From Burkholderia sp. SRS-46 (GTDB lineage Bacteria > Pseudomonadota > Gammaproteobacteria > Burkholderiales > Burkholderiaceae): a DNA stretch of 64,000 nucleotides. This document shows, piece after piece, positions 1-64,000 of the stretch. Below the pieces are notes generated by a model, which ran no database searches, had not been told where the DNA came from, and worked only from the letters and a program-made list of their open reading frames with translations. Within the stretch, counting starts at the first letter, position 1. Each line of letters begins with the position of its first letter. The DNA lies in contig NZ_PTXL01000011.1 in assembly GCF_004343775.1 (NCBI RefSeq), forward strand, positions 186,001 to 250,000, written 5' to 3'. Made by a program: the position numbers and the translations under genes.

Positions 1-328
1 TGCAAGTCGCGAACATGCTCACCATGATTTCCCCGTCACCTTCATGAGAACCCTGCCATCTTCCATGTTGCTCGACGGACGACATCGACCGGGTCGCTCG
101 CACGCAGGCAGCCTCTCAACAGCAAGCAAGATGCCAGCACGCCGCATTCGACGCACACGGCGACGCAGAAGCCGACATGCACGGCGTGTCGGTGCGAGCG
201 GATGAAAATGATTCAGCATTGGTACATTTCACACGGTTCATACGCATGCACATGGCCATCGCCCATACCTGAAGCAACCGGCAAACGCGGAGGATTCGCC
301 GTCTCGATCCCGTCCCCGGCTCACCCGT

Positions 329-625
329 CTGGTTGCGAAACTGAAACCGACGGTGATCGACGGCAAGTTCCCGCTCATCACACTGGTCACCGACGGCGCC
401 GTGAGCCTCGTGCTGATGGAAGAAGCCGGGTTGAACGTGGCGAATGTGGTGTACGAGAAGCCGTTCGGCGATCGTGACGTGAAGATCAATTGCGCGGCGG
501 CCGATTTCGTGGCGACCGATGGCGTGCTCGACTCGCGCGTATACGTGGGGGTGAAGGCCGAGGCACTCGTCGCGCGTGGCGGCGCAGCGATCGGGCCGGG
601 TTTGCTGAATCCGCTCGCGAGCAAG
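329..625 (+). pseudogene. Remnant of an AsmA-family protein (C-terminal part)
   Basis: The frame reads a stretch typical of the C-terminal AsmA domain: LVTDGAVSLVLMEEAGLNV, then DVKINCAAADFVATDGVLDSR, then ALVARGGAAIGPGLLNPLAS. In the family the 'CAVADF-x-V-x-DG' block is followed by about 40 residues with a conserved Asp-Thr before the 'YVRGTF..' strand. Here the sequence jumps straight from VLDSR to VYVGVKAEA, so an internal piece has been lost. There is no plausible start with a ribosome binding site and no stop at the family's usual end; the frame runs on into antisense of the neighbouring pseudopilin gene. I read it as a decayed fragment that marks the downstream edge of the secretion locus. 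The family assignment is from recalled motifs only. Confidence 0.55.
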
Positions 626-693
626 CGAGCGAGCGAGCGGAGCATCGTCTCCCGGCCGGTGACGTTGCGGTATTCAACAGGACAGCACGTTTC

Positions 694-710
694 CGCGCCT
701 TCCAGGCGCG
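694..710 (-). terminator. Candidate hairpin after the T2SS operon
   Basis: A 7-bp perfect inverted repeat (CGCGCCT, loop TCC, AGGCGCG) lies 16 bases beyond the stop of the last pseudopilin gene. It has no clean U-run, so an intrinsic terminator is possible but weak. Confidence 0.3.
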
Positions 711-725
711 CCGATCGCTTGCGCG

Positions 726-1319
726 TCACCGGAACCCGGAGCGCTGCTGCCCCGGCAGGTATCCGCCGAACCCGGACAGGCTCGGCGCGCTGGCCGCCGT
801 GGCGGGCGCGGCCGGCGCCACCTCGTCGGCCAGCGTGGCCAGCCCCGGCGCGAGGAAAAGAAACTTCCACTTCCTGTAGGTCTCCGCGCCCTCGAAATCC
901 GCGTATAGCCGCGGAAAGCCCGCACGCTTGACGGTGGCCTGGTCGACGCTGCTGTAGACGCCGTAGAAGCGATCGGCTCGCCACAGGAACATCCAGTCGG
1001 TGCGTCCGGTCAGCGGATCCGGATACGCGCGCCGCAGATGATGCAGCGGCGTCGGGAAGCGGGTGTCGTCCACCAGTTCGTCGACGCTTTCCGGATACAC
1101 GCGAGCCAGGCGGTAGTAATGCACGATCGCCCTGCGGTACTGGTCGCCGGCGAACAGCAGCTGCTTCTCCTGCTCGCGGCGGCGTTGCAGCGCCCAGACA
1201 TCCAGCGCGCCCGCCAGGGCGATCGACATCAGCATCAGCGCGATCAGCAGCGCCAGCAGCACCAGCCCGCGCTCGCGCGCGGCACGCGGGCGGCACCCGG
1301 CCCGGCCCGCCGTGCTCAT
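726..1319 (-). CDS. Minor pseudopilin, GspK/GspJ-like, last gene of the atypical T2SS operon
   Basis: A 197-residue protein. After a short basic leader (RAARERG) there is one hydrophobic segment (GLVLLALLIALMLMSIALAG), as in type IV prepilin-like proteins, but the usual Glu at +5 is missing, a feature typical of the tip pseudopilin GspK. The segment is followed by a basic stretch (LQRRREQEKQLL) and a globular domain with a YPESVDELVDD motif shared with pseudopilins. The ATG overlaps the stop of the upstream pseudopilin gene by 4 bases (ATGA), so translation is coupled. The C-terminus is Ala/Pro/Ser rich. The role would be in the tip or shaft of a periplasmic pseudopilus. The exact class (J or K) is not certain. 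Confidence 0.75.
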   Translation of the reverse strand: MSTAGRAGCRPRAARERGLVLLALLIALMLMSIALAGALDVWALQRRREQEKQLLFAGDQYRRAIVHYYRLARVYPESVDELVDDTRFPTPLHHLRRAYPDPLTGRTDWMFLWRADRFYGVYSSVDQATVKRAGFPRLYADFEGAETYRKWKFLFLAPGLATLADEVAPAAPATAASAPSLSGFGGYLPGQQRSGFR

Positions 1320-1705
1320 CGCGCCGCTCCGGCCGCGTGCGGCGGCTCGCCCTGCGCGCTGCTCGCGGGCGCCACGTCGTAGACACCCGGCTTGGTCTCG
1401 TCCGGCGACGCGATCGCCGCCCATTTGTCGTCGCCGTTCACGGGATCGATCGGGACCACGCGCAGGTAATGCTTCTCGACCAGTTCGCCGAGCGTCTCGG
1501 GATACTGGCCGTTGTCGCCGAAGTACTGGTCGATCGCGTTGCGCATCACCGCGATGTTCTGCTGCCGGACCTGCTCCTTCCCGCGTTCGATGCTGTGCAG
1601 GTAGCGCGGCACCGCCAGCGTCAGAAGCAAGCCGATGATGGCCATCACGACCACGATTTCGATCAGCGTGAAGCCGCGCGGTTTGCGCGTGCGAGCGGGT
1701 TTCAT
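1316..1705 (-). CDS. Pseudopilin (GspG/H-like) of the atypical T2SS
   Basis: A 129-residue protein with a canonical class III signal: basic leader KPARTRKPRG, cleavage before FTLIEIVVVMAIIGLLLTLAVP, and Glu at +5. The globular part has the GspG-like pattern MRNAIDQYFGDNGQYPETLGELVEKHYLR..PIDP. It lacks the Ca-site-containing C-terminal loop seen in the first-gene pseudopilin of this operon and ends in an Ala/Gly/Pro tail. It is 9 bases downstream of another pseudopilin gene and overlaps the next by 4 bases. It should be processed by a prepilin peptidase encoded elsewhere, because none is seen in this window. Confidence 0.85.
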   Translation of the reverse strand: MKPARTRKPRGFTLIEIVVVMAIIGLLLTLAVPRYLHSIERGKEQVRQQNIAVMRNAIDQYFGDNGQYPETLGELVEKHYLRVVPIDPVNGDDKWAAIASPDETKPGVYDVAPASSAQGEPPHAAGAAR

Positions 1706-1714
1706 GATCTGCCA

Positions 1715-2257
1715 TCACCATTGTCTGTACGGGATGCCGTTGATGCCGACGCGTGCGGATTTCGACGTCACGTCGAACACGTCCTTGCCCGCCGCGTCGT
1801 TCCCGGCCGCGCCGGCGGCCGCCGGATCCGGCGGCTGACCGTAGGCGCGCACGCTCCAGGTCTCCTCGGCCGGCGTATCCGGGTCGCCGGCGAAGAACGG
1901 ATCGCGCGGCACGCGACGCAGGAACATCAGCATGCCGCCCTTCGGATCCCGCGCGTCCTTCACGCCCGTCACGAGCACGGCCAGCGACGGCGGATAGCCG
2001 GAGGCCTCCGCCTCCTTCTCGATCTTCCCCGCATCGCTCGCGTCCTTGTACGCGTCGAGCGCGGTGCGGATCTCGCGCAACGCGGCGCTCAGTTCCTGCT
2101 CCTTCTGCCGCTGCACGATCAGCTCGGAAAACGGCATGATCGCGAGCGCGAGAATGCCCACGAGCGCGAGCGTGATCACCATCTCGATCAGCGTGAAGCC
2201 GCGCCGGCCGTGACGACCGGTGCCGCCGATGCGCGTCGTGCCGTTCCGGGTCGCCAC
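1715..2257 (-). CDS. Pseudopilin of the atypical T2SS
   Basis: A 180-residue protein with a prepilin-type leader (GRHGRRG, cleavage before FTLIEMVITLALVGILALAIMP, Glu +5). The domain that follows has an N-terminal helix (IVQRQKEQELSAALREIR) and a YPPSLAVLVTGVKDARDP block, a pattern common in GspG-like pseudopilins of hybrid T2SS clusters. The C-terminal half has a Gly/Ala-rich loop and ends NGIPYRQW. The start codon lies 3 bases after the secretin stop, so the two are almost certainly co-translated. It differs clearly from the gspG-like first gene of the operon, so it is probably a structural partner and not a duplicate. Confidence 0.82.
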   Translation of the reverse strand: MATRNGTTRIGGTGRHGRRGFTLIEMVITLALVGILALAIMPFSELIVQRQKEQELSAALREIRTALDAYKDASDAGKIEKEAEASGYPPSLAVLVTGVKDARDPKGGMLMFLRRVPRDPFFAGDPDTPAEETWSVRAYGQPPDPAAAGAAGNDAAGKDVFDVTSKSARVGINGIPYRQW

Positions 2258-2260
2258 GGT

Positions 2261-4585
2261 TCAGTTCCCGTTCTGGATCGGGTGCAGCGGGTTTTCGTTC
2301 GGGATGTCGCCCGCCGGCATCTGCAGCGTCGGTGGCGGCGGCGCGGCAGCAGCCGGGGCCGGGGCGGGTGCCGCGGGTGCGGCCACCGGCGTCACGCTCG
2401 CGCCCGGGGCCGGTTGCGCTTCGTTGCCCGCCGCTTCGGTCGCCTGCGGCGCGCCGCCTGCCGGCGCGGCCGCGCCCTCGGCAGGCGCCGTGCCCTTCGC
2501 GGGCGGCGTTGCCGTTGCCGGCGCGGGCAGCGCGGGCTGCGCTCGCGAGAATCGCCCGCCGTACGGTTCCGGCGGCGGCGTCGTGCGCGGCGCGGCCGGC
2601 ATCTGCCCGAACGCACCACTCTCCGGCGACGGCTGCGCGCGGGTCGCCGCCGCGCCCAATGCCGAAGCCGCACTGGCGCCCGACGTGCCGCCGCCGACGC
2701 TGCCGGCCACCGGCCGCGTCTTGGGCCTCGCGCTCGCGGCCGGCGCGGCGGGCGTCTCCGAGGTCAGCGCCACGGGATCGAGCCGCAGTTCGTCGGCGTG
2801 CACGTTGACGTCGGTGCCCGACCACACTTCCTGCGTGTCCGCGTCCGCCGCGACCTGCGGCCGCACGATGTGCGGCGTGATCTGCAGCACGATCTCGGTC
2901 TTCTTGTGATCGCCCTCATGATCCGAGAACAGGCGGCCGAGCAGCGGCAACTGGCCGAGACCCGGCACCTTGTTCGCGTTGCGGCGGTCCTCGTCCGAGA
3001 TCAGCCCGCCCATGATCTGGGTTTCGCCGTCCCGCAGGCGCAGGCTCGTCGACGCGCTGCGCGTGCCGATCTGGTAAGCGAGCGAGCTCAGCCCTTGCGA
3101 GTTGCCGCTCTGGATCGTATTGGTGATGTTGCTGACCTCGAGATTCAGCTTGATGCCGACGTCGCCGTCGCGATAGACCTGCGGCTCCACTTCGAGCTTG
3201 ATGCCGACATCGAGGTACTGGATCATCTGCGTGAACGACGGGCCGCTCGTGCTCGGCGTGCTCGAGCTCGAAATCACCGGCACCTTGTCGCCGATCATGA
3301 TGCGCGCCTTCTCCTTGTTGCGCGTGCGGATGCGCGGGCTCGCGAGCAGGTTCGCATCGGTGTCCGTGAGCTTGAAGTCCGCGGTGGCGGACAGGCCGCT
3401 GACGTTCAGCGCATTGACCGGCAGATGGTGCAGCGCGCCCCAGGTATTCACCGTGCTCGGCGTCGACACCGTAAACGAGTTGGGCCAGTTGATGCCGAGC
3501 TGCGACATCCGCTCGTGCGACACTTCCAGCACCTCGACTTCGAGCATCACCTCCGGCTCCGGCAAATCCTGCGCGGCAATCATCTCGTCGGCGACCTTGA
3601 TCATGTCCGGCGTGCCGCGAATCGTCACGGTGTTCGCGCGCTCGTCGATCACGACTTCCTTCACTTTCAGCAGATTCTTCAGCAGCGACTGGATCTGCTT
3701 CGCGTCGACGTTCGACAACTGGAACGTGCGCACCTTCAGCTCCTGGTATTCGAGCTGCTTCGCCGGCGTCGCCGGATAGATGAACAGCGTGTTCGCGTTC
3801 ATCTGCTTCTTGTCGAGCTGGTTCTGCAGCAGGATCATGTCGACCGTATCCTGCAGCGACGCGTTCTGCACGAAGATCGTCGTCTTCAGGTCGGCCCGCA
3901 CGTCGCGGTCGAAGATCACGTTGAGCCCGGACGTGCGCGACAGTGCCTCGAATACCATCCGCACGTTCGCGTCGCGAAACTGCAGCGACACCGGCGTGCG
4001 CATGATCGACGAAGCGGCGAGCTTGTCGTCGCGTTCCGCGTGCTGCTGCCGGCGCTTTTCGTCGAGTTCCCTCTGCATCCGCAACGCCATCGCATTGGAC
4101 GGATCCTCGGCCAGCACGCGATGCACGCGCTCGGCCGCCTGCGCGTACGAGCCGCGCTTCATCATCCGATCGGCCTCCTGCAGGATCGCCAGATGCTTGC
4201 GGTCCTGCTCGATCATCGTGCCGAGCTTGCGGGCGCGCTCGCTGGCCGGATCGAGCTCGGTCGCCATGTAGACGGAGCGGGCCGCGGCATCGAACTGGTT
4301 CTCCTGGCGCAGCCGGTCGGCGTTGTCGAGGAGCGCGTTGATTTCGGTGTCGCGGTCGTGCATCGCATCGATCTTCACCTGCGCGTTGGTCGGATCGTCC
4401 TGGAGGTTGGGCACGTGTGCGCAGCCGCCGCATGCGAGCACCGCCACGGCGATCGCCAGCGCGCGCTTCGTCGCGATCCGGCCCGCCGGCGCGCACCGGG
4501 AATCGAACGGGGGGCCGGGCGCACGGCGTGTCGATGGGCCGCTGTTCCCGTCGCGGCGAGCACCCCGGGTATGTGAGGTTTTCAT
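2261..4585 (-). CDS. gspD: Secretin (GspD/PilQ-like) with N-terminal TPR region and Ala/Pro-rich tail
   Basis: A 774-residue outer-membrane channel subunit. In order: an unusually long basic N-terminus (about 40 residues), a hydrophobic signal (ALAIAVAVLACGGC) that may be a lipobox, helical TPR-like repeats (about 60-170), a short STN/secretin-N type domain (SLQFRDANVRMVFEALSRTS; QNTVDM-like), a second N domain (RTFQLSNVDAKQIQSLLKNL; ANTVTIRGTPDMI), and the secretin core ending VPGLGQLPLLGRLFS and EIVLQITPHIVRP. Residues from about 600 to 774 are a low-complexity Ala/Pro tail that the family does not need. The ATG follows the previous stop directly (TAGATG) behind a strong GGGGAGG site. The TPR-plus-secretin layout is closer to MSHA/Tfp-like systems than to classical GspD. 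Confidence 0.9.
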   Translation of the reverse strand: MKTSHTRGARRDGNSGPSTRRAPGPPFDSRCAPAGRIATKRALAIAVAVLACGGCAHVPNLQDDPTNAQVKIDAMHDRDTEINALLDNADRLRQENQFDAAARSVYMATELDPASERARKLGTMIEQDRKHLAILQEADRMMKRGSYAQAAERVHRVLAEDPSNAMALRMQRELDEKRRQQHAERDDKLAASSIMRTPVSLQFRDANVRMVFEALSRTSGLNVIFDRDVRADLKTTIFVQNASLQDTVDMILLQNQLDKKQMNANTLFIYPATPAKQLEYQELKVRTFQLSNVDAKQIQSLLKNLLKVKEVVIDERANTVTIRGTPDMIKVADEMIAAQDLPEPEVMLEVEVLEVSHERMSQLGINWPNSFTVSTPSTVNTWGALHHLPVNALNVSGLSATADFKLTDTDANLLASPRIRTRNKEKARIMIGDKVPVISSSSTPSTSGPSFTQMIQYLDVGIKLEVEPQVYRDGDVGIKLNLEVSNITNTIQSGNSQGLSSLAYQIGTRSASTSLRLRDGETQIMGGLISDEDRRNANKVPGLGQLPLLGRLFSDHEGDHKKTEIVLQITPHIVRPQVAADADTQEVWSGTDVNVHADELRLDPVALTSETPAAPAASARPKTRPVAGSVGGGTSGASAASALGAAATRAQPSPESGAFGQMPAAPRTTPPPEPYGGRFSRAQPALPAPATATPPAKGTAPAEGAAAPAGGAPQATEAAGNEAQPAPGASVTPVAAPAAPAPAPAAAAPPPPTLQMPAGDIPNENPLHPIQNGN

Positions 4586-5215
4586 CTACTTTTCCTCCCC
4601 TGGAATGGACACCACCTGCATCTGGTTCAGCGGCAGATAGGTGAGCACCACGTTCGACGCCGACACGGAGTCGATACGATACTGGCCATCGATCACATCG
4701 CCGGGCGACACGATCAGCAACTGATCTCCGTTGCTGAGAAACACCCGCGGCTTGTCCGCCTTCGCATCCAGTTCGCCGACGTAGGTGAACGGCACCGGAG
4801 GCGCCGTCGGCGGCGCCGCGCGCGCGGCGGGCAGCGGCGGCACGTCGACGGGCGGCGGCGGCAGCCATGACGACGCAGTGAACGGATCGTTCGCCGATTC
4901 GATGGACACCGGCGCGCGCAGCGCCGCGAGCTTCTCCCGTGGCGTCGCCGCGGGCGCATGCGGGTCGACCGGTGCGCCTGGCGCAGCGGCGGCCAGCGCC
5001 GCGGACGCCGCTTGCGCGCTCGCGCGCGACGGCGGCGCGCGATGCCCGCCGGCCGGCTGCACCGCCAAGCCGTCGCGATGCAGGCGATCGAACGCCGCGT
5101 GCGGCGCCGGCGACGCCGCGACCAGCATCCGGTACCCGATGCCGCCGACGACGATGCAGCACAACGCCAGCGCGATGCGCGCGACGGCGGCGGGTTTCAC
5201 GACGAGCGGCTTCAT
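4586..5215 (-). CDS. PilP/GspC-like inner-membrane protein
   Basis: A 209-residue protein: a single N-terminal membrane segment (about 10-30, VARIALALCCIVVGGIGYRML), a long Ala/Pro-rich linker, then a small beta domain (PPVPFTYVGELDAKADKPRVFLSNGD..IVSPGDVIDGQYRIDSVS) of the GspC homology-region/PilP type that contacts the secretin N domains. The FTYVGEL..PRVFL pattern is common in proteins encoded directly before secretin genes in pilMNOP-type clusters. It overlaps the upstream PilO-like gene by 4 bases (ATGA) and abuts the secretin gene. Confidence 0.75.
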   Translation of the reverse strand: MKPLVVKPAAVARIALALCCIVVGGIGYRMLVAASPAPHAAFDRLHRDGLAVQPAGGHRAPPSRASAQAASAALAAAAPGAPVDPHAPAATPREKLAALRAPVSIESANDPFTASSWLPPPPVDVPPLPAARAAPPTAPPVPFTYVGELDAKADKPRVFLSNGDQLLIVSPGDVIDGQYRIDSVSASNVVLTYLPLNQMQVVSIPGEEK

Positions 5216-5778
5216 GGCTGCGCGCTCCGGTAAATGAGCTCGAAACGCACGCGCGCGTCGAGCACGTTGCCGTTCACGGCGGGGCGCTCGACGTGGATTT
5301 CCTGCAGCGCCGCATTCGGCACGTTGTTGAGCACCCGCGCGAGGAACTGGCGAATCGCGCCGTACTGATCCTTGACCGGGAGCAGCACCTGATAGCGCGC
5401 GAAATGCGCGCCCGAATCGGTCGTCACCTGATATTCGGCGGCGCCAAGCGTCAGATGGCTGTCGCGCGCCTGCGCGAAGATCGACGCGATGTCGTCCGCG
5501 CTCTGCGAAAAGCGCGGGAACAGGTCAGGCAAGGCGTCGAACGCGACCGCATCCGCCGCCACGTTGCGCTCGGCCGCCGGACGATGGCTGCGCGCCGCCC
5601 GCGCGAGCCCGGCCGGATCCCGCATCGCGCGCGTGTCGGCTTCCACGTTCGAGACGACCGCGTACACGAGCGCCGCCGCGCCGAGCGCCAGCACGCCGAC
5701 GAGCCCCGGCAAACCGAACGCGCGCTGCAGTTCGTAACGCAGCGTGAGCAGCGCGTCGCGCAACCGGGCCGCCTTCAT
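5212..5778 (-). CDS. PilO/GspM-like inner-membrane protein
   Basis: A 188-residue bitopic protein: a short cytoplasmic N-terminus, one membrane helix (about 22-44, AFGLPGLVGVLALGAAALVYAVV), a periplasmic coiled region and a ferredoxin-like domain (LGAAEYQVTTDSGAHFARYQVLLPVKDQYGAIRQFLARVLNNVPNAAL is the PilO-like core, followed by a final strand DARVRFELIY). The start chosen at 5778 gives a 4-base overlap with the stop of the PilN-like gene, as expected for this set. In PilM-N-O-P platforms PilO pairs with PilN. Sequence identity to any single family is probably low, and the call rests on order, topology and fold pattern. Confidence 0.72.
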   Translation of the reverse strand: MKAARLRDALLTLRYELQRAFGLPGLVGVLALGAAALVYAVVSNVEADTRAMRDPAGLARAARSHRPAAERNVAADAVAFDALPDLFPRFSQSADDIASIFAQARDSHLTLGAAEYQVTTDSGAHFARYQVLLPVKDQYGAIRQFLARVLNNVPNAALQEIHVERPAVNGNVLDARVRFELIYRSAQP

Positions 5779-6305
5779 GATTTCCTCCACACGGCCGTGA
5801 TCTGGAATCGCACCGGCTTGCCCGGCACGTTGTTCTCGATCACGTGATCGTTGAGCACCGCTTCGCGCAGCAGCACGCTCGCCTGCAGATACTTCAGGTA
5901 GACGACCATCGCATCGAGGTTCTTCGCCTCGGCGGTGATGCGGATCTGGCCCTGCGCCGGATTCTGGTCGATGCCGATCAGCGCGACGTCGTGGTCCGGA
6001 TAGTCCTCGACGATCGAAAAGAGGTCCTGCCACGGCACCGTCAGTTCGCGCAGGACCGCCTGGCCCTGCTTCTCCGCCAGCTTCGCGGCCGGCGTCGGCG
6101 GCGGCTTCGGTACGTGCCGCTGCGCGAGCGTCCGATGCCGGACCGCCTCCACCTCCGACTGTGCGCGATCGTTTTCCGCGTACGCACGCCACAACCGCGC
6201 GCCGCACGCGACCAGCAGCACCACGGCGATGGCCAGCAGGATCATGCCGCTCGTCGCGGTGCGCACGCGACGCCGGACGAAATCGATATCGACGAGCGGG
6301 ATCAT
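5775..6305 (-). CDS. PilN/GspL-C-like inner-membrane protein
   Basis: A 176-residue protein beginning MIPLVDIDFVRRRVRT, the kind of short cytoplasmic motif by which PilN binds PilM, followed by one membrane helix (about 19-40), a helical stalk and a ferredoxin-like domain (ALIGIDQNPAQGQIRITAEAKNLDAMVVYLKYLQ). The start overlaps the upstream stop (TAATG), so a much longer in-frame reading upstream can be discarded. With the flanking genes it forms the PilM-N-O-P-like platform that replaces GspL and GspM in this secretion system. Confidence 0.72.
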   Translation of the reverse strand: MIPLVDIDFVRRRVRTATSGMILLAIAVVLLVACGARLWRAYAENDRAQSEVEAVRHRTLAQRHVPKPPPTPAAKLAEKQGQAVLRELTVPWQDLFSIVEDYPDHDVALIGIDQNPAQGQIRITAEAKNLDAMVVYLKYLQASVLLREAVLNDHVIENNVPGKPVRFQITAVWRKS

Positions 6306-7183
6306 TACGCCACCTCCATCAGCCGGCGCGCGAGCGACCCGTCGAGGGCCGGCTGCGGCGGGCGAATCGCGGCCGCGAAATGCGCGGCGAACGGCGCGGG
6401 GTCCAGGTCGATGCCGCACAGGTAGATCCGGCAGTCCTCGCGCTTCAGGCCCGCTCGCGTCGCCGAGCGTTCGAACAGCTGCCCGGCGAGTTCGGCGAGC
6501 CGCGCCGCGTCGTCCGCATCGCCCGGAAACAGACGCTGCGCGTCGTAGGCGGCCCAGCCGCCGCGTTCGATCATGACCGCCTGCATCAGCTCGCCGGCGA
6601 CGAACAGCAGCAGCGCATCGCCTTCGCAATGCGCCGCGATGCGGTTGAGCATTTGCGGAAGACACGCGCGCAGGCTGCGGATGCGAATCGCGCTGGCGGT
6701 GCACGCTTCGTGCAGGCCGTCGTGCAGCGCGCGCGGCATCGCGCTCGCGAACAGCGCGCGGCCGCCATGCTGCACGCAGAAGCGCACGACCAGCGCCGCG
6801 CCGTCGATCCCGCAGGTGTCCGAGAAATGCGTGAGCGCGATCTCTTCGAGCTCGCGCTCGCGCAACGTGCGGAAGTCGCCGCGCAGGATCGCGTGGTTGC
6901 ACCAGAAATCGTCGAGCACGACGGATGCGCTACGGACCGACGGCGCCGCCGCGCCCTGCGGTGCCGCGCCGGGCGCAGCCATCGGCAGGGCGCCGAGCGC
7001 GGCGCGCAGCGCGTCGAGCACGCCCGGCTCGGTGCCGAACTGCGCGTCGGGAATCGCGACGGCGACCGGCTCGACGAGCGCCGGGCGCTTGCGCAGGTAC
7101 CACCGTGCGCGCGTGCGGGCGCCGACGACGACTTCACGGGCACCGACGCCGATCGCAACGGGACTATTCAACCATCGTGACAC
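6305..7183 (-). CDS. PilM/GspL-N-like cytoplasmic protein
   Basis: A 292-residue protein with no signal or membrane segment. It lies between the ATPase and the PilN-like gene, exactly where an actin-fold PilM would be, and the C-terminal half has the alternation expected for that fold (ALLLFVAGELMQAVMIERGGW; RIYLCGIDLD). Clear ATP-binding motifs of PilM are not visible, so it may be a diverged, non-nucleotide-binding version. It overlaps the gspE stop region by 20 bases. The assignment is by position and rough pattern, not by strong motifs. Confidence 0.55.
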   Translation of the reverse strand: MSRWLNSPVAIGVGAREVVVGARTRARWYLRKRPALVEPVAVAIPDAQFGTEPGVLDALRAALGALPMAAPGAAPQGAAAPSVRSASVVLDDFWCNHAILRGDFRTLRERELEEIALTHFSDTCGIDGAALVVRFCVQHGGRALFASAMPRALHDGLHEACTASAIRIRSLRACLPQMLNRIAAHCEGDALLLFVAGELMQAVMIERGGWAAYDAQRLFPGDADDAARLAELAGQLFERSATRAGLKREDCRIYLCGIDLDPAPFAAHFAAAIRPPQPALDGSLARRLMEVA

Positions 7184-8885
7184 GGTTGATCTCCTCGAGT
7201 GTCGTTTCCCCGCGCCGGACCAGCTCGATCGCGGCCGAGCGCAGCGTCGTCATCCCGCAGCGCAGCGCCGCCGCCTTGATGTGCCCGAGCGGCGCGCGCT
7301 CCGACAACAGCTGCCGCAGCTCGTCGTTCATGCGCAACGCCTCGGCGATCGCGCGCCGTCCGCGATAGCCGCTGCCGCGGCACATCGCACAGCCGGCGCC
7401 ACGGCGAAACAGGTAGCTGCCGCTCGTGTCCGGGTCGATGCCGGCGCGCACGAGCGCGTCCACGTCGACCGGGTCCTCGGTCAGGCAATCCGGGCAGCAC
7501 TGGCGCAGGAGCCGCTGCGCGACCACGCCGTTGAGCGCGGACACGAAGCTGTACGGATCGACCTCCATGTTCGTGAAGCGGCCGATCACGTCGAACACGT
7601 TGTTCGCATGCACGGTGGTGAACACCTGGTGCCCGGTCAGCGCGGCCTGCACGGCGATCTGCGCGGTTTCCGGATCGCGGATCTCGCCGACCATGATCTT
7701 GTCGGGGTCGTGCCGCAGGATCGAGCGCAGCCCGCGCGCGAACGTCAGGCCCTTCGCTTCGTTGACCGGAATCTGCAGGATTTCGCCGAGCTGGTATTCG
7801 ACCGGATCCTCGATCGTCACGATCTTCTCGAAGCCGTTGTTGATCTCGGTGAGAATCGCGTAAAGCGTCGTGGTCTTGCCGCTGCCGGTCGGGCCCGTGA
7901 CGAGCAGCATCCCGTACGGCATCGACGCGAGCGCGCGCATGAAACGCGTGTCGGCCGGCTGGAAGCCGAGCGCCTCGAGCGTCAGGCCGCCCGCGGCCTG
8001 CGACAGCTGGTAGCGGTCGAGAATCCGCAGCACCGCGTCCTCGCCGAACTGGTTCGGCATGATCGACACGCGGAAATCGATCTCGCGCCCCGCGTACAGC
8101 GCCTTGAAGCGTCCGTCCTGCGGCACCCGGCGCTCCGCGATGTCCAGCTCGGAAATCACCTTCACGCGCGACAGCACCTGGTCCGCAACGTCGCGCCCGT
8201 CGATGCGGCCCACCACCGTGAGCACGCCATCGACGCGGCACTTGATCATCAGGCCGTTCGCGCGGCATTCGAGGTGGATGTCGCTCGCGAGCATCTTGAG
8301 CGCGTCATAGATCGTCGAGTTGAGCAGCCGCACCACCGGGCTGTCGTCGCTGCTGATGCCCTGCAGCGTCAGCGCGAGCGATGCCGGATCGGCCGTGCAC
8401 TGGATCGGATCGTCGAACGCGAGCGAATCCATCGCGCGCACGTCCTTCTCGCGCACGGTCAGGTACGCATTGAGGTCGCCCGCGCTCGCCAGCGCCCAGC
8501 CGTACGGCACCGCCGGCCGCGCGCGCATCCGGTGCTCGACCCAGCCGCGCGTGCGCGCGTCGAGCGGATCCGCAACGGCGAACAGCAACGCGTTGCCGTT
8601 ATCCGGGTGGCGGAAGCACACGCACAGCCGCGCCGTCGCGTCGACGAACGGCACCACGTCGAAATCCGGTTCGAGCCGGTTCAGCTCGCGCATGCCGATC
8701 GGCTTCATCCGGAATTGCGCGGCGAGCTGCATGCGCAGCTCGTCCGCGCCGAGCGACGTGCGCGCCATCAGCTCCTCGAGCGCGCGGATGCCGGAACCGT
8801 GCCGCTCGGCGAGTGCGCGCAGGGTGTCGCGCAGTTCGCCTCCCGCGTCGGGAAGCGCTTCCGATGGTGTGGTGACGAAGTCCAC
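7164..8885 (-). CDS. gspE: GspE/PilB-type secretion ATPase
   Basis: A 573-residue hexameric traffic ATPase that powers pseudopilus assembly from the cytoplasmic face. Visible parts: N-terminal GspE-N/MshEN-like domain (about 40-145), N2 domain, Walker A GPTGSGKTT (331-339), Asp box TIEDPVE (357-363), Walker B region KIMVGEIRD, His box TGHQVFTTVHAN, and a zinc tetracysteine module with C463/C464, C467, C499 and C502. All key motifs are intact, so the enzyme should be active. It follows gspF after 19 bases and overlaps the PilM-like gene. Confidence 0.95.
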   Translation of the reverse strand: MDFVTTPSEALPDAGGELRDTLRALAERHGSGIRALEELMARTSLGADELRMQLAAQFRMKPIGMRELNRLEPDFDVVPFVDATARLCVCFRHPDNGNALLFAVADPLDARTRGWVEHRMRARPAVPYGWALASAGDLNAYLTVREKDVRAMDSLAFDDPIQCTADPASLALTLQGISSDDSPVVRLLNSTIYDALKMLASDIHLECRANGLMIKCRVDGVLTVVGRIDGRDVADQVLSRVKVISELDIAERRVPQDGRFKALYAGREIDFRVSIMPNQFGEDAVLRILDRYQLSQAAGGLTLEALGFQPADTRFMRALASMPYGMLLVTGPTGSGKTTTLYAILTEINNGFEKIVTIEDPVEYQLGEILQIPVNEAKGLTFARGLRSILRHDPDKIMVGEIRDPETAQIAVQAALTGHQVFTTVHANNVFDVIGRFTNMEVDPYSFVSALNGVVAQRLLRQCCPDCLTEDPVDVDALVRAGIDPDTSGSYLFRRGAGCAMCRGSGYRGRRAIAEALRMNDELRQLLSERAPLGHIKAAALRCGMTTLRSAAIELVRRGETTLEEINRVTMVE

Positions 8886-8904
8886 GTGCGTGCCCCAAGA
8901 CGTG

Positions 8905-10101
8905 CTACTGAATGCTCGACGCGATTTCGAAGATCGGCAGATACATCAGCACGACGATGCCGCCGATGACCACGCCGATCACGATCATCATCACGGGCTC
9001 GATCAGCCGCGAGATCAGGTCGATCGTGCGCGAGACCTGCGCTTCCTGGAACGCGGCGATCCGGTCGAGCACGCGGCCGAGGCCGCCGGTCTTCTCGGCC
9101 ACCGTCAGCAGCCGGTAGGCAATCGCATTGGCGAGGCCGGCCTGCTGGAACGCATCGGAGATCCGGGCGCCGTTGCGCACCTGCTGCAGCGCACCCGCGA
9201 GCGCGGCCTGGTCCGCGCCGCCGACCAGGCCGCGCGCGAGATCGAACGCGCGCACGGCGGGAATGCCGCCGTCCACCAGCATGGCCGTCGTGCGATAGAA
9301 CTGCGACTGGCGAAACACGCGGAAGTGCCGCCCGATGCCGGGCAGCGCCAGCAGGCGATCGGCCATCCAGATCCGCACCGCCGGCCGGCGCAACGCGATT
9401 GCCGTCGCCACGGCCAGCACCGCGAGGCCGATGCCCAGCTCGGGGCCGTGCGCGTGCACCATGCCGCCCCACGCCATCAGCAAGCGCGACATCAGCGGCA
9501 ATTCGCGTCCGCTATGTTCGAGGAGCGTCGCGAACCGGGGCACGACGAAGCCGAGCAGGAACAGCACGACGGCCGCGCCGACGAACAGCAGCACCGTCGG
9601 ATAGATCGCCGCCGACACCACGCGCGCGCGCAGCTCGTGGAGCGTCGCGCTGTTGCGCGAATAGCGCGTCAGGCTGCCGGCGAGCCCGCCGGTCTGCTCG
9701 CTCGCCTTCACGCACGCGACCAGCACCGGCGGGAAGACGTCGCTCGCGTGCTCGAGCGCCGCGGACAGCGACTGCCCCTCCTCCAGTTGCCGCAGCAGAT
9801 CGCGATACACCTGCGCGGTCGCCTCGCGCCGCTCGTTGCCGCCGAGCGTGCGCAGCGCGTCGACGACGCCGACGCCCGCATCGAGCAGCGCCGCGAGCTC
9901 GCGCGCGAACAGCTCGACGTTCAGGCGCTTGCCCGGCATCCCGAGCCGCTTCGCGCCGCGCCGCCGCGCGTCCGCGCTCACCGACGCGACGCGAAAGCCG
10001 CGCGAGCGCGCGAGCGCCGCCGCGCTCGCCGACGAATCACTGTCGAGGCGGAGCGTCTGGACCGAGCCGCTCGTATCGAAGACACGCAGCACGAACTTCA
10101 C
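8905..10101 (-). CDS. gspF: GspF/PilC-type inner-membrane platform protein
   Basis: A 398-residue polytopic protein with two GspF domains. The second part carries the typical membrane segments and PilC motifs (FRQSQFYRTTAMLVDGGIPAVRAF; AEKTGGLGRVLDRIA; LIEPVMMIVIGVVIGGIVVLMYLPIFE). The first half has the matching RELAALLDAGVGVVDALRTLGG and ASEQTGGLAGSLTRYS. I take a GTG start at 10101 because AAGGAG lies just upstream and the family starts with a short strand (MKFVLRVFD); the frame is open further upstream but that part shadows gspG. It follows gspG after about 57 bases. Confidence 0.93.
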   Translation of the reverse strand: MKFVLRVFDTSGSVQTLRLDSDSSASAAALARSRGFRVASVSADARRRGAKRLGMPGKRLNVELFARELAALLDAGVGVVDALRTLGGNERREATAQVYRDLLRQLEEGQSLSAALEHASDVFPPVLVACVKASEQTGGLAGSLTRYSRNSATLHELRARVVSAAIYPTVLLFVGAAVVLFLLGFVVPRFATLLEHSGRELPLMSRLLMAWGGMVHAHGPELGIGLAVLAVATAIALRRPAVRIWMADRLLALPGIGRHFRVFRQSQFYRTTAMLVDGGIPAVRAFDLARGLVGGADQAALAGALQQVRNGARISDAFQQAGLANAIAYRLLTVAEKTGGLGRVLDRIAAFQEAQVSRTIDLISRLIEPVMMIVIGVVIGGIVVLMYLPIFEIASSIQ

Positions 10102-10157
10102 GTCGACTCTCCTTGCAAGCCCACTCACGGCCGGCGCGATCGCAGTGCCCGGCCTCC

Positions 10158-10655
10158 CTACCACGACGAGATCGTCACGTTCTCGCCGGTGCCGCCGCCG
10201 CGTCCGTCCTTGCCGAGCGAAAACAGGTCGTAGTCGCCATGCTCGCCGGGCGAGCGATACTGGTACGGACGCTCCCACGGGTCGACCGGCACCGCCTTCT
10301 GCAGGTAGGGGCCGCTCCAGCGCGGCTCGTTCTGCGGCTTGATCACGAGCGCGTCGAGGCCTTCCTCGGTCGTCGGATAGGCACCGACATCGAGCCGGTA
10401 CTGGTCGAGCGCCTGGCCGAGCGACACGATCTGGGCGCGCGCGATCTTCACGTTCGACTTGCCGACCTGTTCGAAATACCGAGGCGCGACGAGGCCCGCG
10501 AGCAAGCCGATGATGACCATCACGACCAGCAGTTCGAGCAACGTGAAGCCGCGGCTCGCGCATGCGCGCCCGGCGCCACGCCGCACTTGCGCCGGCATGC
10601 CGGGCCGGATCGAGGACGATTCGTCGCGCACGGCTCCCTCCCTGTATCGACCCAC
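10158..10655 (-). CDS. gspG: Major pseudopilin GspG
   Basis: A 165-residue protein, first gene of the secretion operon. A long basic leader (about 35 residues) ends RACASRG before FTLLELLVVMVIIGLLAGLVAP with Glu +5. The globular part is textbook GspG: KIARAQIVSLGQALDQYRLDVGAYPTTEEGLDALV, then the WSGPYLQKAVPVDPWERPYQYR block and the GDYDLFSLGKDGRGGG calcium loop. It is the only one of the four pseudopilins here with the full GspG signature, so it is likely the shaft subunit. A shorter leader from an internal start cannot be excluded. Confidence 0.95.
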   Translation of the reverse strand: MGRYREGAVRDESSSIRPGMPAQVRRGAGRACASRGFTLLELLVVMVIIGLLAGLVAPRYFEQVGKSNVKIARAQIVSLGQALDQYRLDVGAYPTTEEGLDALVIKPQNEPRWSGPYLQKAVPVDPWERPYQYRSPGEHGDYDLFSLGKDGRGGGTGENVTISSW

Positions 10656-10711
10656 GGCTTCAGTCTTGCCGAAGCCCTTGAATGCATTCTTGTTCAGGTC
10701 GTTACAGGCCA

Positions 10712-10743
10712 GAAGTAGGGAGTGCCGTCCATCGACATGGGTA
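10712..10743 (-). promoter_or_regulatory. Putative regulated promoter of the T2SS operon
   Basis: In the gene's direction the site reads TACCCAT, 18 bases, CTACTTC, about 57 bases before the gspG start. The same two heptamers at exactly the same spacing occur before the gene starting at 16673. TACCCAT resembles the heptamers bound by NarL-type regulators, two of which are encoded next door. I infer an activator box in the -35 position and a weak -10. Confidence 0.45.
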
Positions 10744-10781
10744 AAGCCCCCCCAGTTGCACGCCCCGCCGATGGCGGGTTT

Positions 10782-11456
10782 TCACACCCGGTCGTCGTCG
10801 CTCGTCGCGAGCACGCCGATGTCGATCGCGAAGTGGACCAGGCCGGCCAGGTTCGCGATGCCGAGCTTGCGCATCAGGTTCGCGCGGTGCTTTTCCACCG
10901 TCTTCGGGCTGAGCTTCAGGCACTCGCCGACCTGCCGGCTCGTGTGCCCTTCGACGACGAGACGCAGCACCGTGCGCTCGCGGCTCGTCAGCGCATTCCA
11001 CAACCGCGCCTTGTGAGCCGAGTCGTCGCGCAGCTCCTGCGCGCATGCGCGGTACCGATACGCGTCGAGACTGACCACGCACTTGCCCTGCATCACGAAG
11101 CGCATCTCGCGGACCAGATCGGCGAACGACGTATCCTTGACCACGTAGGCGGCCGCGCCGGCGGCGAACGACTCCCTCACGTGACCTTCGCTGCGATGAA
11201 CGGTGAGGACGATGATGCGCGCCTGCGGCACATCGCGCTTGATCGCCGCGATCGCCTCGAAGCCACTGCCGCCCGGCATCGACAGATCCATCAGGACCAG
11301 ATCGGGCTTCGTGAGCGCGGCGATGCGGCAGGCCTCGTACCCGCCGCACGCCTCGCCCACGATGCAGTAGTCGTCCAGCTCGGAAACCATGCGGCAAAGG
11401 CCGACGCGCAACAGATGCTGGTCCTCGACCACCAGCACGCGAGTCTTCTTGTCCAA
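10782..11456 (-). CDS. NarL/FixJ-family response regulator (1)
   Basis: A 224-residue regulator from a TTG start at 11456, which has AAGGAG seven bases upstream; an in-frame ATG at 11531 has no such site and would add 25 residues. Receiver domain 1-120: acidic pair E11/D12, phospho-acceptor D57 in LVLMDLSM, conserved Thr in VLTVHRS and Lys in YVVKDTS. A GerE/LuxR helix-turn-helix follows (SRERTVLRLVVEGHTSRQVGECLKLSPKTVEKHRANLMRKL is split here: recognition part SPKTVEKHRANLMRKLGI). It is closely similar to the second regulator at 14057-14842, so the two are paralogues. It lies directly upstream of the T2SS operon. Confidence 0.93.
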   Translation of the reverse strand: MDKKTRVLVVEDQHLLRVGLCRMVSELDDYCIVGEACGGYEACRIAALTKPDLVLMDLSMPGGSGFEAIAAIKRDVPQARIIVLTVHRSEGHVRESFAAGAAAYVVKDTSFADLVREMRFVMQGKCVVSLDAYRYRACAQELRDDSAHKARLWNALTSRERTVLRLVVEGHTSRQVGECLKLSPKTVEKHRANLMRKLGIANLAGLVHFAIDIGVLATSDDDRV

Positions 11457-11546
11457 TTTCGTCGCTCCTTGCCGGACGCGTTGCGCCTGCGTCGCGCCCG
11501 GTCCTTCCGGCGGCCGGCGCGAGCCCGCCATGCGCGGGCACAGGCC

Positions 11547-12647
11547 CTAGTTGGAAGCGACGACGTCGCGATACGCGGCGAGCAGCTCCGACGGCGTCGC
11601 AAAGCCGTCGATGCGCATCCATTGCCTGCCCGGCGCGGCGCGCAGGAATGCAACCGGCGCATGATTCATCTTGTCGCCGCGATACACGTTGAACGCGCGC
11701 TGCGCGGCGATGCTCGCGTCGACCGAGCCGGTGTAGTGCTGCCACTCGGGGCCGGCGTCGAATCTCGCCGCATAGGCCCTGAGCCGCGCGGGCGTGTCCT
11801 CTTCCGGATCGATCGAGATCGACACGATGTGCACCCTGTCGCGGTCGCTGCCGAGCTCGCCCTGCAGCCGCTCGAGCGTCTGGCTGATCATCGGGCAGAT
11901 GGTCGTGCAGCTGGTGTAGATGAACGTCAGGATCACCGGCCGGCCGTCGTTCAGTTCGTCGGCCATGGCCACGGTCTTGCCGTCGTCCCGCACGAGTTCC
12001 ACCGACGGCAATGCATAGTCGACCATCGAGTGCGTCGTGCCGGGTGCGACCGCGTGGTGCATGTGCATGCCGGGCGCTTCGGCGGCACCTTCGGCCGCGC
12101 CTTGGGCGGCGCTCCCGGTGGCGCTCCCGGTGGCGCTGTCGATGGCGTTGTCGATCGCGCTCTCGGTGGCTTCGTCGGTCGATTTCCCGTTGGCGTTCGC
12201 CGGAGCCGCCTCGGGCGCGTGTTCAACCGGCGCCTCGATCATGCTCCCTGCGTCGTGCTCGGCGGCGCTCCCGGCAGCGCTGCGCGCAGTATCCGCGGCC
12301 GCGTCGCTGGTCGCGTTCTCGGTGGCGTTCTCGGTCGCGCTCACTGTCGCATTCCCGGCGCCGCTCTGCATCGCGCGCTCGGCCGTGTTCCCGATCGCGT
12401 CCTCGGTGGCATTCCCGGTCGCGCTCTCCGTCGCGCTCTCCGTCGCATTCTCCGTCGCGTTCCCGATCGCATTCCCGTTCGCGTTCCCGGTGGCGCTCGG
12501 CATCGCGCGCTCGGAAGTGTTCCCGGCCGCGTTCTCCATGACGCTCCCGGCGGCGTCCTCGGCAGGCACACCCCATGCGGCAGTCGCGGCAAGCGCGGCG
12601 CCTGCGAGCACGAATGCGCCCGCCGTCGATTTGGCAGTCCGTTTCAT
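11547..12647 (-). CDS. SCO1/SenC-family copper protein with long Asn/Ala/Thr-rich linker
   Basis: A 366-residue exported protein. I start at 12647 (MKRTAKSTAGAF) because a GGAGACGG site precedes it and a signal peptide follows. After cleavage comes a 160-residue low-complexity region built of N-A-T-E/S-A-T-G like tetrapeptides (about 28-190), then a Met/His patch (MHMHH, 194-198), then a thioredoxin-fold SCO domain with the copper ligands C247 and C251 (TSCTTICPM) and H329 (KMNHAPVAF). SCO proteins carry Cu to cytochrome oxidase or act as thiol reductases. Next to multicopper oxidase genes, copper delivery or redox maturation of those enzymes is the likely job. Confidence 0.9.
   Translation of the reverse strand: MKRTAKSTAGAFVLAGAALAATAAWGVPAEDAAGSVMENAAGNTSERAMPSATGNANGNAIGNATENATESATESATGNATEDAIGNTAERAMQSGAGNATVSATENATENATSDAAADTARSAAGSAAEHDAGSMIEAPVEHAPEAAPANANGKSTDEATESAIDNAIDSATGSATGSAAQGAAEGAAEAPGMHMHHAVAPGTTHSMVDYALPSVELVRDDGKTVAMADELNDGRPVILTFIYTSCTTICPMISQTLERLQGELGSDRDRVHIVSISIDPEEDTPARLRAYAARFDAGPEWQHYTGSVDASIAAQRAFNVYRGDKMNHAPVAFLRAAPGRQWMRIDGFATPSELLAAYRDVVASN
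12160..12570 (-). repeat. Degenerate short tandem repeats coding the SCO linker
   Basis: Imperfect 12-18 base units of the type gcGTTCtCGGTcGC repeat many times and encode runs such as NATENATESATESATG. The array is in frame over its whole length and has no stop, so it is a tolerated or selected spacer. Such arrays change length by slippage. Confidence 0.7.
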
Positions 12648-12908
12648 ATCCGTCTCCGTGGCGATAAGCGAGGCCGCAATGGCTTCTCCACCTCGCACGT
12701 GCAGTGTCCGGAATCTGTCCGGGACGGTCATTGGATGACGCCCCCCAAAGGCCGGTAGGGTAAGTCCGCTTGGTGGAATTCCCGTCGTCCACAACCGGGA
12801 TTTCCCCGCGCCACGCCTCCGCAATCCCCCGATTGCGGTGCGCGCCGGTCGCGGCCTAGAATGGCAGAAATCTTACGTTTTCCTGATAACTCACCGTCGG
12901 GAGCGCTC

Positions 12909-14042
12909 ATGAGCACACCCCAGCCCGAAGGGCCGCAGATCAGGCTGCTCGATCTGATCGACGCGATGCGCAAGCTTCGCGGCGCGGTCCGCACCGGCGA
13001 TCGCGGCGCCGGCATCGTCACCGATGCACGCGGGGCAGCACTGGCCATTCTCACGCCCGACGGCGCCTTCGTCTCGGTCAATCGCAGCGCCGTGGCGCTC
13101 CTGGGCTACTCGAACGACGAGCTCGTCGGCAAGCACCTCGCCGACCTCGCGCCCGACGACACCCACGCCGAATTGGCAGACGAATTGTCGACCAGCGCCC
13201 GCCGCCCGTTTCACTCGTTCAGCGCGATACTCTGCGGGCGCACCGGCCATCCCGTCCCGCTCGTGCTGCATCAGCAGTCGCTCCCCGCCCGGGACGCCGG
13301 CGCCGGCATGCTGCTGACGCTGTTCGAGGAACCGCTGGGCTTTGCGCTCAAGCAGCCCGGCCGGGCCGAATCGCTCGATGGAGACACGCTCGCTTGCCAG
13401 ACCTGGCTGATGCTCGGTCAGCAGAAGGAACGCCATCGGCTGAGCTCTGAACTGCATGACGGCATCGGCCAGGCATTGACGCTGATCAAGCTGATGAACG
13501 AGGACGCGCTCATGCGCCTGCGCCGCGGCGACATCGACGAGGCCGCGAACCTGCTCGACGACACCATTCATCGAATCCGCGAAACGATCGGCGACGTGCG
13601 GCAGATATGCGGGGAACTACGCCCGCTGATGCTCGACAGGCTCGGCCTGCCCGCGGCATTGACCTCGTTGTGCCGACAGATCGAGCGCGACACGGAAACC
13701 CTGTCGGTCGCATTCAATTGCGATGTCGACGACGAGGACGTGCCGGAGCATCTGAAGGCGGACATGTTCCGGGTCGCGCAAGAGGCGCTCAACAACATCG
13801 TCAAGCACGCGGAAGCCTCCGACATCTCGCTCGGCCTGCACCATGTCGCGGGCGGCCTGCTGCTGACGATCCAGGACAACGGCGTCGGCTATGCGCACCG
13901 CCCGCTGGCGACCGAAGACGCGCACACGACCGGGCTCGGCCTGATCGGCATGCAGTACCGTGTCGAGTCGCACGGCGGCACGTTCTCGATCCGGTCGTCG
14001 GCCATGAGCGGCACGCTCGTCTCGGCGACCTGGACGCTGTGA
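12909..14042 (+). CDS. Soluble NarX/DegS-type histidine kinase with PAS domain
   Basis: A 377-residue kinase without signal or membrane segment, so the signal should be cytoplasmic. A PAS domain (AILTPDGAFVSVNRSAVALLGYSNDELVGKHL begins it) is followed by a HisKA_3 dimerisation domain with H183 in ERHRLSSELHDGIGQAL and a HATPase_c domain with the N box (AQEALNNIVKHAEA), DNGVGY and GLGLIGMQYR. This subfamily partners NarL-type regulators, and the only two such genes here flank it. A GGGAG site supports the ATG at 12909; an earlier ATG at 12861 lacks one. It is divergent from the SCO gene. Confidence 0.92.
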   Translation: MSTPQPEGPQIRLLDLIDAMRKLRGAVRTGDRGAGIVTDARGAALAILTPDGAFVSVNRSAVALLGYSNDELVGKHLADLAPDDTHAELADELSTSARRPFHSFSAILCGRTGHPVPLVLHQQSLPARDAGAGMLLTLFEEPLGFALKQPGRAESLDGDTLACQTWLMLGQQKERHRLSSELHDGIGQALTLIKLMNEDALMRLRRGDIDEAANLLDDTIHRIRETIGDVRQICGELRPLMLDRLGLPAALTSLCRQIERDTETLSVAFNCDVDDEDVPEHLKADMFRVAQEALNNIVKHAEASDISLGLHHVAGGLLLTIQDNGVGYAHRPLATEDAHTTGLGLIGMQYRVESHGGTFSIRSSAMSGTLVSATWTL

Positions 14043-14056
14043 CGCGTGCCGGGCGC

Positions 14057-14842
14057 TCAGCCGTCCGCTTCGCCGAGCCGGTATTCGCGCACTGGCTCCC
14101 CGGCATCGGCGCCGCCCGCCGGAGCGCCGTTGCCGGTCGAGCGCATGGGTGCGTCGTTCGCGTTGTGCTCCGCGCACTTCGCCGCCAGCGACGTCAACAG
14201 GCCCATGTTCATCGCGACGAGCACCAGTTCCGTCAGGTTCGCGATATGGAGCTTGTGCATCATGCTGGCGCGATACTTCTCGATCGTCTTCGGGCTCAGG
14301 TTCAGGTACTCGCCAACCTGCCGGTTGGTGCGCCCTTCGGCGATCAGCTTGAGCACGCTGCGCTCGCGCGCGGTCAGGATATCCCAGGCCGTCTTCGGCG
14401 CGGGCATTTCGCGGCCGCTCACGAATGAATCGACCATGTACCCGTACACGTCCGCGCTCAGGTGCTTCTTGCCCTGCATGACCGTGCGCATCGCCAGCAA
14501 CAGCTCCTCGAACGAGACGTCCTTGAGCACGTAGCCGTCGACGCCGGCACGCAGCGCCTCCCGCACGTACTCCTCGCTCTGGTGCACCGTCAACGCAACG
14601 ATCCGCACCTGCGGCGAGCGTCGCTTGATCGTCGCGCTCGCATCGATGCCGTTCATCCCGCGCATCGACAGATCGATCAGCATCAGGTCCGGCGCAAGCG
14701 CGATCGCCTGCTGGCACGCTTCCTTGCCGTCCCTCGCCTCGCCGATGACCTCGTAGTCGCCCTGCGCGCTCAACATCGAGCGCAGGCCGTTTCTCAGCAG
14801 ATCATGGTCCTCTGCAATCACCACACGACATTTGGTGTTCAC
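14057..14842 (-). CDS. NarL/FixJ-family response regulator (2)
   Basis: A 261-residue paralogue of the regulator at 10782-11456. The GTG at 14842 is chosen for its CGGGAG site and because the receiver then starts as in the first copy (MNTKCRVVIAEDHDLL). D57 (LMLIDLSM), the Thr in ALTVHQS and Lys in YVLKDVS are present, and the GerE helix-turn-helix has SPKTIEKYRASMMHKL. A 50-residue C-terminal extension not found in the first copy ends REYRLGEADG. It is convergent with the kinase gene, only 14 bases away. Two regulators and one kinase suggest a branched pathway. Confidence 0.93.
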   Translation of the reverse strand: MNTKCRVVIAEDHDLLRNGLRSMLSAQGDYEVIGEARDGKEACQQAIALAPDLMLIDLSMRGMNGIDASATIKRRSPQVRIVALTVHQSEEYVREALRAGVDGYVLKDVSFEELLLAMRTVMQGKKHLSADVYGYMVDSFVSGREMPAPKTAWDILTARERSVLKLIAEGRTNRQVGEYLNLSPKTIEKYRASMMHKLHIANLTELVLVAMNMGLLTSLAAKCAEHNANDAPMRSTGNGAPAGGADAGEPVREYRLGEADG

Positions 14843-15397
14843 TTCGTCTACTCCCGGTTGCCCCCCCACCCGGTCGCTGCGGAACGTTGGATGCGGCCAC
14901 GTCGTCCGCAGGGCCGGCAACGCCTACTGGGTATCTTTCACAGTCCTGACTATCCATGCATTTTCCCCCACAACCGACTGTCATGCCGCTCGGTCGAGCA
15001 AGGTTCGCGCCACGTCCCGGCCTGCAAGCATCAGCCGGATCCCGGGCGCGATTCGGCCCCCTCGAAACATTCGGATCGACTTCGACATGTTTCAGCCATG
15101 CATCGTTTTGATTTTTTTTGCCGCGCTAGTGCGACTACGGATAGCGGAATTAGCGCTCGCTTTTCGTGACGAGCAGAAAGGATTGAATCGCGATAAACGT
15201 TAAATCAGGAAGAAACCGTGCGAGCCGCTGCAAGAATTGTAATCGGCGATGGTTAACTTCCTTTACCGGCGTTTACCGATGTAACAATCTTGCACCATCC
15301 ATTGCGGACGGCGCTGCGTGCGGCGAAGTGTAGGGAGGTGCCCCATTGCAGCGCGGATTTCCCGTACACCACAATTCAGGTGCAGGAGATCCGGAAG
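14843..15397 (+). other. 555-base divergent regulatory region
   Basis: No credible gene. It separates regulator 2 (leftward) from the lytic transglycosylase (rightward) and is richer in A/T than its surroundings, with T-runs near 15112. Visible elements are CTGGGTA at 14927-14933 (TACCCAG in the direction of regulator 2) and a 7-bp inverted repeat GAAACAT/ATGTTTC at 15064-15093. A short RNA cannot be excluded. Confidence 0.5.
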
Positions 15398-16030
15398 ATG
15401 CACCATCGCCTTTCATCCAGCCTGGAAATCACCCTCGTCGCCGCTTGCCTGTGGCTCGGCACCGCATGGCCATGCGGCGTGCGCGCGGAAATATTCGGTG
15501 CAATCACAAGCAATGGCGTCATCGTGTTGACGAACCAGCCCGGCAAGGCCGGCCTGAAGGTGATCGTTGCGCGCGCACCTGGTGCCGAGCCGGGCGCGCC
15601 GCGCGCACCGCCAAGATCGGCCGACGGCGCCGTGCTGCCGCGGTTCGCGGATGTGATCGACGAGGCCAGCCACGCGTTTCGCGTCCGCCCCGAACTCCTG
15701 CGCGCGGTGATCGACGTCGAGTCCGGATACAACCCGAAGGCGGTGTCGGACCGGGGCGCGCTCGGGCTCATGCAATTGATGCCCGACACCGCGCGACGCT
15801 TTTCGCGCGGAGACATGCTCAACCCGCGCGACAACGTGCTGGCCGGCGCGCAATACCTGCGCTTCCTGCTCGACCTGTTCAAGGAGAACGTCGAGCTCAC
15901 GCTGGCCGCGTACAACGCCGGAGAAAACGCGGTGATACGCGCCGGCTATCGCGTTCCGTCGTTTCCGCAGACTCGCCTTTACGTGCCGCGCGTGCTCGCG
16001 CGCTACAACCAGCTGCTCGCCGCGAACTAG
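15398..16030 (+). CDS. Lytic transglycosylase (SLT fold)
   Basis: A 210-residue exported protein starting behind AGGAG at 15398. It has a signal peptide (cleavage near VRAEIFG), a short beta-rich segment (EIFGAITSNGVIVLTNQPGK) like the DUF4124-type lead of other lytic enzymes, and an SLT domain with the catalytic Glu108 in RAVIDVESGYNPKAVS, the GLMQLMP motif and AYNAGENAV. Such enzymes open peptidoglycan for trans-envelope machines, so within this locus it may serve assembly of the secretion system. It is on the opposite strand to the other structural genes. Confidence 0.93.
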   Translation: MHHRLSSSLEITLVAACLWLGTAWPCGVRAEIFGAITSNGVIVLTNQPGKAGLKVIVARAPGAEPGAPRAPPRSADGAVLPRFADVIDEASHAFRVRPELLRAVIDVESGYNPKAVSDRGALGLMQLMPDTARRFSRGDMLNPRDNVLAGAQYLRFLLDLFKENVELTLAAYNAGENAVIRAGYRVPSFPQTRLYVPRVLARYNQLLAAN

Positions 16031-16094
16031 CCCGAACGAGCCGATGCCGACGCTCGCTCCACGCATCACGATGCAGCGGATACCGAGCGAACGA

Positions 16095-16126
16095 ACGCGT
16101 TGCCGGTGCGATGCCCGGCAACGCGT
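16095..16126. terminator. Bidirectional terminator-like hairpin
   Basis: Perfect 12-bp inverted repeat (ACGCGTTGCCGG at 16095-16106, its complement at 16115-16126) with an 8-base loop, between two convergent genes that end at 16030 and 16164. No U-run, but the position and stability fit a shared terminator. Confidence 0.55.
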
Positions 16127-16163
16127 ATCGCGCGGGCCTCGGCGGCCGCGCCTCGCCAGCCGC

Positions 16164-16673
16164 TCAAGGAAACGCGGGAACGGCCGGATCCTCGCCTTCG
16201 AGGTGCGCCTCCGCGTGGTGAAGCGCGATCATGTCTTCGATTTCATGCACGCGGTCCTTCGCGACGTCGATCATCATCAGCAGCTCGCCGCGTTCGATGC
16301 CTTCCTCGAACCGCTTCAGGCGCGAATTCGGCACGTCGATGCCGATCATCGACGCCGCCCACGCGCCGAAACCGGCGCCGGACAGGGTGATCGTCACCAC
16401 GGCGCCGCCGGCGATCGCCAGGCCCTCCGGCGGAAACATCAGCGCGAGCAGCGCCATCATCATCCCGGTTCCGCAACCGACGGCCGTGCCACGCGCCAGC
16501 GACGGAAGCAGATCGCTGCGCTGCGCCAGTGTCGCCGCCGGCAAGCCGTCGAGCACGGTGTGGTGGTTCGCGATGACATGGATGTGCCGCCACTCGACCC
16601 GCTTCAACAGAAGCTCGTCCACGATCCGATGCGCGCACGCCGGCGTCGGCAACAGAAAATAAATGCGTCTCAC
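16164..16673 (-). CDS. Small membrane protein, DUF1269-like
   Basis: A 169-residue protein. The N-terminus (RRIYFLLPTPACAHRIVDELLLK) looks like a small alpha/beta lobe, followed by two hydrophobic segments with Gly zippers (GTGMMMALLALMFPPEGLAIAGGAVVTITLSGAGFGAWAASMIG is the pair, split by PPEG) and an acidic C-terminal domain (KDRVHEIEDMIALHHAEAHLEGEDP) that contains several His and acidic residues. This layout is seen in DUF1269/general-stress membrane proteins. The function is unknown. Its promoter shares two boxes with that of the T2SS operon, which ties it to the same regulon. Confidence 0.6.
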   Translation of the reverse strand: MRRIYFLLPTPACAHRIVDELLLKRVEWRHIHVIANHHTVLDGLPAATLAQRSDLLPSLARGTAVGCGTGMMMALLALMFPPEGLAIAGGAVVTITLSGAGFGAWAASMIGIDVPNSRLKRFEEGIERGELLMMIDVAKDRVHEIEDMIALHHAEAHLEGEDPAVPAFP

Positions 16674-16748
16674 GGCTCCTCCCCTTACCTTGCGTCACGC
16701 ATGCACGAATGCCCGTGACGACATTCTCGTCCGGCACACGAGCCGCTT

Positions 16749-16780
16749 GAAGTAGTGACACTCGCCAACCTGCATGGGTA
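16749..16780 (-). promoter_or_regulatory. Putative regulated promoter, twin of the T2SS one
   Basis: In gene direction TACCCAT, 18 bases, CTACTTC: identical boxes and spacing to 10712-10743. It sits about 76 bases before the start at 16673. Confidence 0.45.
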
Positions 16781-16811
16781 GAACACGGTAGACGGCGCGC
16801 CGCACGCCGCT

Positions 16812-18041
16812 TCAAAGCCGCCCGTAGCTGTGCAGCCCGGACAGGAACATGTTGACCCCGAGGAACGCGAAGGTCGTGACGATCAGGCCCGTCAGCGCCC
16901 ACCAGGCCGCGACCGTGCCGCGCAGGCCCTTCATCAGGCGCATGTGCAGCCACGCCGCGTAGTTCAGCCAGACGATCAGCGCCCAGGTTTCCTTCGGATC
17001 CCAGCTCCAGTAGCCGCCCCACGCCTCGGCCGCCCACAGCGCGCCGAGGATCGTCGCGATCGTGAAGAACGCGAAGCCGACCGCGATCGACTTGTACATC
17101 AGGTCGTCGAGCACCTCGAGCGCCGGCAGGCGATCGCCGAGCACGCCGCGCGCCTTCATCAGGTACGCGACCGACACCATCGCCGACAGCGCGAAGCTGC
17201 CGTAGCCGATGAAGTTCGCCGGCACGTGGATCTTCATCCACCAGCTCTGCAGCGCCGGCACGAGCGGCTGGATCTGCTGCGCGTCGCGCGCGATCGAATA
17301 CCACATCAGGAAGCCGACCGCGGCGCTGATGATCAGCAGCACGAACGCGCCGAGCGCACGCGTGCCGTAGTGGCCTTCGTAATACAGATAGAGCAGCGCG
17401 GTGATCAGGCTGAACAGCACGAACACTTCATAGAGGTTCGACACCGGGATATGGCCGACGTCGGTGCCGATCAGGTACGACTCGTACCAGCGCACCATCA
17501 ACCCGGTGAAGCCCATCAGCACCGCGACCCAGGTCAGCTTCTGGCCGATCGCGCCGCCGGACGCCGAACGCGTCAGCATGCCGATCCAGTAGAAGATCGT
17601 CGCGAGCACGAACAGCGCGCTCATCCACAGGATCGCCGACTGGCTCGACAGGAAGTACTTGAGGAAGAACGCCGAATCCGCGCGCGCCAGGTCGCCCTGG
17701 TAGATCTGGATCGACAGCAGCGACAGCGCCGCGATCGTCGCCATCAGCAGCCGGGCGGGCTTCCAGCGCCAGCCGAGTGTGACGGATGCCGGCACGGTGG
17801 CGATCAGCACCGCCTTGTCGTAGTCATCCATATGCGCGCTGTAGTGCACGAACGCATAGCCTGCGCCGAGCACCATCGCGAGCGCGAACAGCCAGTCGAC
17901 GGCGTCGAGACGGCGCAGGAACGTCCGCGGCGCGTCGTTCGGCACATGCCGCGGTTCGGCGACCAACGCGGGCCGTTGCGGCTGCCGTGCCTTGCGGACC
18001 AGCGCTACGCCGCCGCGGGAGGACTGCATGATCTTCATCAT
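16812..18041 (-). CDS. ccsB: System II cytochrome c assembly protein CcsB (CcsA/ResC family)
   Basis: A 409-residue polytopic membrane protein with about eight helices and the haem-handling WWD-type motif AEAWGGYWSWDPKETWALIVWL near residues 335-360, plus conserved His residues in external loops (DVGHIPVSNLYE; MKIHVPANFIGYGSF). It exports haem and attaches it to CXXCH proteins together with ResB/Ccs1. No resB partner is in the window, so that subunit must lie elsewhere, probably in the housekeeping ccs operon. I start at the ATG at 18041; a GTG at 18047 and an ATG at 18029 are alternatives with no clear ribosome site. Three c-type cytochromes follow upstream of it. Confidence 0.9.
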   Translation of the reverse strand: MMKIMQSSRGGVALVRKARQPQRPALVAEPRHVPNDAPRTFLRRLDAVDWLFALAMVLGAGYAFVHYSAHMDDYDKAVLIATVPASVTLGWRWKPARLLMATIAALSLLSIQIYQGDLARADSAFFLKYFLSSQSAILWMSALFVLATIFYWIGMLTRSASGGAIGQKLTWVAVLMGFTGLMVRWYESYLIGTDVGHIPVSNLYEVFVLFSLITALLYLYYEGHYGTRALGAFVLLIISAAVGFLMWYSIARDAQQIQPLVPALQSWWMKIHVPANFIGYGSFALSAMVSVAYLMKARGVLGDRLPALEVLDDLMYKSIAVGFAFFTIATILGALWAAEAWGGYWSWDPKETWALIVWLNYAAWLHMRLMKGLRGTVAAWWALTGLIVTTFAFLGVNMFLSGLHSYGRL

Positions 18042-18118
18042 CGTCACCGTAACCGAACCGCTTACCGCAGGAATAAAAGGCAGCGCCCCGCCCCGGGGGA
18101 GACGAGGCACTGAAAGGT

Positions 18119-18850
18119 TTACCGATCGACGGACGACTCGGCGGGTGGATCGACAGGCGGATCGGCGGGCGGATCGGCTGGTGGGTCGGCAGGCGGGCTC
18201 GCCGAGGCCTCGGCCACCGGTGGAAACGCCTCGACGAACGCGGCCACGGCGCGCATGTCCTGCTCCGACATGTTCGCGCACACCGCCTTCATGACCTCGC
18301 CGCGCGGCCGGGTGTCCGTTTCGCGGAAGATCCTGAGCTGCTTGATCACGTAGTCCGCGTGCTGGCCCGCGAGCCGGGGAAACCGGCTGACGCCCTCGCC
18401 ATGCTGCCCATGGCAGCCGATGCACGCCGAGACGCCCTTGTCCGGCAGGCCCGACTCGAAGATCGCCTTGCCCGCGCCGATCAGCGCGAGATCGCCGGCG
18501 TCGCCCAGCGTGGGGCGCTGGCTGGAAAAAAACGTGGCGATCTCGTCGATCTGCGCATCGGTCAGGTGCGTGAAGCCCCACATGTACCGCTTCGCATTCG
18601 GATCGGACCGGGCGTGATGCTTGAAGTCGGTGAGCTGGTCGACGAGGTATTCCTTGCGCTGCCCGGCGAGCTTCGGGAACATCGGCGACACCGACACACC
18701 GGTCGCGCCGTGGCAGTTCGAGCACACCTGCAGCGCGATGGTCTTGCCTGCCACGGCCGGGTTGTCGACCTCTCGCGAGCGCTCCAGGTCGTGGCAAGCC
18801 GACCCGGCCAGCAGCATCGCGAGCGACACGATATGGGCCACCTTGTTCAT
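18119..18850 (-). CDS. Dihaem c4-type cytochrome lipoprotein
   Basis: A 243-residue protein with a lipobox (LAGSAC, Cys19) and two haem c sites, CSNCH (43-47) and CIGCH (143-147), in two similar halves (FPKLAGQRKEYLVDQL and FPRLAGQHADYVIKQL), the hallmark of cytochrome c4. Each half has candidate Met axial ligands. The last 35 residues are a PPAD/PPVD tetrapeptide repeat followed by SSVDR, absent from ordinary c4. It would be membrane-anchored in the periplasm and shuttle electrons between an outer-membrane donor and a terminal oxidase. Confidence 0.93.
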   Translation of the reverse strand: MNKVAHIVSLAMLLAGSACHDLERSREVDNPAVAGKTIALQVCSNCHGATGVSVSPMFPKLAGQRKEYLVDQLTDFKHHARSDPNAKRYMWGFTHLTDAQIDEIATFFSSQRPTLGDAGDLALIGAGKAIFESGLPDKGVSACIGCHGQHGEGVSRFPRLAGQHADYVIKQLRIFRETDTRPRGEVMKAVCANMSEQDMRAVAAFVEAFPPVAEASASPPADPPADPPADPPVDPPAESSVDR

Positions 18851-19006
18851 GTCACGAACCTCCTCGCCGCAATTTTTGCCGCGCGCTGAATCGATTCCGT
18901 TCGGCGACGGTGCGCATGCGCATCGACACGCGATGCGAGATGCGCGACGCCCGCTCGTTGCGCGTGCTCCAGTCGGCCACGCGCACGGGATACGCCGGAC
19001 GGGATG

Positions 19007-20392
19007 TCAGAACGAAGCGACCCATAGGTACAGGAACAGCGTGTCGTTGTCCCTGGCGTTGCGCCCCATACCGTCGTAGTTGGTCGTCGCGCCGAGGAAC
19101 TTGGTGAAGTGCGTGTATTGCAGGCCGACGCGCACGTATTGCACGGGTATCCAGAAGATTTCCGGCGTCCAGCCCTGCGTGTTCGGATGGAAATTCGCGC
19201 TGGCCGCATACAGCGTGCTGTCCGGCGTGCCTGTCGTGTTGAAGAACGACAGACTGACGCCGTATTTGTTCTGGTAGATGTACGACGCCTTGAGCCGCAG
19301 CGAGTTGAGATTCGCCGAGGTGTTGTCGCTCAGCACGAAGTTGTTCGGGTCGTGAATGTTTTCACGCACGTAGCGCGCCTGCGCGGTTATCGTGTGCGGC
19401 TCCAGCAGGTATTGGTACTGCGCGTCGAAGCCATAGTCGCGATAGCGCGTAACGCCCGTGCCGAAGATCGGGAAACTGTTCGGGTCGTTCGGATAGATAT
19501 CGACGCTGAACCCGAACGCGCCAACCATCAGGCTATGAGGGCCCCAGTCGTGCGTCAGCGCAATGCGCGCATACGGGTTGTAGCCGCGCAGATAGACCTG
19601 CGGATGGTCCGGGTTCCCCGCTTTGCTCCCGTGACTCAGGAACGACCAGATGCCGTCGGCCGTGCTGTACGCGGTCAGCTCGGCATAGACCGTCTTGTTC
19701 CAGTACAGGTACGCCCCCGTGCCGACGGCCTGCATCGCGAGGGCCCCCTCGATCACCGGCGTGACCGGCACGCCGGCAACCGGGCTGATCGCCGACCCGA
19801 TGTACGGGTAGCTCCAGGCCGGCGCGGTGTTGAAGACGTCCTGCACGGTCGGATTGTTGTGCAACGTCAGGCCGAGGATCAGGTCGTTCGCGGGGGACAT
19901 GATCCGGTCGACGAAGCGGAAGTCGGTGTTGTCCGACGCCCACCAGCCTTTCCATTTGCCGCTGGCGTCCTGGTGATCGTAGTTCGCATAGGTGAACTGC
20001 GCGAAGCCGCCGATATGGTCGGTGATCTTCCCGGCGAGGAACACGCTCGCGAAGTCGAAGATCGGCAGGCCGTTCTTCGGCGTAATCGGATTGCCGTTGG
20101 CGTCGCTGTTGGCGCGCGTCTTGCTCAGATCGCCGACGGCCATCGCGGCGAACGGAATCGTGCGCTCGCCGAGCGTATAGCCGTTCAGCTTGAACATGCG
20201 CCCATACGGCGTGAGTTCCGGAAACTGCCCGCCGGCATGGCATGCGACGCAGCTTTGCCCGGTCTGGCGCGCGAAGATCGGCAGCGCGTGCGCGACGGAC
20301 ACCTGCAGCAATGCGAGCACCGCGAGCGCAACCAGCCAGCCGTAGCGTATCCCGTGCCGACGTGCGTCACGGCCGACAAGAACGTTTGCCAT
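19007..20392 (-). CDS. Monohaem porin-cytochrome fusion, Cyc2-like
   Basis: A 461-residue protein. A signal peptide (to about A36) is followed at once by ALPIFARQTGQSCVACH with haem site C48-C51-H52, then FPELTPYGRMFKLNGYT, then about 390 residues of alternating beta strands ending in an aromatic residue (FLYLWVASF), as in 14-18-stranded outer-membrane barrels. The signature A-x-P-x-F-A-R-Q-T-G-x-x-C-x-x-C-H is the one I recall for Cyc2, the fused cytochrome-porin that takes electrons from Fe(II). Many relatives outside iron oxidisers share it, so the substrate is open. Start at 20392 has a GGGGAGA site. Confidence 0.85.
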   Translation of the reverse strand: MANVLVGRDARRHGIRYGWLVALAVLALLQVSVAHALPIFARQTGQSCVACHAGGQFPELTPYGRMFKLNGYTLGERTIPFAAMAVGDLSKTRANSDANGNPITPKNGLPIFDFASVFLAGKITDHIGGFAQFTYANYDHQDASGKWKGWWASDNTDFRFVDRIMSPANDLILGLTLHNNPTVQDVFNTAPAWSYPYIGSAISPVAGVPVTPVIEGALAMQAVGTGAYLYWNKTVYAELTAYSTADGIWSFLSHGSKAGNPDHPQVYLRGYNPYARIALTHDWGPHSLMVGAFGFSVDIYPNDPNSFPIFGTGVTRYRDYGFDAQYQYLLEPHTITAQARYVRENIHDPNNFVLSDNTSANLNSLRLKASYIYQNKYGVSLSFFNTTGTPDSTLYAASANFHPNTQGWTPEIFWIPVQYVRVGLQYTHFTKFLGATTNYDGMGRNARDNDTLFLYLWVASF

Positions 20393-20460
20393 CGCTATTC
20401 TCCCCAACACCCGGTGTCGGACCACAGCGGCGCGACATGCGAACGTCGCGCGATGTCTTC

Positions 20461-20495
20461 ATTGTGCGAAGCGCCACGCGGAACCGGCATGGGGT
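20461..20495 (-). promoter_or_regulatory. Putative promoter of the porin-cytochrome gene
   Basis: In gene direction ACCCCAT, 22 bases, CACAAT (a fair -10), about 69 bases before the start. The same boxes at the same spacing occur upstream of the multicopper oxidase operon (35924-35958). Confidence 0.45.
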
Positions 20496-20547
20496 GACCC
20501 CCTCCTATCGCGTGCTGATCTCTACCCGAACGCGGCAGGGTGGCCGC

Positions 20548-22233
20548 TCACGGGACGATCCAGCCTCCATCCGCGGAAAGCTTCATGCGATCCGGCCCGG
20601 CGAACCGGACGATATAGCCGCCCTTCGAGGCGAAGCGCTGCCCGGGCGCGAGCGTCAGGCGCGGATAGTAGCCCGTGAGGATGCGGCGTTCCAGCATGTC
20701 CTGGATGCGCTCGACGAGGTACTCCCTCACGAACGCGTCGACCAGATGACCGAGCGTCTCGGCGAGCAGGCCGCAGGCCAGATACGTGTCCGCCTGTACC
20801 TGCGGCGCGACCATCGGGATCTGGCGGATCGTGAACCAGCCGAACGCATAATCGACGCGCACGCGCCGCCCTTCCGGCAAGTCGAACGGATACGCGATGC
20901 GTGTCACGTCGCGCCAGCGCGTCGGCAACGGCATGTTGTCGAGCCCGCCGAGCAGCCCTGACACGAAGACCGTGTCCGACGCGGGCGGCACACGGTCGAG
21001 CGCCGCGATGTCGGGCGGCCGCAGCCACAGCACGAGCACGTCGTCGCGCGGCATCCGATGCAGCGCATGCGCGACGCTGTCGCCGGGCGCGAGCGCATGG
21101 TTCGACACCGCGAAGCCGCGCGCTTTCAGCGCCGCGGCCAGCGCTTGCGCGCCCCGCTCGCCGTTGTCGCCCGCGCGATAGACCTGCCGCACGGTCTTCA
21201 CCGCTTTCGTCGCCGGCCGCGCGCCGGCTTCGTCCAGGATGCGCGTCGCGATCAGGTCCGACTCGAGCAGCACGCCGCGCGAGAAGTACACCGAATAGAA
21301 ATCGCGATCCGTTTCGACCGGCACCTCGACGTTCGGAAAGAGGCAAGGCACGGCCGCCTCCTCGCAGAAATCGTGAACCGGCGCCCAGTTCCTGCCGCCG
21401 AGCCCCGACACCACCGCCAGCACCGGCTGCCGCGCAAGATCCTGTCTCAACTGCGCCTGCCAGGTGTCCGGCGGCCCCTTGAGTTCCCACACATGCAGTT
21501 CCCAGCGGCGATTGACCATGAACATCATCTTGCGCGTCGAGCGCAGCGGCGGCGTCGCGCCGAATGGAAACGCGTTCTTGTCCGCGAAGTAGTGCTGCAG
21601 GACGTCGAGCATGCCCGCGCGCTTCACCGGGTCCGCGTCCGGCGTGATGATCGTCGCGAAATGCAGCACCGTGTCCGCCACGCCCTGCGGCTTGCGCCGG
21701 TCGAGGCGCTTCAGGTAGCCGGTCAGCGCGGCCAGATCGGCATCGTCGAGCGCGTACCGCGGCATCAGGCTGCCGAGCGGCTTGCCTTCGGAATCGATCC
21801 CGTCTCGCACGGCGCGCGCGAGCCGCTCCTCCGTGTACGGTTCGCGATCGGTGCGCATGCCCGGCACGTAGGGGATGTCGAGATCCTCGGCGGTTTGCGC
21901 GCGAGGATGAACCAGATAGCGCCACGTGATCGGTGGGATGGTGTTATTGCCTTCCTTCGAGCCCAGGCCGCTGCGCCGATGGCAATTGATGCATGCGGCG
22001 GCGGCGCCTTGCAGGCGCACGCCATCGTTGTGCACCGCTTCGAGCGGCTCGCCCGAGCCCAGGATGCCGCGCTGGAAGATTGCCTGTCCCGCGTCTGCCG
22101 GCGCCGGTTCGCCGCAGCGCGCGGCGCCCGCGGGCACGATCAGCGCGGCCAGCAGCACGCTGCGCACGAGCATGCGCGACGCGCGCGTGCAAAACCGCGC
22201 GAGGGCTTGCAGCGGCCCCCGGATGCCGTTCAT
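20548..22233 (-). CDS. Cytochrome c fused to a periplasmic-binding-protein domain
   Basis: A 561-residue exported protein. Residues 45-200 form a cytochrome c domain with CINCH (81-85) and a likely Met ligand in GSLMPRYALDDADLAALTGYLKRL. From about 200 on the sequence follows a type I periplasmic-binding (LivK-like) fold: MMFMVNRRWELH.., VLAVVSGLGGRNWAPVHDFCEEAAVPCLFPNVE, VRQVYRAGDNGERGAQALAAALKARGFAV, and DDVLVLWLRPPDIAAL. The stop of the upstream lipoprotein gene lies 2 bases before its ATG. A haem-bearing binding protein with no ABC transporter nearby suggests a redox sensor or a scaffold more than an importer. Confidence 0.85.
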   Translation of the reverse strand: MNGIRGPLQALARFCTRASRMLVRSVLLAALIVPAGAARCGEPAPADAGQAIFQRGILGSGEPLEAVHNDGVRLQGAAAACINCHRRSGLGSKEGNNTIPPITWRYLVHPRAQTAEDLDIPYVPGMRTDREPYTEERLARAVRDGIDSEGKPLGSLMPRYALDDADLAALTGYLKRLDRRKPQGVADTVLHFATIITPDADPVKRAGMLDVLQHYFADKNAFPFGATPPLRSTRKMMFMVNRRWELHVWELKGPPDTWQAQLRQDLARQPVLAVVSGLGGRNWAPVHDFCEEAAVPCLFPNVEVPVETDRDFYSVYFSRGVLLESDLIATRILDEAGARPATKAVKTVRQVYRAGDNGERGAQALAAALKARGFAVSNHALAPGDSVAHALHRMPRDDVLVLWLRPPDIAALDRVPPASDTVFVSGLLGGLDNMPLPTRWRDVTRIAYPFDLPEGRRVRVDYAFGWFTIRQIPMVAPQVQADTYLACGLLAETLGHLVDAFVREYLVERIQDMLERRILTGYYPRLTLAPGQRFASKGGYIVRFAGPDRMKLSADGGWIVP

Positions 22234-22235
22234 GG

Positions 22236-23072
22236 TCACGGCGTCGGCCGGCCGGCGCGCGGCTTCGGCGGCGTCACGTCGGCATCGATCGACACCGGCC
22301 GGCGCCGGTCCGTCGAGGCCGGCCTGGCGAAGATCGCGTCGTCGAGCGGCGGGTTCAGCGACACCTTGTCGATGACCAGCGTGTCCTTGTTCGGCGACGA
22401 CGCGGCCCCGCTGACGATCCTGAGCGGGATCCGCAAGCCGTCGATGGTCCGGTAGTCGCTGTACTTCACGTCGACGGTCACCGCGCCGCCCGGCCCGCGC
22501 ACCTGGCGGTCGGCCTGCACGTCCAGGAACGTCTGCGCGTCGATCCACACGTGGCGCACCGCGCCGGAGGGCAGCTTTACCGCCAGGCGATACACGTTGC
22601 GCCCGTCGATCCGGTCGACGCCGTCGAGCGCCACGCCCACGCCCTTCGCGTCATGGTCGATCAGCGGCCCGTCGATCACCTGCTCGTCGCGCGCGGACAC
22701 CAGCTCGTCCATCGTATAAGGCCGCACGCTCGCGCCGCCGCCTGCCTTCGCGCCGAGCTTCCAGCCTTCGTGGCCATCGAATGCGCGCACGCCCTTCTGG
22801 CCGAATACGGTGATCTCGAAGCGCGTCTTGTTCGGGCGTTTCATCGCGAGGATGAACGGCATGTCCCGCACGGGGGCGTTCGCGCTGTCCACATGGCCGG
22901 ACCAGACCATCGTCCGGATCTTGCGCCAGGCGTCGAGCCCGCCCCGCGCCGCGACGTTCTTCTCGATGATCTGGTCCGCGCTCAGGTCGCGTCCCGGCAG
23001 TTGCTCGCACGCGCACAAGGCCGCCGTCACGCAGCCGGCGAACACCCACGATTCGATTCGTCTCATGGCCAT
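22236..23072 (-). CDS. LolA-like lipoprotein
   Basis: A 278-residue protein with a lipoprotein signal (LCAC, Cys22). It opens with SADQIIEKNVAARGGLDAWRKI, a motif of the outer-membrane-lipoprotein-sorting-like (LolA/LppX fold) proteins, and continues with strands such as MPFILAMKRPNKTRFEITVFGQKGVRAFDGHEGWKL. The downstream non-lipidated neighbour (23104-23928) is a paralogue with the same blocks. Function unknown; the fold is a half-barrel that binds lipids or other hydrophobic ligands. ATGs at 23072 and 23066 are both possible. Confidence 0.75.
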   Translation of the reverse strand: MAMRRIESWVFAGCVTAALCACEQLPGRDLSADQIIEKNVAARGGLDAWRKIRTMVWSGHVDSANAPVRDMPFILAMKRPNKTRFEITVFGQKGVRAFDGHEGWKLGAKAGGGASVRPYTMDELVSARDEQVIDGPLIDHDAKGVGVALDGVDRIDGRNVYRLAVKLPSGAVRHVWIDAQTFLDVQADRQVRGPGGAVTVDVKYSDYRTIDGLRIPLRIVSGAASSPNKDTLVIDKVSLNPPLDDAIFARPASTDRRRPVSIDADVTPPKPRAGRPTP

Positions 23073-23103
23073 CTCCCCCTCCGTTCGGATGCCGGGCTGG
23101 CGA

Positions 23104-23928
23104 CTAGCGGCTCGCCGCCTTCGCGACGGCGAGTTGCGGCTTGCCGAACTGCGTGTCGTCCACCAGCCGATTCACTGCGACGTGATCGATCGTCAACCTG
23201 TGCGGCTGCTTCGCGCCGGCGACGACCGTCTCCAGCGTGTGGGGCACGACGAGACCGCCATCCTTGCGGAAGTCGCGAAAGAAAATGGAGACGCCATGCA
23301 TCCTGCCGTCGAGCATGCGCGGCTCGCCGTCGATCTTCAGTTCGAGGAACGTCACCGCATCGATCCACACGCGACGCTCCGCCCGCTCTTTCGTCGTCAC
23401 CTTCAGCACGTACGCACGATGCCCTTCGACCGTTTCCGAGCCGAGTAGCTGAACCGTGCTGCCCTTGCTCGCGTAATCGACGAGCGGCCCGTCCAGTTCC
23501 GCGGACTGCGCCGCCGATTTCGCCTCGGCGGGCGTATAGGGCTCGACTTCGTTACGGCCGAGAAACGGCCTGACTTTCCAGCCTTGCGTGCCGTCGTAGA
23601 CCTGGAACGCCGTCTGCTCGTTGAAGCGGACTTCGAAGCGGCTCTTGTGCGGGCGCTTCATCGTCATGACGAACGGCAGCGCGGTGTTCTTCGTGCCGCC
23701 CGCCTCCATCAGCCCCGACAGCGTCAGCGTATCGACCGTGCGCCAGGCTTGCAGCCCGCCGCGCGCCGCCACGTTGCGCTCGACGATCTGCGCAGCGCTC
23801 ATGCGCCCCGCCGATGCTGCCCTGGCCTGGGCGGTCCCCGCCGCGGAGGCCGCGATCGAATCGGGGGCCGACACGAGCAAACCCGCCAGCGAGGCCGCCC
23901 CAATCACTATCGAAAGAAACCGGGTCAT
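23104..23928 (-). CDS. Exported LolA-like protein, paralogue of the preceding lipoprotein
   Basis: A 274-residue protein with an ordinary signal peptide (cleavage near SIAAS). The block SAAQIVERNVAARGGLQAWRTV matches the lipoprotein at 22236-23072, as do LPFVMTMKRPHKSRFEVRFNEQTAFQVYDGTQGWKV and RRVWIDAVTFLELKIDGEPR. The pair differs in membrane anchoring, which suggests a soluble carrier handing a ligand to an anchored acceptor, by analogy with LolA and LolB. That is inference only. It lies in the same transcript as the copper and haem proteins. Confidence 0.75.
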   Translation of the reverse strand: MTRFLSIVIGAASLAGLLVSAPDSIAASAAGTAQARAASAGRMSAAQIVERNVAARGGLQAWRTVDTLTLSGLMEAGGTKNTALPFVMTMKRPHKSRFEVRFNEQTAFQVYDGTQGWKVRPFLGRNEVEPYTPAEAKSAAQSAELDGPLVDYASKGSTVQLLGSETVEGHRAYVLKVTTKERAERRVWIDAVTFLELKIDGEPRMLDGRMHGVSIFFRDFRKDGGLVVPHTLETVVAGAKQPHRLTIDHVAVNRLVDDTQFGKPQLAVAKAASR

Positions 23929-23970
23929 GAGTCTTCTCCTCTCCCTGTGCCGCGAATCGCGGCCGCATCG

Positions 23971-24477
23971 TCATTCGACCACCAGCCCGTCGATATGCAA
24001 CGAGCCGATGATCACATTCACGCGCTCGCCGGCCTTGACGATGTTGCCCTTGTTCGAGAACACCATCCAGTATTCCCGGCCGGCCTCGATGCCGCCGCTT
24101 TGCCGCAGCTGGCCGACCTTGTCCATCACCGGCACCTCCAGCAGCGCGTGACTCGTCTGTCCGTACAGATACGGCGTCGCGCCTCTGTCGGCGAGCCGCT
24201 TCGCGGCGACGGGATCGGTCACGCGGTAGCTGAAGCGGATCAGGTTGTCCGATGCAATGCGGTGCACCTTCAGGTTGTCGATCCCTCTCGTCATCATGTA
24301 GTAGGTCCTCGCGCGCTTCGGGAGGTCCGGCCGGTACGGCGAGTGCCTCGCACCGGCGGCGGACGCCGCCGGCGCGCCCTGCTGCGCCGCGGCCGGCTCC
24401 GTGACGGCGGCGGCGGCAAGGCAGGCGGCGACGGCGTAAAGCGCTGCCCGCCTGCGCAGCCAACGTGAACGGTTCAT
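23971..24477 (-). CDS. Small exported protein of unknown function
   Basis: A 168-residue protein with a signal peptide (cleavage near AAAQQG). The mature part contains RTYYMMTRGIDNLKVHRIAS, LIRFSYRVTDPVAAKRLADR and ATPYLYGQTSHALLEVPVMDKVGQLRQ, with no Cys and no metal motif I recognise. The strands suggest a small beta-sandwich. A longer frame upstream is a shadow of the giant gene; the ATG at 24477 follows a purine-rich site and lies 11 bases after the giant gene's stop. Probably a companion of that protein. Confidence 0.7.
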   Translation of the reverse strand: MNRSRWLRRRAALYAVAACLAAAAVTEPAAAQQGAPAASAAGARHSPYRPDLPKRARTYYMMTRGIDNLKVHRIASDNLIRFSYRVTDPVAAKRLADRGATPYLYGQTSHALLEVPVMDKVGQLRQSGGIEAGREYWMVFSNKGNIVKAGERVNVIIGSLHIDGLVVE

Positions 24478-24488
24478 GGCCCTCTCCC

Positions 24489-27400
24489 TCAAGGCTGACT
24501 CAGCAACGCGCCGAGCCCCAGCGGATCGATCGGCAGGCCGCCCACGACGCCGGACGGCAGGAATTCGACCGCACCGACGTCGTACTTCCCCTGTTGCGGA
24601 CGTGTCGTGCCGAAGAAATCGTGATCCGGCGCGCCCGCTTGCGTCCCGGTGTTGATCGCCGGAGAAGTCGAGCGCAGCGAGTAGTTGCCGAGCAACACGC
24701 CATAACCGGCGCTGCCTGACGAGATCGACATGTTGAACAGCGACAACGGGCCATACGTCATGTTGATCCACTGATTGCCCTCATCGGGCACCGCCGACGG
24801 CAGCAGGCTGAACAACGGATTCGGCAGCACCGTGTCCGAGATGCCGGGCGGCACCGCGAAGCCGTTTCCGCCGCCTTCCGGCGGCACGCGCGCCCCATTG
24901 CAGTACTGGCTCACGACCGACGGGTTGGCCCCGCTGTTGTTCGCGCTCGGGTAGTCGCCCGCATCGGTCAGGATCGAGTACTGCGGGTGCAGCGTGAGAC
25001 CCGACTGATGGTTGCCCGGGCCCGTGTCGCCATACGCGCCGATGTCCCAATAGACCGCGTTCGGATCGCAATACCCCGTCGGATGCCCGGCCTGGTTCAA
25101 CGTCGGGTTCAGCGCCACCGTGTTCTGCATCACGGCGGGATTCGTACTCCCGGCCACCGTGATGAAGAACGTGCGGTTCTGCCAGAACACGTTGTTGGTC
25201 AATACCGGGTTCGAGAACGTCGTGCAGTTCGGCTGGCCCGCCGGACACGCCACCCCGGCAGCGGTGAACGCGGCGACGAAGTTCGCCGTATGGCGCGCAG
25301 TCTCGAGCCCGGCCGGCTGGTACGTCGACGTCGTGATCGGGTTGCACGTCGTTTGCGCGCCGACCGTGGTGCAGTTCGGCGGTCCGACGTTCGCCTGGGC
25401 GGCCGCATCCGTGTTGAACAGCACGCCGGCGGACGCCGTCGCGTCGTTCGACATCACGGTGTTGTTGACGAAGCTCACGGCCACCGCGTCCTGCAACGAC
25501 ACGCCGCCGCCGCCCCAGCCCGCGACATTGTTCGCGACGATGTTGTTGATGACGCGAACCGTGTACCAGTTCGCCGCGGTGTTGGGGCTGCGCTGCACGT
25601 CCGTGCCGTTCACCTGCTGCAGCCGCAACCCGCCGCCCTTGCCGCTCTCCGCCGTGTTGCCCATGATCAGGTTGCCGTCGATCACGAGCCGCGGCCCGAT
25701 GCCGTCGGACAGTTGCGGTGCGCAGTCCGTGTCGACCGTCGTGTTTTCGCAGAAGGTGCCGTCCGGCGGAACGCCCTGCGCGATGATGCCGCCGCCGTAG
25801 GTGGGCAGTGTCGGGTTGTTGCTCTGGTTGAACAGCACCCAGTTGTGCGAGATGTCGCCGGCGTAGCTGAACCCGAAGTGCGCGACGCCTCCGCCGTCGC
25901 CGCTGCTCATGTTGCCGCACACCCAGTTGTAGTTGAAGTGATAGTTGTCGGCGCCCGTGCAGAATACGACGCCTCCGGCCGACGACGGCGTGCTCGAATT
26001 GATCTCGTCGCCGTACGACGCGTTCGACGTCACCGAGTTGTGGTGCACGTTCACGCGCTGGTTGAAGCCGAACGGAAGCTCGGTGAAGCCATCGGCCGCG
26101 ATCGTGCCGTCCGGCACCTCGACCTGGCCGACCGAGATGCCGCCCGAGAGCGTGCCGGCGTTCGAGAACACACGGTTGTTCGACACCTCCATCAGATGGT
26201 TCCAGCCGTGCAGGAAAATCCCGCCGCCGCCTTGCGAGCTGTTCGTGACGGTGATGCCGTCGATGCGCGACGGATTGCACAGGAAGTTGCTCGGATTGTT
26301 CGCGCAATCGGGCGGGTTCGGCTGCAACGTGGTCGGGCCCGTGAGCGGCACGCAAATCCCGTTCGCGGTGCAGTTCGGGTCAGGCTGCGGCACGCCGCCC
26401 ACGAGCACGTCCTTCACGCCCTTGGCGAGCACCGTGATGCCGGCGCCTTCGTAGGCGCCCATCAGCGTCGGCTCGAGCAGCATTTCGCCGAGGTTGCCGT
26501 TCAGGTTCGCGTCCCACCCCACGGTCGGCTCGAACGGGATCGGATCGACCTTGCGCTGCATCGCCGTCGGGCACGTGTAGGTGCCGCTCGGGTCGAACGG
26601 GTTCGATGCCGAGATCATCGCGCCGTTCATCGCGACGCCGAACAGGCAGTCGACCTCCCTGCGCCACGCGTCGATCTTGCCCGACGGATGCGTATTCGCG
26701 TTGATCACCACGGACGGGGCGCCGACGCCTTGCAGCCGCACCGGCTTCCACATCACGACCATTTCGTTGTAGTTGCCCGGGCCCACGATGATCAGGTCGC
26801 CCGGCGTCGCCTTGTCGATCGCGGTCTGGATCGCGTTGTTCGTCGCGTTCTCGCCGTTCACGTACGTCGGCGCCTTGCCGCCCACCGTCACGGTAACCGT
26901 GTCGATCGTGCGCTTGCCGCTTGCGGTCGTGACGACCAGTTCGCCGCAGGACGTCGGGGTCGACACGCCGCGTTGCTGAACCGTGCAGGTCGGGGCGGTC
27001 GGCGGTGTCGCCAGTGGCGTCACGACGACATGGATCTCCGTGTCGGTCCACGACTGCACCGACGCCACGTTGCCGCCGATCGTGACCTTGCCTTGCGCCG
27101 CACCGAAGCCGTAGTGGCGCTTGACGAATTTCTGGTTGAACGGCGCCGTGGTCGCGCCTGGCCCGTCGTACGCATGGTTCGGCACGACCTGATCGCCGAG
27201 CGCCTTGATCGTCAGCTGGTGACCGACCGCGCTGACCCACGGGCCCGCCCCTCCGCCGCTCGCGTCGCCGGTCACGCTGGCGATCGCGGGCGTGCCGTCC
27301 GGGTACGCGCAGTCGGGCGGATTGTAGCCGGACGCAAACGCCTGGACCGGCACCACCGGCGTGTCCATGTACTGGGTCTGCCCGGGCATGAACGGGATCT

Positions 27401-30400
27401 CGTAGCAGAACTGGCTGTAGGCCGGGTTGAACAGCGGATCGCGGATCGTCTGGCCCGGATGCGCCGGGTCGGGCATGTCCGGATCGTTCATGCAGGCGAC
27501 CATCATCGTCGGCGCGTAGCCGGTCGGATTCGGCGGGTTGACCTGCCACGTCGAATAGTTCAGCCCGTTGAAGATGCCCCACGAATCCGAATACGTGCGC
27601 GCGATCTCATTTCCGGCGAAGTCCTTCATCGAGATCGGCACGTTCGGCACCGCGAACTTCTCGCCGAACTGCGGCGAGTACGGATCGAACTCGGACGAGA
27701 AATCGTCGAGCATGAAGCCGGTGTAGTGCGCGGCGACATGCGTCGAGCTGAACAGCCAGAACTTCGCGAGCGCCGACATCTCGTTCGTGAGCGTGACCTC
27801 CTTGCGGTCGCACAGGTGCCGCGAGGCGCCCGCGAACGGCGCGACCTCCTTCGAGCCCGGGAACAGGCTGATGTAGTCGGGCACGACACGCAGCGCGCCG
27901 ACGCACGGCCAGAACGTCTCGACACTGCCCGTGTCGCCTTCGTGCCGCGGCGTCGAGCCGAGGTCCGTCGTCGGGTTCTGCGCACTGTTCCGGTTGAAGG
28001 TCGAATTCATCGCCGCCTGGTCGGGCAGGATGAAGATATTGCCGAGGCCGCCGAACTGTTGCGTCACCGGCGCGATGTAGTTGTCGCCGATCAGGATGTT
28101 CTTGTCCTCCTCCTTCACGAGCTCGTAGCCCGGCGGCACCACCACTTCGACGACGTATTTCCCGGCCGGCAGCATCTGCGTGCCGTCGCCCGACGGATTC
28201 GGTGCGCAGATCGTGCAATTCGTGGCCGTCGGCAGGCCCGTCGACGGGTTGCGCGCCGTCACGCTCGGGAACTGGTACATCCCGTCGTAGGGCGCCGGCT
28301 GCACCTGGTTGAACGCGTGCATGCCGTCATAGCACTTGAACTGCGAATTCGCAGGCAGCGCGCGATGCGTCGGGTCGAGCCACTGCGGGCTGTTCTTCAA
28401 CGTATAGAAGAACGGGTCGCTCGTCTCCTGCCCCGGGCAGTTCATGTTCGGAATGCCGTCGGAGCGGAAGCCCTGCGCCCAGTCGTCCCAGCTGCTCGTC
28501 TTCGTCGTATCGACGAGCACGAGCGTCGTCGTGCCGTCCGCGGCCGTGCCCTCCTGGTACAGGTTGACCGTCACGTTCGGGATGTTCGGCGTCCAGCTCG
28601 TGTGAATGAGCAGCGCGGGATCGTCGAACGGCCGCGTCGACGCGTAGATCACCTCGCCCTTGATGCCGCCGTTCTCGGTCGGGAGGTATGGCTTCTTGCC
28701 GAACTCGATGAACGAATTCTGACCCGAGAAGCCCTGCCAGCCTTCGGTCGTCACCCATGGCGGATCGATCCGCGCGGTCGACGGGTTCGTGCCGGACTGG
28801 TCGGCGCAGTCCGCATCGTTGCAATACCTGGCGCCCGGCACGCGCAGGTTCGCCGGCAGATGCGCGGTCGACGATTCGATCGTGTTGGCGAAGTTCGCCG
28901 CGATGTTCGAGCTGCCTCCGCCGGTCGTGCCGTCGACCGGGCCGCCCGCGTCATAGACCACGTGCACGCCCGTCTGCTTGTAGCGCGTCGTGTCGGCTTC
29001 GACCACATACCAGTTGAACAGCGGGAACACTTCGTTGAACCCGGCGAAGCCGTTCAGGTCCGTGTTGTTGAAATTCGAATAGCTGCCGTCACGGAAGCGG
29101 ATGTTGGTCGGCACGAGCGTGAGCCCCGGCTCGCTGCCCTGCGAGACGCCGTCGCCGTTCTGGTCGAAGAAGGTCCGCGTGTACAGGTTCGTATGCCACT
29201 GCAACACGGGAATGTCGCCGAGGTTCTTCGACTGTCCGCCCTTCAACTGCGTCGCCGTCGCCAGTCCGTCGACGATCTGGTCGTTCCATTGGTCGAAGAC
29301 CGTGATGCGGAACGTGCCGTCGGGCAGGCCGCTGACCGTGAACGTGCCGTCGGCATTGCACTTGGTAAAGGCGATGTCCTCCCCGTCGGTGTCGCCGACG
29401 CTCACGTAGCACTGCGTGAAGCCCAGCGAGTCGCGCGAGCCCGAGCTGTACAGGTTCTCGTTCGGCGGGCGGCTGTAGTGCAGGTTCGTGATCCGGCCGG
29501 AGACCGAGTTGTTGCACGTCGCGCCGGCGCACACCACCGGCAGCCGGGCGTTGATGATCTTCGGGTTCGCGAAGCCGATCGACACGTGGAAGCCCGCGGG
29601 CCCGAACTCCTGGAAGTACGACGGACCGCCGACCTTGATGAACGCGTCATGGCCCTTCTGTCCGTCCAGCGTGTTGGTCTGCAGCCATTCCTCGCCACGG
29701 CCGATCCGGTCGGCGCCCGGCGTCGCGACGACGCCATAGCGGCCCGGCATCAGGTTCGCGATGACCGCCTGGCCGACGAGGGGCGACGGCGTCTTGCCGT
29801 CGGACTCGTATTTCGGGCAGGTCGGGATCATGCCGACGAGACCGTCGGTTGTCGTCGAAATCGGGCACGCGCTCAGGCCCGTCGCAGGATCGATCGTGCC
29901 CTGCAGCGAGTTCGACAGCGGCATGTTGAACATGTCGTAGGTCATCTGCCCGGTGGCGTCGCCGGTGCCGCCGGCGTCGTCGAACAGCTTGATCTCGAAC
30001 CCGCCGAGACCCGGCTCATGTGCGGTGCCGAAGCTGTCGCTGCCGCCGGTCACGTCCACTTCCCCGTTGACGGGCGCATCGTCCTCGAACACGAATATCG
30101 AGATCTTCGCGGTCTGCAACGGCGTCTCCTGCAACAGCACGTTGACGCGCTTCTGTGCCGGTGCGATCGGCGCGCCGCCCATCGTGTGGCCGCAGGCGCC
30201 CTTGCCCGGCAGGAAATCCGCCCCGCCGGGACCCGACGGGCAATCTTTCGAGATGTCGAACTGCCGTTTCGGTCCGGTGGGGTTGTTCGGGTCGACGGGC
30301 TGCGGGGCGCCGGCGCCGTTCGAGAAGCTGTTGCCCGCGTCGCCCGGCAGGATCGAGATGTAATAGTGCTTGGTCGGATCGAGCGACACCTGGCTCGGGT

Positions 30401-32621
30401 CGACCGGCACCTGCTGCGCTGCATTCGTGCGGCACGTGCCGTCGCCGATGTCGCATACCGTGGGCACGTGCGTGTTGGTTGCGGGATCGAACACCGTCTG
30501 CCCCGACTCGCACGCCACCGTGCCGACGCAACCCGCTGCGACCACCGGCATATAGCTCGAATGGAAGCTCGTGCCGAGACTCGGCACCGGCAGCGGCGGA
30601 CAGTTCGCCGGGCGCGGCGTCGTGTTCACCTGGCAGGCCGGGTCGATCTGGAACGTGCGGTCTTCCTCGATGATCCACCGATAGTCGGTGAGCTGCACGG
30701 GCGTCATGCCCGGCGCCGTGCTCGGCGCGTCCAGCACCTTCACCGCAAGTCCGCTGCCGCCATTGAACGTGACGGTCACGGTCGCGGGTGCGCTCGCGGT
30801 CTTCTGCGAATTGACCGCCGTGTACTTGAAGGTCACGCCTGCGGTCGCGCTGCCGACAGGCGGCACGCTCGGCGCCACGACGAACGAACCGTCCGCGTTC
30901 AGCGTGACGGTGCCGCCGCTGACACTGCTCGGCACCACTGCCGCGGCGAGCGGCAAACCGCCGGGGTCCGTGTCGTTGCCGAGCACACCCGGTGCGCCGA
31001 TTTGCAGCCGCGACGCGACGTTGCTCGTGTAGCTGTCGTTGTGGGCGACCGGCGGACCGGACAGGCAGCCGGCGGCTTGCGTGCAGGCGGCCAGCGTCAC
31101 CGTCGTGGTAATCGACGGATTGCCGTTCGCCTGATACACGAAGCTGTCCGACGTCGTGCCGGTATTGGGCACGTAGCTGAAGGTGCCATCCTGGTTCAGC
31201 GTCACCGTGCCGTTTGCCGGCTTGGTCACGAGCTGCACGCCATAGACGCCGACGTCATTGGCGATCACCCCTTTCGCCGGGTCCGCCACGGTCAGCGTGT
31301 TGCCCGCCACGAGGAAGTACTTGTCGGGATTGGCGACGACATTCTGGCCGCCACCGCCCGCCGACGGAAGCACGCCGTTATTGACGCGGAGATACGCCTG
31401 CATGCCGCCGTCGCGCTGGTTGTTGGTGGACAGGCTCAATTGCCGGTCGAACACCGGCAGCGCGGCCGCGTTCTGACCCGGTGCGTTCATCAGCACGTCG
31501 TAGGTCTTGCCCGCCGCCAGGAACACGGTGGACTGCACGCGCGGGTTGCCGGGCAGCGGATTGCCGTCCTCCGCGACGAGCGTGAACCCGGAAACCGCGG
31601 AACTGCCGGTTTGCGCACCGACCACCGACGGCACGTGCATCCGCAGGCCCGCGTTCACGAAGCGCAGGAGCACCTTGCCGGTCGACGCCGGAGCACTCGC
31701 CGGGAACGACGACCGGTTCGGATTCGTGCGATCGAACGCGACGCCGTTGATCAGGTAGTAACGCGGATCGAAGTTCACCGCCGGCGGGTAGCAGGTGCCG
31801 AACGAAGTGGAATGCGAGTCCCCGCAACCGCCTGAAAGACCCGACCAGACCTTGCTTTCGCTGAAGCCGGGCGTCGCCACGGCCGCAGCGACCGCGGCGT
31901 TCTGCACCGGATCGATTTCGCTCAGCACGAGGGGGATGTCGGCATCGTAGCCGACGCCCGGATAGGCAATCGCTTGCGACGTCGCGGAGGCCGGCGGGGT
32001 CCGCACCACGAGTACGCCATAGAGGCCCATCGGCGCCTGGATCGATGGATGGGAGCCCGATTCGATCAGATAGGTGCCGGGCCGCAGGTTGTTCCATAGC
32101 AGCGTCGTTGTCGCACCGTGAGCCACCTCGGTCGAGAACGACTGGACCCGGGGCCCTTGCGCGGGCGGCGTGAACGTCGCGCCGCTGCCGGTTCCGGCGA
32201 TCGGCCAGGTCGTCGAGGTCTGCGTCGGATGCACCGGGCTGGGGGTCGACGTCGCCGTCTTGCCGAGACCGCCGCCCAGCTGGCCGACGATCACGAGCGA
32301 GGTCGGCACGGAGGCCGGCAGACTGTTTGTGAGGTTGATCCTCAGCGACGCGCCGGACGGCACGGTGATCACCACCGGCGACCAGTTCAACCCGGCGCCA
32401 GGATTGGCCGCCGCGCAGGTGGCCGGCGCCACGGCGGCCGCCGAGCACGTGTAGCCCCACATCGGCACGACCTGGCCGTCGGGCATCATGGCTGTCGTGG
32501 CCTTCGCCGTCAGGTTCACGGTCTGGGCGAGCGATGCTTCACTCGCCGCCAGAAGAATGGACGCGGCGAAGCCCGCCTTGACCAGGTGGAGTAACGTCGC
32601 CTTGAACTGGATGAGTCTCAT
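24489..32621 (-). CDS. Giant secreted protein: degenerate cupredoxins, Ig-like, SdrD-B-like and beta-helix domains
   Basis: A 2710-residue protein with a signal peptide (cleavage near SLAQT). In order: two or three cupredoxin-like domains (about 35-420) that resemble the multicopper oxidase genes next door but lack the His pairs (SLVIVGQLGG in place of H-x-H; GTYLIESGSHPSIQAPMGLYGVLVV); two cadherin/Big-like repeats (about 440-625; KGVIANDVGVYG, PGVLGNDTDPGG); Cna-B/SdrD-B-like segments (about 840-1500) with a Ca-loop-like DQNGDGVSQGSE near 1150; an IPT-like domain near 1850; and a right-handed beta-helix (about 1930-2670) starting AIQTAIDKATPGDLIIVGPGNY. It has no repeats-in-toxin or sortase signal, so T2SS export fits. 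Confidence 0.88.
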   Translation of the reverse strand: MRLIQFKATLLHLVKAGFAASILLAASEASLAQTVNLTAKATTAMMPDGQVVPMWGYTCSAAAVAPATCAAANPGAGLNWSPVVITVPSGASLRINLTNSLPASVPTSLVIVGQLGGGLGKTATSTPSPVHPTQTSTTWPIAGTGSGATFTPPAQGPRVQSFSTEVAHGATTTLLWNNLRPGTYLIESGSHPSIQAPMGLYGVLVVRTPPASATSQAIAYPGVGYDADIPLVLSEIDPVQNAAVAAAVATPGFSESKVWSGLSGGCGDSHSTSFGTCYPPAVNFDPRYYLINGVAFDRTNPNRSSFPASAPASTGKVLLRFVNAGLRMHVPSVVGAQTGSSAVSGFTLVAEDGNPLPGNPRVQSTVFLAAGKTYDVLMNAPGQNAAALPVFDRQLSLSTNNQRDGGMQAYLRVNNGVLPSAGGGGQNVVANPDKYFLVAGNTLTVADPAKGVIANDVGVYGVQLVTKPANGTVTLNQDGTFSYVPNTGTTSDSFVYQANGNPSITTTVTLAACTQAAGCLSGPPVAHNDSYTSNVASRLQIGAPGVLGNDTDPGGLPLAAAVVPSSVSGGTVTLNADGSFVVAPSVPPVGSATAGVTFKYTAVNSQKTASAPATVTVTFNGGSGLAVKVLDAPSTAPGMTPVQLTDYRWIIEEDRTFQIDPACQVNTTPRPANCPPLPVPSLGTSFHSSYMPVVAAGCVGTVACESGQTVFDPATNTHVPTVCDIGDGTCRTNAAQQVPVDPSQVSLDPTKHYYISILPGDAGNSFSNGAGAPQPVDPNNPTGPKRQFDISKDCPSGPGGADFLPGKGACGHTMGGAPIAPAQKRVNVLLQETPLQTAKISIFVFEDDAPVNGEVDVTGGSDSFGTAHEPGLGGFEIKLFDDAGGTGDATGQMTYDMFNMPLSNSLQGTIDPATGLSACPISTTTDGLVGMIPTCPKYESDGKTPSPLVGQAVIANLMPGRYGVVATPGADRIGRGEEWLQTNTLDGQKGHDAFIKVGGPSYFQEFGPAGFHVSIGFANPKIINARLPVVCAGATCNNSVSGRITNLHYSRPPNENLYSSGSRDSLGFTQCYVSVGDTDGEDIAFTKCNADGTFTVSGLPDGTFRITVFDQWNDQIVDGLATATQLKGGQSKNLGDIPVLQWHTNLYTRTFFDQNGDGVSQGSEPGLTLVPTNIRFRDGSYSNFNNTDLNGFAGFNEVFPLFNWYVVEADTTRYKQTGVHVVYDAGGPVDGTTGGGSSNIAANFANTIESSTAHLPANLRVPGARYCNDADCADQSGTNPSTARIDPPWVTTEGWQGFSGQNSFIEFGKKPYLPTENGGIKGEVIYASTRPFDDPALLIHTSWTPNIPNVTVNLYQEGTAADGTTTLVLVDTTKTSSWDDWAQGFRSDGIPNMNCPGQETSDPFFYTLKNSPQWLDPTHRALPANSQFKCYDGMHAFNQVQPAPYDGMYQFPSVTARNPSTGLPTATNCTICAPNPSGDGTQMLPAGKYVVEVVVPPGYELVKEEDKNILIGDNYIAPVTQQFGGLGNIFILPDQAAMNSTFNRNSAQNPTTDLGSTPRHEGDTGSVETFWPCVGALRVVPDYISLFPGSKEVAPFAGASRHLCDRKEVTLTNEMSALAKFWLFSSTHVAAHYTGFMLDDFSSEFDPYSPQFGEKFAVPNVPISMKDFAGNEIARTYSDSWGIFNGLNYSTWQVNPPNPTGYAPTMMVACMNDPDMPDPAHPGQTIRDPLFNPAYSQFCYEIPFMPGQTQYMDTPVVPVQAFASGYNPPDCAYPDGTPAIASVTGDASGGGAGPWVSAVGHQLTIKALGDQVVPNHAYDGPGATTAPFNQKFVKRHYGFGAAQGKVTIGGNVASVQSWTDTEIHVVVTPLATPPTAPTCTVQQRGVSTPTSCGELVVTTASGKRTIDTVTVTVGGKAPTYVNGENATNNAIQTAIDKATPGDLIIVGPGNYNEMVVMWKPVRLQGVGAPSVVINANTHPSGKIDAWRREVDCLFGVAMNGAMISASNPFDPSGTYTCPTAMQRKVDPIPFEPTVGWDANLNGNLGEMLLEPTLMGAYEGAGITVLAKGVKDVLVGGVPQPDPNCTANGICVPLTGPTTLQPNPPDCANNPSNFLCNPSRIDGITVTNSSQGGGGIFLHGWNHLMEVSNNRVFSNAGTLSGGISVGQVEVPDGTIAADGFTELPFGFNQRVNVHHNSVTSNASYGDEINSSTPSSAGGVVFCTGADNYHFNYNWVCGNMSSGDGGGVAHFGFSYAGDISHNWVLFNQSNNPTLPTYGGGIIAQGVPPDGTFCENTTVDTDCAPQLSDGIGPRLVIDGNLIMGNTAESGKGGGLRLQQVNGTDVQRSPNTAANWYTVRVINNIVANNVAGWGGGGVSLQDAVAVSFVNNTVMSNDATASAGVLFNTDAAAQANVGPPNCTTVGAQTTCNPITTSTYQPAGLETARHTANFVAAFTAAGVACPAGQPNCTTFSNPVLTNNVFWQNRTFFITVAGSTNPAVMQNTVALNPTLNQAGHPTGYCDPNAVYWDIGAYGDTGPGNHQSGLTLHPQYSILTDAGDYPSANNSGANPSVVSQYCNGARVPPEGGGNGFAVPPGISDTVLPNPLFSLLPSAVPDEGNQWINMTYGPLSLFNMSISSGSAGYGVLLGNYSLRSTSPAINTGTQAGAPDHDFFGTTRPQQGKYDVGAVEFLPSGVVGGLPIDPLGLGALLSQP

Positions 32622-32638
32622 TGCGGTTCTCCCCGCCT

Positions 32639-34246
32639 CTAGTTGCCTTCGTTGATAACGAAGACTTGTGGATCAACAAGCATCATCATCATCATTCCGC
32701 CCGGGAAGATGTTGTTCGTGGTGATCTCGCGTTCATTGTGCGAATGCCACATGAATGCAAAGCCCGCTTCGCTTCCCGGAGGGTTCGCGATCGTGCCGCT
32801 CGGCGGCGTCGTGCCCGTCGGCGAGGTCGCGCGAATCGTCGCGTCCGGTCCGAGATAGGGACTGCCGCCATACCACGCCCCGTTCGTCAGGATGTGCGAG
32901 TCGGGCAGCGTGACCGGTCCGCCGCTGCCGACGTTCCCGAACGGATGCGCTTCGAGCGCCTTGTTGTGGTCCGCGCACCATTCGTAGTAGTTCGGCGCCG
33001 TCGGGTCTGCCGTGTAGTAGCCGTTCGCATCGGGAATGCACACGCTGCCGTCGCCCGCCTTGTGCCCGTAAACGTCCCAGTTCAGGCCCTTGCCGGTCCA
33101 GTAGAAGATGCCGTCCATGGTTTCGCCCGGCGTCGTGGTCGTGGTGAACAGCAGCGGACCCGCGACTTTGGTCGCGTCCGACTTGGCAAGAAGCAGGTTC
33201 CCGTCGCGCGCTAGCACGCGGACGTGATTGCCGTGTTCGTGGAATGGATGCTGCCAGCGGCCCGTGCCGATGATCCGCAACAGCACCAGTTCGCCGGGGT
33301 GCATGTGCGGATTGCCGTTGTAGGGCTGATGCGGATACTGGAACGAATAGTTCGGGTCCATGTCGTCCGGCATCGAGCGGCCGTTGATCATGAAGTAAGC
33401 CGGGTGATAGGGCTCGGTCGCGACGGTCATGCAGCCCGTCGGCAGCGTGCACGTCTTCGCGGCCTCCTGCTCGGCCTGCGTATGGATGCGTGGATCCATT
33501 TCGGAGAACTGAAACAGGTACTCCCGGTCGTAGCACGCCGAGCCGTGGTTGTACGCCGCCGCCGCATTGCGGTAGTCCGGCTGGCCGTCGGGCAGCGTCG
33601 CTGCGACCGTGCGGCACCCCTGCGGCACGGCAAGCACGCCGGGCGCCGACGTCGGCAACACGATGATCGCGCCGTAGAGGCCCATTTCGATCTGCAGGTC
33701 GCCCCGCGTGCCGCTGTAGTACGTGTGCGTGCCGGGCGTCGCCGCGACGAAGCTATAGGTGACCGTGTTGCCGTGAGCCGCTTCGCGCGTGAGCAGCCCA
33801 GGCACGCCGGTAAGCGAGGCCGGACACGTGCCGTCCGGGTTGAGCACCGCCGCGCACACCTGGAATCCCTGAAAGAGGATCGACGTGTTGCCCGCGGCCG
33901 CAGGCAGGTTGTTCGTGAGCGTCACGGTGATCACGTCGCCCTGCTTGACGATCAGCGTCGGCCCGGGAATCTGCATGCTCGGACAGGTCGCGCCAGTGAT
34001 TCCGGCAGGCGAGAATCCCGCCGGCGCCGTGCGGCAGCCATAGCCCCATGAATAGACGCTCGTGCCGTCCGGCTGGCTGATGCGACTCGCCTCCGCGCTC
34101 AGCTCGAAGTGCGTACCGGTGATGCCCGGCGCCGCCGCCTGCACCGGCAGGCAAAGCAACGCGGCAAGCGTCGCCACGACAAGCCGCGCAAGGCGTCCAG
34201 CGCCCCTGCGCGTTGCAGTCCAGGTGTGATGAGTGAATTGACCCAC
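32639..34246 (-). CDS. Multicopper oxidase subunit with trinuclear motifs 3 and 4 but no type 1 Cys
   Basis: A 535-residue exported cupredoxin protein (signal cleavage near VQAAA). The first cupredoxin domain has lost its copper His (ILFQGF for HxHG; GTHTYYSGTRGDLQIEMGL for the second pair). The later part has HPFHEHGNH (H333, H336, H338, H341), the classic C-terminal motif, and MWHSHNERE (H501, H503) where a normal enzyme has HCHxxxH; the Cys that binds type 1 copper is Ser502. A Met run follows (M518-522). Alone it could not form a complete enzyme. It ends 17 bases before the giant gene and starts 10 bases after the partner oxidase gene. Confidence 0.88.
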   Translation of the reverse strand: MGQFTHHTWTATRRGAGRLARLVVATLAALLCLPVQAAAPGITGTHFELSAEASRISQPDGTSVYSWGYGCRTAPAGFSPAGITGATCPSMQIPGPTLIVKQGDVITVTLTNNLPAAAGNTSILFQGFQVCAAVLNPDGTCPASLTGVPGLLTREAAHGNTVTYSFVAATPGTHTYYSGTRGDLQIEMGLYGAIIVLPTSAPGVLAVPQGCRTVAATLPDGQPDYRNAAAAYNHGSACYDREYLFQFSEMDPRIHTQAEQEAAKTCTLPTGCMTVATEPYHPAYFMINGRSMPDDMDPNYSFQYPHQPYNGNPHMHPGELVLLRIIGTGRWQHPFHEHGNHVRVLARDGNLLLAKSDATKVAGPLLFTTTTTPGETMDGIFYWTGKGLNWDVYGHKAGDGSVCIPDANGYYTADPTAPNYYEWCADHNKALEAHPFGNVGSGGPVTLPDSHILTNGAWYGGSPYLGPDATIRATSPTGTTPPSGTIANPPGSEAGFAFMWHSHNEREITTNNIFPGGMMMMMLVDPQVFVINEGN

Positions 34247-34256
34247 GATATTTCTC

Positions 34257-35825
34257 CTAGATGCAAGACTTCGTGGCCGGGTTCAATGCGCCAGGGCAGA
34301 TGCGGACTTCCGTCATCAAGCCCCCGAAGTTCTCGGCGTCGTTCGACAGGTGATCGAGATTCGGCGTGTACAGGTAAAAGACCGAACCCGGCGCGTACTT
34401 CGTCGTGTCGCTCGCATCGAGAATCACGTCAATGGATTCGCCGCCGCCGAGCGTGATCGAGTTCGCGTAGTAGGTCATGTCATTGCCGGCCATATCGCGC
34501 AGCAATCGGGCGTTGATGCCGATCACGTGCATCGGGACGCCGAGCGACGCGAGCGTCTGGAATTCGGTGACGTCGAGATCGGAAATCCTGAGCAGCGCCC
34601 TGCCGCCGGCCGGAATATTGATGATGGTCGGCAGCGGCTGGGAAAAATGCGGTGTGCCGTCGGCCACCGGGGTCTGCATCGCGCCGCCGGTCACGGTGTC
34701 CGGATAGCTGCGCCCGTTCAGCATGAAGTACTTGTCCTTCATGTCGGTGAACGGTTCCGGATTGAACGTCATCCCGACGAAATGGAAGTTCGGATCGAAG
34801 CCGTGTATCTGCACCGGATACTCGACGTCGTACGCCGTCGAACCGTCGCCGTCGTTGTATGCGTACAGCGTCGGCTTGCCGCTCTTGTCGTTGAGATGCA
34901 GCAGGCCGTTCGAGGGCGGCAGCGGCGTCGAGCACAGAATGTCGTTGCCGCACCGGGTGCGCAGATCACCTTGCTGTTGCACCAGCGCGTTGTACAGCGA
35001 CTTGCCCGCAGGCACCCGGTTTTGGCGCGGCCGCACGAAGATCTGGCCGACCATGCCCATCTGCAGGTGCTCGGGCGGCGTGATGTGGCAGTGCCAGAAG
35101 TAGGTGCCGGCATCGGGTGCGAGATAGTAGTAGGTAAAGCTGCCGCCGATGTTGATCGCCACCGACGCATCCGGCACGCCGTCATAGAACGACGACGCGT
35201 TCGGATAGCCGTGGAAGTGCACCGTATGCTGCTCGAACAGGTCGGGGCGCATGATCATGCCGACATTGGTGAGCGTGAGGAAGAACTCGTCGTCCTCGTC
35301 GATCGCCATCTCGGGCGCCGGCATGTTGCCGTTCATCACGCCGATATCCATGATCGGACGCGGATCCACGTGGCCGGTCAACTGTCCTGGCGGCGAGGAT
35401 TCCGGATCGGGCACGAGGCCGACCGCACCGTTGTAGGTCGCATCCGTTCTCGGATCGCCGACCGTGTTGAACACTGCCGCGAACTCGGTACCCGCGAGAC
35501 CCGCCTGGATGTCGGCAATGCCGGACAACGGACCGAAGGAAAACAGATAGGTCTGCGTACCGTCGGCCATCGTCGCATAACCATCGCCGCCCGAGATCTG
35601 CTGGCACTTGATCGCACCGTTGACCTTGCCGGTCGACGTGGAGTTCTGTCCGGTGAAGGACGGCCCGGTGTAGGCAGGTTCCGGCGCACCAGGCGCCAGC
35701 GCGGTCGGGTGCGCCGGCGTGGTGAACGGGCACTGGACACGGAACGATTGCGCGAACGACGGAACGGCGGACAGCAGGAGCAACAGTGCCGCCACACTGC
35801 TGCAATACGTGCGGGTGCTGAACAT
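34257..35825 (-). CDS. Multicopper oxidase subunit with trinuclear motifs 1 and 2 and a type 1 copper site
   Basis: A 522-residue exported cupredoxin protein, first gene of the operon, starting behind GGAGGT at 35825. The first half holds VHFHGY (H203, H205) and YFWHCHITPPEHLQMGM (H245, C246, H247, H253, Met256/258), that is one pair of trinuclear ligands plus a complete type 1 blue-copper site. The second half (QIHGFDPNFHFVGM; MHVIGINARLL) has no second set of His pairs. The missing C-terminal motifs are present in the protein encoded next (32639-34246), so the two are complementary. The region before motif 1 (30-190) is unusually long. Confidence 0.9.
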   Translation of the reverse strand: MFSTRTYCSSVAALLLLLSAVPSFAQSFRVQCPFTTPAHPTALAPGAPEPAYTGPSFTGQNSTSTGKVNGAIKCQQISGGDGYATMADGTQTYLFSFGPLSGIADIQAGLAGTEFAAVFNTVGDPRTDATYNGAVGLVPDPESSPPGQLTGHVDPRPIMDIGVMNGNMPAPEMAIDEDDEFFLTLTNVGMIMRPDLFEQHTVHFHGYPNASSFYDGVPDASVAINIGGSFTYYYLAPDAGTYFWHCHITPPEHLQMGMVGQIFVRPRQNRVPAGKSLYNALVQQQGDLRTRCGNDILCSTPLPPSNGLLHLNDKSGKPTLYAYNDGDGSTAYDVEYPVQIHGFDPNFHFVGMTFNPEPFTDMKDKYFMLNGRSYPDTVTGGAMQTPVADGTPHFSQPLPTIINIPAGGRALLRISDLDVTEFQTLASLGVPMHVIGINARLLRDMAGNDMTYYANSITLGGGESIDVILDASDTTKYAPGSVFYLYTPNLDHLSNDAENFGGLMTEVRICPGALNPATKSCI

Positions 35826-35923
35826 ATGACCTCCATCCTTGGGGTCAACCAGCGATACGCGCTGGACATCATGCGCTGTTGCGAACGCGGGCCGGCGACG
35901 TCTTCGCAATGACCCGTAGCTGG

Positions 35924-35958
35924 ATTGTGCAGAGGCGCATGAACGCCGGGGATGGGGC
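35924..35958 (-). promoter_or_regulatory. Putative promoter of the multicopper oxidase operon
   Basis: In gene direction GCCCCAT, 22 bases, CACAAT, about 99 bases before the start, matching the arrangement before the porin-cytochrome gene (20461-20495). Just upstream lies a CTAC-7-GTAG inverted repeat that may be a second regulator site. Confidence 0.42.
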
Positions 35959-36122
35959 ACCCACCTACTTTTCCGGTAGGGGGGGCCTGCGCGCGAGGGG
36001 GCGAGTTGTACGGAGCGAAGGCTGGCGCGCGCGCCGGTGGCCGCGAGCGGTCAGCCGCGCGCGACGGACGGGCGCGTCGACCGCATCCCGGCCCGGCATG
36101 ATTGCTTTCATTTTGATTTCAT

Positions 36123-36154
36123 CGGCATGCGCGTCGTGGACGACGCGCATGCCG
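36123..36154. terminator. Perfect 15-bp-arm palindrome
   Basis: Left arm CGGCATGCGCGTCGT at 36123-36137, a 2-base centre, and its exact complement to 36154. It lies 79 bases beyond the stop of the K+ channel gene and could end that transcript, though no U-run follows. A regulatory cruciform is the alternative. Confidence 0.4.
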
Positions 36155-36232
36155 CGGGCAGGCACGGCGATCGGCGGGAAATCGTCAACGGCGGATGTTT
36201 GAGAGTCCTGCGCCCTGTCCGCCACCCATCGC

Positions 36233-37327
36233 TCACACGTCCGGATCCGGAATCCGCGCCGACTGAATCACGACGAGCGTATCCCCGGCCTCGATCCGGC
36301 ACGGCGGATCCTCATAGAACGAATGAATCTTGCCGCCCCGGTCGAGCCCGACGACGATCGCGCCCGGCACGACGTTCGTCATGCAGCCGATCTCGTGCTT
36401 CATCGCCGGTCGCTCGACCAGCGTCGCGCGGCCGCGGGTCGACAGCATGTCGTTGACGAACGGCACGATGTAGCGGCTGTGCACCGCGTCGGCCAGCAGC
36501 AGCGCGCCGATCTTCGTCGACGACACGATCACGTCGGCCCCCGCCTGCCGCAATTGCCGCTGGTACAGGTTCTCCTGGATGCGCACGACGATCTTCGTGT
36601 CGGGCGCGATGCTGCGCACCGACAGCGTCAGCAGGATCGCGGTCGGATCGTCGGTCACCGAGATGATCACCGCCTTCGCCGCGCGCACCTGCGCCTGCTG
36701 CAGCAGGTCCTCGTGCGCGGGGTCGCCGAGCAGCCCGGTCACGCCGAGCGAGGTCGCGGCCTCGAGCGCCTGCTGCTGCGAGTCGATCACGATGACCGTC
36801 GCCGGATCGACGCCGCTTTCGAGCAGCTCGCGCACGGCGATCGAGCCCGACAGGCCGTAGCCGCACACGACGATGTGATCGGTCAGTTGCTTTTGCAGGC
36901 GTTTCATGCGGAATTCCTCGACGACGCGCTGGATCACGAACTGATACGCCGTGCCCAGGAAGATGAACCAGATGCCGATGCGGATCGGCACGATGAAGAA
37001 TGCATCGATCAGGCGCGCACGCGCGGTGACCGGCACGATGTCGCCATAGCCGACCGTCGCGACCGTGACCATCGTGAAGTAGACAAGATCGGCGATGCCC
37101 ATCGGCGTGCTCTTCGTCGAATCGCGCAGGCCGTCTCGATCGAGATACAGCACGAAGAAAGCGAGCGCGCACAGGAACACGACGAGGCCGAGGCGGAACA
37201 GCAGCGTGCGATGCGGCGACGTCGCGGGACGCGTGAACAGCGTGCGCGCGCGCGGTGCCTGCCATGGGTTGCGGGCGCGCCGCAGGCGGGAGCGCAACGA
37301 CCGGCGCTGAGCGGATGGCGAAGCCAA
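36233..37327 (-). CDS. K+ channel with RCK (TrkA-N/C) domain
   Basis: A 364-residue membrane protein. Two membrane helices (about 42-62 and 100-125) flank a pore loop with the selectivity filter TVATVGYGD, followed by an RCK module with the Rossmann motif VVCGYGLSGSIAVREL, VIVIDSQQQALEAA, and a TrkA-C-like domain ending TLVVIQSARIP. Architecture and length match bacterial MthK/Kch-type channels, which gate K+ flux in answer to ligands. The N-terminus is strongly basic. It stands alone as a transcript. Confidence 0.93.
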   Translation of the reverse strand: MASPSAQRRSLRSRLRRARNPWQAPRARTLFTRPATSPHRTLLFRLGLVVFLCALAFFVLYLDRDGLRDSTKSTPMGIADLVYFTMVTVATVGYGDIVPVTARARLIDAFFIVPIRIGIWFIFLGTAYQFVIQRVVEEFRMKRLQKQLTDHIVVCGYGLSGSIAVRELLESGVDPATVIVIDSQQQALEAATSLGVTGLLGDPAHEDLLQQAQVRAAKAVIISVTDDPTAILLTLSVRSIAPDTKIVVRIQENLYQRQLRQAGADVIVSSTKIGALLLADAVHSRYIVPFVNDMLSTRGRATLVERPAMKHEIGCMTNVVPGAIVVGLDRGGKIHSFYEDPPCRIEAGDTLVVIQSARIPDPDV

Positions 37328-37428
37328 CGGGAAGGTCTCCTGAAAGATGCGGGGTGAATTCTACGATGCGAACGCGCGTCGCGGGCACCTGCGCCGGACA
37401 CACGCGGCACGGGTGTCCGCGCCGATCG

Positions 37429-38757
37429 TCACAGCATGCTGCGCGGGCGCACCATCGTGCCGTCGACGAAACGCCGCGCGCGGAACGCGGCGAGGTCGAG
37501 CGACGGCGCGCCGGTGTCGATCCATTCGGCGAGCAGCCGGCCGACGATCGGCCCCATCGCGAAGCCGTGGCCGCAGAAGCCGGTCGCGATCGCGAGCCCC
37601 GCGGGCGTGCCGGGCGCGTCGATCACCGGAATGCCGTCGGGCAGCACGTCGATCAGGCCGGCCCAGGCCTCGACGACCTGCGCGTCCTTCAGCGCCGGAA
37701 AGATCGCCTTCAGCTTCGCGAGCGCGCGCGGCGCGTGCGCGCGGTTCGGCTGCGGCTGCGGATCGCGCGGCTCGATCGGGCCGGGCCCGCCGCCGAGGCG
37801 CGCCACCAGGTCGCGCCACGTTGCACCGTTCAGGTGCAGCCGGAATTTCTCGCGCTGCGACCAGAATTCCGGCCAGAACACGCTCAGCCCGCGCAGGTGG
37901 CCGAGCGTGAGGTCGACGTCGGCCTGCATGTCGTCGGCGAGATTGATCGCGCCGTTGCTGCGCTGGCGGATGCCGAGGCCGTGCCCCCAGATCGTCGACG
38001 CGGACACGGGCGGCAGCACGTTGGTGCGCATGCAGGTGCCGCGCACGGCCTGCTGCGGCAGCCGGATCCCGAGCCCGTCGAGCAGCCGGAAGCTCGTCGC
38101 GCCTGCCGCGCAGATCACGCGCGACGCGCGGATCGCGCCACGCTCGGTCTCGACGCCGACGACCGCGCCGCCGGCCGTCTCGATCGCCGTCACGCCGCAG
38201 CCCTCGAAGAACCGCGCGCCGGCTTCGCTCGCGCGCGCGGCGAACGCGGCGGCCACGCGCCGCGGCTCGGCCTGGCCGTCGCTCGCGGTGTAGAGGCCGC
38301 CGAGCGCGGGCGCGGCAAGGCCGTTCACGTGCTCGCCGATCTGCGCGCGCGTCAGCGTGCGCGTGTCGAGCCCGTGGTCGCCTGCGACATTCAGCCACGC
38401 CTGGAACGACGTCCAGTCCGTTTCGTTGTCCGCCATATAGAGACAGCCGCCCTGGCGCCACTCGAGATCGAAACCGAGGGTGGCCTCTAATCCTTCCCAG
38501 ATCCGCATGCCGGCCATCATCAGCGGCACCTCGGCCGCCTCGCGCCCCTGCTGGCGCACGAAGCCCCATGCGCGCGCGGACTGCTGCCCGGCGAGCCGCG
38601 ACTTGTCGAGCACGACGGCCTTCAGGCCACGCAAACCCAGGTAATACGCGGCTGCGCAGCCCATGATGCCGGCCCCGGCGATCACCACGTCGGCTTCGGC
38701 CGGAAAAGCCGCGTCGGCACGCGTCAGCATGTCGTGAAGCGGGTAGGTTGTCGTCAT
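37429..38757 (-). CDS. FAD-dependent D-amino acid/glycine oxidase-family oxidoreductase (DadA-like)
   Basis: A 442-residue enzyme with an N-terminal FAD-binding motif GAGIMG (28-33) and acidic end VVLDK, then the DAO substrate domain (GGCLYMADNETDW; GGLYTASDGQAEPRRVAAAFAARA) and a C-terminal GFCGHGFAMGPIVGRLLAEW motif contacting the flavin. The start at 38757 (MTTTYP) gives the usual 25-residue lead. It is divergent from a BetR-type regulator, and two 10-base direct repeats between them suggest control by it. Substrate is not predictable; amine or amino-acid deamination is likely. Confidence 0.85.
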   Translation of the reverse strand: MTTTYPLHDMLTRADAAFPAEADVVIAGAGIMGCAAAYYLGLRGLKAVVLDKSRLAGQQSARAWGFVRQQGREAAEVPLMMAGMRIWEGLEATLGFDLEWRQGGCLYMADNETDWTSFQAWLNVAGDHGLDTRTLTRAQIGEHVNGLAAPALGGLYTASDGQAEPRRVAAAFAARASEAGARFFEGCGVTAIETAGGAVVGVETERGAIRASRVICAAGATSFRLLDGLGIRLPQQAVRGTCMRTNVLPPVSASTIWGHGLGIRQRSNGAINLADDMQADVDLTLGHLRGLSVFWPEFWSQREKFRLHLNGATWRDLVARLGGGPGPIEPRDPQPQPNRAHAPRALAKLKAIFPALKDAQVVEAWAGLIDVLPDGIPVIDAPGTPAGLAIATGFCGHGFAMGPIVGRLLAEWIDTGAPSLDLAAFRARRFVDGTMVRPRSML

Positions 38758-38816
38758 TATTTCTTGTTGGTGAGTAATGTGCGAAGCATGTGATCGTGCC
38801 CCGTAACGTTGCGAAA

Positions 38817-38843
38817 CACCTTTCACACAATCGCACCTTTCAC
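38817..38843. promoter_or_regulatory. Direct repeats in the DadA-like/BetR intergenic region
   Basis: CACCTTTCAC occurs at 38817-38826 and again at 38834-38843, a 17-base period, between divergent genes. This is a plausible tandem operator for the BetR-type regulator. Confidence 0.35.
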
Positions 38844-38991
38844 GACGGGGAACCGATGCCATTTTGCGGTAAAGTTATCTTTTTCGCGCGTGGCCGGTCG
38901 GCTCGCCACCGGACGTCGCCACCGATTGTCCGCCGAGTTCCGCCGCAAGGCGTCGTCCTGAACGTCATTCGACCCGATCCGTTCCCGTAGC

Positions 38992-39846
38992 ATGACCACT
39001 GAAGCAATCACCACGGATTCCCTCGCGGTCGCCGAGCGCGTGCGCGAGCTGATGACCCGCAACGGCATCGGCAAGCGGCAGCAGACCACCGAGCTGTGCC
39101 GCATCCTCGACCTCAGCTTTTCGCAGGGCCACCGCAAGCTGCGCGGCAGCAGCCCGTGGACGCTCTCGCAAATCAAGAAGGTCGCCGAAGCGTACGGCGA
39201 GCCCGCCGCGCAACTGTTCGGCGCGCAGACGCTCGACCCCGGCATGGTCGGCGCGTATTCGCAGGAAGCCGTGCTGTACGCGGGCGTCGCCGAGATCCCC
39301 TGCACCGCCTGGATCGGCGCGCCGCTCGAGGCGGGCGCGCGCCCCGAGTTCGTCGCGTACGAGCAGAACGGCCGCTGGCGCGTGCTGCGCCATAGCGGCG
39401 TGCTCTACCAGAACGCGTACGACGTGCACAAGATCGAGATCTACCCGCGCCGCGCGGAGAACGACAAGCTGCTCGTCGCCGTGATCGATCCCGATCGCGT
39501 CAGCGCGACCGAGCTGTGCCGCTATCTCGAACGGCAGGGTTTCGCGACGGCCGCGTTCGACGGCCTCACCGCCTTCGTCGATGCGCTGCAGGGCCAGGCG
39601 TTCGACGCCGTCGTCACCGAATGGCTGTTCGACGACTGCACGGCCGCCACCGCGATCAAGGCGGTGCGCACGTCCGACAACCCGGGCGCGCCGATCTTCG
39701 TGCTGACCGGCGACCTGCTCACCGGCCGCGCGAGCGAGGCGGACATCAGCGAAGCGATCCGCGCGTTCGACGCGGTCTGCTACGAAAAGCCCGCGCGCAT
39801 GGCGATCCTCAGCGCGGATCTCGCGAAACGGCTCGCGCGGGGCTGA
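38992..39846 (+). CDS. BetR-type HTH regulator with C-terminal pseudo-receiver domain
   Basis: A 284-residue protein. The first 75 residues are a BetR-like helix-turn-helix (VAERVRELMTRNGIGKRQQTTELCRILDLSFSQ begins it; YAEA-like KVAEAYGEPAAQLF ends it). The last 120 residues follow the receiver fold (LLVAVIDPDRVSATELCRYLERQGF; FDAVVTEWLFDD; GAPIFVLTGDL; FDAVCYEKPA), but the phospho-acceptor Asp position reads Glu or Trp in VVTEW, so ordinary phosphorylation is unlikely. It is divergent from the DadA-like gene and may control it. Confidence 0.8.
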   Translation: MTTEAITTDSLAVAERVRELMTRNGIGKRQQTTELCRILDLSFSQGHRKLRGSSPWTLSQIKKVAEAYGEPAAQLFGAQTLDPGMVGAYSQEAVLYAGVAEIPCTAWIGAPLEAGARPEFVAYEQNGRWRVLRHSGVLYQNAYDVHKIEIYPRRAENDKLLVAVIDPDRVSATELCRYLERQGFATAAFDGLTAFVDALQGQAFDAVVTEWLFDDCTAATAIKAVRTSDNPGAPIFVLTGDLLTGRASEADISEAIRAFDAVCYEKPARMAILSADLAKRLARG

Positions 39847-39973
39847 GCGCCCCGCTCCGGCGCGCCGCCTCCCTCGGCCGGATGGCCGGCGCGCATGCCA
39901 CGGCCGCGCACGGGTTCCTCAGTACAATAGGCGCACCCGTTCACGCCCGCCGGCACCCGCCGCGCCCGACGCC

Positions 39974-41641
39974 ATGGCCCGCCTCATTCCCGACGACTGG
40001 AAAAGCCTCGCCGCCACCGGCGCGGCGGAACGCGAGCGCGAGACGCTCGCCGCCCTCGAACACGCGCTGCCCGACGACTACACCGTGTACCACGGCGTGC
40101 ACTGGACCCGCGCCGACCAGGGCTTCTCGGTGTTCGGCGAAGCGGCGTTCGTGGTCGTCAGCCCGGCCGGGCGCATCCTGCTGATCGAGCAGAAGGCCGG
40201 CTTCCTACGCGAGACCCCGAAGGGGCTCGTCAAGGTCTACCTGCAGACCGAGCGCAACGTGTCGATCCAGCTCGCGCGCACCCAGGAGACGCTGCACCGC
40301 CGCCTGACCGCCGCGCTCGGCGCGGGCGTCTACGGCGTGGATGCGCTGCTCTACTGCCCCGACTACACGGTCCGCCAGGCCGCGATCGCGGGCGTGCCGG
40401 CCGAGCGCATCGTCGACGCGGCGCGCAAGGCGCGGCTCGCGCAGGTGATCCTGCAACTGCTGCCCGCCGACGAGGCGCGCGTCGCGAACGCGCCGAAGAT
40501 CCACCACTTCCTCGCCGACGAACTGGCGCTCGCCCCCGACACGAGCGCGCTCGTCGGGCAGGCCGGCACGCTCGTCACGCGGCTGTCCGGCGGCCTCGCC
40601 GCATGGGCCCGCCAGCTCGAGTTCACGCCGTTCCGGCTGCGCGTGACGGGCACCGCGGGCTCGGGCAAGACGCAGCTCGCGGTGCAGGCGATGCGCGACG
40701 CGATCGCCGCGGGCCGGCGCGTGCTCTACGTATGCTTCAACCGGCCGCTCGCCGACTACATCGCGCGCATCGCGCCGCCCGGCGCAAAGATCGCGAACTA
40801 CCACCAGCTGTGCGACTGGGTCGTACGCGACAGCGGCCATACGCCGGATTTCCAGGCGCCCGACGCGTTCGAGCGGCTCGCCGCGCGCTTCGCCGACACG
40901 CCGGTGCCGGAGCGCTGGCGCTTCGACGTGTTGATCGTCGACGAGGGGCAGGATTTTCATCCGTCGTGGGCGGTGGCGCTGGAGCGGCTGCTCGCGCCGG
41001 ACGGCGCGTGGTGGTGGCTCGAGGATCCGTTGCAGAACCTCTACATGCGCGAGCCGGTCGCGCTGCCGGGCTGGGTCACGCTCAAGGCGCTCACGAACTA
41101 CCGCAGCCCGCGCGACCTGCTCGAATTCGTGCGCGACGTCGTCGGCCGCGTGGAGCCGCTCGCGGCCGAGCTGCGCTCGGGCAGCCCGTTCGACGGCTCG
41201 GATCTCGCGGTGTCCGCCTACGGCGACGCGGACACGTCGCCCGCCGCGCTGGCCGACGCCTGCATCGACGCCACCAAGCGCGCTATCACGCACGCGCTGT
41301 CGCTCGGGTTCCGCAAGCAGGATATCGCGGTGCTGTCGTATCGCGGCAGGGAAAGCTCGGCGCTCGCGGCGCTCGACCAGCTCGGGCCGCACCGGGTCAA
41401 GCGCTTCACCGGCAAGTACGACCTGTTCGGCAACCCGGAATACGTCGACGGCGACGTGCTGCTCGATTCGATCTACCGCTTCAAGGGCCAGTCGGCGCCG
41501 TGCGTGATTCTCACCGAGATCGACTGCGACACGCTCGATGCGCGCGCGGCCCGCAAGCTGTTCGTCGGCGCGACGCGCGCGACGATGAAGCTGCTGCTGG
41601 TCGCGACGTCACGCGCGGCCGCGCAGCTCACGGCGGCGTAA
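39974..41641 (+). CDS. UvrD/SF1-like helicase with N-terminal NERD-type domain
   Basis: A 555-residue protein. Residues 20-130 have the nuclease-related pattern (ERETLAALEHALPDDYTVYHGVHW; AAFVVVSPAGRILLIEQKAG). From about 220 it is an SF1 helicase: Walker A GTAGSGKTQLA, motif II VLIVDEGQDF, Q-rich QNLYMREP, motif IV/V IAVLSYRGRESSALA and SIYRFKGQSAPCVILTE, motif VI KLFVGATRATMKLLL. These proteins act in DNA repair or, in some contexts, in defence. No defence partner is seen nearby. It stands alone, 127 bases after the BetR-type gene. Confidence 0.85.
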   Translation: MARLIPDDWKSLAATGAAERERETLAALEHALPDDYTVYHGVHWTRADQGFSVFGEAAFVVVSPAGRILLIEQKAGFLRETPKGLVKVYLQTERNVSIQLARTQETLHRRLTAALGAGVYGVDALLYCPDYTVRQAAIAGVPAERIVDAARKARLAQVILQLLPADEARVANAPKIHHFLADELALAPDTSALVGQAGTLVTRLSGGLAAWARQLEFTPFRLRVTGTAGSGKTQLAVQAMRDAIAAGRRVLYVCFNRPLADYIARIAPPGAKIANYHQLCDWVVRDSGHTPDFQAPDAFERLAARFADTPVPERWRFDVLIVDEGQDFHPSWAVALERLLAPDGAWWWLEDPLQNLYMREPVALPGWVTLKALTNYRSPRDLLEFVRDVVGRVEPLAAELRSGSPFDGSDLAVSAYGDADTSPAALADACIDATKRAITHALSLGFRKQDIAVLSYRGRESSALAALDQLGPHRVKRFTGKYDLFGNPEYVDGDVLLDSIYRFKGQSAPCVILTEIDCDTLDARAARKLFVGATRATMKLLLVATSRAAAQLTAA

Positions 41642-41643
41642 CG

Positions 41644-41676
41644 AAGGTTTCCGGAAGGCTTCCGGAAGGTTTCCGG
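41644..41676. repeat. Three 11-base direct repeats
   Basis: Three units of AAGG[T/C]TTCCGG run end to end straight after the stop of the helicase gene. Each unit holds the self-complementary TTCCGGAA, so the RNA can fold in several ways. It may act as a weak terminator between two convergent genes. Confidence 0.6.
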
Positions 41677-41724
41677 GCGCCCGGGCCGCCGCCATCCGCC
41701 CGGGCCGGTTCCCGCCTGCCCGCG

Positions 41725-43284
41725 TCAGGCGACGCGGAACGCGCCCACCGCGCGGCGCAGCACGTCGGCCTGCTCCTCCAGCGACGCGGCGGCCGCCGCG
41801 GCTTCCTCGACGAGCGCCGCATTCTGCTGCGACACCTGATCCATCTGCGACACCGCGAGGTTCACCTGCTCGATGCCGTCGCGCTGCTCGTTCGACGCCG
41901 CCGCGATCTCGGCCATGATGCTGGTCACGCGCGAGATCGCCTGCTGGATGTCCTGCATCGTCGAACCGGCCACGCCGACGAGCCGCGAGCCGTTCGCGAC
42001 GCGCTCGACCGATTCGCCGATCAGCGTGCGGATTTCCTTCGCCGCGGATGCCGAGCGCTGCGCAAGCGTGCGCACTTCGCCCGCGACCACCGCGAAGCCG
42101 CGGCCCTGCTCGCCCGCACGCGCGGCCTCGACCGCCGCGTTCAGCGCGAGGATGTTGGTCTGGAACGCGATGCCCTCGATCGTGCCGATGATGTCGGCCA
42201 CCTTCTGCGAGCTCTGGTCGATCTCGTTCATCGTGTCGACCACCTCGCTGACGACCGCCGCGCCCTTCGATGCGATGTCGGACGCGCTGTCCGCGCATGC
42301 CTGCGCCTGGGCCGCGTTGTCGGCGTTCTGCTTCACCGTCGCCGTCAGCTGCTCCATGCTCGCGGCCGTCTGCTCGAGCGAGGCGGCCTGCTCCTCGGTG
42401 CGCTGCGACAGGTCGGTGTTGCCCGCGGCGATCTGGTGCGTCGCGGTGACGATCGCCTCGGAACCCTGCGTGACCTGGCGCACCGTGTCGACCAGGTTGC
42501 GCTGCATGCCCGTCACGCCCTTCACCAGTTCGGCCATCTCGTCCTGCGACGACCAGCGGACTTCCGACGTCAGGTCGCCGCCCGACAGGCGGCGGAAGTG
42601 CTCGAGCAGCCGCTCGACCGGCTGCGAGATCGCGAAATGCAGGCCGATTGCGCAGCCGAGGCACGCGGCGAGGCCGAACGCGATGCCGGCGACCGCGCCG
42701 GCGCGCAGCCAGCTGTAATACATCTGCGCGGTGTCGAACACTTCCTTGCCGCGCGCGGCCTGGAAATCGTCGAGCGCATTGGTCGCCTGCGTGAGCGCGA
42801 CCGACAGCGGCGGCGCGACCGTCATCAGCAGCCGGTCGGCCTCGTCGCGCCGGCCGCCGCGGATCGCCTCGGCCATCGGCTTAAGCGCCTGCTCGACCAG
42901 CGCCTGGCGCGCGGCGTCCATGCGGCTCGCGAGCGCCGCCTCGTCGCCGTCGTGCGGCATCGCCGCGTAGGTGCGCCACGCGGCGTCGGCCTTCGACAGG
43001 TAGCCGTCCGCCTTGGTCACGAGGTCCGGCACGTCCGGCGCCTCGGGGTGCAGCATCGCGCGGTCGAGCGTCGTGCGCACGATCGTCAGGTTCAGGGTGG
43101 CCGCGGCGAGCGCGTTCTTGGCCGCCAGCTGCTGCGAATAGGCTTCCTCGAGCGCGCGGTTCGAACTTTGCATGCCGGCGAGGCCGATCAGCCCCGAGAC
43201 GACGAGCAGGCCCGCGACCAGGCCGAGCGTGGAGAAGATCCGCGTCCGGATCGAGAAACGGGAAAACAGGGCATTCAGGTTCAT
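41725..43284 (-). CDS. Methyl-accepting chemotaxis protein (Tar-like)
   Basis: A 519-residue receptor: membrane helix 1 (about 13-36), a periplasmic four-helix-bundle sensor of the TarH type, membrane helix 2 (about 190-212), HAMP (QPVERLLEHFRRLSGGDL), and the signalling hairpin with the conserved tip EGIAFQTNILALNAAVEAAR and AGEQGRGFAVVAGEVR. Methylation-site-like Gln/Glu pairs occur in the flanking helices. It ends without the NWETF tether for CheR/CheB. The ligand is unknown. Start at 43284 (MNLNALFSRF) is typical of the family. Confidence 0.93.
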   Translation of the reverse strand: MNLNALFSRFSIRTRIFSTLGLVAGLLVVSGLIGLAGMQSSNRALEEAYSQQLAAKNALAAATLNLTIVRTTLDRAMLHPEAPDVPDLVTKADGYLSKADAAWRTYAAMPHDGDEAALASRMDAARQALVEQALKPMAEAIRGGRRDEADRLLMTVAPPLSVALTQATNALDDFQAARGKEVFDTAQMYYSWLRAGAVAGIAFGLAACLGCAIGLHFAISQPVERLLEHFRRLSGGDLTSEVRWSSQDEMAELVKGVTGMQRNLVDTVRQVTQGSEAIVTATHQIAAGNTDLSQRTEEQAASLEQTAASMEQLTATVKQNADNAAQAQACADSASDIASKGAAVVSEVVDTMNEIDQSSQKVADIIGTIEGIAFQTNILALNAAVEAARAGEQGRGFAVVAGEVRTLAQRSASAAKEIRTLIGESVERVANGSRLVGVAGSTMQDIQQAISRVTSIMAEIAAASNEQRDGIEQVNLAVSQMDQVSQQNAALVEEAAAAAASLEEQADVLRRAVGAFRVA

Positions 43285-43528
43285 GACGGAACGTGTGCGG
43301 TATAAAAAATGCCGCGGCAATCGGCACGCGGCCCTCTCTATTACGGTTTGCCTGCAAAAAACTTGAGTCCGCCCCTGTTTTTTTGCGTGATCCACGTCAA
43401 TTTCCGCGTGCGGCGCCGTCCGCGACGCCCTGTTACGGCTGCAACAATTCGAGCGCAGGCAGAAATTGACCCGGCAACTTTAAGCCTCTATATTTTCGGG
43501 CAATTCACTGCCTAAGCAGGCTTCTGCC

Positions 43529-45040
43529 ATGCCCACCGAAACCGTTTCGCCCCCGCCTGCTGCCGCCGCTCGCCGCGACGCCCCCGTCGGGCTGATCGTC
43601 GCCGCGCTGCTGCTCGTGATGCTGCTGTCCGCGCTCGACCAGACCATCGTGTCCACCGCGCTGCCGACGATCGTCGGCGAGCTCGGCGGGCTCGACCAGC
43701 TGTCATGGGTCGTCACCGCGTACCTGCTGTCGTCCACCGTCGTGCTGCCGCTGTACGGGAAGCTCGGCGACCTGTACGGCCGCAAGATCGTGCTGCAGGC
43801 GGCGATCGTGCTGTTCCTCGCGGGCTCGGCGCTCTGTGGCGTCGCGCAGGACATGACGCAGCTGATCCTGCTGCGCGCGGTGCAGGGGCTCGGCGGCGGC
43901 GGCCTGATGGTGGTCACGATGGCCGCGATCGGCGACCTGATCCCGCCGGACGAGCGCGGCCGCTACCAGGGGATGTTCGGCGGCGTGTACGGGCTCACGA
44001 CGATCGTCGGGCCGCTGCTCGGCGGCTTCCTGGTCGAGCACCTGTCGTGGCGCTGGATCTTCACCATCAACCTGCCGCTCGGCGCGGTCGCGCTCGCGGT
44101 GATCGGCATCGCGTTCAAGCCGCACACCGCGCACGTGAAGCACCGGATCGACTACATGGGCGCCGCGTTCCTCGCCACCGCCCTCACCTGCATCATCCTG
44201 TTCACCAGCGAGGGCGGCTCGCTGCTGCCGTGGTCGTCGCCGCAGCTGTGGATGACGCTCGCGCTCGGCGTCGTCGCGCTCGGCGGCTTCGTGTACGAGG
44301 AGCGGCTCGCCGCGGAGCCGATCATGCCGCTCGCGCTGTTCCGCCACCGCACCTTCGTGCTGTGCAGCCTGATCGGCTTCGTCGTCGGCATCGCGCTGTT
44401 CGGCTCCGTCACGTTCATTCCGCTGTACCTGCAGGTCGTGAAGGGCTCGACGCCGTCGCAGGCCGGCATGCAGCTACTGCCGATGATGGGCGGGATGCTC
44501 GCGATGTCGATCGTGAGCGGCCGCCTGATCTCGCGGTTCGGCAAGTACCGCGTGTTCCCGATCGCGGGGACGCTGGCTGGCGGCATCGCGATGGCGCTGC
44601 TGTCGACGCTGTCGCTCGACACGCCGCTGCACACGATGTACGGCTACATGGCGCTGCTCGGCATCGGGCTCGGCATGGTGATGCCGGTGCTCACGCTCGC
44701 CGTGCAGAACACGATCGAGTTCCGCCACATGGGCGTCGCGACGTCCGGCGTCACGCTGTTCCGCTCGATCGGCGGCTCGCTCGGCGTCGCCGCGTTCGGC
44801 GCGCTGTTCTCGAACGGACTGCAGTCGCGGCTCGTGCAGGCGCTGCCGGCCGGCGCCGACCTGCCGCGCGCGCTCGGCCCGGCCGCCGTGCACCCGTTGC
44901 CGGACGCGGTGCGCCGCGCGTATCTGGCGGCGTTCGCCGGGTCGCTGCACGTCGTGTATCTGGCGGCGGCGAGCACGATCGCGATCGCGTTCGTGTTCGC
45001 GTGGTTCGTGGAGGACGCGCCGCTGCGCAAGCGCGGGTGA
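43529..45040 (+). CDS. DHA2-family multidrug exporter (MFS, 14 TM)
   Basis: A 503-residue transporter with about 14 membrane helices. Motif D1/A are visible (LDQTIVSTALPTIVGEL; GKLGDLYGRKIV), motif C-like GVYGLTTIVGPLLGGFLVEHLSWRW at helix 5 marks an exporter. The family expels drugs or dyes in exchange for protons. No adaptor (EmrA) or outer-membrane partner gene is adjacent. The gene is followed by a convergent quinone oxidoreductase gene. Confidence 0.93.
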   Translation: MPTETVSPPPAAAARRDAPVGLIVAALLLVMLLSALDQTIVSTALPTIVGELGGLDQLSWVVTAYLLSSTVVLPLYGKLGDLYGRKIVLQAAIVLFLAGSALCGVAQDMTQLILLRAVQGLGGGGLMVVTMAAIGDLIPPDERGRYQGMFGGVYGLTTIVGPLLGGFLVEHLSWRWIFTINLPLGAVALAVIGIAFKPHTAHVKHRIDYMGAAFLATALTCIILFTSEGGSLLPWSSPQLWMTLALGVVALGGFVYEERLAAEPIMPLALFRHRTFVLCSLIGFVVGIALFGSVTFIPLYLQVVKGSTPSQAGMQLLPMMGGMLAMSIVSGRLISRFGKYRVFPIAGTLAGGIAMALLSTLSLDTPLHTMYGYMALLGIGLGMVMPVLTLAVQNTIEFRHMGVATSGVTLFRSIGGSLGVAAFGALFSNGLQSRLVQALPAGADLPRALGPAAVHPLPDAVRRAYLAAFAGSLHVVYLAAASTIAIAFVFAWFVEDAPLRKRG

Positions 45041-45162
45041 ATGTGCCGGCGGGCAGCGGACGCATTCAACCGCGCGACACGCGTTCCGGTTCCGCACTGC
45101 CGCGCCTTCCAAAGTGGGCCAGCGGGCGCCACGACGCGAACGACCGCCCCGAAAATTGAATC

Positions 45163-46164
45163 TCACGGCACCAGCACCACCGCCCCCGTCGTCGCGCGCG
45201 ACTCCAGCAACCGGTGCGCATCGGCCGCCTCGTCGAGCGGCAGCCGCGCGCCGATCTCGACGTGCATCCCGCCCGCCAGCCGCTCGAGCGTCACGCGCGC
45301 GGCCTCCCGATAGCCGTCGACGTCGCGCGCGATGAACCCGAGCACGCTCGGCCGGGCCAGCGCGATCGAGCGCGCGGGCCCGAGCGCGTCGAGGTCGATC
45401 GTCTGCCGCTCGCCCACCGCGCCCACCTGCCCGATGCTCGCGACCATCCCGAACGGCCGGACCGCGCCGAGCGTGCGGGTCAGCACGTCGCCGCCGATCC
45501 CGTCGATCGCGTAATCGACGCCCGCCCCGCCGCCGAACGCGCGCGCGGCCGCGACGAAATCGTCTTCACGATAGGCGACCACCGCCTCCGCACCGTGCGC
45601 CCGTACGAGCGCGCCCTTCGCCGCCGATCCGACCGTGCCGATCACGCGCGCGCCGAGCGCGTGCGCCCATTGCGTGACCAGCAGCCCCACGCCGCCGGCC
45701 GCCGCGTGCACCAGCACGCTATCGCCGGCGCGCACCTGCCGTACCTTGTGCAGCAGCATGTACGCGGTGATCCCTTTCAGCAGCCCGGCCGCCGCCGCGT
45801 CGTCGGCGAGGCCGTCGGGAATCGGCAGCACGCGCGCGGCCGGCAGCGTCCGCACGCTCGCGTAGCTGCCGGTCGGCAAGCCCGCGTACGCGACCCGCTG
45901 GCCGGGCGCGAGGCCTGTCACGCCGGGGCCGACCGCGTCGATCACGCCGGCCGCCTCGACGCCGAGCGCGTCCGGCAACGCCGGCAGCGGATGCGCGCCG
46001 GTACGGAAATAGATGTCGACGAAGTTCACGCCGACGGCGGTCTGGCGGATCCGCACCTCGCCGGCCGCGGGCGGCGCGACCGGCGCGTCCAGGCGGCGCA
46101 GCACGCCGGCGTCGCCGTAGCGGTCGATCCCGATCCGGCAGGCAGTCGTGGCAGTCAGGCTCAT
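45163..46164 (-). CDS. NADPH:quinone oxidoreductase (MDR superfamily, QOR-like)
   Basis: A 333-residue zinc-free medium-chain reductase: GroES-like half (RIRQTAVGVNFVDIYFRTG; PDALGVEAAGVIDAVG), then the cofactor motif VHAAAGGVGLLVTQWAHALGARVIGTV, and C-terminal GGMHVEIGARLPLDEAADAHRLLESRATTGAVVLVP, a standard QOR ending. The catalytic zinc Cys residues of alcohol dehydrogenases are absent. It is divergent from a LysR regulator, with 125 bases between the chosen starts, which is the usual pattern for autoregulated pairs. Confidence 0.92.
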   Translation of the reverse strand: MSLTATTACRIGIDRYGDAGVLRRLDAPVAPPAAGEVRIRQTAVGVNFVDIYFRTGAHPLPALPDALGVEAAGVIDAVGPGVTGLAPGQRVAYAGLPTGSYASVRTLPAARVLPIPDGLADDAAAAGLLKGITAYMLLHKVRQVRAGDSVLVHAAAGGVGLLVTQWAHALGARVIGTVGSAAKGALVRAHGAEAVVAYREDDFVAAARAFGGGAGVDYAIDGIGGDVLTRTLGAVRPFGMVASIGQVGAVGERQTIDLDALGPARSIALARPSVLGFIARDVDGYREAARVTLERLAGGMHVEIGARLPLDEAADAHRLLESRATTGAVVLVP

Positions 46165-46289
46165 CGCGTTCCTCGCAATCGAATGAAGTGACACGATGAT
46201 CCCATCGTGCATAATCGAGCGGAATTCACGATTTTCGCCCACCGACTGTGCAAAATTCGACAGATGACGGCGCCACGCCGGCGCCCGCG

Positions 46290-47159
46290 ATGAGCTGGGA
46301 CGACATCCGCTACTTCCTCGCGGTGATGCGCGGCGGCAGCCTGTCGGCCGCCGCGCGGGCGCTGCGGGTCCAGCATTCGACGGTTGCGCGGCGCATCGAT
46401 GCGCTGGAAGACGCGCTCGGCATCCGGCTGTTCGACCGCCTGCCGCGCGGCTGGCCGCCGACCGACGAGGGCCTGCGGCTCGCCGACCAGGCCGCGCGCG
46501 TCGAAGCCGACACGCAGGCGTTCGCGCGCGCCGCGCAAGGCGCGGCCGACCTCGACGGCGTCGTGCGCGTGTCGGCGTCGCCGGTGTTCGCGAGCCACTT
46601 CCTCGCACCGCGCCTGGCGCGTGCGCTGCGCGCGTGGCCGCGGCTGCGGATCGACCTGCTCGGCGAGATGCACGCGGCCAACCTGTATGCGCGCGAAGCC
46701 GATCTCGCGGTGCGCCTGTCGCGGCCGAGCGAGCCGGGGCTCGCCGCGCGCCGGCTCGGCACGATGCGCTTCGTGCTGTGCGCGACGCCCGAATGGGCGG
46801 CCGCGCCGCCCGACACCTGGCAGTTCCTCGGCTACGACGACGCGCTCGCGCAAACCCCGCAGCAGCAATGGCTCGCCCGGTTCGCGGCCGGACGGCGCTT
46901 CGCGTTCGTCGCGAACGATCTGGCAGCGCTGCATCGCGCATGCCGGGCCGGCGCGGGCATCGCGCTGCTGCCGCGCTTCCTCGTCGACGACGATCCGCCG
47001 CCGGACGCGGCGCTCGTCGAGGTGAACACCGCGCCCCGCTGCGACATCGAGCGCGAAATCTGGCTCGTCGTGCATCCGGACCTGCGCCGCTCGCCACGCG
47101 TGCGGACCGTCGCGGAGGCGATCGCCGACGCCGTCCGCGCGGCCGACGGCAGGCTGTAG
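46290..47159 (+). CDS. LysR-family transcriptional regulator
   Basis: A 289-residue regulator. MSWDDIRYFLAVMRGGSLSAAARALRVQHSTVARRI gives the N-terminal winged helix (written here only as its key parts: DDIRYFLAV, GSLSAAARAL, STVARRI), followed by the linker helix and a periplasmic-binding-like effector domain. I start at the ATG at 46290, which places the helix as in most LysR proteins; a GTG at 46248 would add 14 residues. It is divergent from the quinone oxidoreductase and probably controls it. Confidence 0.9.
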   Translation: MSWDDIRYFLAVMRGGSLSAAARALRVQHSTVARRIDALEDALGIRLFDRLPRGWPPTDEGLRLADQAARVEADTQAFARAAQGAADLDGVVRVSASPVFASHFLAPRLARALRAWPRLRIDLLGEMHAANLYAREADLAVRLSRPSEPGLAARRLGTMRFVLCATPEWAAAPPDTWQFLGYDDALAQTPQQQWLARFAAGRRFAFVANDLAALHRACRAGAGIALLPRFLVDDDPPPDAALVEVNTAPRCDIEREIWLVVHPDLRRSPRVRTVAEAIADAVRAADGRL

Positions 47160-47236
47160 CGCCCGCGCCGCTTTACCGGCGCCGCCGGCCGCCCGCATAG
47201 TAGACGCTTCCCGCTCCGCCACACCGCGCCACCGCC

Positions 47237-47782
47237 ATGCCCGATCTTGCTTCTTGCGTCGTCCGCGACGCGACCGATCACGACCTCGACGCGATCCACG
47301 CGATCTATGCGCACCACGTGCTGCACAGCGTCGCGTCGTTCGAGGAAACCCCGCCCGATGCCGCCGAGCTGCGCGCGCGCCGCGACGCGGTGCTGCGCCA
47401 CGGGCTGCCGTACCTCGTCGCCGAGTGCGACGGCCGGATCGCCGGCTACGCGTACGCGACGCCGTACCGCACGCGCAGCGCGTACCGCTACACGATCGAG
47501 GACTCGATCTACATCGACGACGCGCAACGCGGGCGCGGCATCGGCCGGGCGCTGCTCGCCGCGCTGATCGCGCGCTGCGAGGCCGGCCCGTGGCGGCAAA
47601 TGATCGCGGTGATCGCCGACGGCGGCGCGGGCGGCTCGACGTCGCTGCATCGCGCGTTCGGCTTCGAGCCGATCGGCACGCTGCGGGCGGTCGGCTTCAA
47701 GCACGGCCGCTGGATCGACACCACGCTGCTGCAGCGGCCGCTCGGCGTCGGCGCGCACGCGGCGCCCGCCGAGCGCGCGTGA
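47237..47782 (+). CDS. GNAT acetyltransferase, phosphinothricin/methionine-sulfoximine acetyltransferase-like
   Basis: A 181-residue GNAT protein. VVRDATDHDLDAIHAIYAHHV is the typical first strand and helix of the PAT/BAR branch, YRYTIEDSIYIDD the strand before motif A, and QRGRGIGRALLAALI the acetyl-CoA loop; GFEPIGTLRAVGFKHGRWIDT matches the branch's C-terminal end. It likely acetylates small amines such as methionine sulfoximine or related toxic amino-acid analogues. Confidence 0.85.
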   Translation: MPDLASCVVRDATDHDLDAIHAIYAHHVLHSVASFEETPPDAAELRARRDAVLRHGLPYLVAECDGRIAGYAYATPYRTRSAYRYTIEDSIYIDDAQRGRGIGRALLAALIARCEAGPWRQMIAVIADGGAGGSTSLHRAFGFEPIGTLRAVGFKHGRWIDTTLLQRPLGVGAHAAPAERA

Positions 47783-47854
47783 CGGGCACGTGACGGGCCC
47801 GCTGCGGCCCGTCGCGCATCGCCGGAGCCCGGCTCGTCGCGCTAGAATGGCCGC

Positions 47855-48691
47855 ATGTCAAAACCGACTCACACCCCACCTGACGAGGCCGTCGCGGATA
47901 CGTCCCGCAACGAGTACACGGTCGACGAACTCGCGCGCGTATCCGACACGACCGTGCGCAACGTGCGCGCGTACCAGGACCGCGGCCTGCTCGCGCCGCC
48001 CGAGAAACGCGGCCGCGTCGGCATCTACGACGACACGCACGTCGCCCGCCTGAAGCTGATCAACCACCTGCTCGCGCGCGGCTACACGCTGTCGAACATC
48101 CAGGACCTGATCATGGCGATCGACGAAGGCCACGACCTTCGCTCGATCCTCGGGCTCGAGAACGCGATCGGCGGCCGCTGGTCGCACGAGCTGCCGAAGA
48201 CCTACTCGCTCGCCGCGCTCGCGCAGATGTTCGGCCCGCAGACGCCCGCGCAGATCGCGCGCGTGACCGAGCTCGGCCTGCTCGAGCGGCGCGGCCTGTC
48301 GTTCGTCGCCAAGAGCCCCGCGCTGCTCGAGGCGGCGGCCGCGATGACCAAGGAAGGGATTCCGGTGCGCGAGCTGCTGGACGTGATCAGTCTCGCGCGG
48401 CCGCACTTCGACGCGATCGCGCGGCTGCTGGTGGACCTCGTCGTGAAGCGGCTCGACCGCTACGACGCCGGCGCGCTGCCGCCGCCGACCGACGTGCCCG
48501 CGCTCGTCGACGCGATCTGGCGCCTGCGCCCGCTCGCGGCGGTGTTCGTCGAAGGCGAGACGAACCGCGCGCTCGAGGCCGCGGCGAGCGCCTATCTCGG
48601 CGGCCGCGTCGCGACCATCCTCGACAGGAAGCTCAGCGACGAAGCCGCGCGCCAGTCCGGCGCGCCGGACCACGACGCCGGCAAAGCATAG
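47855..48691 (+). CDS. MerR-family transcriptional regulator
   Basis: A 278-residue protein with an N-terminal MerR winged helix (YTVDELARVSDTTVRNVRAYQDRGLL; GIYDDTHVARLKLINHLLARGYTLSNIQDL holds the wing and the helix). The long C-terminal domain has two further helical repeats (YSLAALAQMFGPQTPAQIARVTELGLL looks like a second, MerR-like helix-turn-helix). There is no metal-binding Cys. The effector is unknown; no obvious target except perhaps itself. Confidence 0.88.
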   Translation: MSKPTHTPPDEAVADTSRNEYTVDELARVSDTTVRNVRAYQDRGLLAPPEKRGRVGIYDDTHVARLKLINHLLARGYTLSNIQDLIMAIDEGHDLRSILGLENAIGGRWSHELPKTYSLAALAQMFGPQTPAQIARVTELGLLERRGLSFVAKSPALLEAAAAMTKEGIPVRELLDVISLARPHFDAIARLLVDLVVKRLDRYDAGALPPPTDVPALVDAIWRLRPLAAVFVEGETNRALEAAASAYLGGRVATILDRKLSDEAARQSGAPDHDAGKA

Positions 48692-48817
48692 GCGCGCCGG
48701 CGTCATATTGATATCGGCAATGCTTGGTTTGCCGGCCTCACCGCCCATGCGACGATTCTTCCAACCGAGCGGCACCCGCGCCGCTCGCCCGAAGACGTTT
48801 CGCATGGAGTCCGATCG

Positions 48818-49798
48818 ATGTCGCGTTTCACCCGCTGGATCACCCACACCCCCGCGGCGACGCTCGTCGCGCTGTCCGCCGCATCGGCCTTCGCGCAGGG
48901 CGGCGCCGAGCAGGTCGTGCGCATCGGCTACCAGAAGGCCGGCCTGCTGTCGGTCGTGAAGGCGCAAGGCGCGCTCGAGACGCGGCTCAAGCCGCTCGGC
49001 TACCGCGTGCAATGGTTCGAATTCCCGGCCGGCCCGCAGTTGCTCGAAGCGCTGAACGCGAACAGCATCGACTTCGGCTATACAGGCGCGCCGCCGCCCG
49101 TGTTCGCGCAGGCGGCCGGCGTGCGCTTCGTCTACGTCGGCGCTGAGCCGCCGGCGCCGCACAACGAGGCGCTGATCGTCAAGCCCGATTCCCCGATCAA
49201 GTCGGTGGCCGACCTGCGCGGCAAGAAGATCGCGCTGCAGAAGGGATCGAGCGCGAACTACCTGCTGCTGAAGGCGCTGCAGAAAGCCGGCGTGCGCTAC
49301 GACGAGATCCGCCCGGTCTACCTGCCGCCCGCCGACGCGCGCGCGGCGTTCGAAAGCGGCAACGTCGACGCGTGGGCGATCTGGGATCCGTATTACGCAG
49401 CCGCGCAGGATTCGCTGAAGGCGCGCACGCTGGCCGACTACACGGGCCTCCCGGCCACCAACAACTTCTACGAGGCGACGCGCGATTTCGCGCAGCGCAA
49501 CCCGGCGATCGTCGCCGCGATCCTGCAACAGGCGCGCGCGACCGGGCTGTGGATCGATGGCCATCCGGCCGAAACCGCCGCGCTGCTCGCACCGAAAGTC
49601 GGGCTCCCGCAGCCGCTCGTCGAAGCGTGGATCAAGCGCGTGCCGTTCGGCGCGGTGCCGATCGATGCGCGGATCGTCGCGGCCCAGCAGGGTGTCGCCG
49701 ATACGTTCCATGACGCGAAGCTGATTCCGCAGAAACTCGTGGTAGGCGACAACGCGTGGACCGACGCGAACGTGTCGGCCGCGCTCGCCGCGAAGTAG
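48818..49798 (+). CDS. ssuA: Aliphatic sulfonate-binding protein, SsuA family
   Basis: A 326-residue periplasmic binding protein with a signal peptide (cleavage near AFAQG) and the SsuA pattern: RIGYQKAGLLSVVKAQGALE, QWFEFPAGPQLLEALNANSIDFGYTGAPPP, KGKK-like LRGKKIALQKGSSANYLLLKALQKAG, and VDAWAIWDPYYAAAQ. It captures sulfonates for an SsuBC importer, but no permease, ATPase or monooxygenase gene is next to it, so it is an orphan copy. Start supported by GGAG eight bases upstream. Confidence 0.9.
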   Translation: MSRFTRWITHTPAATLVALSAASAFAQGGAEQVVRIGYQKAGLLSVVKAQGALETRLKPLGYRVQWFEFPAGPQLLEALNANSIDFGYTGAPPPVFAQAAGVRFVYVGAEPPAPHNEALIVKPDSPIKSVADLRGKKIALQKGSSANYLLLKALQKAGVRYDEIRPVYLPPADARAAFESGNVDAWAIWDPYYAAAQDSLKARTLADYTGLPATNNFYEATRDFAQRNPAIVAAILQQARATGLWIDGHPAETAALLAPKVGLPQPLVEAWIKRVPFGAVPIDARIVAAQQGVADTFHDAKLIPQKLVVGDNAWTDANVSAALAAK

Positions 49799-49992
49799 GC
49801 GCGACGCGATGTGTGCGGGCGGCGCCGTCTACTTCCCGCAGTGCGAGAGGTCGTTCGACCCGCTCACCGCACGCGACGCCGGACGTGGTCACGCGGCAGC
49901 TGATCGACTACGCGCCGAGCGATGCGTTCGGCGCGGCGCAGACGGGAGACGTTCCGGCGCGGGCGGCCGGATAGGCCGTGCGCCGCCGCCCG

Positions 49993-50697
49993 TCACCCTT
50001 CCAGCCGCTTCGTCCAGTCTTCGACCGTCCGTTCCGTCCGGCGCCGTTCGAGCATCTTGCGCCACGCGGGCGGCAGCGTCCGGATGCCGCACAGCGCGTC
50101 GAGCGCCGCCATGTCGAGCGTGCGCCGGTACAACACGTCGAGCACCGTCGCCAGCGGCCATTCCGGATGGGGGCGCGCGTGCAGCGCCAGCACGGCGCCC
50201 GGCTCCACCCAACCCTCCTCCAGCACGCGGTAATACCATCCGGTCCGTCCGCTTTGCTGCACGCGTGCAGCCATCCGTGGATGGTCGAAGCGCACGTTGA
50301 GCTTCCAGCACGGTTGCCTGGACTGCGACAGCTCAAGCACGGCGCCGCCCAACGTGAAGACGTCGCCGATGCAGACGTCGCGCTCGGTGATGCCCCGCGT
50401 CGACAGGTTCTCGCCGAATGCCCCCGGTTGCGCGAGCACGTCGCGTGTGCCGATCTGCGCGGACCACCACGCATAATGGTCGAACGCGTAGTGATGCACC
50501 GCCTTGTCGGGGCCGCCATGATGCCGGTGATCCGCCTGCTCGTCGCCGGCAAAGCCGAGCGCGCCCAGCCACAGGCGCGCCCGGACCGGCCGCTTGGCGA
50601 TTGCGCTCGCGTGCGGCGTACCGGCGAGCGGCCGGCACGCCCCGACGTGCACGGCCCCGATGCCCGCCTCGATCGCCGGATGCGCGTCGTGGCTCAT
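49993..50697 (-). CDS. MOSC-domain protein, YiiM-like
   Basis: A 234-residue protein with a beta-barrel MOSC domain: GDEQADHRHHGGPDKAVHHYA, then GAFGENLSTRGITERDVCIGDVF, and the conserved Cys in LSQSRQPCWKLNVRF. YiiM-type proteins reduce N-hydroxylated bases or analogues with molybdenum cofactor. The 3-alpha extension at the C-terminus is present. The ATG overlaps the stop of the DapA-family gene (ATGA), so both are made together. Confidence 0.9.
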   Translation of the reverse strand: MSHDAHPAIEAGIGAVHVGACRPLAGTPHASAIAKRPVRARLWLGALGFAGDEQADHRHHGGPDKAVHHYAFDHYAWWSAQIGTRDVLAQPGAFGENLSTRGITERDVCIGDVFTLGGAVLELSQSRQPCWKLNVRFDHPRMAARVQQSGRTGWYYRVLEEGWVEPGAVLALHARPHPEWPLATVLDVLYRRTLDMAALDALCGIRTLPPAWRKMLERRRTERTVEDWTKRLEG

Positions 50698-51590
50698 GCC
50701 GCCACGTTCTCCGGCAGCGTGGCGAGCAAGTGCGCAAGTTCGCGCGTCCTGTCGTCACCGAGCGGCAGCAGCGGCTTTCTCGGCTCGCCGGCATCGAAGC
50801 CGCCCAGGCGCAATCCGGCCTTGACGGTGACCGGCAGGCCGCCGCTGACGATGAATTGCAGCAGCGGCAACTGAGCGTGGAAGATCGCTCGCGCCCGCGC
50901 CAGGTCGCCCGCCCGAACGGCCTCGTACAGCGCAAGCGGCAAGCGCGCGTTCAGGTTTGGCGCGGCCGTGCACCAGCCGGCCGCGCCCGCGGCCAGTGCG
51001 GCGAGCGCCATCGGATTGCTGCCGTTGTAGAACGGAATCGCGCCATCACTCAATTGCGCGAGGCGGTGCATCCGCGTGATGTCGCCCGTGCTCTCCTTGA
51101 CCATCGTGACGTTGTCGACGGTACGGCAAATCGTAGCGATCAGTTCCGGCGACATGTCGACCCCGCTCGTCGCGGGATTGTTGTACAGCATGACCGGGAT
51201 GCCGATCGCATCGCCGATAGCGCGATAGTGGCCGATGATCTCGTCGTGGCCCAGCTTCCAGTACGACACCGGCAGCACCATCACCGCATCGGCGCCGGCC
51301 TGCTCGGCAAAGCGGGCGCGGCGCACCGCGCCCGCGGTGGTCAGGTCGGAAATACCGACGACCGTCGGCACGCGTTTGCGGACCGCCCGGATCGACGCGT
51401 CGGCAACCGCGTCCCATTCGGCGTCGGACAGGTACGCACTCTCGCCCGTGCTGCCGAGCGGCGCGATGCCGTGAACGCCATCTGCGATCAGACGCTCGAT
51501 CAGCGCGTCGAGCGCCTTCAGGTCGACGTCGCCGTCGGCGGAAAAAGGGGTAACCGGGTAGGCAATGATGCCTTGCAGCAGAATTGTCAC
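50694..51590 (-). CDS. DapA/NanA-family lyase (DHDPS superfamily)
   Basis: A 298-residue TIM-barrel class I aldolase/synthase. Visible: GSTGE loop (46-50), Tyr136 (LYNNPATSG), Schiff-base Lys165 (MVKESTGD). The GTG at 51590 is selected for its GGAG site. Because a MOSC gene and a class II aldolase lie in the same direction and the regulator is a catabolic-type XRE-cupin protein, it is more likely a catabolic aldolase or dehydratase (keto-sugar-acid or hydroxyproline-like pathways) than the lysine-biosynthesis DapA. Confidence 0.88.
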   Translation of the reverse strand: MTILLQGIIAYPVTPFSADGDVDLKALDALIERLIADGVHGIAPLGSTGESAYLSDAEWDAVADASIRAVRKRVPTVVGISDLTTAGAVRRARFAEQAGADAVMVLPVSYWKLGHDEIIGHYRAIGDAIGIPVMLYNNPATSGVDMSPELIATICRTVDNVTMVKESTGDITRMHRLAQLSDGAIPFYNGSNPMALAALAAGAAGWCTAAPNLNARLPLALYEAVRAGDLARARAIFHAQLPLLQFIVSGGLPVTVKAGLRLGGFDAGEPRKPLLPLGDDRTRELAHLLATLPENVAA

Positions 51591-51640
51591 GATTTGCACT
51601 CCATATTTAAAAGTCAATGCGGACCGGCCGGATCCACGGT

Positions 51641-52426
51641 TCAGGTGACGACGCAATCGGGATGCGTGCGAAGCGCGCGACGGGCGTAATAGTCGAATGT
51701 CACGGCATCGCGCTTCGGCGTCGAGATCCAGTCGTGTGCTTCGCGCGCGAGCGCCGGCGGAACCGGCCGGATCGTGCCGGCCGACATCGCGAGCAACTGC
51801 AGCTTTGCGGCCCGTTCGATCAGCAAGGCGAGCATGCAGGCCTCCTCGATCGTCGTGCCGACCACCAGCTGGCCATGATGCGACAGCAGGATCGACCGCT
51901 TGTCGCCGAGCGCCTTCGAAATGATTTCGCCCTCCTCGTTGCCGACGGGCACGCCGGGCCAGTCTTTCAGGAACGCACAATCGTCATAGAGCGGGCACGT
52001 ATCCATATGCGATACGACGAGCGGCTGCTCGAGCATCGACAGTGCCGCGACGTGCGTCGGATGCGTATGGATGATGCAGTTCACGTCGGGGCGTGCCCGA
52101 TAGATCCACGTATGGAACCGATTGGCCGGGTTCGGAATGCCTTCGCCGTCGACGACGTCGAGATCCTCGTTGACCCGCAGCAGGTTCGCGGCCGAAATCT
52201 CGTCGAAACCCAGCCCCAGCCGCTGCGTATAGTAGGTGCCGGCTTCATCGGCACGGCAAGTGATCTGCCCGGCAAGGCCGGAATCATGCCCCGCATCGAA
52301 CAGAATCCGGCACGTGAGCGCAAGTTTCTGTCGCGCGGACCAGCCGCGCTCGCCCACCTCGCTCTCGAGACGCCGCTGCGCGAGCGCAACGAGCGCCGCC
52401 TTCGACAACTGCAGTGTTTCTGGCAT
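51641..52426 (-). CDS. Class II aldolase/adducin-family protein
   Basis: A 261-residue protein with the zinc-site pattern of the family: CIIHTHPTH (H120, H122) and a later LLSHHGQLVVG; the acidic catalytic position lies in the GFDEISAANLLRV segment. Such enzymes cleave or decarboxylate sugar phosphates and related hydroxy acids. It leads the transcript that continues into the DapA-family and MOSC genes and is divergent from an XRE-cupin regulator, whose palindrome sits between. Confidence 0.88.
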   Translation of the reverse strand: MPETLQLSKAALVALAQRRLESEVGERGWSARQKLALTCRILFDAGHDSGLAGQITCRADEAGTYYTQRLGLGFDEISAANLLRVNEDLDVVDGEGIPNPANRFHTWIYRARPDVNCIIHTHPTHVAALSMLEQPLVVSHMDTCPLYDDCAFLKDWPGVPVGNEEGEIISKALGDKRSILLSHHGQLVVGTTIEEACMLALLIERAAKLQLLAMSAGTIRPVPPALAREAHDWISTPKRDAVTFDYYARRALRTHPDCVVT

Positions 52427-52501
52427 ATAGCCTCCTCAATGGATCGGACCTGCCGCGTCATTCGCATCCGCCTGCGCTCTTCGCGACACTCCGTCGATTA
52501 T

Positions 52502-52518
52502 ATGACACTTTGTGTCAT
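52502..52518. promoter_or_regulatory. Palindromic operator between aldolase and XRE-cupin genes
   Basis: ATGACAC, 3 bases, GTGTCAT: a perfect 7-bp inverted repeat in a 130-base divergent region, 39 bases before the regulator's start. It fits an XRE-family operator. Confidence 0.6.
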
Positions 52519-52556
52519 GCGTTACAATCTGTTTTCCAAAAGAAACCTGTCACCCC

Positions 52557-53105
52557 ATGACGATTCGCCTGAAGCTGTTGAGAAAGCAAAAGGGCTGGAC
52601 GCTCGACGTGCTGGCCGACGAGACCGGCCTCACCAAGAGCTATCTGTCGAAGGTCGAGCGTGGCTTGAGCGTGCCGTCGATTGCCGTCGCGCTGAAACTG
52701 TCGAAGGCGCTGGGCGTCGACGTCGAACAACTGTTTTCGGAACGCAACAATCGCGAGCTGATCACCGTGACGCGCGGCGATGCGCGCACCGCGCCGGGCG
52801 ACACGTCCGTCGGCCATGCGCACGCGTTCGAGAGCATCGCGGCCGGCGTCGCGCCGAAGAAGATGCTGCCGTTCATCGTCCGTCCGCCGCACGACTTCGT
52901 CGCGTCGACGTTCCGCGAGCATGACGGCGAGGAATTCCTGTTCGTTCACAAGGGGCGCGTCGAGATCGAATTCCCGAACGAGACGGTGCAGCTCAAGGCC
53001 GGCGACTCGGTCTACTTCAACGCGCTGATTCCGCACCGCACGCGAAGCCTCGGCACGACGCAGGCGGAAATTCTGGTCATCGTGAGTCACGAAGACCAAG
53101 ACTAG
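52557..53105 (+). CDS. XRE-family regulator with C-terminal cupin domain
   Basis: A 182-residue protein: helix-turn-helix (LRKQKGWTLDVLADETGLTKSYLSKVERGLSVPSIAVALKLS, written for its parts LDVLADETGLTKSYLSKVE), then a cupin barrel (FREHDGEEFLFVHKGRVEIEF; LKAGDSVYFNALIPHRTRSLG). It is the common architecture of repressors that sense a pathway metabolite. It is divergent from the aldolase-DapA-MOSC genes and should control them through the palindrome in between. Confidence 0.92.
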   Translation: MTIRLKLLRKQKGWTLDVLADETGLTKSYLSKVERGLSVPSIAVALKLSKALGVDVEQLFSERNNRELITVTRGDARTAPGDTSVGHAHAFESIAAGVAPKKMLPFIVRPPHDFVASTFREHDGEEFLFVHKGRVEIEFPNETVQLKAGDSVYFNALIPHRTRSLGTTQAEILVIVSHEDQD

Positions 53106-53264
53106 GGCCTGTCCACGCTAATAACGGGCTTGCGCTGGCCCTAGCCTGTTTGCATTCCCTAGAATGATTCGCCGGTTTCCACCCGGCCGTTCTTCCGGAT
53201 AATGGCCGGCAGCCGCGCCCGCGCAGGCGCGCCGCCGACAACGACATTCCGGAGACCTCCCGCC

Positions 53265-53948
53265 GTGACCGCCACGCTTCCTGCTCCGCTTCCCGCCGCC
53301 TATCGCCGCCTCTGGCCGCTCGCCGTCGCCGCCGCACTCGTGTACGGCGCCTCGCTCGCCGCCGCGCCCTATCCCGGACAAGCCGTCGCGAAGGCCGCGA
53401 TGGGCCTGCTGCTGCTCGCGGCCGGCAGCGCATGCGGCGCCGCGCGCGAACGCGCATGGCTGTGCGCGGCGCTCGCGACCGCCGTGCTCGGCGACGTGCT
53501 GCTCGCGCTGCCCGAATGGCCGCTGTCGTTCGTCGGCGGGCTCGGCGCGTTCCTGCTCACGCACCTGTTCTATTGCGCGATCTTCCTGCACTGGCGCGCG
53601 CGCCCGCACGGCTGGCGCATCGCGGCGCTGATCGGGCTGTGGCTCGCGGCGCCCGCGTTCTACGCGGCGTTCTTCCCGCATCTCGGCGCACTGGCCGCGC
53701 CGGTGGCCGTCTACATGCTGGTGCTGTGCGCGATGGCGAGCTTCGCGCTCGCCGCGCGCACCCGCGGCCCGCTCGTCGCGCTCGGCAGCCTGATCTTCGT
53801 CGGCTCCGACACGCTGATCGGCGTCGGCCGCTTCCTCGGCGGGTTCGCCGGCATCGACTACCTGATCTGGGCGCTGTACGCGCTCGCGCAGGTGACGATC
53901 GTGGCCGGGGTTTTCCATGAGACGGCCGGGCATTCGATCAGGCCCTGA
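53265..53948 (+). CDS. YhhN-family membrane protein (lysoplasmalogenase-like)
   Basis: A 227-residue polytopic protein with about eight helices and the family motifs GDVLLALPE, FLLTHLFYCAIFL and GSLIFVGSDTLIGV. Relatives hydrolyse the vinyl-ether bond of lysoplasmalogens; a bacterial role is not settled. I choose a GTG at 53265, after GGAGACC; an ATG at 53202 would add 21 residues of low-complexity sequence unlike the family. Confidence 0.85.
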   Translation: MTATLPAPLPAAYRRLWPLAVAAALVYGASLAAAPYPGQAVAKAAMGLLLLAAGSACGAARERAWLCAALATAVLGDVLLALPEWPLSFVGGLGAFLLTHLFYCAIFLHWRARPHGWRIAALIGLWLAAPAFYAAFFPHLGALAAPVAVYMLVLCAMASFALAARTRGPLVALGSLIFVGSDTLIGVGRFLGGFAGIDYLIWALYALAQVTIVAGVFHETAGHSIRP

Positions 53949-54133
53949 TTCGGTTTCAAACAGGCCGCCGCCCGCCGACGGCCTGCTCCCACCCCCGCCA
54001 GCCCATACCCGCCGGGCCTCGCAGGCCCGCCCGGCCACCCCGTTCCAAACCCGCTCCCGCCTTATTCCACGGGGCTTTGCGCCCTTAGAGGCTGCCGTCT
54101 AGCCCCTTGCGGTTTCCAGGTTCAGCCACTATC

Positions 54134-54153
54134 GTTACATCAAACAATGTAAC
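54134..54153. promoter_or_regulatory. TetR-style palindrome before the monooxygenase operon
   Basis: GTTACAT, 6 bases, ATGTAAC: perfect 7-bp arms, 33 bases before the start of the monooxygenase gene. No TetR gene is in the window on either side. Confidence 0.6.
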
Positions 54154-54185
54154 ATTCAAAAATGAGCCATAGCGGAGACTCCCGG

Positions 54186-55766
54186 ATGAATGCTCGCACT
54201 TTGCCTTTCGGCCCCCCTGGTCACGACGGCCTGGACGAAGCCGTCGACGTCGCCATCATCGGCACCGGCTTCGCCGGCCTCGGGATGGCCATTCGCCTGC
54301 GGCAGACCGGCGTGACGGATTTCGTCGTCCTCGAGAAGGCGGCGTCGGTCGGCGGCACCTGGCGCGACAACCACTACCCCGGGTGCGCGTGCGACGTGCA
54401 ATCGCACGTGTACTCGTTCTCGTTCGCGCCGAACCCGCGCTGGACGCGCATGTTCGCGCCGCAGCCGGAGATCCGCGCGTATCTCGAGGATTGCGTGCAG
54501 CGCTTCGGGATCGGCGCGCACCTGCGCCTGAACCACGCGCTGCAGCGCGCCGAATACGACGAGGCCGCGCAGCGCTGGCATCTCACGTTCGCGAACGGCA
54601 AGCGGCTGTCCGCGCGCGTGCTGGTGTCCGGGATGGGCGGCCTGTCGCGCGCCGCGCTGCCGGCGATCCCGGGCGTCGAGAACTTCAAGGGCCGTGCGTT
54701 CCACTCGCAGCAGTGGGACCACGACTATCCGCTCGAAGGCAAGCGCGTCGCGGTGATCGGCACCGGCGCGAGCGCGATCCAGTTCGTGCCGCAGATCGCG
54801 CCGCGCGTGAAGCAGCTCGCGCTGTTCCAGCGCACGCCGCCGTGGATCATGCCGAAGCCCGACCGCAACCTGTCGAAGCTCGAGCAATGGCTGTTCCGCT
54901 CGCTGCCGTTCACGCAGCAGGTGGTCAGGAGCGGCATCTACTGGATGCTCGAATCGCGCGTGCTCGGCTTCGCGATCCATCCGTCGCTGATGAAGAACGT
55001 GCAGAAGCTCGCGCTGCGCCACATCCGCAAGCAGATTCCCGATCCGGAGCTGCGTCAGGCCGTGACGCCGAACTACACGCTCGGCTGCAAGCGCGTGCTG
55101 ATCTCGAACGACTACTACCCGGCGCTGTCGCGCAAGAACGTCGACGTGGTCACGACCGGCATCGAGCGCATCGAGGACAACGCGGTCGTCACGACGGACG
55201 GCGTGCGCCATGAGGTCGACTGCCTGATCTACGGCACCGGCTTCCAGGTGGCCGATCCGTTCCCGCGCGGCGCGGTGATCGGCCGCGGCGGCCTCGACAT
55301 CGTCGATGCATGGCGCGACGGCGCGCATGCGTATCTCGGCACGACGCTGCCCGGCTACCCGAACTTCTTCATGATCGTCGGCCCGAACACCGGCCTCGGC
55401 CACAACTCGATGGTGTTCATGATCGAATCGCAGGTCGAGTACATCCTCGGCGCGCTGCGCGCGATGGCGCGCGAACGCGCCGACGCGATCGAGGTGCGCC
55501 CGCTCGTCGAGGCGCAGTTCAACCACGACCTGCAGGGCCGGCTGAAGAAGGCGATCTGGTCGACCGGCGGCTGCAAGAGCTGGTACCTCGACCCGCGCAC
55601 CGGCAAGAACACCACGCTGTGGCCGGGCTTCACGTGGCGCTTCCGGCAGGCGACGGCGCATTTCTCGATGGCCGACTACCACGCGTATCACGCGCCCCGC
55701 CGCGACGCCGCCACCGTGTCAGCCGCCGCGCCCGCCGCTTCCGCCCCTTCCGTTGAAGCGGCCTGA
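54186..55766 (+). CDS. Flavin monooxygenase, Baeyer-Villiger type
   Basis: A 526-residue enzyme: FAD motif GTGFAG (26-31), VGGTWRDNHYPGCACDV, the BVMO-like fingerprint F-K-G-x-x-x-H-x-x-x-W-D (167-178), and a second dinucleotide motif VIGTGASA. The Asp in place of the usual Pro of the fingerprint is common in one branch. NADPH and O2 are the expected co-substrates, with a ketone or aldehyde. It leads a four-gene operon with an SDR, a metal-dependent hydrolase and an alpha/beta hydrolase, which together suggest the oxidation of a hydrophobic alcohol or ketone to an ester and its hydrolysis. Start 54186 has a GCGGAGA site; ATG 54162 has none. Confidence 0.92.
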   Translation: MNARTLPFGPPGHDGLDEAVDVAIIGTGFAGLGMAIRLRQTGVTDFVVLEKAASVGGTWRDNHYPGCACDVQSHVYSFSFAPNPRWTRMFAPQPEIRAYLEDCVQRFGIGAHLRLNHALQRAEYDEAAQRWHLTFANGKRLSARVLVSGMGGLSRAALPAIPGVENFKGRAFHSQQWDHDYPLEGKRVAVIGTGASAIQFVPQIAPRVKQLALFQRTPPWIMPKPDRNLSKLEQWLFRSLPFTQQVVRSGIYWMLESRVLGFAIHPSLMKNVQKLALRHIRKQIPDPELRQAVTPNYTLGCKRVLISNDYYPALSRKNVDVVTTGIERIEDNAVVTTDGVRHEVDCLIYGTGFQVADPFPRGAVIGRGGLDIVDAWRDGAHAYLGTTLPGYPNFFMIVGPNTGLGHNSMVFMIESQVEYILGALRAMARERADAIEVRPLVEAQFNHDLQGRLKKAIWSTGGCKSWYLDPRTGKNTTLWPGFTWRFRQATAHFSMADYHAYHAPRRDAATVSAAAPAASAPSVEAA

Positions 55767-55788
55767 GACCCGAACAGGAGCAACCGAC

Positions 55789-56724
55789 ATGAGAGATTTC
55801 GCCAACAAGGTCGCCGCGATCACCGGCGCGGGCTCGGGCATGGGCCGCTCGCTCGCGCTGCAGCTCGCGCAGGCCGGCTGCCACGTATCGCTCGCCGACA
55901 AGAACGCGATCGGCCTCGCCGAAACCGAGCGGATCGTGCGTGCGCTCGCGCCGCACGTGCGCGTGACGACGCGCACGCTGGACGTCGGCGACCGCGACGC
56001 GATGTTCGCGTGGGCCGACGACACCGCGCGGGAGCACGGCAAGGTCAACCTGATCTTCAACAACGCGGGCGTCGCGCTGTCGAGCACGATCGAGGGGATG
56101 GAATACAGCGATCTCGAATGGATCGTGAACATCAACTTCTGGGGCGTCGTGCACGGCACCAAGGCGTTCCTTCCGCACCTGAAGGCAGCGGGCGACGGCC
56201 ACGTGGTCAACACGTCGAGCATCTTCGGGATCTTCGCGCAGCCGGGCATGAGCGGCTACAACGCGACCAAGTTCGCGGTGCGCGGCTTCACCGAATCGCT
56301 GCGCCAGGAGCTCGACATGATGAACTGCGGCGTGTCGGCCACCTGCGTGCACCCGGGCGGCATCCGCACCAACATCGCGCAGTCGAGCCGCGTCGCGAAG
56401 AACATGGTCGGCTTCATGGTCGAGAGCGAACAGCAAGGCAAGGACGAATTCGAGAAATTCTTCATCACGACGGCCGAGGACGCCGCGCGCACGATCCTCG
56501 CCGGCGTGCGCAGGAACAAGCGCCGCGTGCTGATCGGCCGCGACGCGCGCGGCGCCGACTGGCTCGCGCGCATCCTGCCCGCCGCCTATCAGGCACTGGT
56601 TGTGTTCGCAACCAGACACGAGGCCGCGAAGGCGCGCCGCCGCGCCGCGCGCAACCCGGGCACACCCGCGCCGGCTCACGCAACCTACAACAACGCAGGC
56701 AATCAGGGAGGAGATCAATCATGA
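55789..56724 (+). CDS. Short-chain dehydrogenase/reductase
   Basis: A 311-residue SDR with the cofactor motif TGAGSGMG (12-19), NNAG (91-94), Ser144 and the Y157-x-x-x-K161 pair (GYNATKFAV). The 45-residue C-terminal extension after VLIGRDARGADWLARILP is hydrophobic then basic, typical of membrane-associated SDRs. It would oxidise an alcohol to the ketone used by the monooxygenase, or the reverse. Start behind AGGAG. The stop overlaps the next ATG (ATGA). Confidence 0.92.
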   Translation: MRDFANKVAAITGAGSGMGRSLALQLAQAGCHVSLADKNAIGLAETERIVRALAPHVRVTTRTLDVGDRDAMFAWADDTAREHGKVNLIFNNAGVALSSTIEGMEYSDLEWIVNINFWGVVHGTKAFLPHLKAAGDGHVVNTSSIFGIFAQPGMSGYNATKFAVRGFTESLRQELDMMNCGVSATCVHPGGIRTNIAQSSRVAKNMVGFMVESEQQGKDEFEKFFITTAEDAARTILAGVRRNKRRVLIGRDARGADWLARILPAAYQALVVFATRHEAAKARRRAARNPGTPAPAHATYNNAGNQGGDQS

Positions 56725-57626
56725 CGACACCGCAGATGATGCCGGTGCGGCGCGACATCCGCTTCGCGCTGCCGCCCGAACACGCGCGCGACTGGCATGT
56801 CCAGGGCGTACCCGTCACGCACTTCATGAACGCGCTGTCGCTGCTGTTCCCGGCCGGCGAGCGCTTCTTCATGGATTCGGTGCGCAACTACCGCGACCGC
56901 ATCGACGATCCCGAGCTGAAGAAGCAGGTGATCGGCTTCATCGGCCAGGAGGCGATGCACACGCGCGAGCACATCGAGTACAACGACCTGCTGCAGGCGT
57001 CGGGCCTGCCGGCGCACAAGCTCGACAAGCGCCTGTGGGCGATCCTCGGCTGGTTCAAGAAGGTGCTGCCGCACTCGATGCAGCTTGCGATCACGATCGC
57101 GCTCGAGCACTATACGGCGATCCTCGCGAACCAGCTGCTGTCGGGCCACGAGCACCGGATCGACGGTTCGGTCGAGGGCTACCAGCAGATGTGGATGTGG
57201 CATGCGATGGAAGAAACCGAGCACAAGGCCGTGTCGTACGACGTGTGGAACGCGGTGATGAAGCCGGGCCTCGGCAGCTACCTGCTGCGCACCGGCACGA
57301 TGCTGACGACGACCGTGATGTTCTGGACGATCGTGTTCGACTTCCACGTGCGCCTGATGACGGCGCACCGTCGCCGCCACGGGAAATTCGGCGGCATGTG
57401 GCGTCTCGTGAAATACCTGTACAGCCCGAAGAACGGCGTGTTCCCGAGCATCGCGCGCGAATGGCTCGACTATTTCCGGCCGGGCTTCCATCCGTGGGAC
57501 CACGACAACCACCAGTACCTGCAAGGGCTCGACTCGCTGCTCGCGAACATCGACGCGACCAACGCGCGCCACGCGGCGCAGGCCGCGCCGCGCCGCGTGC
57601 CGCTGCACCCGGCCCCGCAGGCCTGA
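56721..57626 (+). CDS. PF10118-type predicted metal-dependent hydrolase
   Basis: A 301-residue helical protein with ferritin-like metal motifs: FPAGERFFMDSVR (E-x-x-x-x-x-D), FIGQEAMHTREHIEY (E-x-x-H) and MEETEHKAVSYDV (E-x-x-E-H). This pattern belongs to the PF10118 group of membrane-linked di-iron-like proteins. The function is unknown; it is often beside BVMO and SDR genes. One membrane-like segment (about 190-212) is visible. Confidence 0.85.
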   Translation: MTTPQMMPVRRDIRFALPPEHARDWHVQGVPVTHFMNALSLLFPAGERFFMDSVRNYRDRIDDPELKKQVIGFIGQEAMHTREHIEYNDLLQASGLPAHKLDKRLWAILGWFKKVLPHSMQLAITIALEHYTAILANQLLSGHEHRIDGSVEGYQQMWMWHAMEETEHKAVSYDVWNAVMKPGLGSYLLRTGTMLTTTVMFWTIVFDFHVRLMTAHRRRHGKFGGMWRLVKYLYSPKNGVFPSIAREWLDYFRPGFHPWDHDNHQYLQGLDSLLANIDATNARHAAQAAPRRVPLHPAPQA

Positions 57627-57630
57627 CGCG

Positions 57631-58530
57631 ATGACGCGCGCCAGCGAGATGCTGACCGTCCAGTCCGGCGACGTGAAGCTCGCCGTCTACGTGAGCGGGC
57701 CGCGCCGCGCGCCGCCCGTGATCCTCGTGCACGGCTACCCGGATTCGGCCGCGGTGTGGGCGCCGATCCGCGCGCGGCTTGCCAGGCGCTACCGCGTGAT
57801 CGCCTACGACGTGCGCGGCGCGGGCGCGTCCGACGCGCCGCGGCGCCGCGCCGACTACACGCTCGCGCGGCTCGCGTTGGACCTGAAGGCCGTCGCCGAC
57901 GCCACCTGCGGCGGGCGGCCGTTCCATCTCGTCGGCCACGACTGGGGTTCGATCCAGTGCTGGGAGGCGGTGACCGACCCGATGTGGCGCGGCCGCATCG
58001 CGTCGTACACGTCGATCTCGGGGCCGTGCCTCGACCACGTGTTCCGCGCGAAGCTGCGGCTCGGGCAGAGCCTGAAGTCGTGGTACATCGCGTTCTTCCA
58101 CCTGCCGCTCGTGCCGTCGCTGGTCTGGCGGCTCGGCGGCGCCGCGCTGTGGCCGCGCTGGCTGCAGTTCACCGAGCGCGTCCGCCCCGAACCCGATCCC
58201 GCGCAGCTGAAGAACGCGCTGAACGGCATGAAGCTGTATCGCGCCAACTTCGTCGCGCGCGCCCGGCGGCCGCGCGAGCGTCACGCGCAGGCGCCGGTGC
58301 AGATCCTGGTGCCGGTGCGCGACCGCTACGTGACGCCGGCGATGACGGTCGGCCTCGACCGCTGGCTCGGCGAGCACGTGCGCGAGGAAATCGCCGGCGC
58401 GCACTGGATCGTGCTGCGCGACCCCGACCTGATCGCGTCGCGGATCGACCGCTTCGCGGCCGCGCACGAGAAGAAGACCGCGCTGCCCGCTCAGCCGAGC
58501 GCCGGCAGGCGCCTGAACAACGTCTCGTAG
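57631..58530 (+). CDS. Alpha/beta hydrolase, epoxide-hydrolase/haloalkane-dehalogenase-like
   Basis: A 299-residue hydrolase: oxyanion motif HGYPDS (34-39), nucleophile Asp104 in VGHDWGS, and the late acid and His in the last 50 residues (GAHWIVLRD). The Asp nucleophile indicates an epoxide hydrolase or dehalogenase branch, not a plain esterase. It would complete the monooxygenase pathway. Its last 40 bases overlap the end of the convergent gene. Confidence 0.88.
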   Translation: MTRASEMLTVQSGDVKLAVYVSGPRRAPPVILVHGYPDSAAVWAPIRARLARRYRVIAYDVRGAGASDAPRRRADYTLARLALDLKAVADATCGGRPFHLVGHDWGSIQCWEAVTDPMWRGRIASYTSISGPCLDHVFRAKLRLGQSLKSWYIAFFHLPLVPSLVWRLGGAALWPRWLQFTERVRPEPDPAQLKNALNGMKLYRANFVARARRPRERHAQAPVQILVPVRDRYVTPAMTVGLDRWLGEHVREEIAGAHWIVLRDPDLIASRIDRFAAAHEKKTALPAQPSAGRRLNNVS

Positions 58531-59045
58531 TCGATCACGAGGCCGTCGTCGTCGATCTCCATCTCGGCGGTGAAATCGCGGAAGATGCCTTCGTAGCGGT
58601 AGCGCCGGCCCGGTTCGAGGCACACGTACGCCTGCTGCACCCGCGACACCTTCAGGTCGGGCGTCGACACGTAGACGACGTCGATCGGCCGCCGCTCGTC
58701 GCGCGCAAGCCCGAGACGGCCGATCGGCAATGAATTCGTGTACGGGGTGGCCGCGATGTCGATGTCGATGCAGCCGTCCAGCTCGGGCAGCGCCTGCCCA
58801 GCGCCGTCGCGCCAGTGGCCGAGCCCGTCGCCGTGGAGTTCGAGCGTGCCGCCGCCCATCACCTTGAGCACCGCGTAGCGCGCGCGCCATTGCGCGTCGC
58901 ACGCCACGCGGTATGCCAGCCCGTACGCGTTGCCGTACCGCTGGCCGACCACGGCGCTCTCTACGACGATCCCGTCGCCGCCCCGCGCGAACGTCAGATG
59001 TTCGATCCCGTCGCCCTCGAGCGACGCCCAGCGCACTTCTCGCAT
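58491..59045 (-). CDS. Putative glycolipid-binding protein (PF06475-like)
   Basis: A 184-residue all-beta protein with no signal peptide. It begins MREVRWASLEGDGIEHLTF and holds GLGHWRDGAGQALPELDGCIDIDIAATPYTNSLPIGRL, the pattern of the PF06475 'putative glycolipid-binding' family. The start at 59045 has a GGAGG site. It shares 40 bases with the end of the convergent hydrolase gene. The biological role is unknown. Confidence 0.8.
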   Translation of the reverse strand: MREVRWASLEGDGIEHLTFARGGDGIVVESAVVGQRYGNAYGLAYRVACDAQWRARYAVLKVMGGGTLELHGDGLGHWRDGAGQALPELDGCIDIDIAATPYTNSLPIGRLGLARDERRPIDVVYVSTPDLKVSRVQQAYVCLEPGRRYRYEGIFRDFTAEMEIDDDGLVIDYETLFRRLPALG

Positions 59046-59172
59046 CGTCCTGCCTCCTCGGTTGTTGTCGAATGCCGGGCATCGTCGCACAAATTCCGGG
59101 TATCCAGCATTCCCTATTACGGTGCATCGCAATCTGCCCTATGCTCGCGGCTCGTCCTGTTTCGCCGCCGTC

Positions 59173-60066
59173 ATGCCTACCGCCCATCCCGCCTCGCCGC
59201 CGATCGACCTGCGCATCTTGCTGCGCAGCATCGGCCAGATCGTGCTGCAGGCGAACGCGCTGACCGGCGCGCTGCTGCTCGCCGCGCTGGCGCTGACCGA
59301 CGCGCGGCTCGCGTGCGCGGCGCTGCTCGGCGCGGCGGCGGCCAACATGTGCGCCGTGCTGACGGGCGCCGCGCGCCGCGACGTCGAGCAAGGGCTGCAC
59401 GGTTTCAACGGCGCGCTCGCCGCGCTGGCCGCCGTCACGTTCGCGCCGCCGACGCTCGCGGCCGTCGCGCTCGCGCCGCTCGCCGCGATCGGCGCGGCGC
59501 TCGTGCAGCGCGCGCTGCGCCCCCTGCGGGGAAAGACGCGACAATGCCCGTATTCGAGCCCGTGCCTCGCGGTCACCGCGCTGTGGCTGCCGTTTGTCGC
59601 GGCGCAGCATGCGGATGCGGGCGTCGCGGCGCTCGCGCCGTCACTGCCGGCGTTCGGCCCGGCGCTGCTCGCCGGCGTCGCGCAAACCACCTTCGCGCAG
59701 GGCGCGTGGGCCGGCGCGCTGATGGTGGCCGGCCTCGCCGCCGCGTCGCGCCGCGCGGCCGCGTACGCGCTCGGCGGCGCGCTCGTGTCGACCGCGCTGC
59801 TGCTCGCGCTCGGCGCCGGCGCCGCGCCCTTCGCCGACGGCCTGCTCGGTTTCAACGGCGCACTCGCCGCGATCGCGCTGATGCCGCGCGGCGCGCGCGC
59901 CGCGTGTGCCGCCGTGGTGCTCGCCGCGCTGCTGCAGGCGCTTGCGATGCGCGCGGGCGTCACCGTGCTGACCGCGCCGTTCGTGCTCGCGTCGTGGTGC
60001 ACGGAGTGGGTCGTGCGCCGCTTTACCCTGGGAGATGCCGATGTCGTCATTCGCTCACCGTCCTGA
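59173..60066 (+). CDS. Urea transporter (UT family)
   Basis: A 297-residue membrane protein with two sequence-related halves, each with the family motif: GLHGFNGALAALA and LLGFNGALAAIA. About ten helices are visible, as in bacterial UTs (dvUT-like), which are passive urea channels. No urease or amidohydrolase gene is near. It runs in the same direction as, and overlaps, the class II aldolase gene by 26 bases. ATG 59173 is selected by homology-like length; an upstream ATG at 58930 would add 81 residues of low similarity. Confidence 0.82.
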   Translation: MPTAHPASPPIDLRILLRSIGQIVLQANALTGALLLAALALTDARLACAALLGAAAANMCAVLTGAARRDVEQGLHGFNGALAALAAVTFAPPTLAAVALAPLAAIGAALVQRALRPLRGKTRQCPYSSPCLAVTALWLPFVAAQHADAGVAALAPSLPAFGPALLAGVAQTTFAQGAWAGALMVAGLAAASRRAAAYALGGALVSTALLLALGAGAAPFADGLLGFNGALAAIALMPRGARAACAAVVLAALLQALAMRAGVTVLTAPFVLASWCTEWVVRRFTLGDADVVIRSPS

Positions 60067-60817
60067 CGCCGTGAAACCGGGCGGCCCGATCTCGGACGCC
60101 GAACGCCGGCTGCGCGTCGATCTCGCCGCCGCCTACCGGCTCGTCGCGCTGAACGGCTGGGACGACCTGATCTACACGCACCTGTCCGCCACCGTGCCCG
60201 GCGAGCCCGGCCATTTCCTGATCAACCCGTTCGGGCTGACGTTCGACGAGGTGTGCGCGTCGAACCTCGTGAAGATCGACCTCGCCGGCAACCGGATCGG
60301 CGAAAGCGAACACGCGGTCAACGTGACCGGCTTCGCGCTGCACGCGGCCGTGCATGCGGCGCGCCCCGACGCGGTGTGCGTGATGCACCTGCACAATACG
60401 GCCGGCATCGCGGTGTCGATCCAGCGCGATGGGCTGCTGCCCGCGTCGCAGCACGCGCTGCGCTTTCACGGCGATCTCGCGTATCACGACTACGAAGCGC
60501 TCGCGTTCTCGCCGACCGAAGGCGCGCGGCTGACCGCGAGCCTCGGCGCGAAAGCCGCGATGCTGCTGCGCAACCACGGCACGCTGACGGTCGGCCGCAC
60601 GGTCGCCGAAGCCTATGTGCTGATGGATACGCTGATCAAGGCGTGCGACATCCAGGTGCGCGCGCAGGCGGGCGGCGGGCCGCTCGTGCTGCCCGAGCCG
60701 GCCGTCGCCGCCCGCACCGCCGAACAGTTGCGCGACGGCGGCGCGATCGAGGGCGCGCTGGAATGGCCCGCGCTGCTGCGCCGCCTCGACCGGATCGACC
60801 CGTCGTACCGCGACTGA
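60041..60817 (+). CDS. Class II aldolase/adducin-family protein (2)
   Basis: A 258-residue protein with the family zinc motif CVMHLHNTAG (H116, H118), a late MLLRNHGTLTVG, and the GLTFDEVCASNLVKID acidic segment. It differs clearly from the first class II aldolase in this window (51641-52426). The start at 60041 (MSSFAH) has GGGAG six bases upstream; the ATG at 60035 sits on that site. It is followed by the tautomerase gene after 53 bases. Confidence 0.88.
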   Translation: MSSFAHRPDAVKPGGPISDAERRLRVDLAAAYRLVALNGWDDLIYTHLSATVPGEPGHFLINPFGLTFDEVCASNLVKIDLAGNRIGESEHAVNVTGFALHAAVHAARPDAVCVMHLHNTAGIAVSIQRDGLLPASQHALRFHGDLAYHDYEALAFSPTEGARLTASLGAKAAMLLRNHGTLTVGRTVAEAYVLMDTLIKACDIQVRAQAGGGPLVLPEPAVAARTAEQLRDGGAIEGALEWPALLRRLDRIDPSYRD

Positions 60818-60870
60818 ACGGTTCCGACCTTTCGACCTTTCCGACTTTCCGACCCGACAGGAGAAACCCC

Positions 60871-61059
60871 ATGCCGACTTTCAATATCCAGCTGTTCGAA
60901 GGCCGCACCGTCGAGCAGAAGCGCCAGTTCGTCGAGGCGATCACGCGCGCCACCTGCGAGACGCTCGGCTGCGAGCCGGGTTCGGTGGACATCATTCTTA
61001 CCGACGTGAAAAAGGAGAACTGGGCGACCGGCGGCAAGCTGTGGAGCGACGCGCGCTGA
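60871..61059 (+). CDS. 4-oxalocrotonate tautomerase-family protein
   Basis: A 62-residue protein beginning MPTFNIQLFEGRTVEQKRQF. After Met removal the N-terminal Pro is the catalytic base. The length and the ITRATCETLGCEPGSVDIILTDVKKENW block match the small tautomerases that work as hexamers. GAGAAA precedes the start. With the class II aldolase it may form a short keto-acid pathway. Confidence 0.88.
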   Translation: MPTFNIQLFEGRTVEQKRQFVEAITRATCETLGCEPGSVDIILTDVKKENWATGGKLWSDAR

Positions 61060-61185
61060 GGATACCCGGCGCGCCCTGCGCTGAAAGCGCATTCGTCGCC
61101 GGCCGCCAATTCGTCTCATCATTGCCGGGCACGACGCGGCTCGACTTCACCACGCCGTGGGTCGAACGGCACCCTGCCCTGAAGC

Positions 61186-61210
61186 CGCGCGGGCCCGATT
61201 AGCCCGCGCG
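61186..61210 (+). terminator. Hairpin after the tautomerase gene
   Basis: Perfect 9-bp arms (CGCGCGGGC and its complement) with a 7-base loop, 127 bases beyond the tautomerase stop and before the GDH promoter. No U-run. Confidence 0.4.
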
Positions 61211-61320
61211 CCGCCGTCTCTTCGCGCGATGTGCGCCCGCACATCGCATCGTCACGCATCGGGTGCATAATGCCCAACTGACGATGCAGTCGATGGCCAC
61301 CCGACGAGGAGAACGCGCCA

Positions 61321-64000
61321 TGGAAGCGAAGAACGAAGAAGTCGTCGCACACCTGCTCTCCGATGTCGTCGAATTCGCGCGCGGGCGATTGCCCGAAGCC
61401 GCGTTCCAGATCGTCGAACCCTTCCTCCGCCACTACTACGATTTCGCCGACGCCGACGACCTGCAAAGCCGCGGCATCGCCGACCTGTACGGCGCCGCGA
61501 TGGCGCACTGGCAGACCGCGCAGAAATTCGTCCCCGGCAGCGAGCGGCTGCGCGTCTACAACCCGATCCTCGAGCAGCACGGCTGGCACTCGGATCACAC
61601 GGTGATCGAGATCGTCAACGACGACATGCCGTTCCTCGTCGATTCGGTGACGATGGCCGTCAACCGTCTCGGGCTCGCGCTGCATTCCGGCATGCACCCC
61701 GTGTTCCGCATCTGGCGCGGCAAGCAAGGCGGCATCGAGCGCATCGACGTGGGCGGCGCCGCCACCGACGACACGCATTCGCAGCTCGCATCGTTCATCC
61801 ATTTCGAGGTCGACCGCTGCGACGCCGCCACGCTCGACACGTTGCGCAACGACATCGCGAGGTTGCTCGGCGACGTGCGCGCATCGGTCGAGGATTGGCC
61901 GAAGATCGTCGACATCGCGCGCACCACGATCAAGGACTTGAAGGGGCGCGAGACCAGCGCCGAGGACATCGAGGCGCGCGCGTTCCTCGAATGGATGGTG
62001 GCCGACCATTTCACGTTCCTCGGGCAGCGCGACTACGCGCTCGTGTCGCACGGCGCCGGCTTCGCGCTGCGCGGCATCGAAGGCACCGGCACCGGCATCC
62101 TGCGCGAGGCGCTGCGCGCGCCGAACACGCCGGACCTGACGCCGCTGCCGCCCGCCGCCGCGGAAATCATCCACGGCACCTGGCCGATCTTCCTGACCAA
62201 GGCGAACTCGCGCGCGACCGTGCACCGGCCCGGCTATCTCGACTACGTCGGCGTCAAGCTGGTCGGCCCCGACGGCAAGGTGAGCGGCGAGCGGCGCTTC
62301 ATCGGGCTGTACACGTCGACCGCCTATTCCGTCTCCTGCTCGGAAATCCCGATCGTGCGCCGCAAGTGCGCGAACATCGTGCGGCGCGCGGGCTTTTTGC
62401 CGAAGGGCCATCTCGGCAAGTCGCTCGTGACCGTGCTCGAAACCTACCCGCGCGACGAGCTGTTCCAGGCCGACGAAGACCAGCTCTACGACATCGCACT
62501 CGGCGTGCTGCGCCTGCAGGAGCACCAGCGCACGCGCCTGTTCGTGCGGCGCGACCGCTTCGACCGCTTCGTGTCGTGCCTCGTCTACGTGCCGCGCGAC
62601 AAGTACACCACCGACCTGCGCCGGCGCATCGCGCGCCTGCTGGTCGACGCGTTCAAGGGCGTCAACGTCGAATTCACGCCGCTGCTGTCGGAATCGGCGA
62701 TCGCGCGGATCCATTTCGTCGTGCATGCGGAGCCGGGCACGATGCCCGACGTCGACACGCGCGAGCTCGAAACGCGGCTCGTGCAGGTCACGCGCCGCTG
62801 GCAGGACGACCTGTCCGACGCGCTGCTCGACGCGTTCGGCGAGGAGCAAGGCAACCGCCTGCTGCAACGCTATGCGGATTCGTTCCCGGCCGGCTACCGC
62901 GACGACTATCCGGCGCGCACCGCGGTGCGCGACGTCGAGCTGATCGAGCGCGTGAAAGGCACCGAACGGCTCGCGATGAACCTGTACCGGCCGATCGAGG
63001 CCGACGCGCGCGCGTTCCGCTTCAAGGTCTACCGTTCCGGCGATCCGATCGCGCTGTCGCGCAGCCTGCCGATGCTCGAGCATCTCGGCGTGCGCGTCGA
63101 CGAGGAGCGGCCGTACCGGATCCAGACGCAGGACGCCGCGCCCGCGTGGGTGCACGATTTCGGGCTCGAGCTGGCGGACGACACCGAGTTCGACATCGAG
63201 CGCGTGAAGGGGCTGTTCGAAGACGCGTTCGACGGGATCTGGAGCGGCCGCATCGAGAACGACGATTTCAACCGGCTCGTGCTGCGCGCGCACCTGAGCG
63301 CGCGCGAGGTCACGATCCTGCGCGCGTACGCGAAATACCTGCGGCAGGTCGGCTCGACGTTCAGCGACGCATACATCGAGCGCGCGCTCACCGGCAACCC
63401 GGCGATCGCGCGGCAACTCGTCGAGCTGTTCGTCGTGCGCTTCGACCCGCGTACCGGCGACACGCGCGACGCCCAGGCCGAGCGGCTGCTGAAGGCGATC
63501 GAGAGCGCGCTCGACCAGGTGCCGAACCTCGACGAGGATCGCATCCTGCGGCAGTTCCTCGGCGTGATCAACGCGACGGAGCGCACGAACTACTACCAGC
63601 ACGATCAGCACGATCGGCCCGACGGGCACGGCGAACCGAAGCCGTACCTGTCGTTCAAGTTCAATCCGGCGAAGGTGCCCGGGCTGCCCGAGCCGAAGCC
63701 GATGTTCGAGATCTGGGTGTACTCGCCGCGCGTCGAGGGCGTGCACCTGCGCGGCGGGCGCGTCGCGCGCGGCGGGCTGCGCTGGTCCGACCGCCGCGAG
63801 GATTTCCGCACCGAAGTGCTCGGCCTGATGAAGGCGCAGATGGTAAAGAACGTCGTGATCGTGCCGGTCGGCTCGAAAGGCGGCTTCGTCGTGAAGAACC
63901 CGCCGCCGCCGAGCGATCGCGAGGCGTGGATGCGCGAAGGCATCGCGTGCTACCAGACGTTCCTGCGCGGCCTGCTCGACCTGACCGACAACCTCGCCGG
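61321..64000 (+). CDS. NAD-specific glutamate dehydrogenase, large type (partial, runs off the window)
   Basis: At least 893 codons, open to the window's end. It starts at ATG 61321 behind GAGGAG and follows the large (about 1600-residue) NAD-GDH family: an N-terminal ACT-like region (VVAHLLSDVVEFARGRLP; HSDHTVIEIVNDDMPFLVDSV), GTWPIFLTKANSRATVHRP, and the catalytic start GLRWSDRREDFRTEVLGLMKAQMVKN with GSKGGF. It deaminates glutamate to 2-oxoglutarate with NAD and links amino-acid nitrogen to the TCA cycle. The remainder lies outside the window. Confidence 0.95.

Follow-up and report, generated by a model that had tools for sequence, protein, structure and literature searches.

A putative split multicopper oxidase linked to an atypical type II secretion system in Burkholderia sp. 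SRS-46

Described copper-protein systems and the content of the block

Type-C two-domain multicopper oxidases (MCOs) supply both halves of the copper site from one polypeptide, and in the Nitrosomonas blue copper oxidase the trinuclear cluster lies at the subunit contact, where domain 1 of a chain faces domain 2 of the adjacent chain. In ceruloplasmin and in six-domain MCOs such as MnxG, two-domain units are fused into a one-chain pseudo-trimer that retains one trinuclear cluster. An atypical type II secretion system (T2SS) of Geobacter sulfurreducens was reportedly described by Mehta et al. in 2006. The Slit_1812-1818 proteins of Sideroxydans lithotrophicus ES-1 are predicted to be extracellular and reached higher abundance in late magnetite cultures than in Fe(II)-citrate cultures, canonical MCO motifs are given for Slit_1817 and Slit_1818, and similar copper-protein clusters are named in Paraburkholderia, Ralstonia, Anaeromyxobacter and Steroidobacteraceae (extracts of PMC12016527). 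The three tandem MCO genes of ES-1 with mofC-like and copper-chaperone genes are reported to offer few clues to function (extracts of PMC5566968), and the T2SS described for ES-1, Slit_0489-0506, is far by locus number from Slit_1812-1818 (extracts of PMC3770913).

The window is the whole stretch of 64,000 nucleotides that was analysed (G000:C1:186001-250000), taken from a genome of 8.59 Mb. Self-trained gene calling with Pfam and NCBIfam scans gave the following inventory for positions 726-35825, where oxidase genes, cytochromes, CcsB, regulators, SCO and T2SS genes lie mostly on the minus strand.

726-1319, minus: g1, small pseudopilin-like protein; no family match at E<=0.001
1316-1705, minus: g2, small pseudopilin-like protein; Pfam N_methyl motif
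1715-2257, minus: g3, small pseudopilin-like protein; Pfam N_methyl motif
2261-4585, minus: GspD-like secretin with long N-terminal extension; Pfam Secretin (144 bits), Secretin_N, STN
4586-5215, minus: g5, assembly-platform candidate; stays with the T2SS in Burkholderiaceae relatives
5212-5790, minus: g6, assembly-platform candidate; stays likewise
5775-6305, minus: g7, assembly-platform candidate; weak PilN/GspL_C; stays likewise in Burkholderiaceae
6305-7171, minus: g8, assembly-platform candidate; stays likewise
7164-8885, minus: GspE/PilB-type ATPase; T2SSE 391 bits
8905-10101, minus: GspF; T2SSF
10158-10631, minus: GspG major pseudopilin; T2SSG; NCBIfam GspG 178.5 bits (cut-off 88.9)
10782-11531, minus: LuxR-type response regulator; Response_reg and GerE
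11547-12539, minus: g13, SCO1/SenC copper-delivery protein; Pfam SCO1-SenC 76 bits
12909-14042, plus: PAS histidine kinase; PAS, HisKA_3, HATPase_c
14057-14824, minus: second LuxR-type response regulator; Pfam scan
15338-16030, plus: lytic transglycosylase; SLT domain
16812-18047, minus: CcsB, optional cassette; NCBIfam CcsB 250 bits (cut-off 187.6)
18119-18850, minus: two-haem c-type cytochrome, optional cassette; Cytochrom_C, two CxxCH
19007-20320, minus: g20, candidate Cyc2-like one-haem outer-membrane cytochrome, optional cassette; CxxCH at 24, no Pfam family
20548-22233, minus: g21, MofC-like fusion of cytochrome c and a periplasmic-binding-like part; Cytochrom_C E 1.5e-4, one CxxCH
22236-23072, minus: g22, LolA-like conserved neighbour; weak LolA_like, E 0.0032
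23104-23802, minus: g23, LolA-like paralogue of g22, conserved neighbour; weak LolA_like, E 2.2e-4
23971-24477, minus: g24, small secreted protein from frame reading; start shifted upstream to 24477, giving a signal-like N-terminus
24489-32621, minus: giant secreted protein, 2710 aa; Pfam, hhalign
32639-34246, minus: MCO2; second half of the trinuclear ligands, T1 Cys absent
34257-35825, minus: MCO1; T1 copper site and first half of the trinuclear ligands

The Rfam scan of the window gave no matches. The 35-kb inventory of the first-pass annotation (T2SS, two-component genes, SCO, CcsB, cytochromes, the 2710-aa protein and two MCO-family proteins) was thereby recovered, with CxxCH counts added to the scans. 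Its placing of an atypical T2SS and secreted copper proteins in one functional neighbourhood is also in accordance with the results, SCO and the MofC-like fusion being present as in the Geobacter ompB locus (extracts of PMC5566968). Its suggestion that such a unit was undescribed in this group does not stand, as similar copper-protein clusters are known in Paraburkholderia and Ralstonia (extracts of PMC12016527).

The block resembles Slit_1812-1818 in its three tandem cupredoxin/MCO genes, SCO1/SenC, MofC-like cytochrome and small proteins, and in a largest protein that has no MCO motifs and carries adhesin- and polysaccharide-lyase-like domains, whereas a linked T2SS, a CcsB/c4/Cyc2-like cassette and divided copper ligands are unmentioned for Slit_1812-1818 in the extracts of PMC12016527 and PMC5566968. 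In the window too, the largest of the three tandem MCO-like genes is the one without MCO motifs. The core of the block is judged by analogy to match Slit_1812-1818, a likeness drawn from gene order and Gallionella/Sideroxydans-type relatives; proteins named Gallionella sp. and Sideroxydans sp. MAG share about 70-72% identity with the MCO2 relative at L013. The Geobacter sulfurreducens system shares an extracellular copper protein (OmpB), an atypical T2SS, and MofC-like cytochrome and SCO genes near ompB, and differs in that OmpB is one large polypeptide (extracts of PMC5566968). The block is not described in the extracts of PMC11708043, PMC10654088 and PMC13386937, nor is the cluster in the titles and abstract beginnings of literature on MCOs, secretion and cytochromes of C. 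metallidurans.

Copper ligands of MCO1, MCO2 and the giant protein

The copper ligands were counted with each locus taken once. MCO1 carried the T1 site and one half of the trinuclear ligands in 81/81 loci, and HSH in 0/81. The other half was present in MCO2 in 85/85 loci, with HCH in 0/85 and Ser replacing the T1 Cys, and the N-terminus of the giant protein showed HxH in just 3/74. Ordinary MCOs of the same order had both ligand halves in 23/23 cases. Neither MCO1 nor MCO2 combines the T1 site with both trinuclear halves in one chain, as a single-chain MCO does, and two complete multicopper oxidases were rejected as a reading of the pair. The first-pass annotation of two multicopper oxidases probably mistakes their kind, as the copper ligands are divided between the two proteins in complementary halves.

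Model comparison gave a complete two-domain cupredoxin fold for MCO1 and for MCO2, each taken singly. The monomer models had mean pLDDT values of 71.4 and 68.6, falling below 50 at several ligand loops. Residues 1-430 of the giant protein aligned to MCO2 with an hhalign probability of 99.8; this two-domain MCO-like part without HxH is followed by cadherin/Big_9, SdrD_B-like and beta-helix-like stretches (Pfam), and a PDB search with the whole protein was uninformative. Judged by sequence, MCO1, MCO2 and the giant N-terminus are three paralogues, each with two cupredoxin domains, whose ligand losses complement one another. This predicted division among the two oxidases and the giant N-terminus is new relative to the literature searched, in which an unspecific search for split or heteromeric MCOs returned unrelated papers only.

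The same two-domain cupredoxin fold is found in type-C MCOs (Nitrosomonas europaea blue copper oxidase 3g5w, metagenomic laccase 2zwn) and in copper nitrite reductases. The copper motifs of MCO1 match domain 1 of these enzymes and those of MCO2 match domain 2, the difference being that the halves lie here on two gene products. Ceruloplasmin and MnxG differ in turn from the three separate proteins of the block. As the halves are complementary, contact between MCO1 and MCO2 would be needed for a full site.

The two proteins could also act apart and share no cluster: MCO1 would then be an electron carrier of the T1 blue-copper kind, and MCO2 would bind copper or hold a single site. The complete fold of each protein and the complete T1 motif of MCO1 agree with separate action, as does an additional conserved HxH in MCO2 (H291/H293, in 81/85 loci), which lies outside what the split-site model explains. 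MCO2 residues are numbered from 34177, and the start of its gene is the GTG at 34246 with AGGAG in front. Separate action is nevertheless considered unlikely, as the retained ligands are strictly conserved and sum to one ordinary MCO set, and the two genes are adjacent in 80/80 loci.

Recurrence of the trio and its linkage to the T2SS

The MCO2 scan of 84,980 species genomes yielded 164 relatives that were confirmed; the 80 retained come from Paraburkholderia, Burkholderia, Collimonas, Cupriavidus, Trinickia, Pandoraea, and acidobacterial and other MAGs. The closest named relatives, 95% identical, were from Burkholderia territorii LMG 28158 and Burkholderia sp. Nafp2/4-1b. The gene association exceeds chance, because MCO1 was directly upstream of MCO2 in every kept locus and the giant gene directly downstream in 79/80, the exception (L075) ending at a contig edge. 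A homologue of g24 directly after the giant gene was conserved in many loci. MCO2 was matched at E 1e-50 or better in 7/300 genomes of the order, own genome included, and was present in 16/65 genomes of the window's genus, so that its distribution is patchy. Eight plasmid or chromid records carried MCO2 (Paraburkholderia 6, Cupriavidus 2), among them that of C. metallidurans CH34. The CH34 locus holds in 41.6 kb a kinase, a regulator, the T2SS, MCO1, MCO2, the giant, the small protein, the LolA-like pair, the MofC-like fusion, SCO and the transglycosylase, and g12 and g17-g20 were not seen in it.

The haem genes are less constant. CcsB, the two-haem cytochrome and the Cyc2-like gene were present in 6/17 downstream regions (L119-L135) and absent in 11/17, and they form an optional cassette. 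A core role of the Cyc2-like cytochrome was rejected on this absence of g18-g20 and on their absence from the CH34 locus. The description of the block as complete-looking was accordingly overstated for its haem part, and the combination of both metal-redox themes with a Cyc2-like cytochrome is true of the strain rather than of the system. Protein g20 has the single N-terminal CxxCH of Cyc2, and its 120 listed homologues are named 'cytochrome C' or not at all, the name Cyc2 being absent. For the proposed c4 lipoprotein, the two CxxCH and Cytochrom_C were confirmed, but no lipobox was found by a simple pattern. In the MofC-like fusion the cytochrome part exceeds the Pfam cut-off, and the binding part has only a weak ANF_receptor match (E 0.067). 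In those proteobacterial loci that were read, its gene lay close to those of the oxidases, and it was found at E<=1e-40 in only 12/37 genomes searched, mostly proteobacterial. SCO1/SenC and MofC-like genes are both in the cluster in the window (g13, g21) and in the proteobacterial regions read, CH34 included.

Homologues of GspD, GspE, GspF and GspG occur together in the block by Pfam, as in a T2SS. GspD, GspE and GspF stayed below the curated NCBIfam equivalog scores, and the system is called atypical because GspG alone exceeds its cut-off. Pilus-type models scored close behind the T2SS models for the secretin (GspD 182, PilQ 167 bits) and the ATPase (GspE 455, PilB 444 bits), all below cut-off. 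In the search for GspC, GspL and GspM, only g7 gave Pfam matches, weak ones that miss the curated cut-off (PilN E 0.0068, GspL_C E 0.064); the g6 and g8 profiles had no convincing match in the PDB, and g1-g3 were conserved with the T2SS in relatives. The genome has 11 T2SSE-type ATPase matches in all, and the T2SS of the block is therefore an extra system. At E<=1e-150 the same GspE type was found in 109/300 genomes of the order, and a strong MCO2 match in 7/300. The type of T2SS is thus not private to the oxidase system, the copy in the block travelling with the oxidases, and GspE type was rejected as a marker of that system.

The linkage was counted in 42 genomes for 43 of 46 loci, L042-L044 being left out. 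The best GspE was on the same contig as MCO2 in 28/43 loci, 9 to 27 kb away, with contig identity checked by length. That a T2SS is linked with the oxidase genes in several different arrangements is new here, no description of it having been found in the literature searched. The T2SS is downstream on the same strand in the window and in Paraburkholderia, directly upstream in Cupriavidus, Pandoraea, Trinickia symbiotica and two proteobacterial MAGs, and downstream on the opposite strand in L077 and L104; in L112 it lies directly before another MCO1 copy on the same contig. A rough product puts the chance of such nearness at ~1e-64, a value that genome relatedness makes much larger in truth, and the differing gene orders are the better argument for linkage. 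Broken linkage in some Burkholderia and Paraburkholderia was rejected, as the T2SS contigs of seven loci (L039, L040, L063, L086, L089, L093, L103) end inside CcsB, as does the oxidase contig of L103, which was read too. These ends are likely assembly breaks, because the genome of the window has a second CcsB copy elsewhere that is 93% identical. In Collimonas (L056, L061, L070) the T2SS contig edge is near GspG. No same-contig T2SS was seen for L069, L084, L096, L109 and L116; L084 shares its genome with L112, and the other four have short contigs or GspE on another contig.

An alternative is that the T2SS is a general second exporter which lies near the oxidase genes by happenstance and does not carry their products. 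The wide occurrence of the GspE type and the distant T2SS of ES-1 (extracts of PMC3770913) agree with this, as do the acidobacterial loci, in which the trio is kept, the small protein and LolA-like genes are kept in part, and T2SS genes were not seen in the flanks read (contig identity was checked for two genomes only, L177 and L178). The linkage persists, however, despite differing order and strand. This GspE occurs in all seven order-sample genomes that match MCO2 strongly, these being part of the 109, and in 5/6 of those other than the window's own genome MCO2 and GspE share one contig, about 11 to 38 kb apart. A happenstance neighbour is accordingly held to be improbable. The first-pass annotation had counted random absence of either half against a single unit; the outcome on this point is mixed, as the acidobacterial loci do lack one half in the flanks seen and the pattern follows lineage and is not random.

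Proposed mechanism and its meaning

From the homology, linkage and ligand pattern, the block may encode a hetero-oligomeric, T2SS-exported MCO on an adhesin scaffold, for which a probability of roughly 0.55 is given; we infer its assembly, copper loading, export and substrate. In a more specific form, which falls somewhat short of an even chance, the three gene products would make a categorically new MCO architecture, an obligate heterotrimer and ceruloplasmin-like pseudo-trimer of separate chains, with the giant adhesin as third subunit and the sole T1-trinuclear site across the MCO1-MCO2 interface, and their own T2SS would export the copper-loaded complex onto solid or polymeric substrates. 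The trio may have descended from a homotrimeric two-domain oxidase of the Nitrosomonas blue copper oxidase kind, with the T1 site and the domain-1 half retained in MCO1, the domain-2 half only in MCO2 and neither in the giant. The ring would be closed by the giant subunit, whose adhesin-like and beta-helix parts would fix the enzyme to a surface. Sec-type N-termini (seen by eye), SCO and the T2SS point to copper being loaded in the periplasm before export; SCO would serve this step, perhaps with the MofC-like fusion, and the folded assembly would then leave through the dedicated T2SS. The cytochrome/CcsB cassette would be an optional electron-transfer add-on. Counting against the reading as an exported split oxidase are the middling monomer models, the extra HxH of MCO2, the lack of T2SS genes beside the acidobacterial trio as far as its flanks were read, the distance of the ES-1 T2SS from its cluster, the commonness of the GspE type without oxidases, and the canonical MCO motifs described for Slit_1817 and Slit_1818 (extracts of PMC12016527 and PMC3770913).

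The substrate would most likely be Fe(II) or another extracellular reductant, the choice of a metal coming from ES-1 proteomics only. A split oxidase could act instead on organic compounds such as lignin phenols or other plant or humic matter. The hosts are largely soil- or plant-type genera by name, acidobacterial soil MAGs included, and the cadherin-like and beta-helix-like stretches of the giant resemble those of surface- and polysaccharide-binding proteins. The higher abundance of the related ES-1 proteins in late magnetite cultures (extracts of PMC12016527) argues against an organic substrate, which is rated as possible with about one chance in three. By analogy with ES-1, a solid Fe(II) oxidase would be the first choice, and phenolics remain a live rival.

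A cluster known only as 'three cupredoxins raised on magnetite' gains an enzyme model in which one active site is made by two proteins. It also gains a likely exporter and a well-studied genetic host, C. metallidurans CH34, in which the T2SS, oxidase trio, MofC-like fusion and SCO lie side by side. Bacterial oxidation of solid iron or other extracellular matter by copper proteins thereby becomes directly testable. If the split site is true, a T2SS that exports a hetero-oligomer already assembled and loaded with metal would also be informative on the passage of folded complexes through the outer membrane.

The CcsB gene and probable assembly breaks

A second copy of the haem-attachment gene CcsB was located elsewhere in the same genome (G000:C3:45446-46618), and its protein is 93% identical to that of the block (16812-18047, minus strand). 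In seven relatives the T2SS contig stops within this gene; the assemblies therefore appear to be broken here by CcsB repeats.

A tRNA call and genes outside the block

The following features were also recorded in the window:
4986-5067, minus strand, tRNA-Gly predicted by ARAGORN within the coding frame of g5, a candidate T2SS assembly-platform gene
54186-58530, consecutive genes for a flavin monooxygenase, a short-chain dehydrogenase, a predicted metal-dependent hydrolase and an alpha/beta hydrolase
61320-63998, first part of a gene for a large NAD-glutamate dehydrogenase, interrupted by the window end

The tRNA-Gly call is probably a chance match, and the gene row at 54186-58530 looks like a catabolic operon of ordinary type.

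The oxidase genes in other genomes

Two copies of the oxidase cluster seem to lie on one contig of a gammaproteobacterial MAG (L171, on G333:C38, about 39.6 kb, and L112), one of them directly behind the T2SS. The oxidase trio (MCO1, MCO2 and the giant secreted protein) was also found in acidobacterial MAGs (L071, L073, L079, L082, L099, L083, L113 and others) with MCO2 at about 62-69% identity, and some of these genomes carry two such loci, which together suggests transfer of the trio between phyla followed by duplication.
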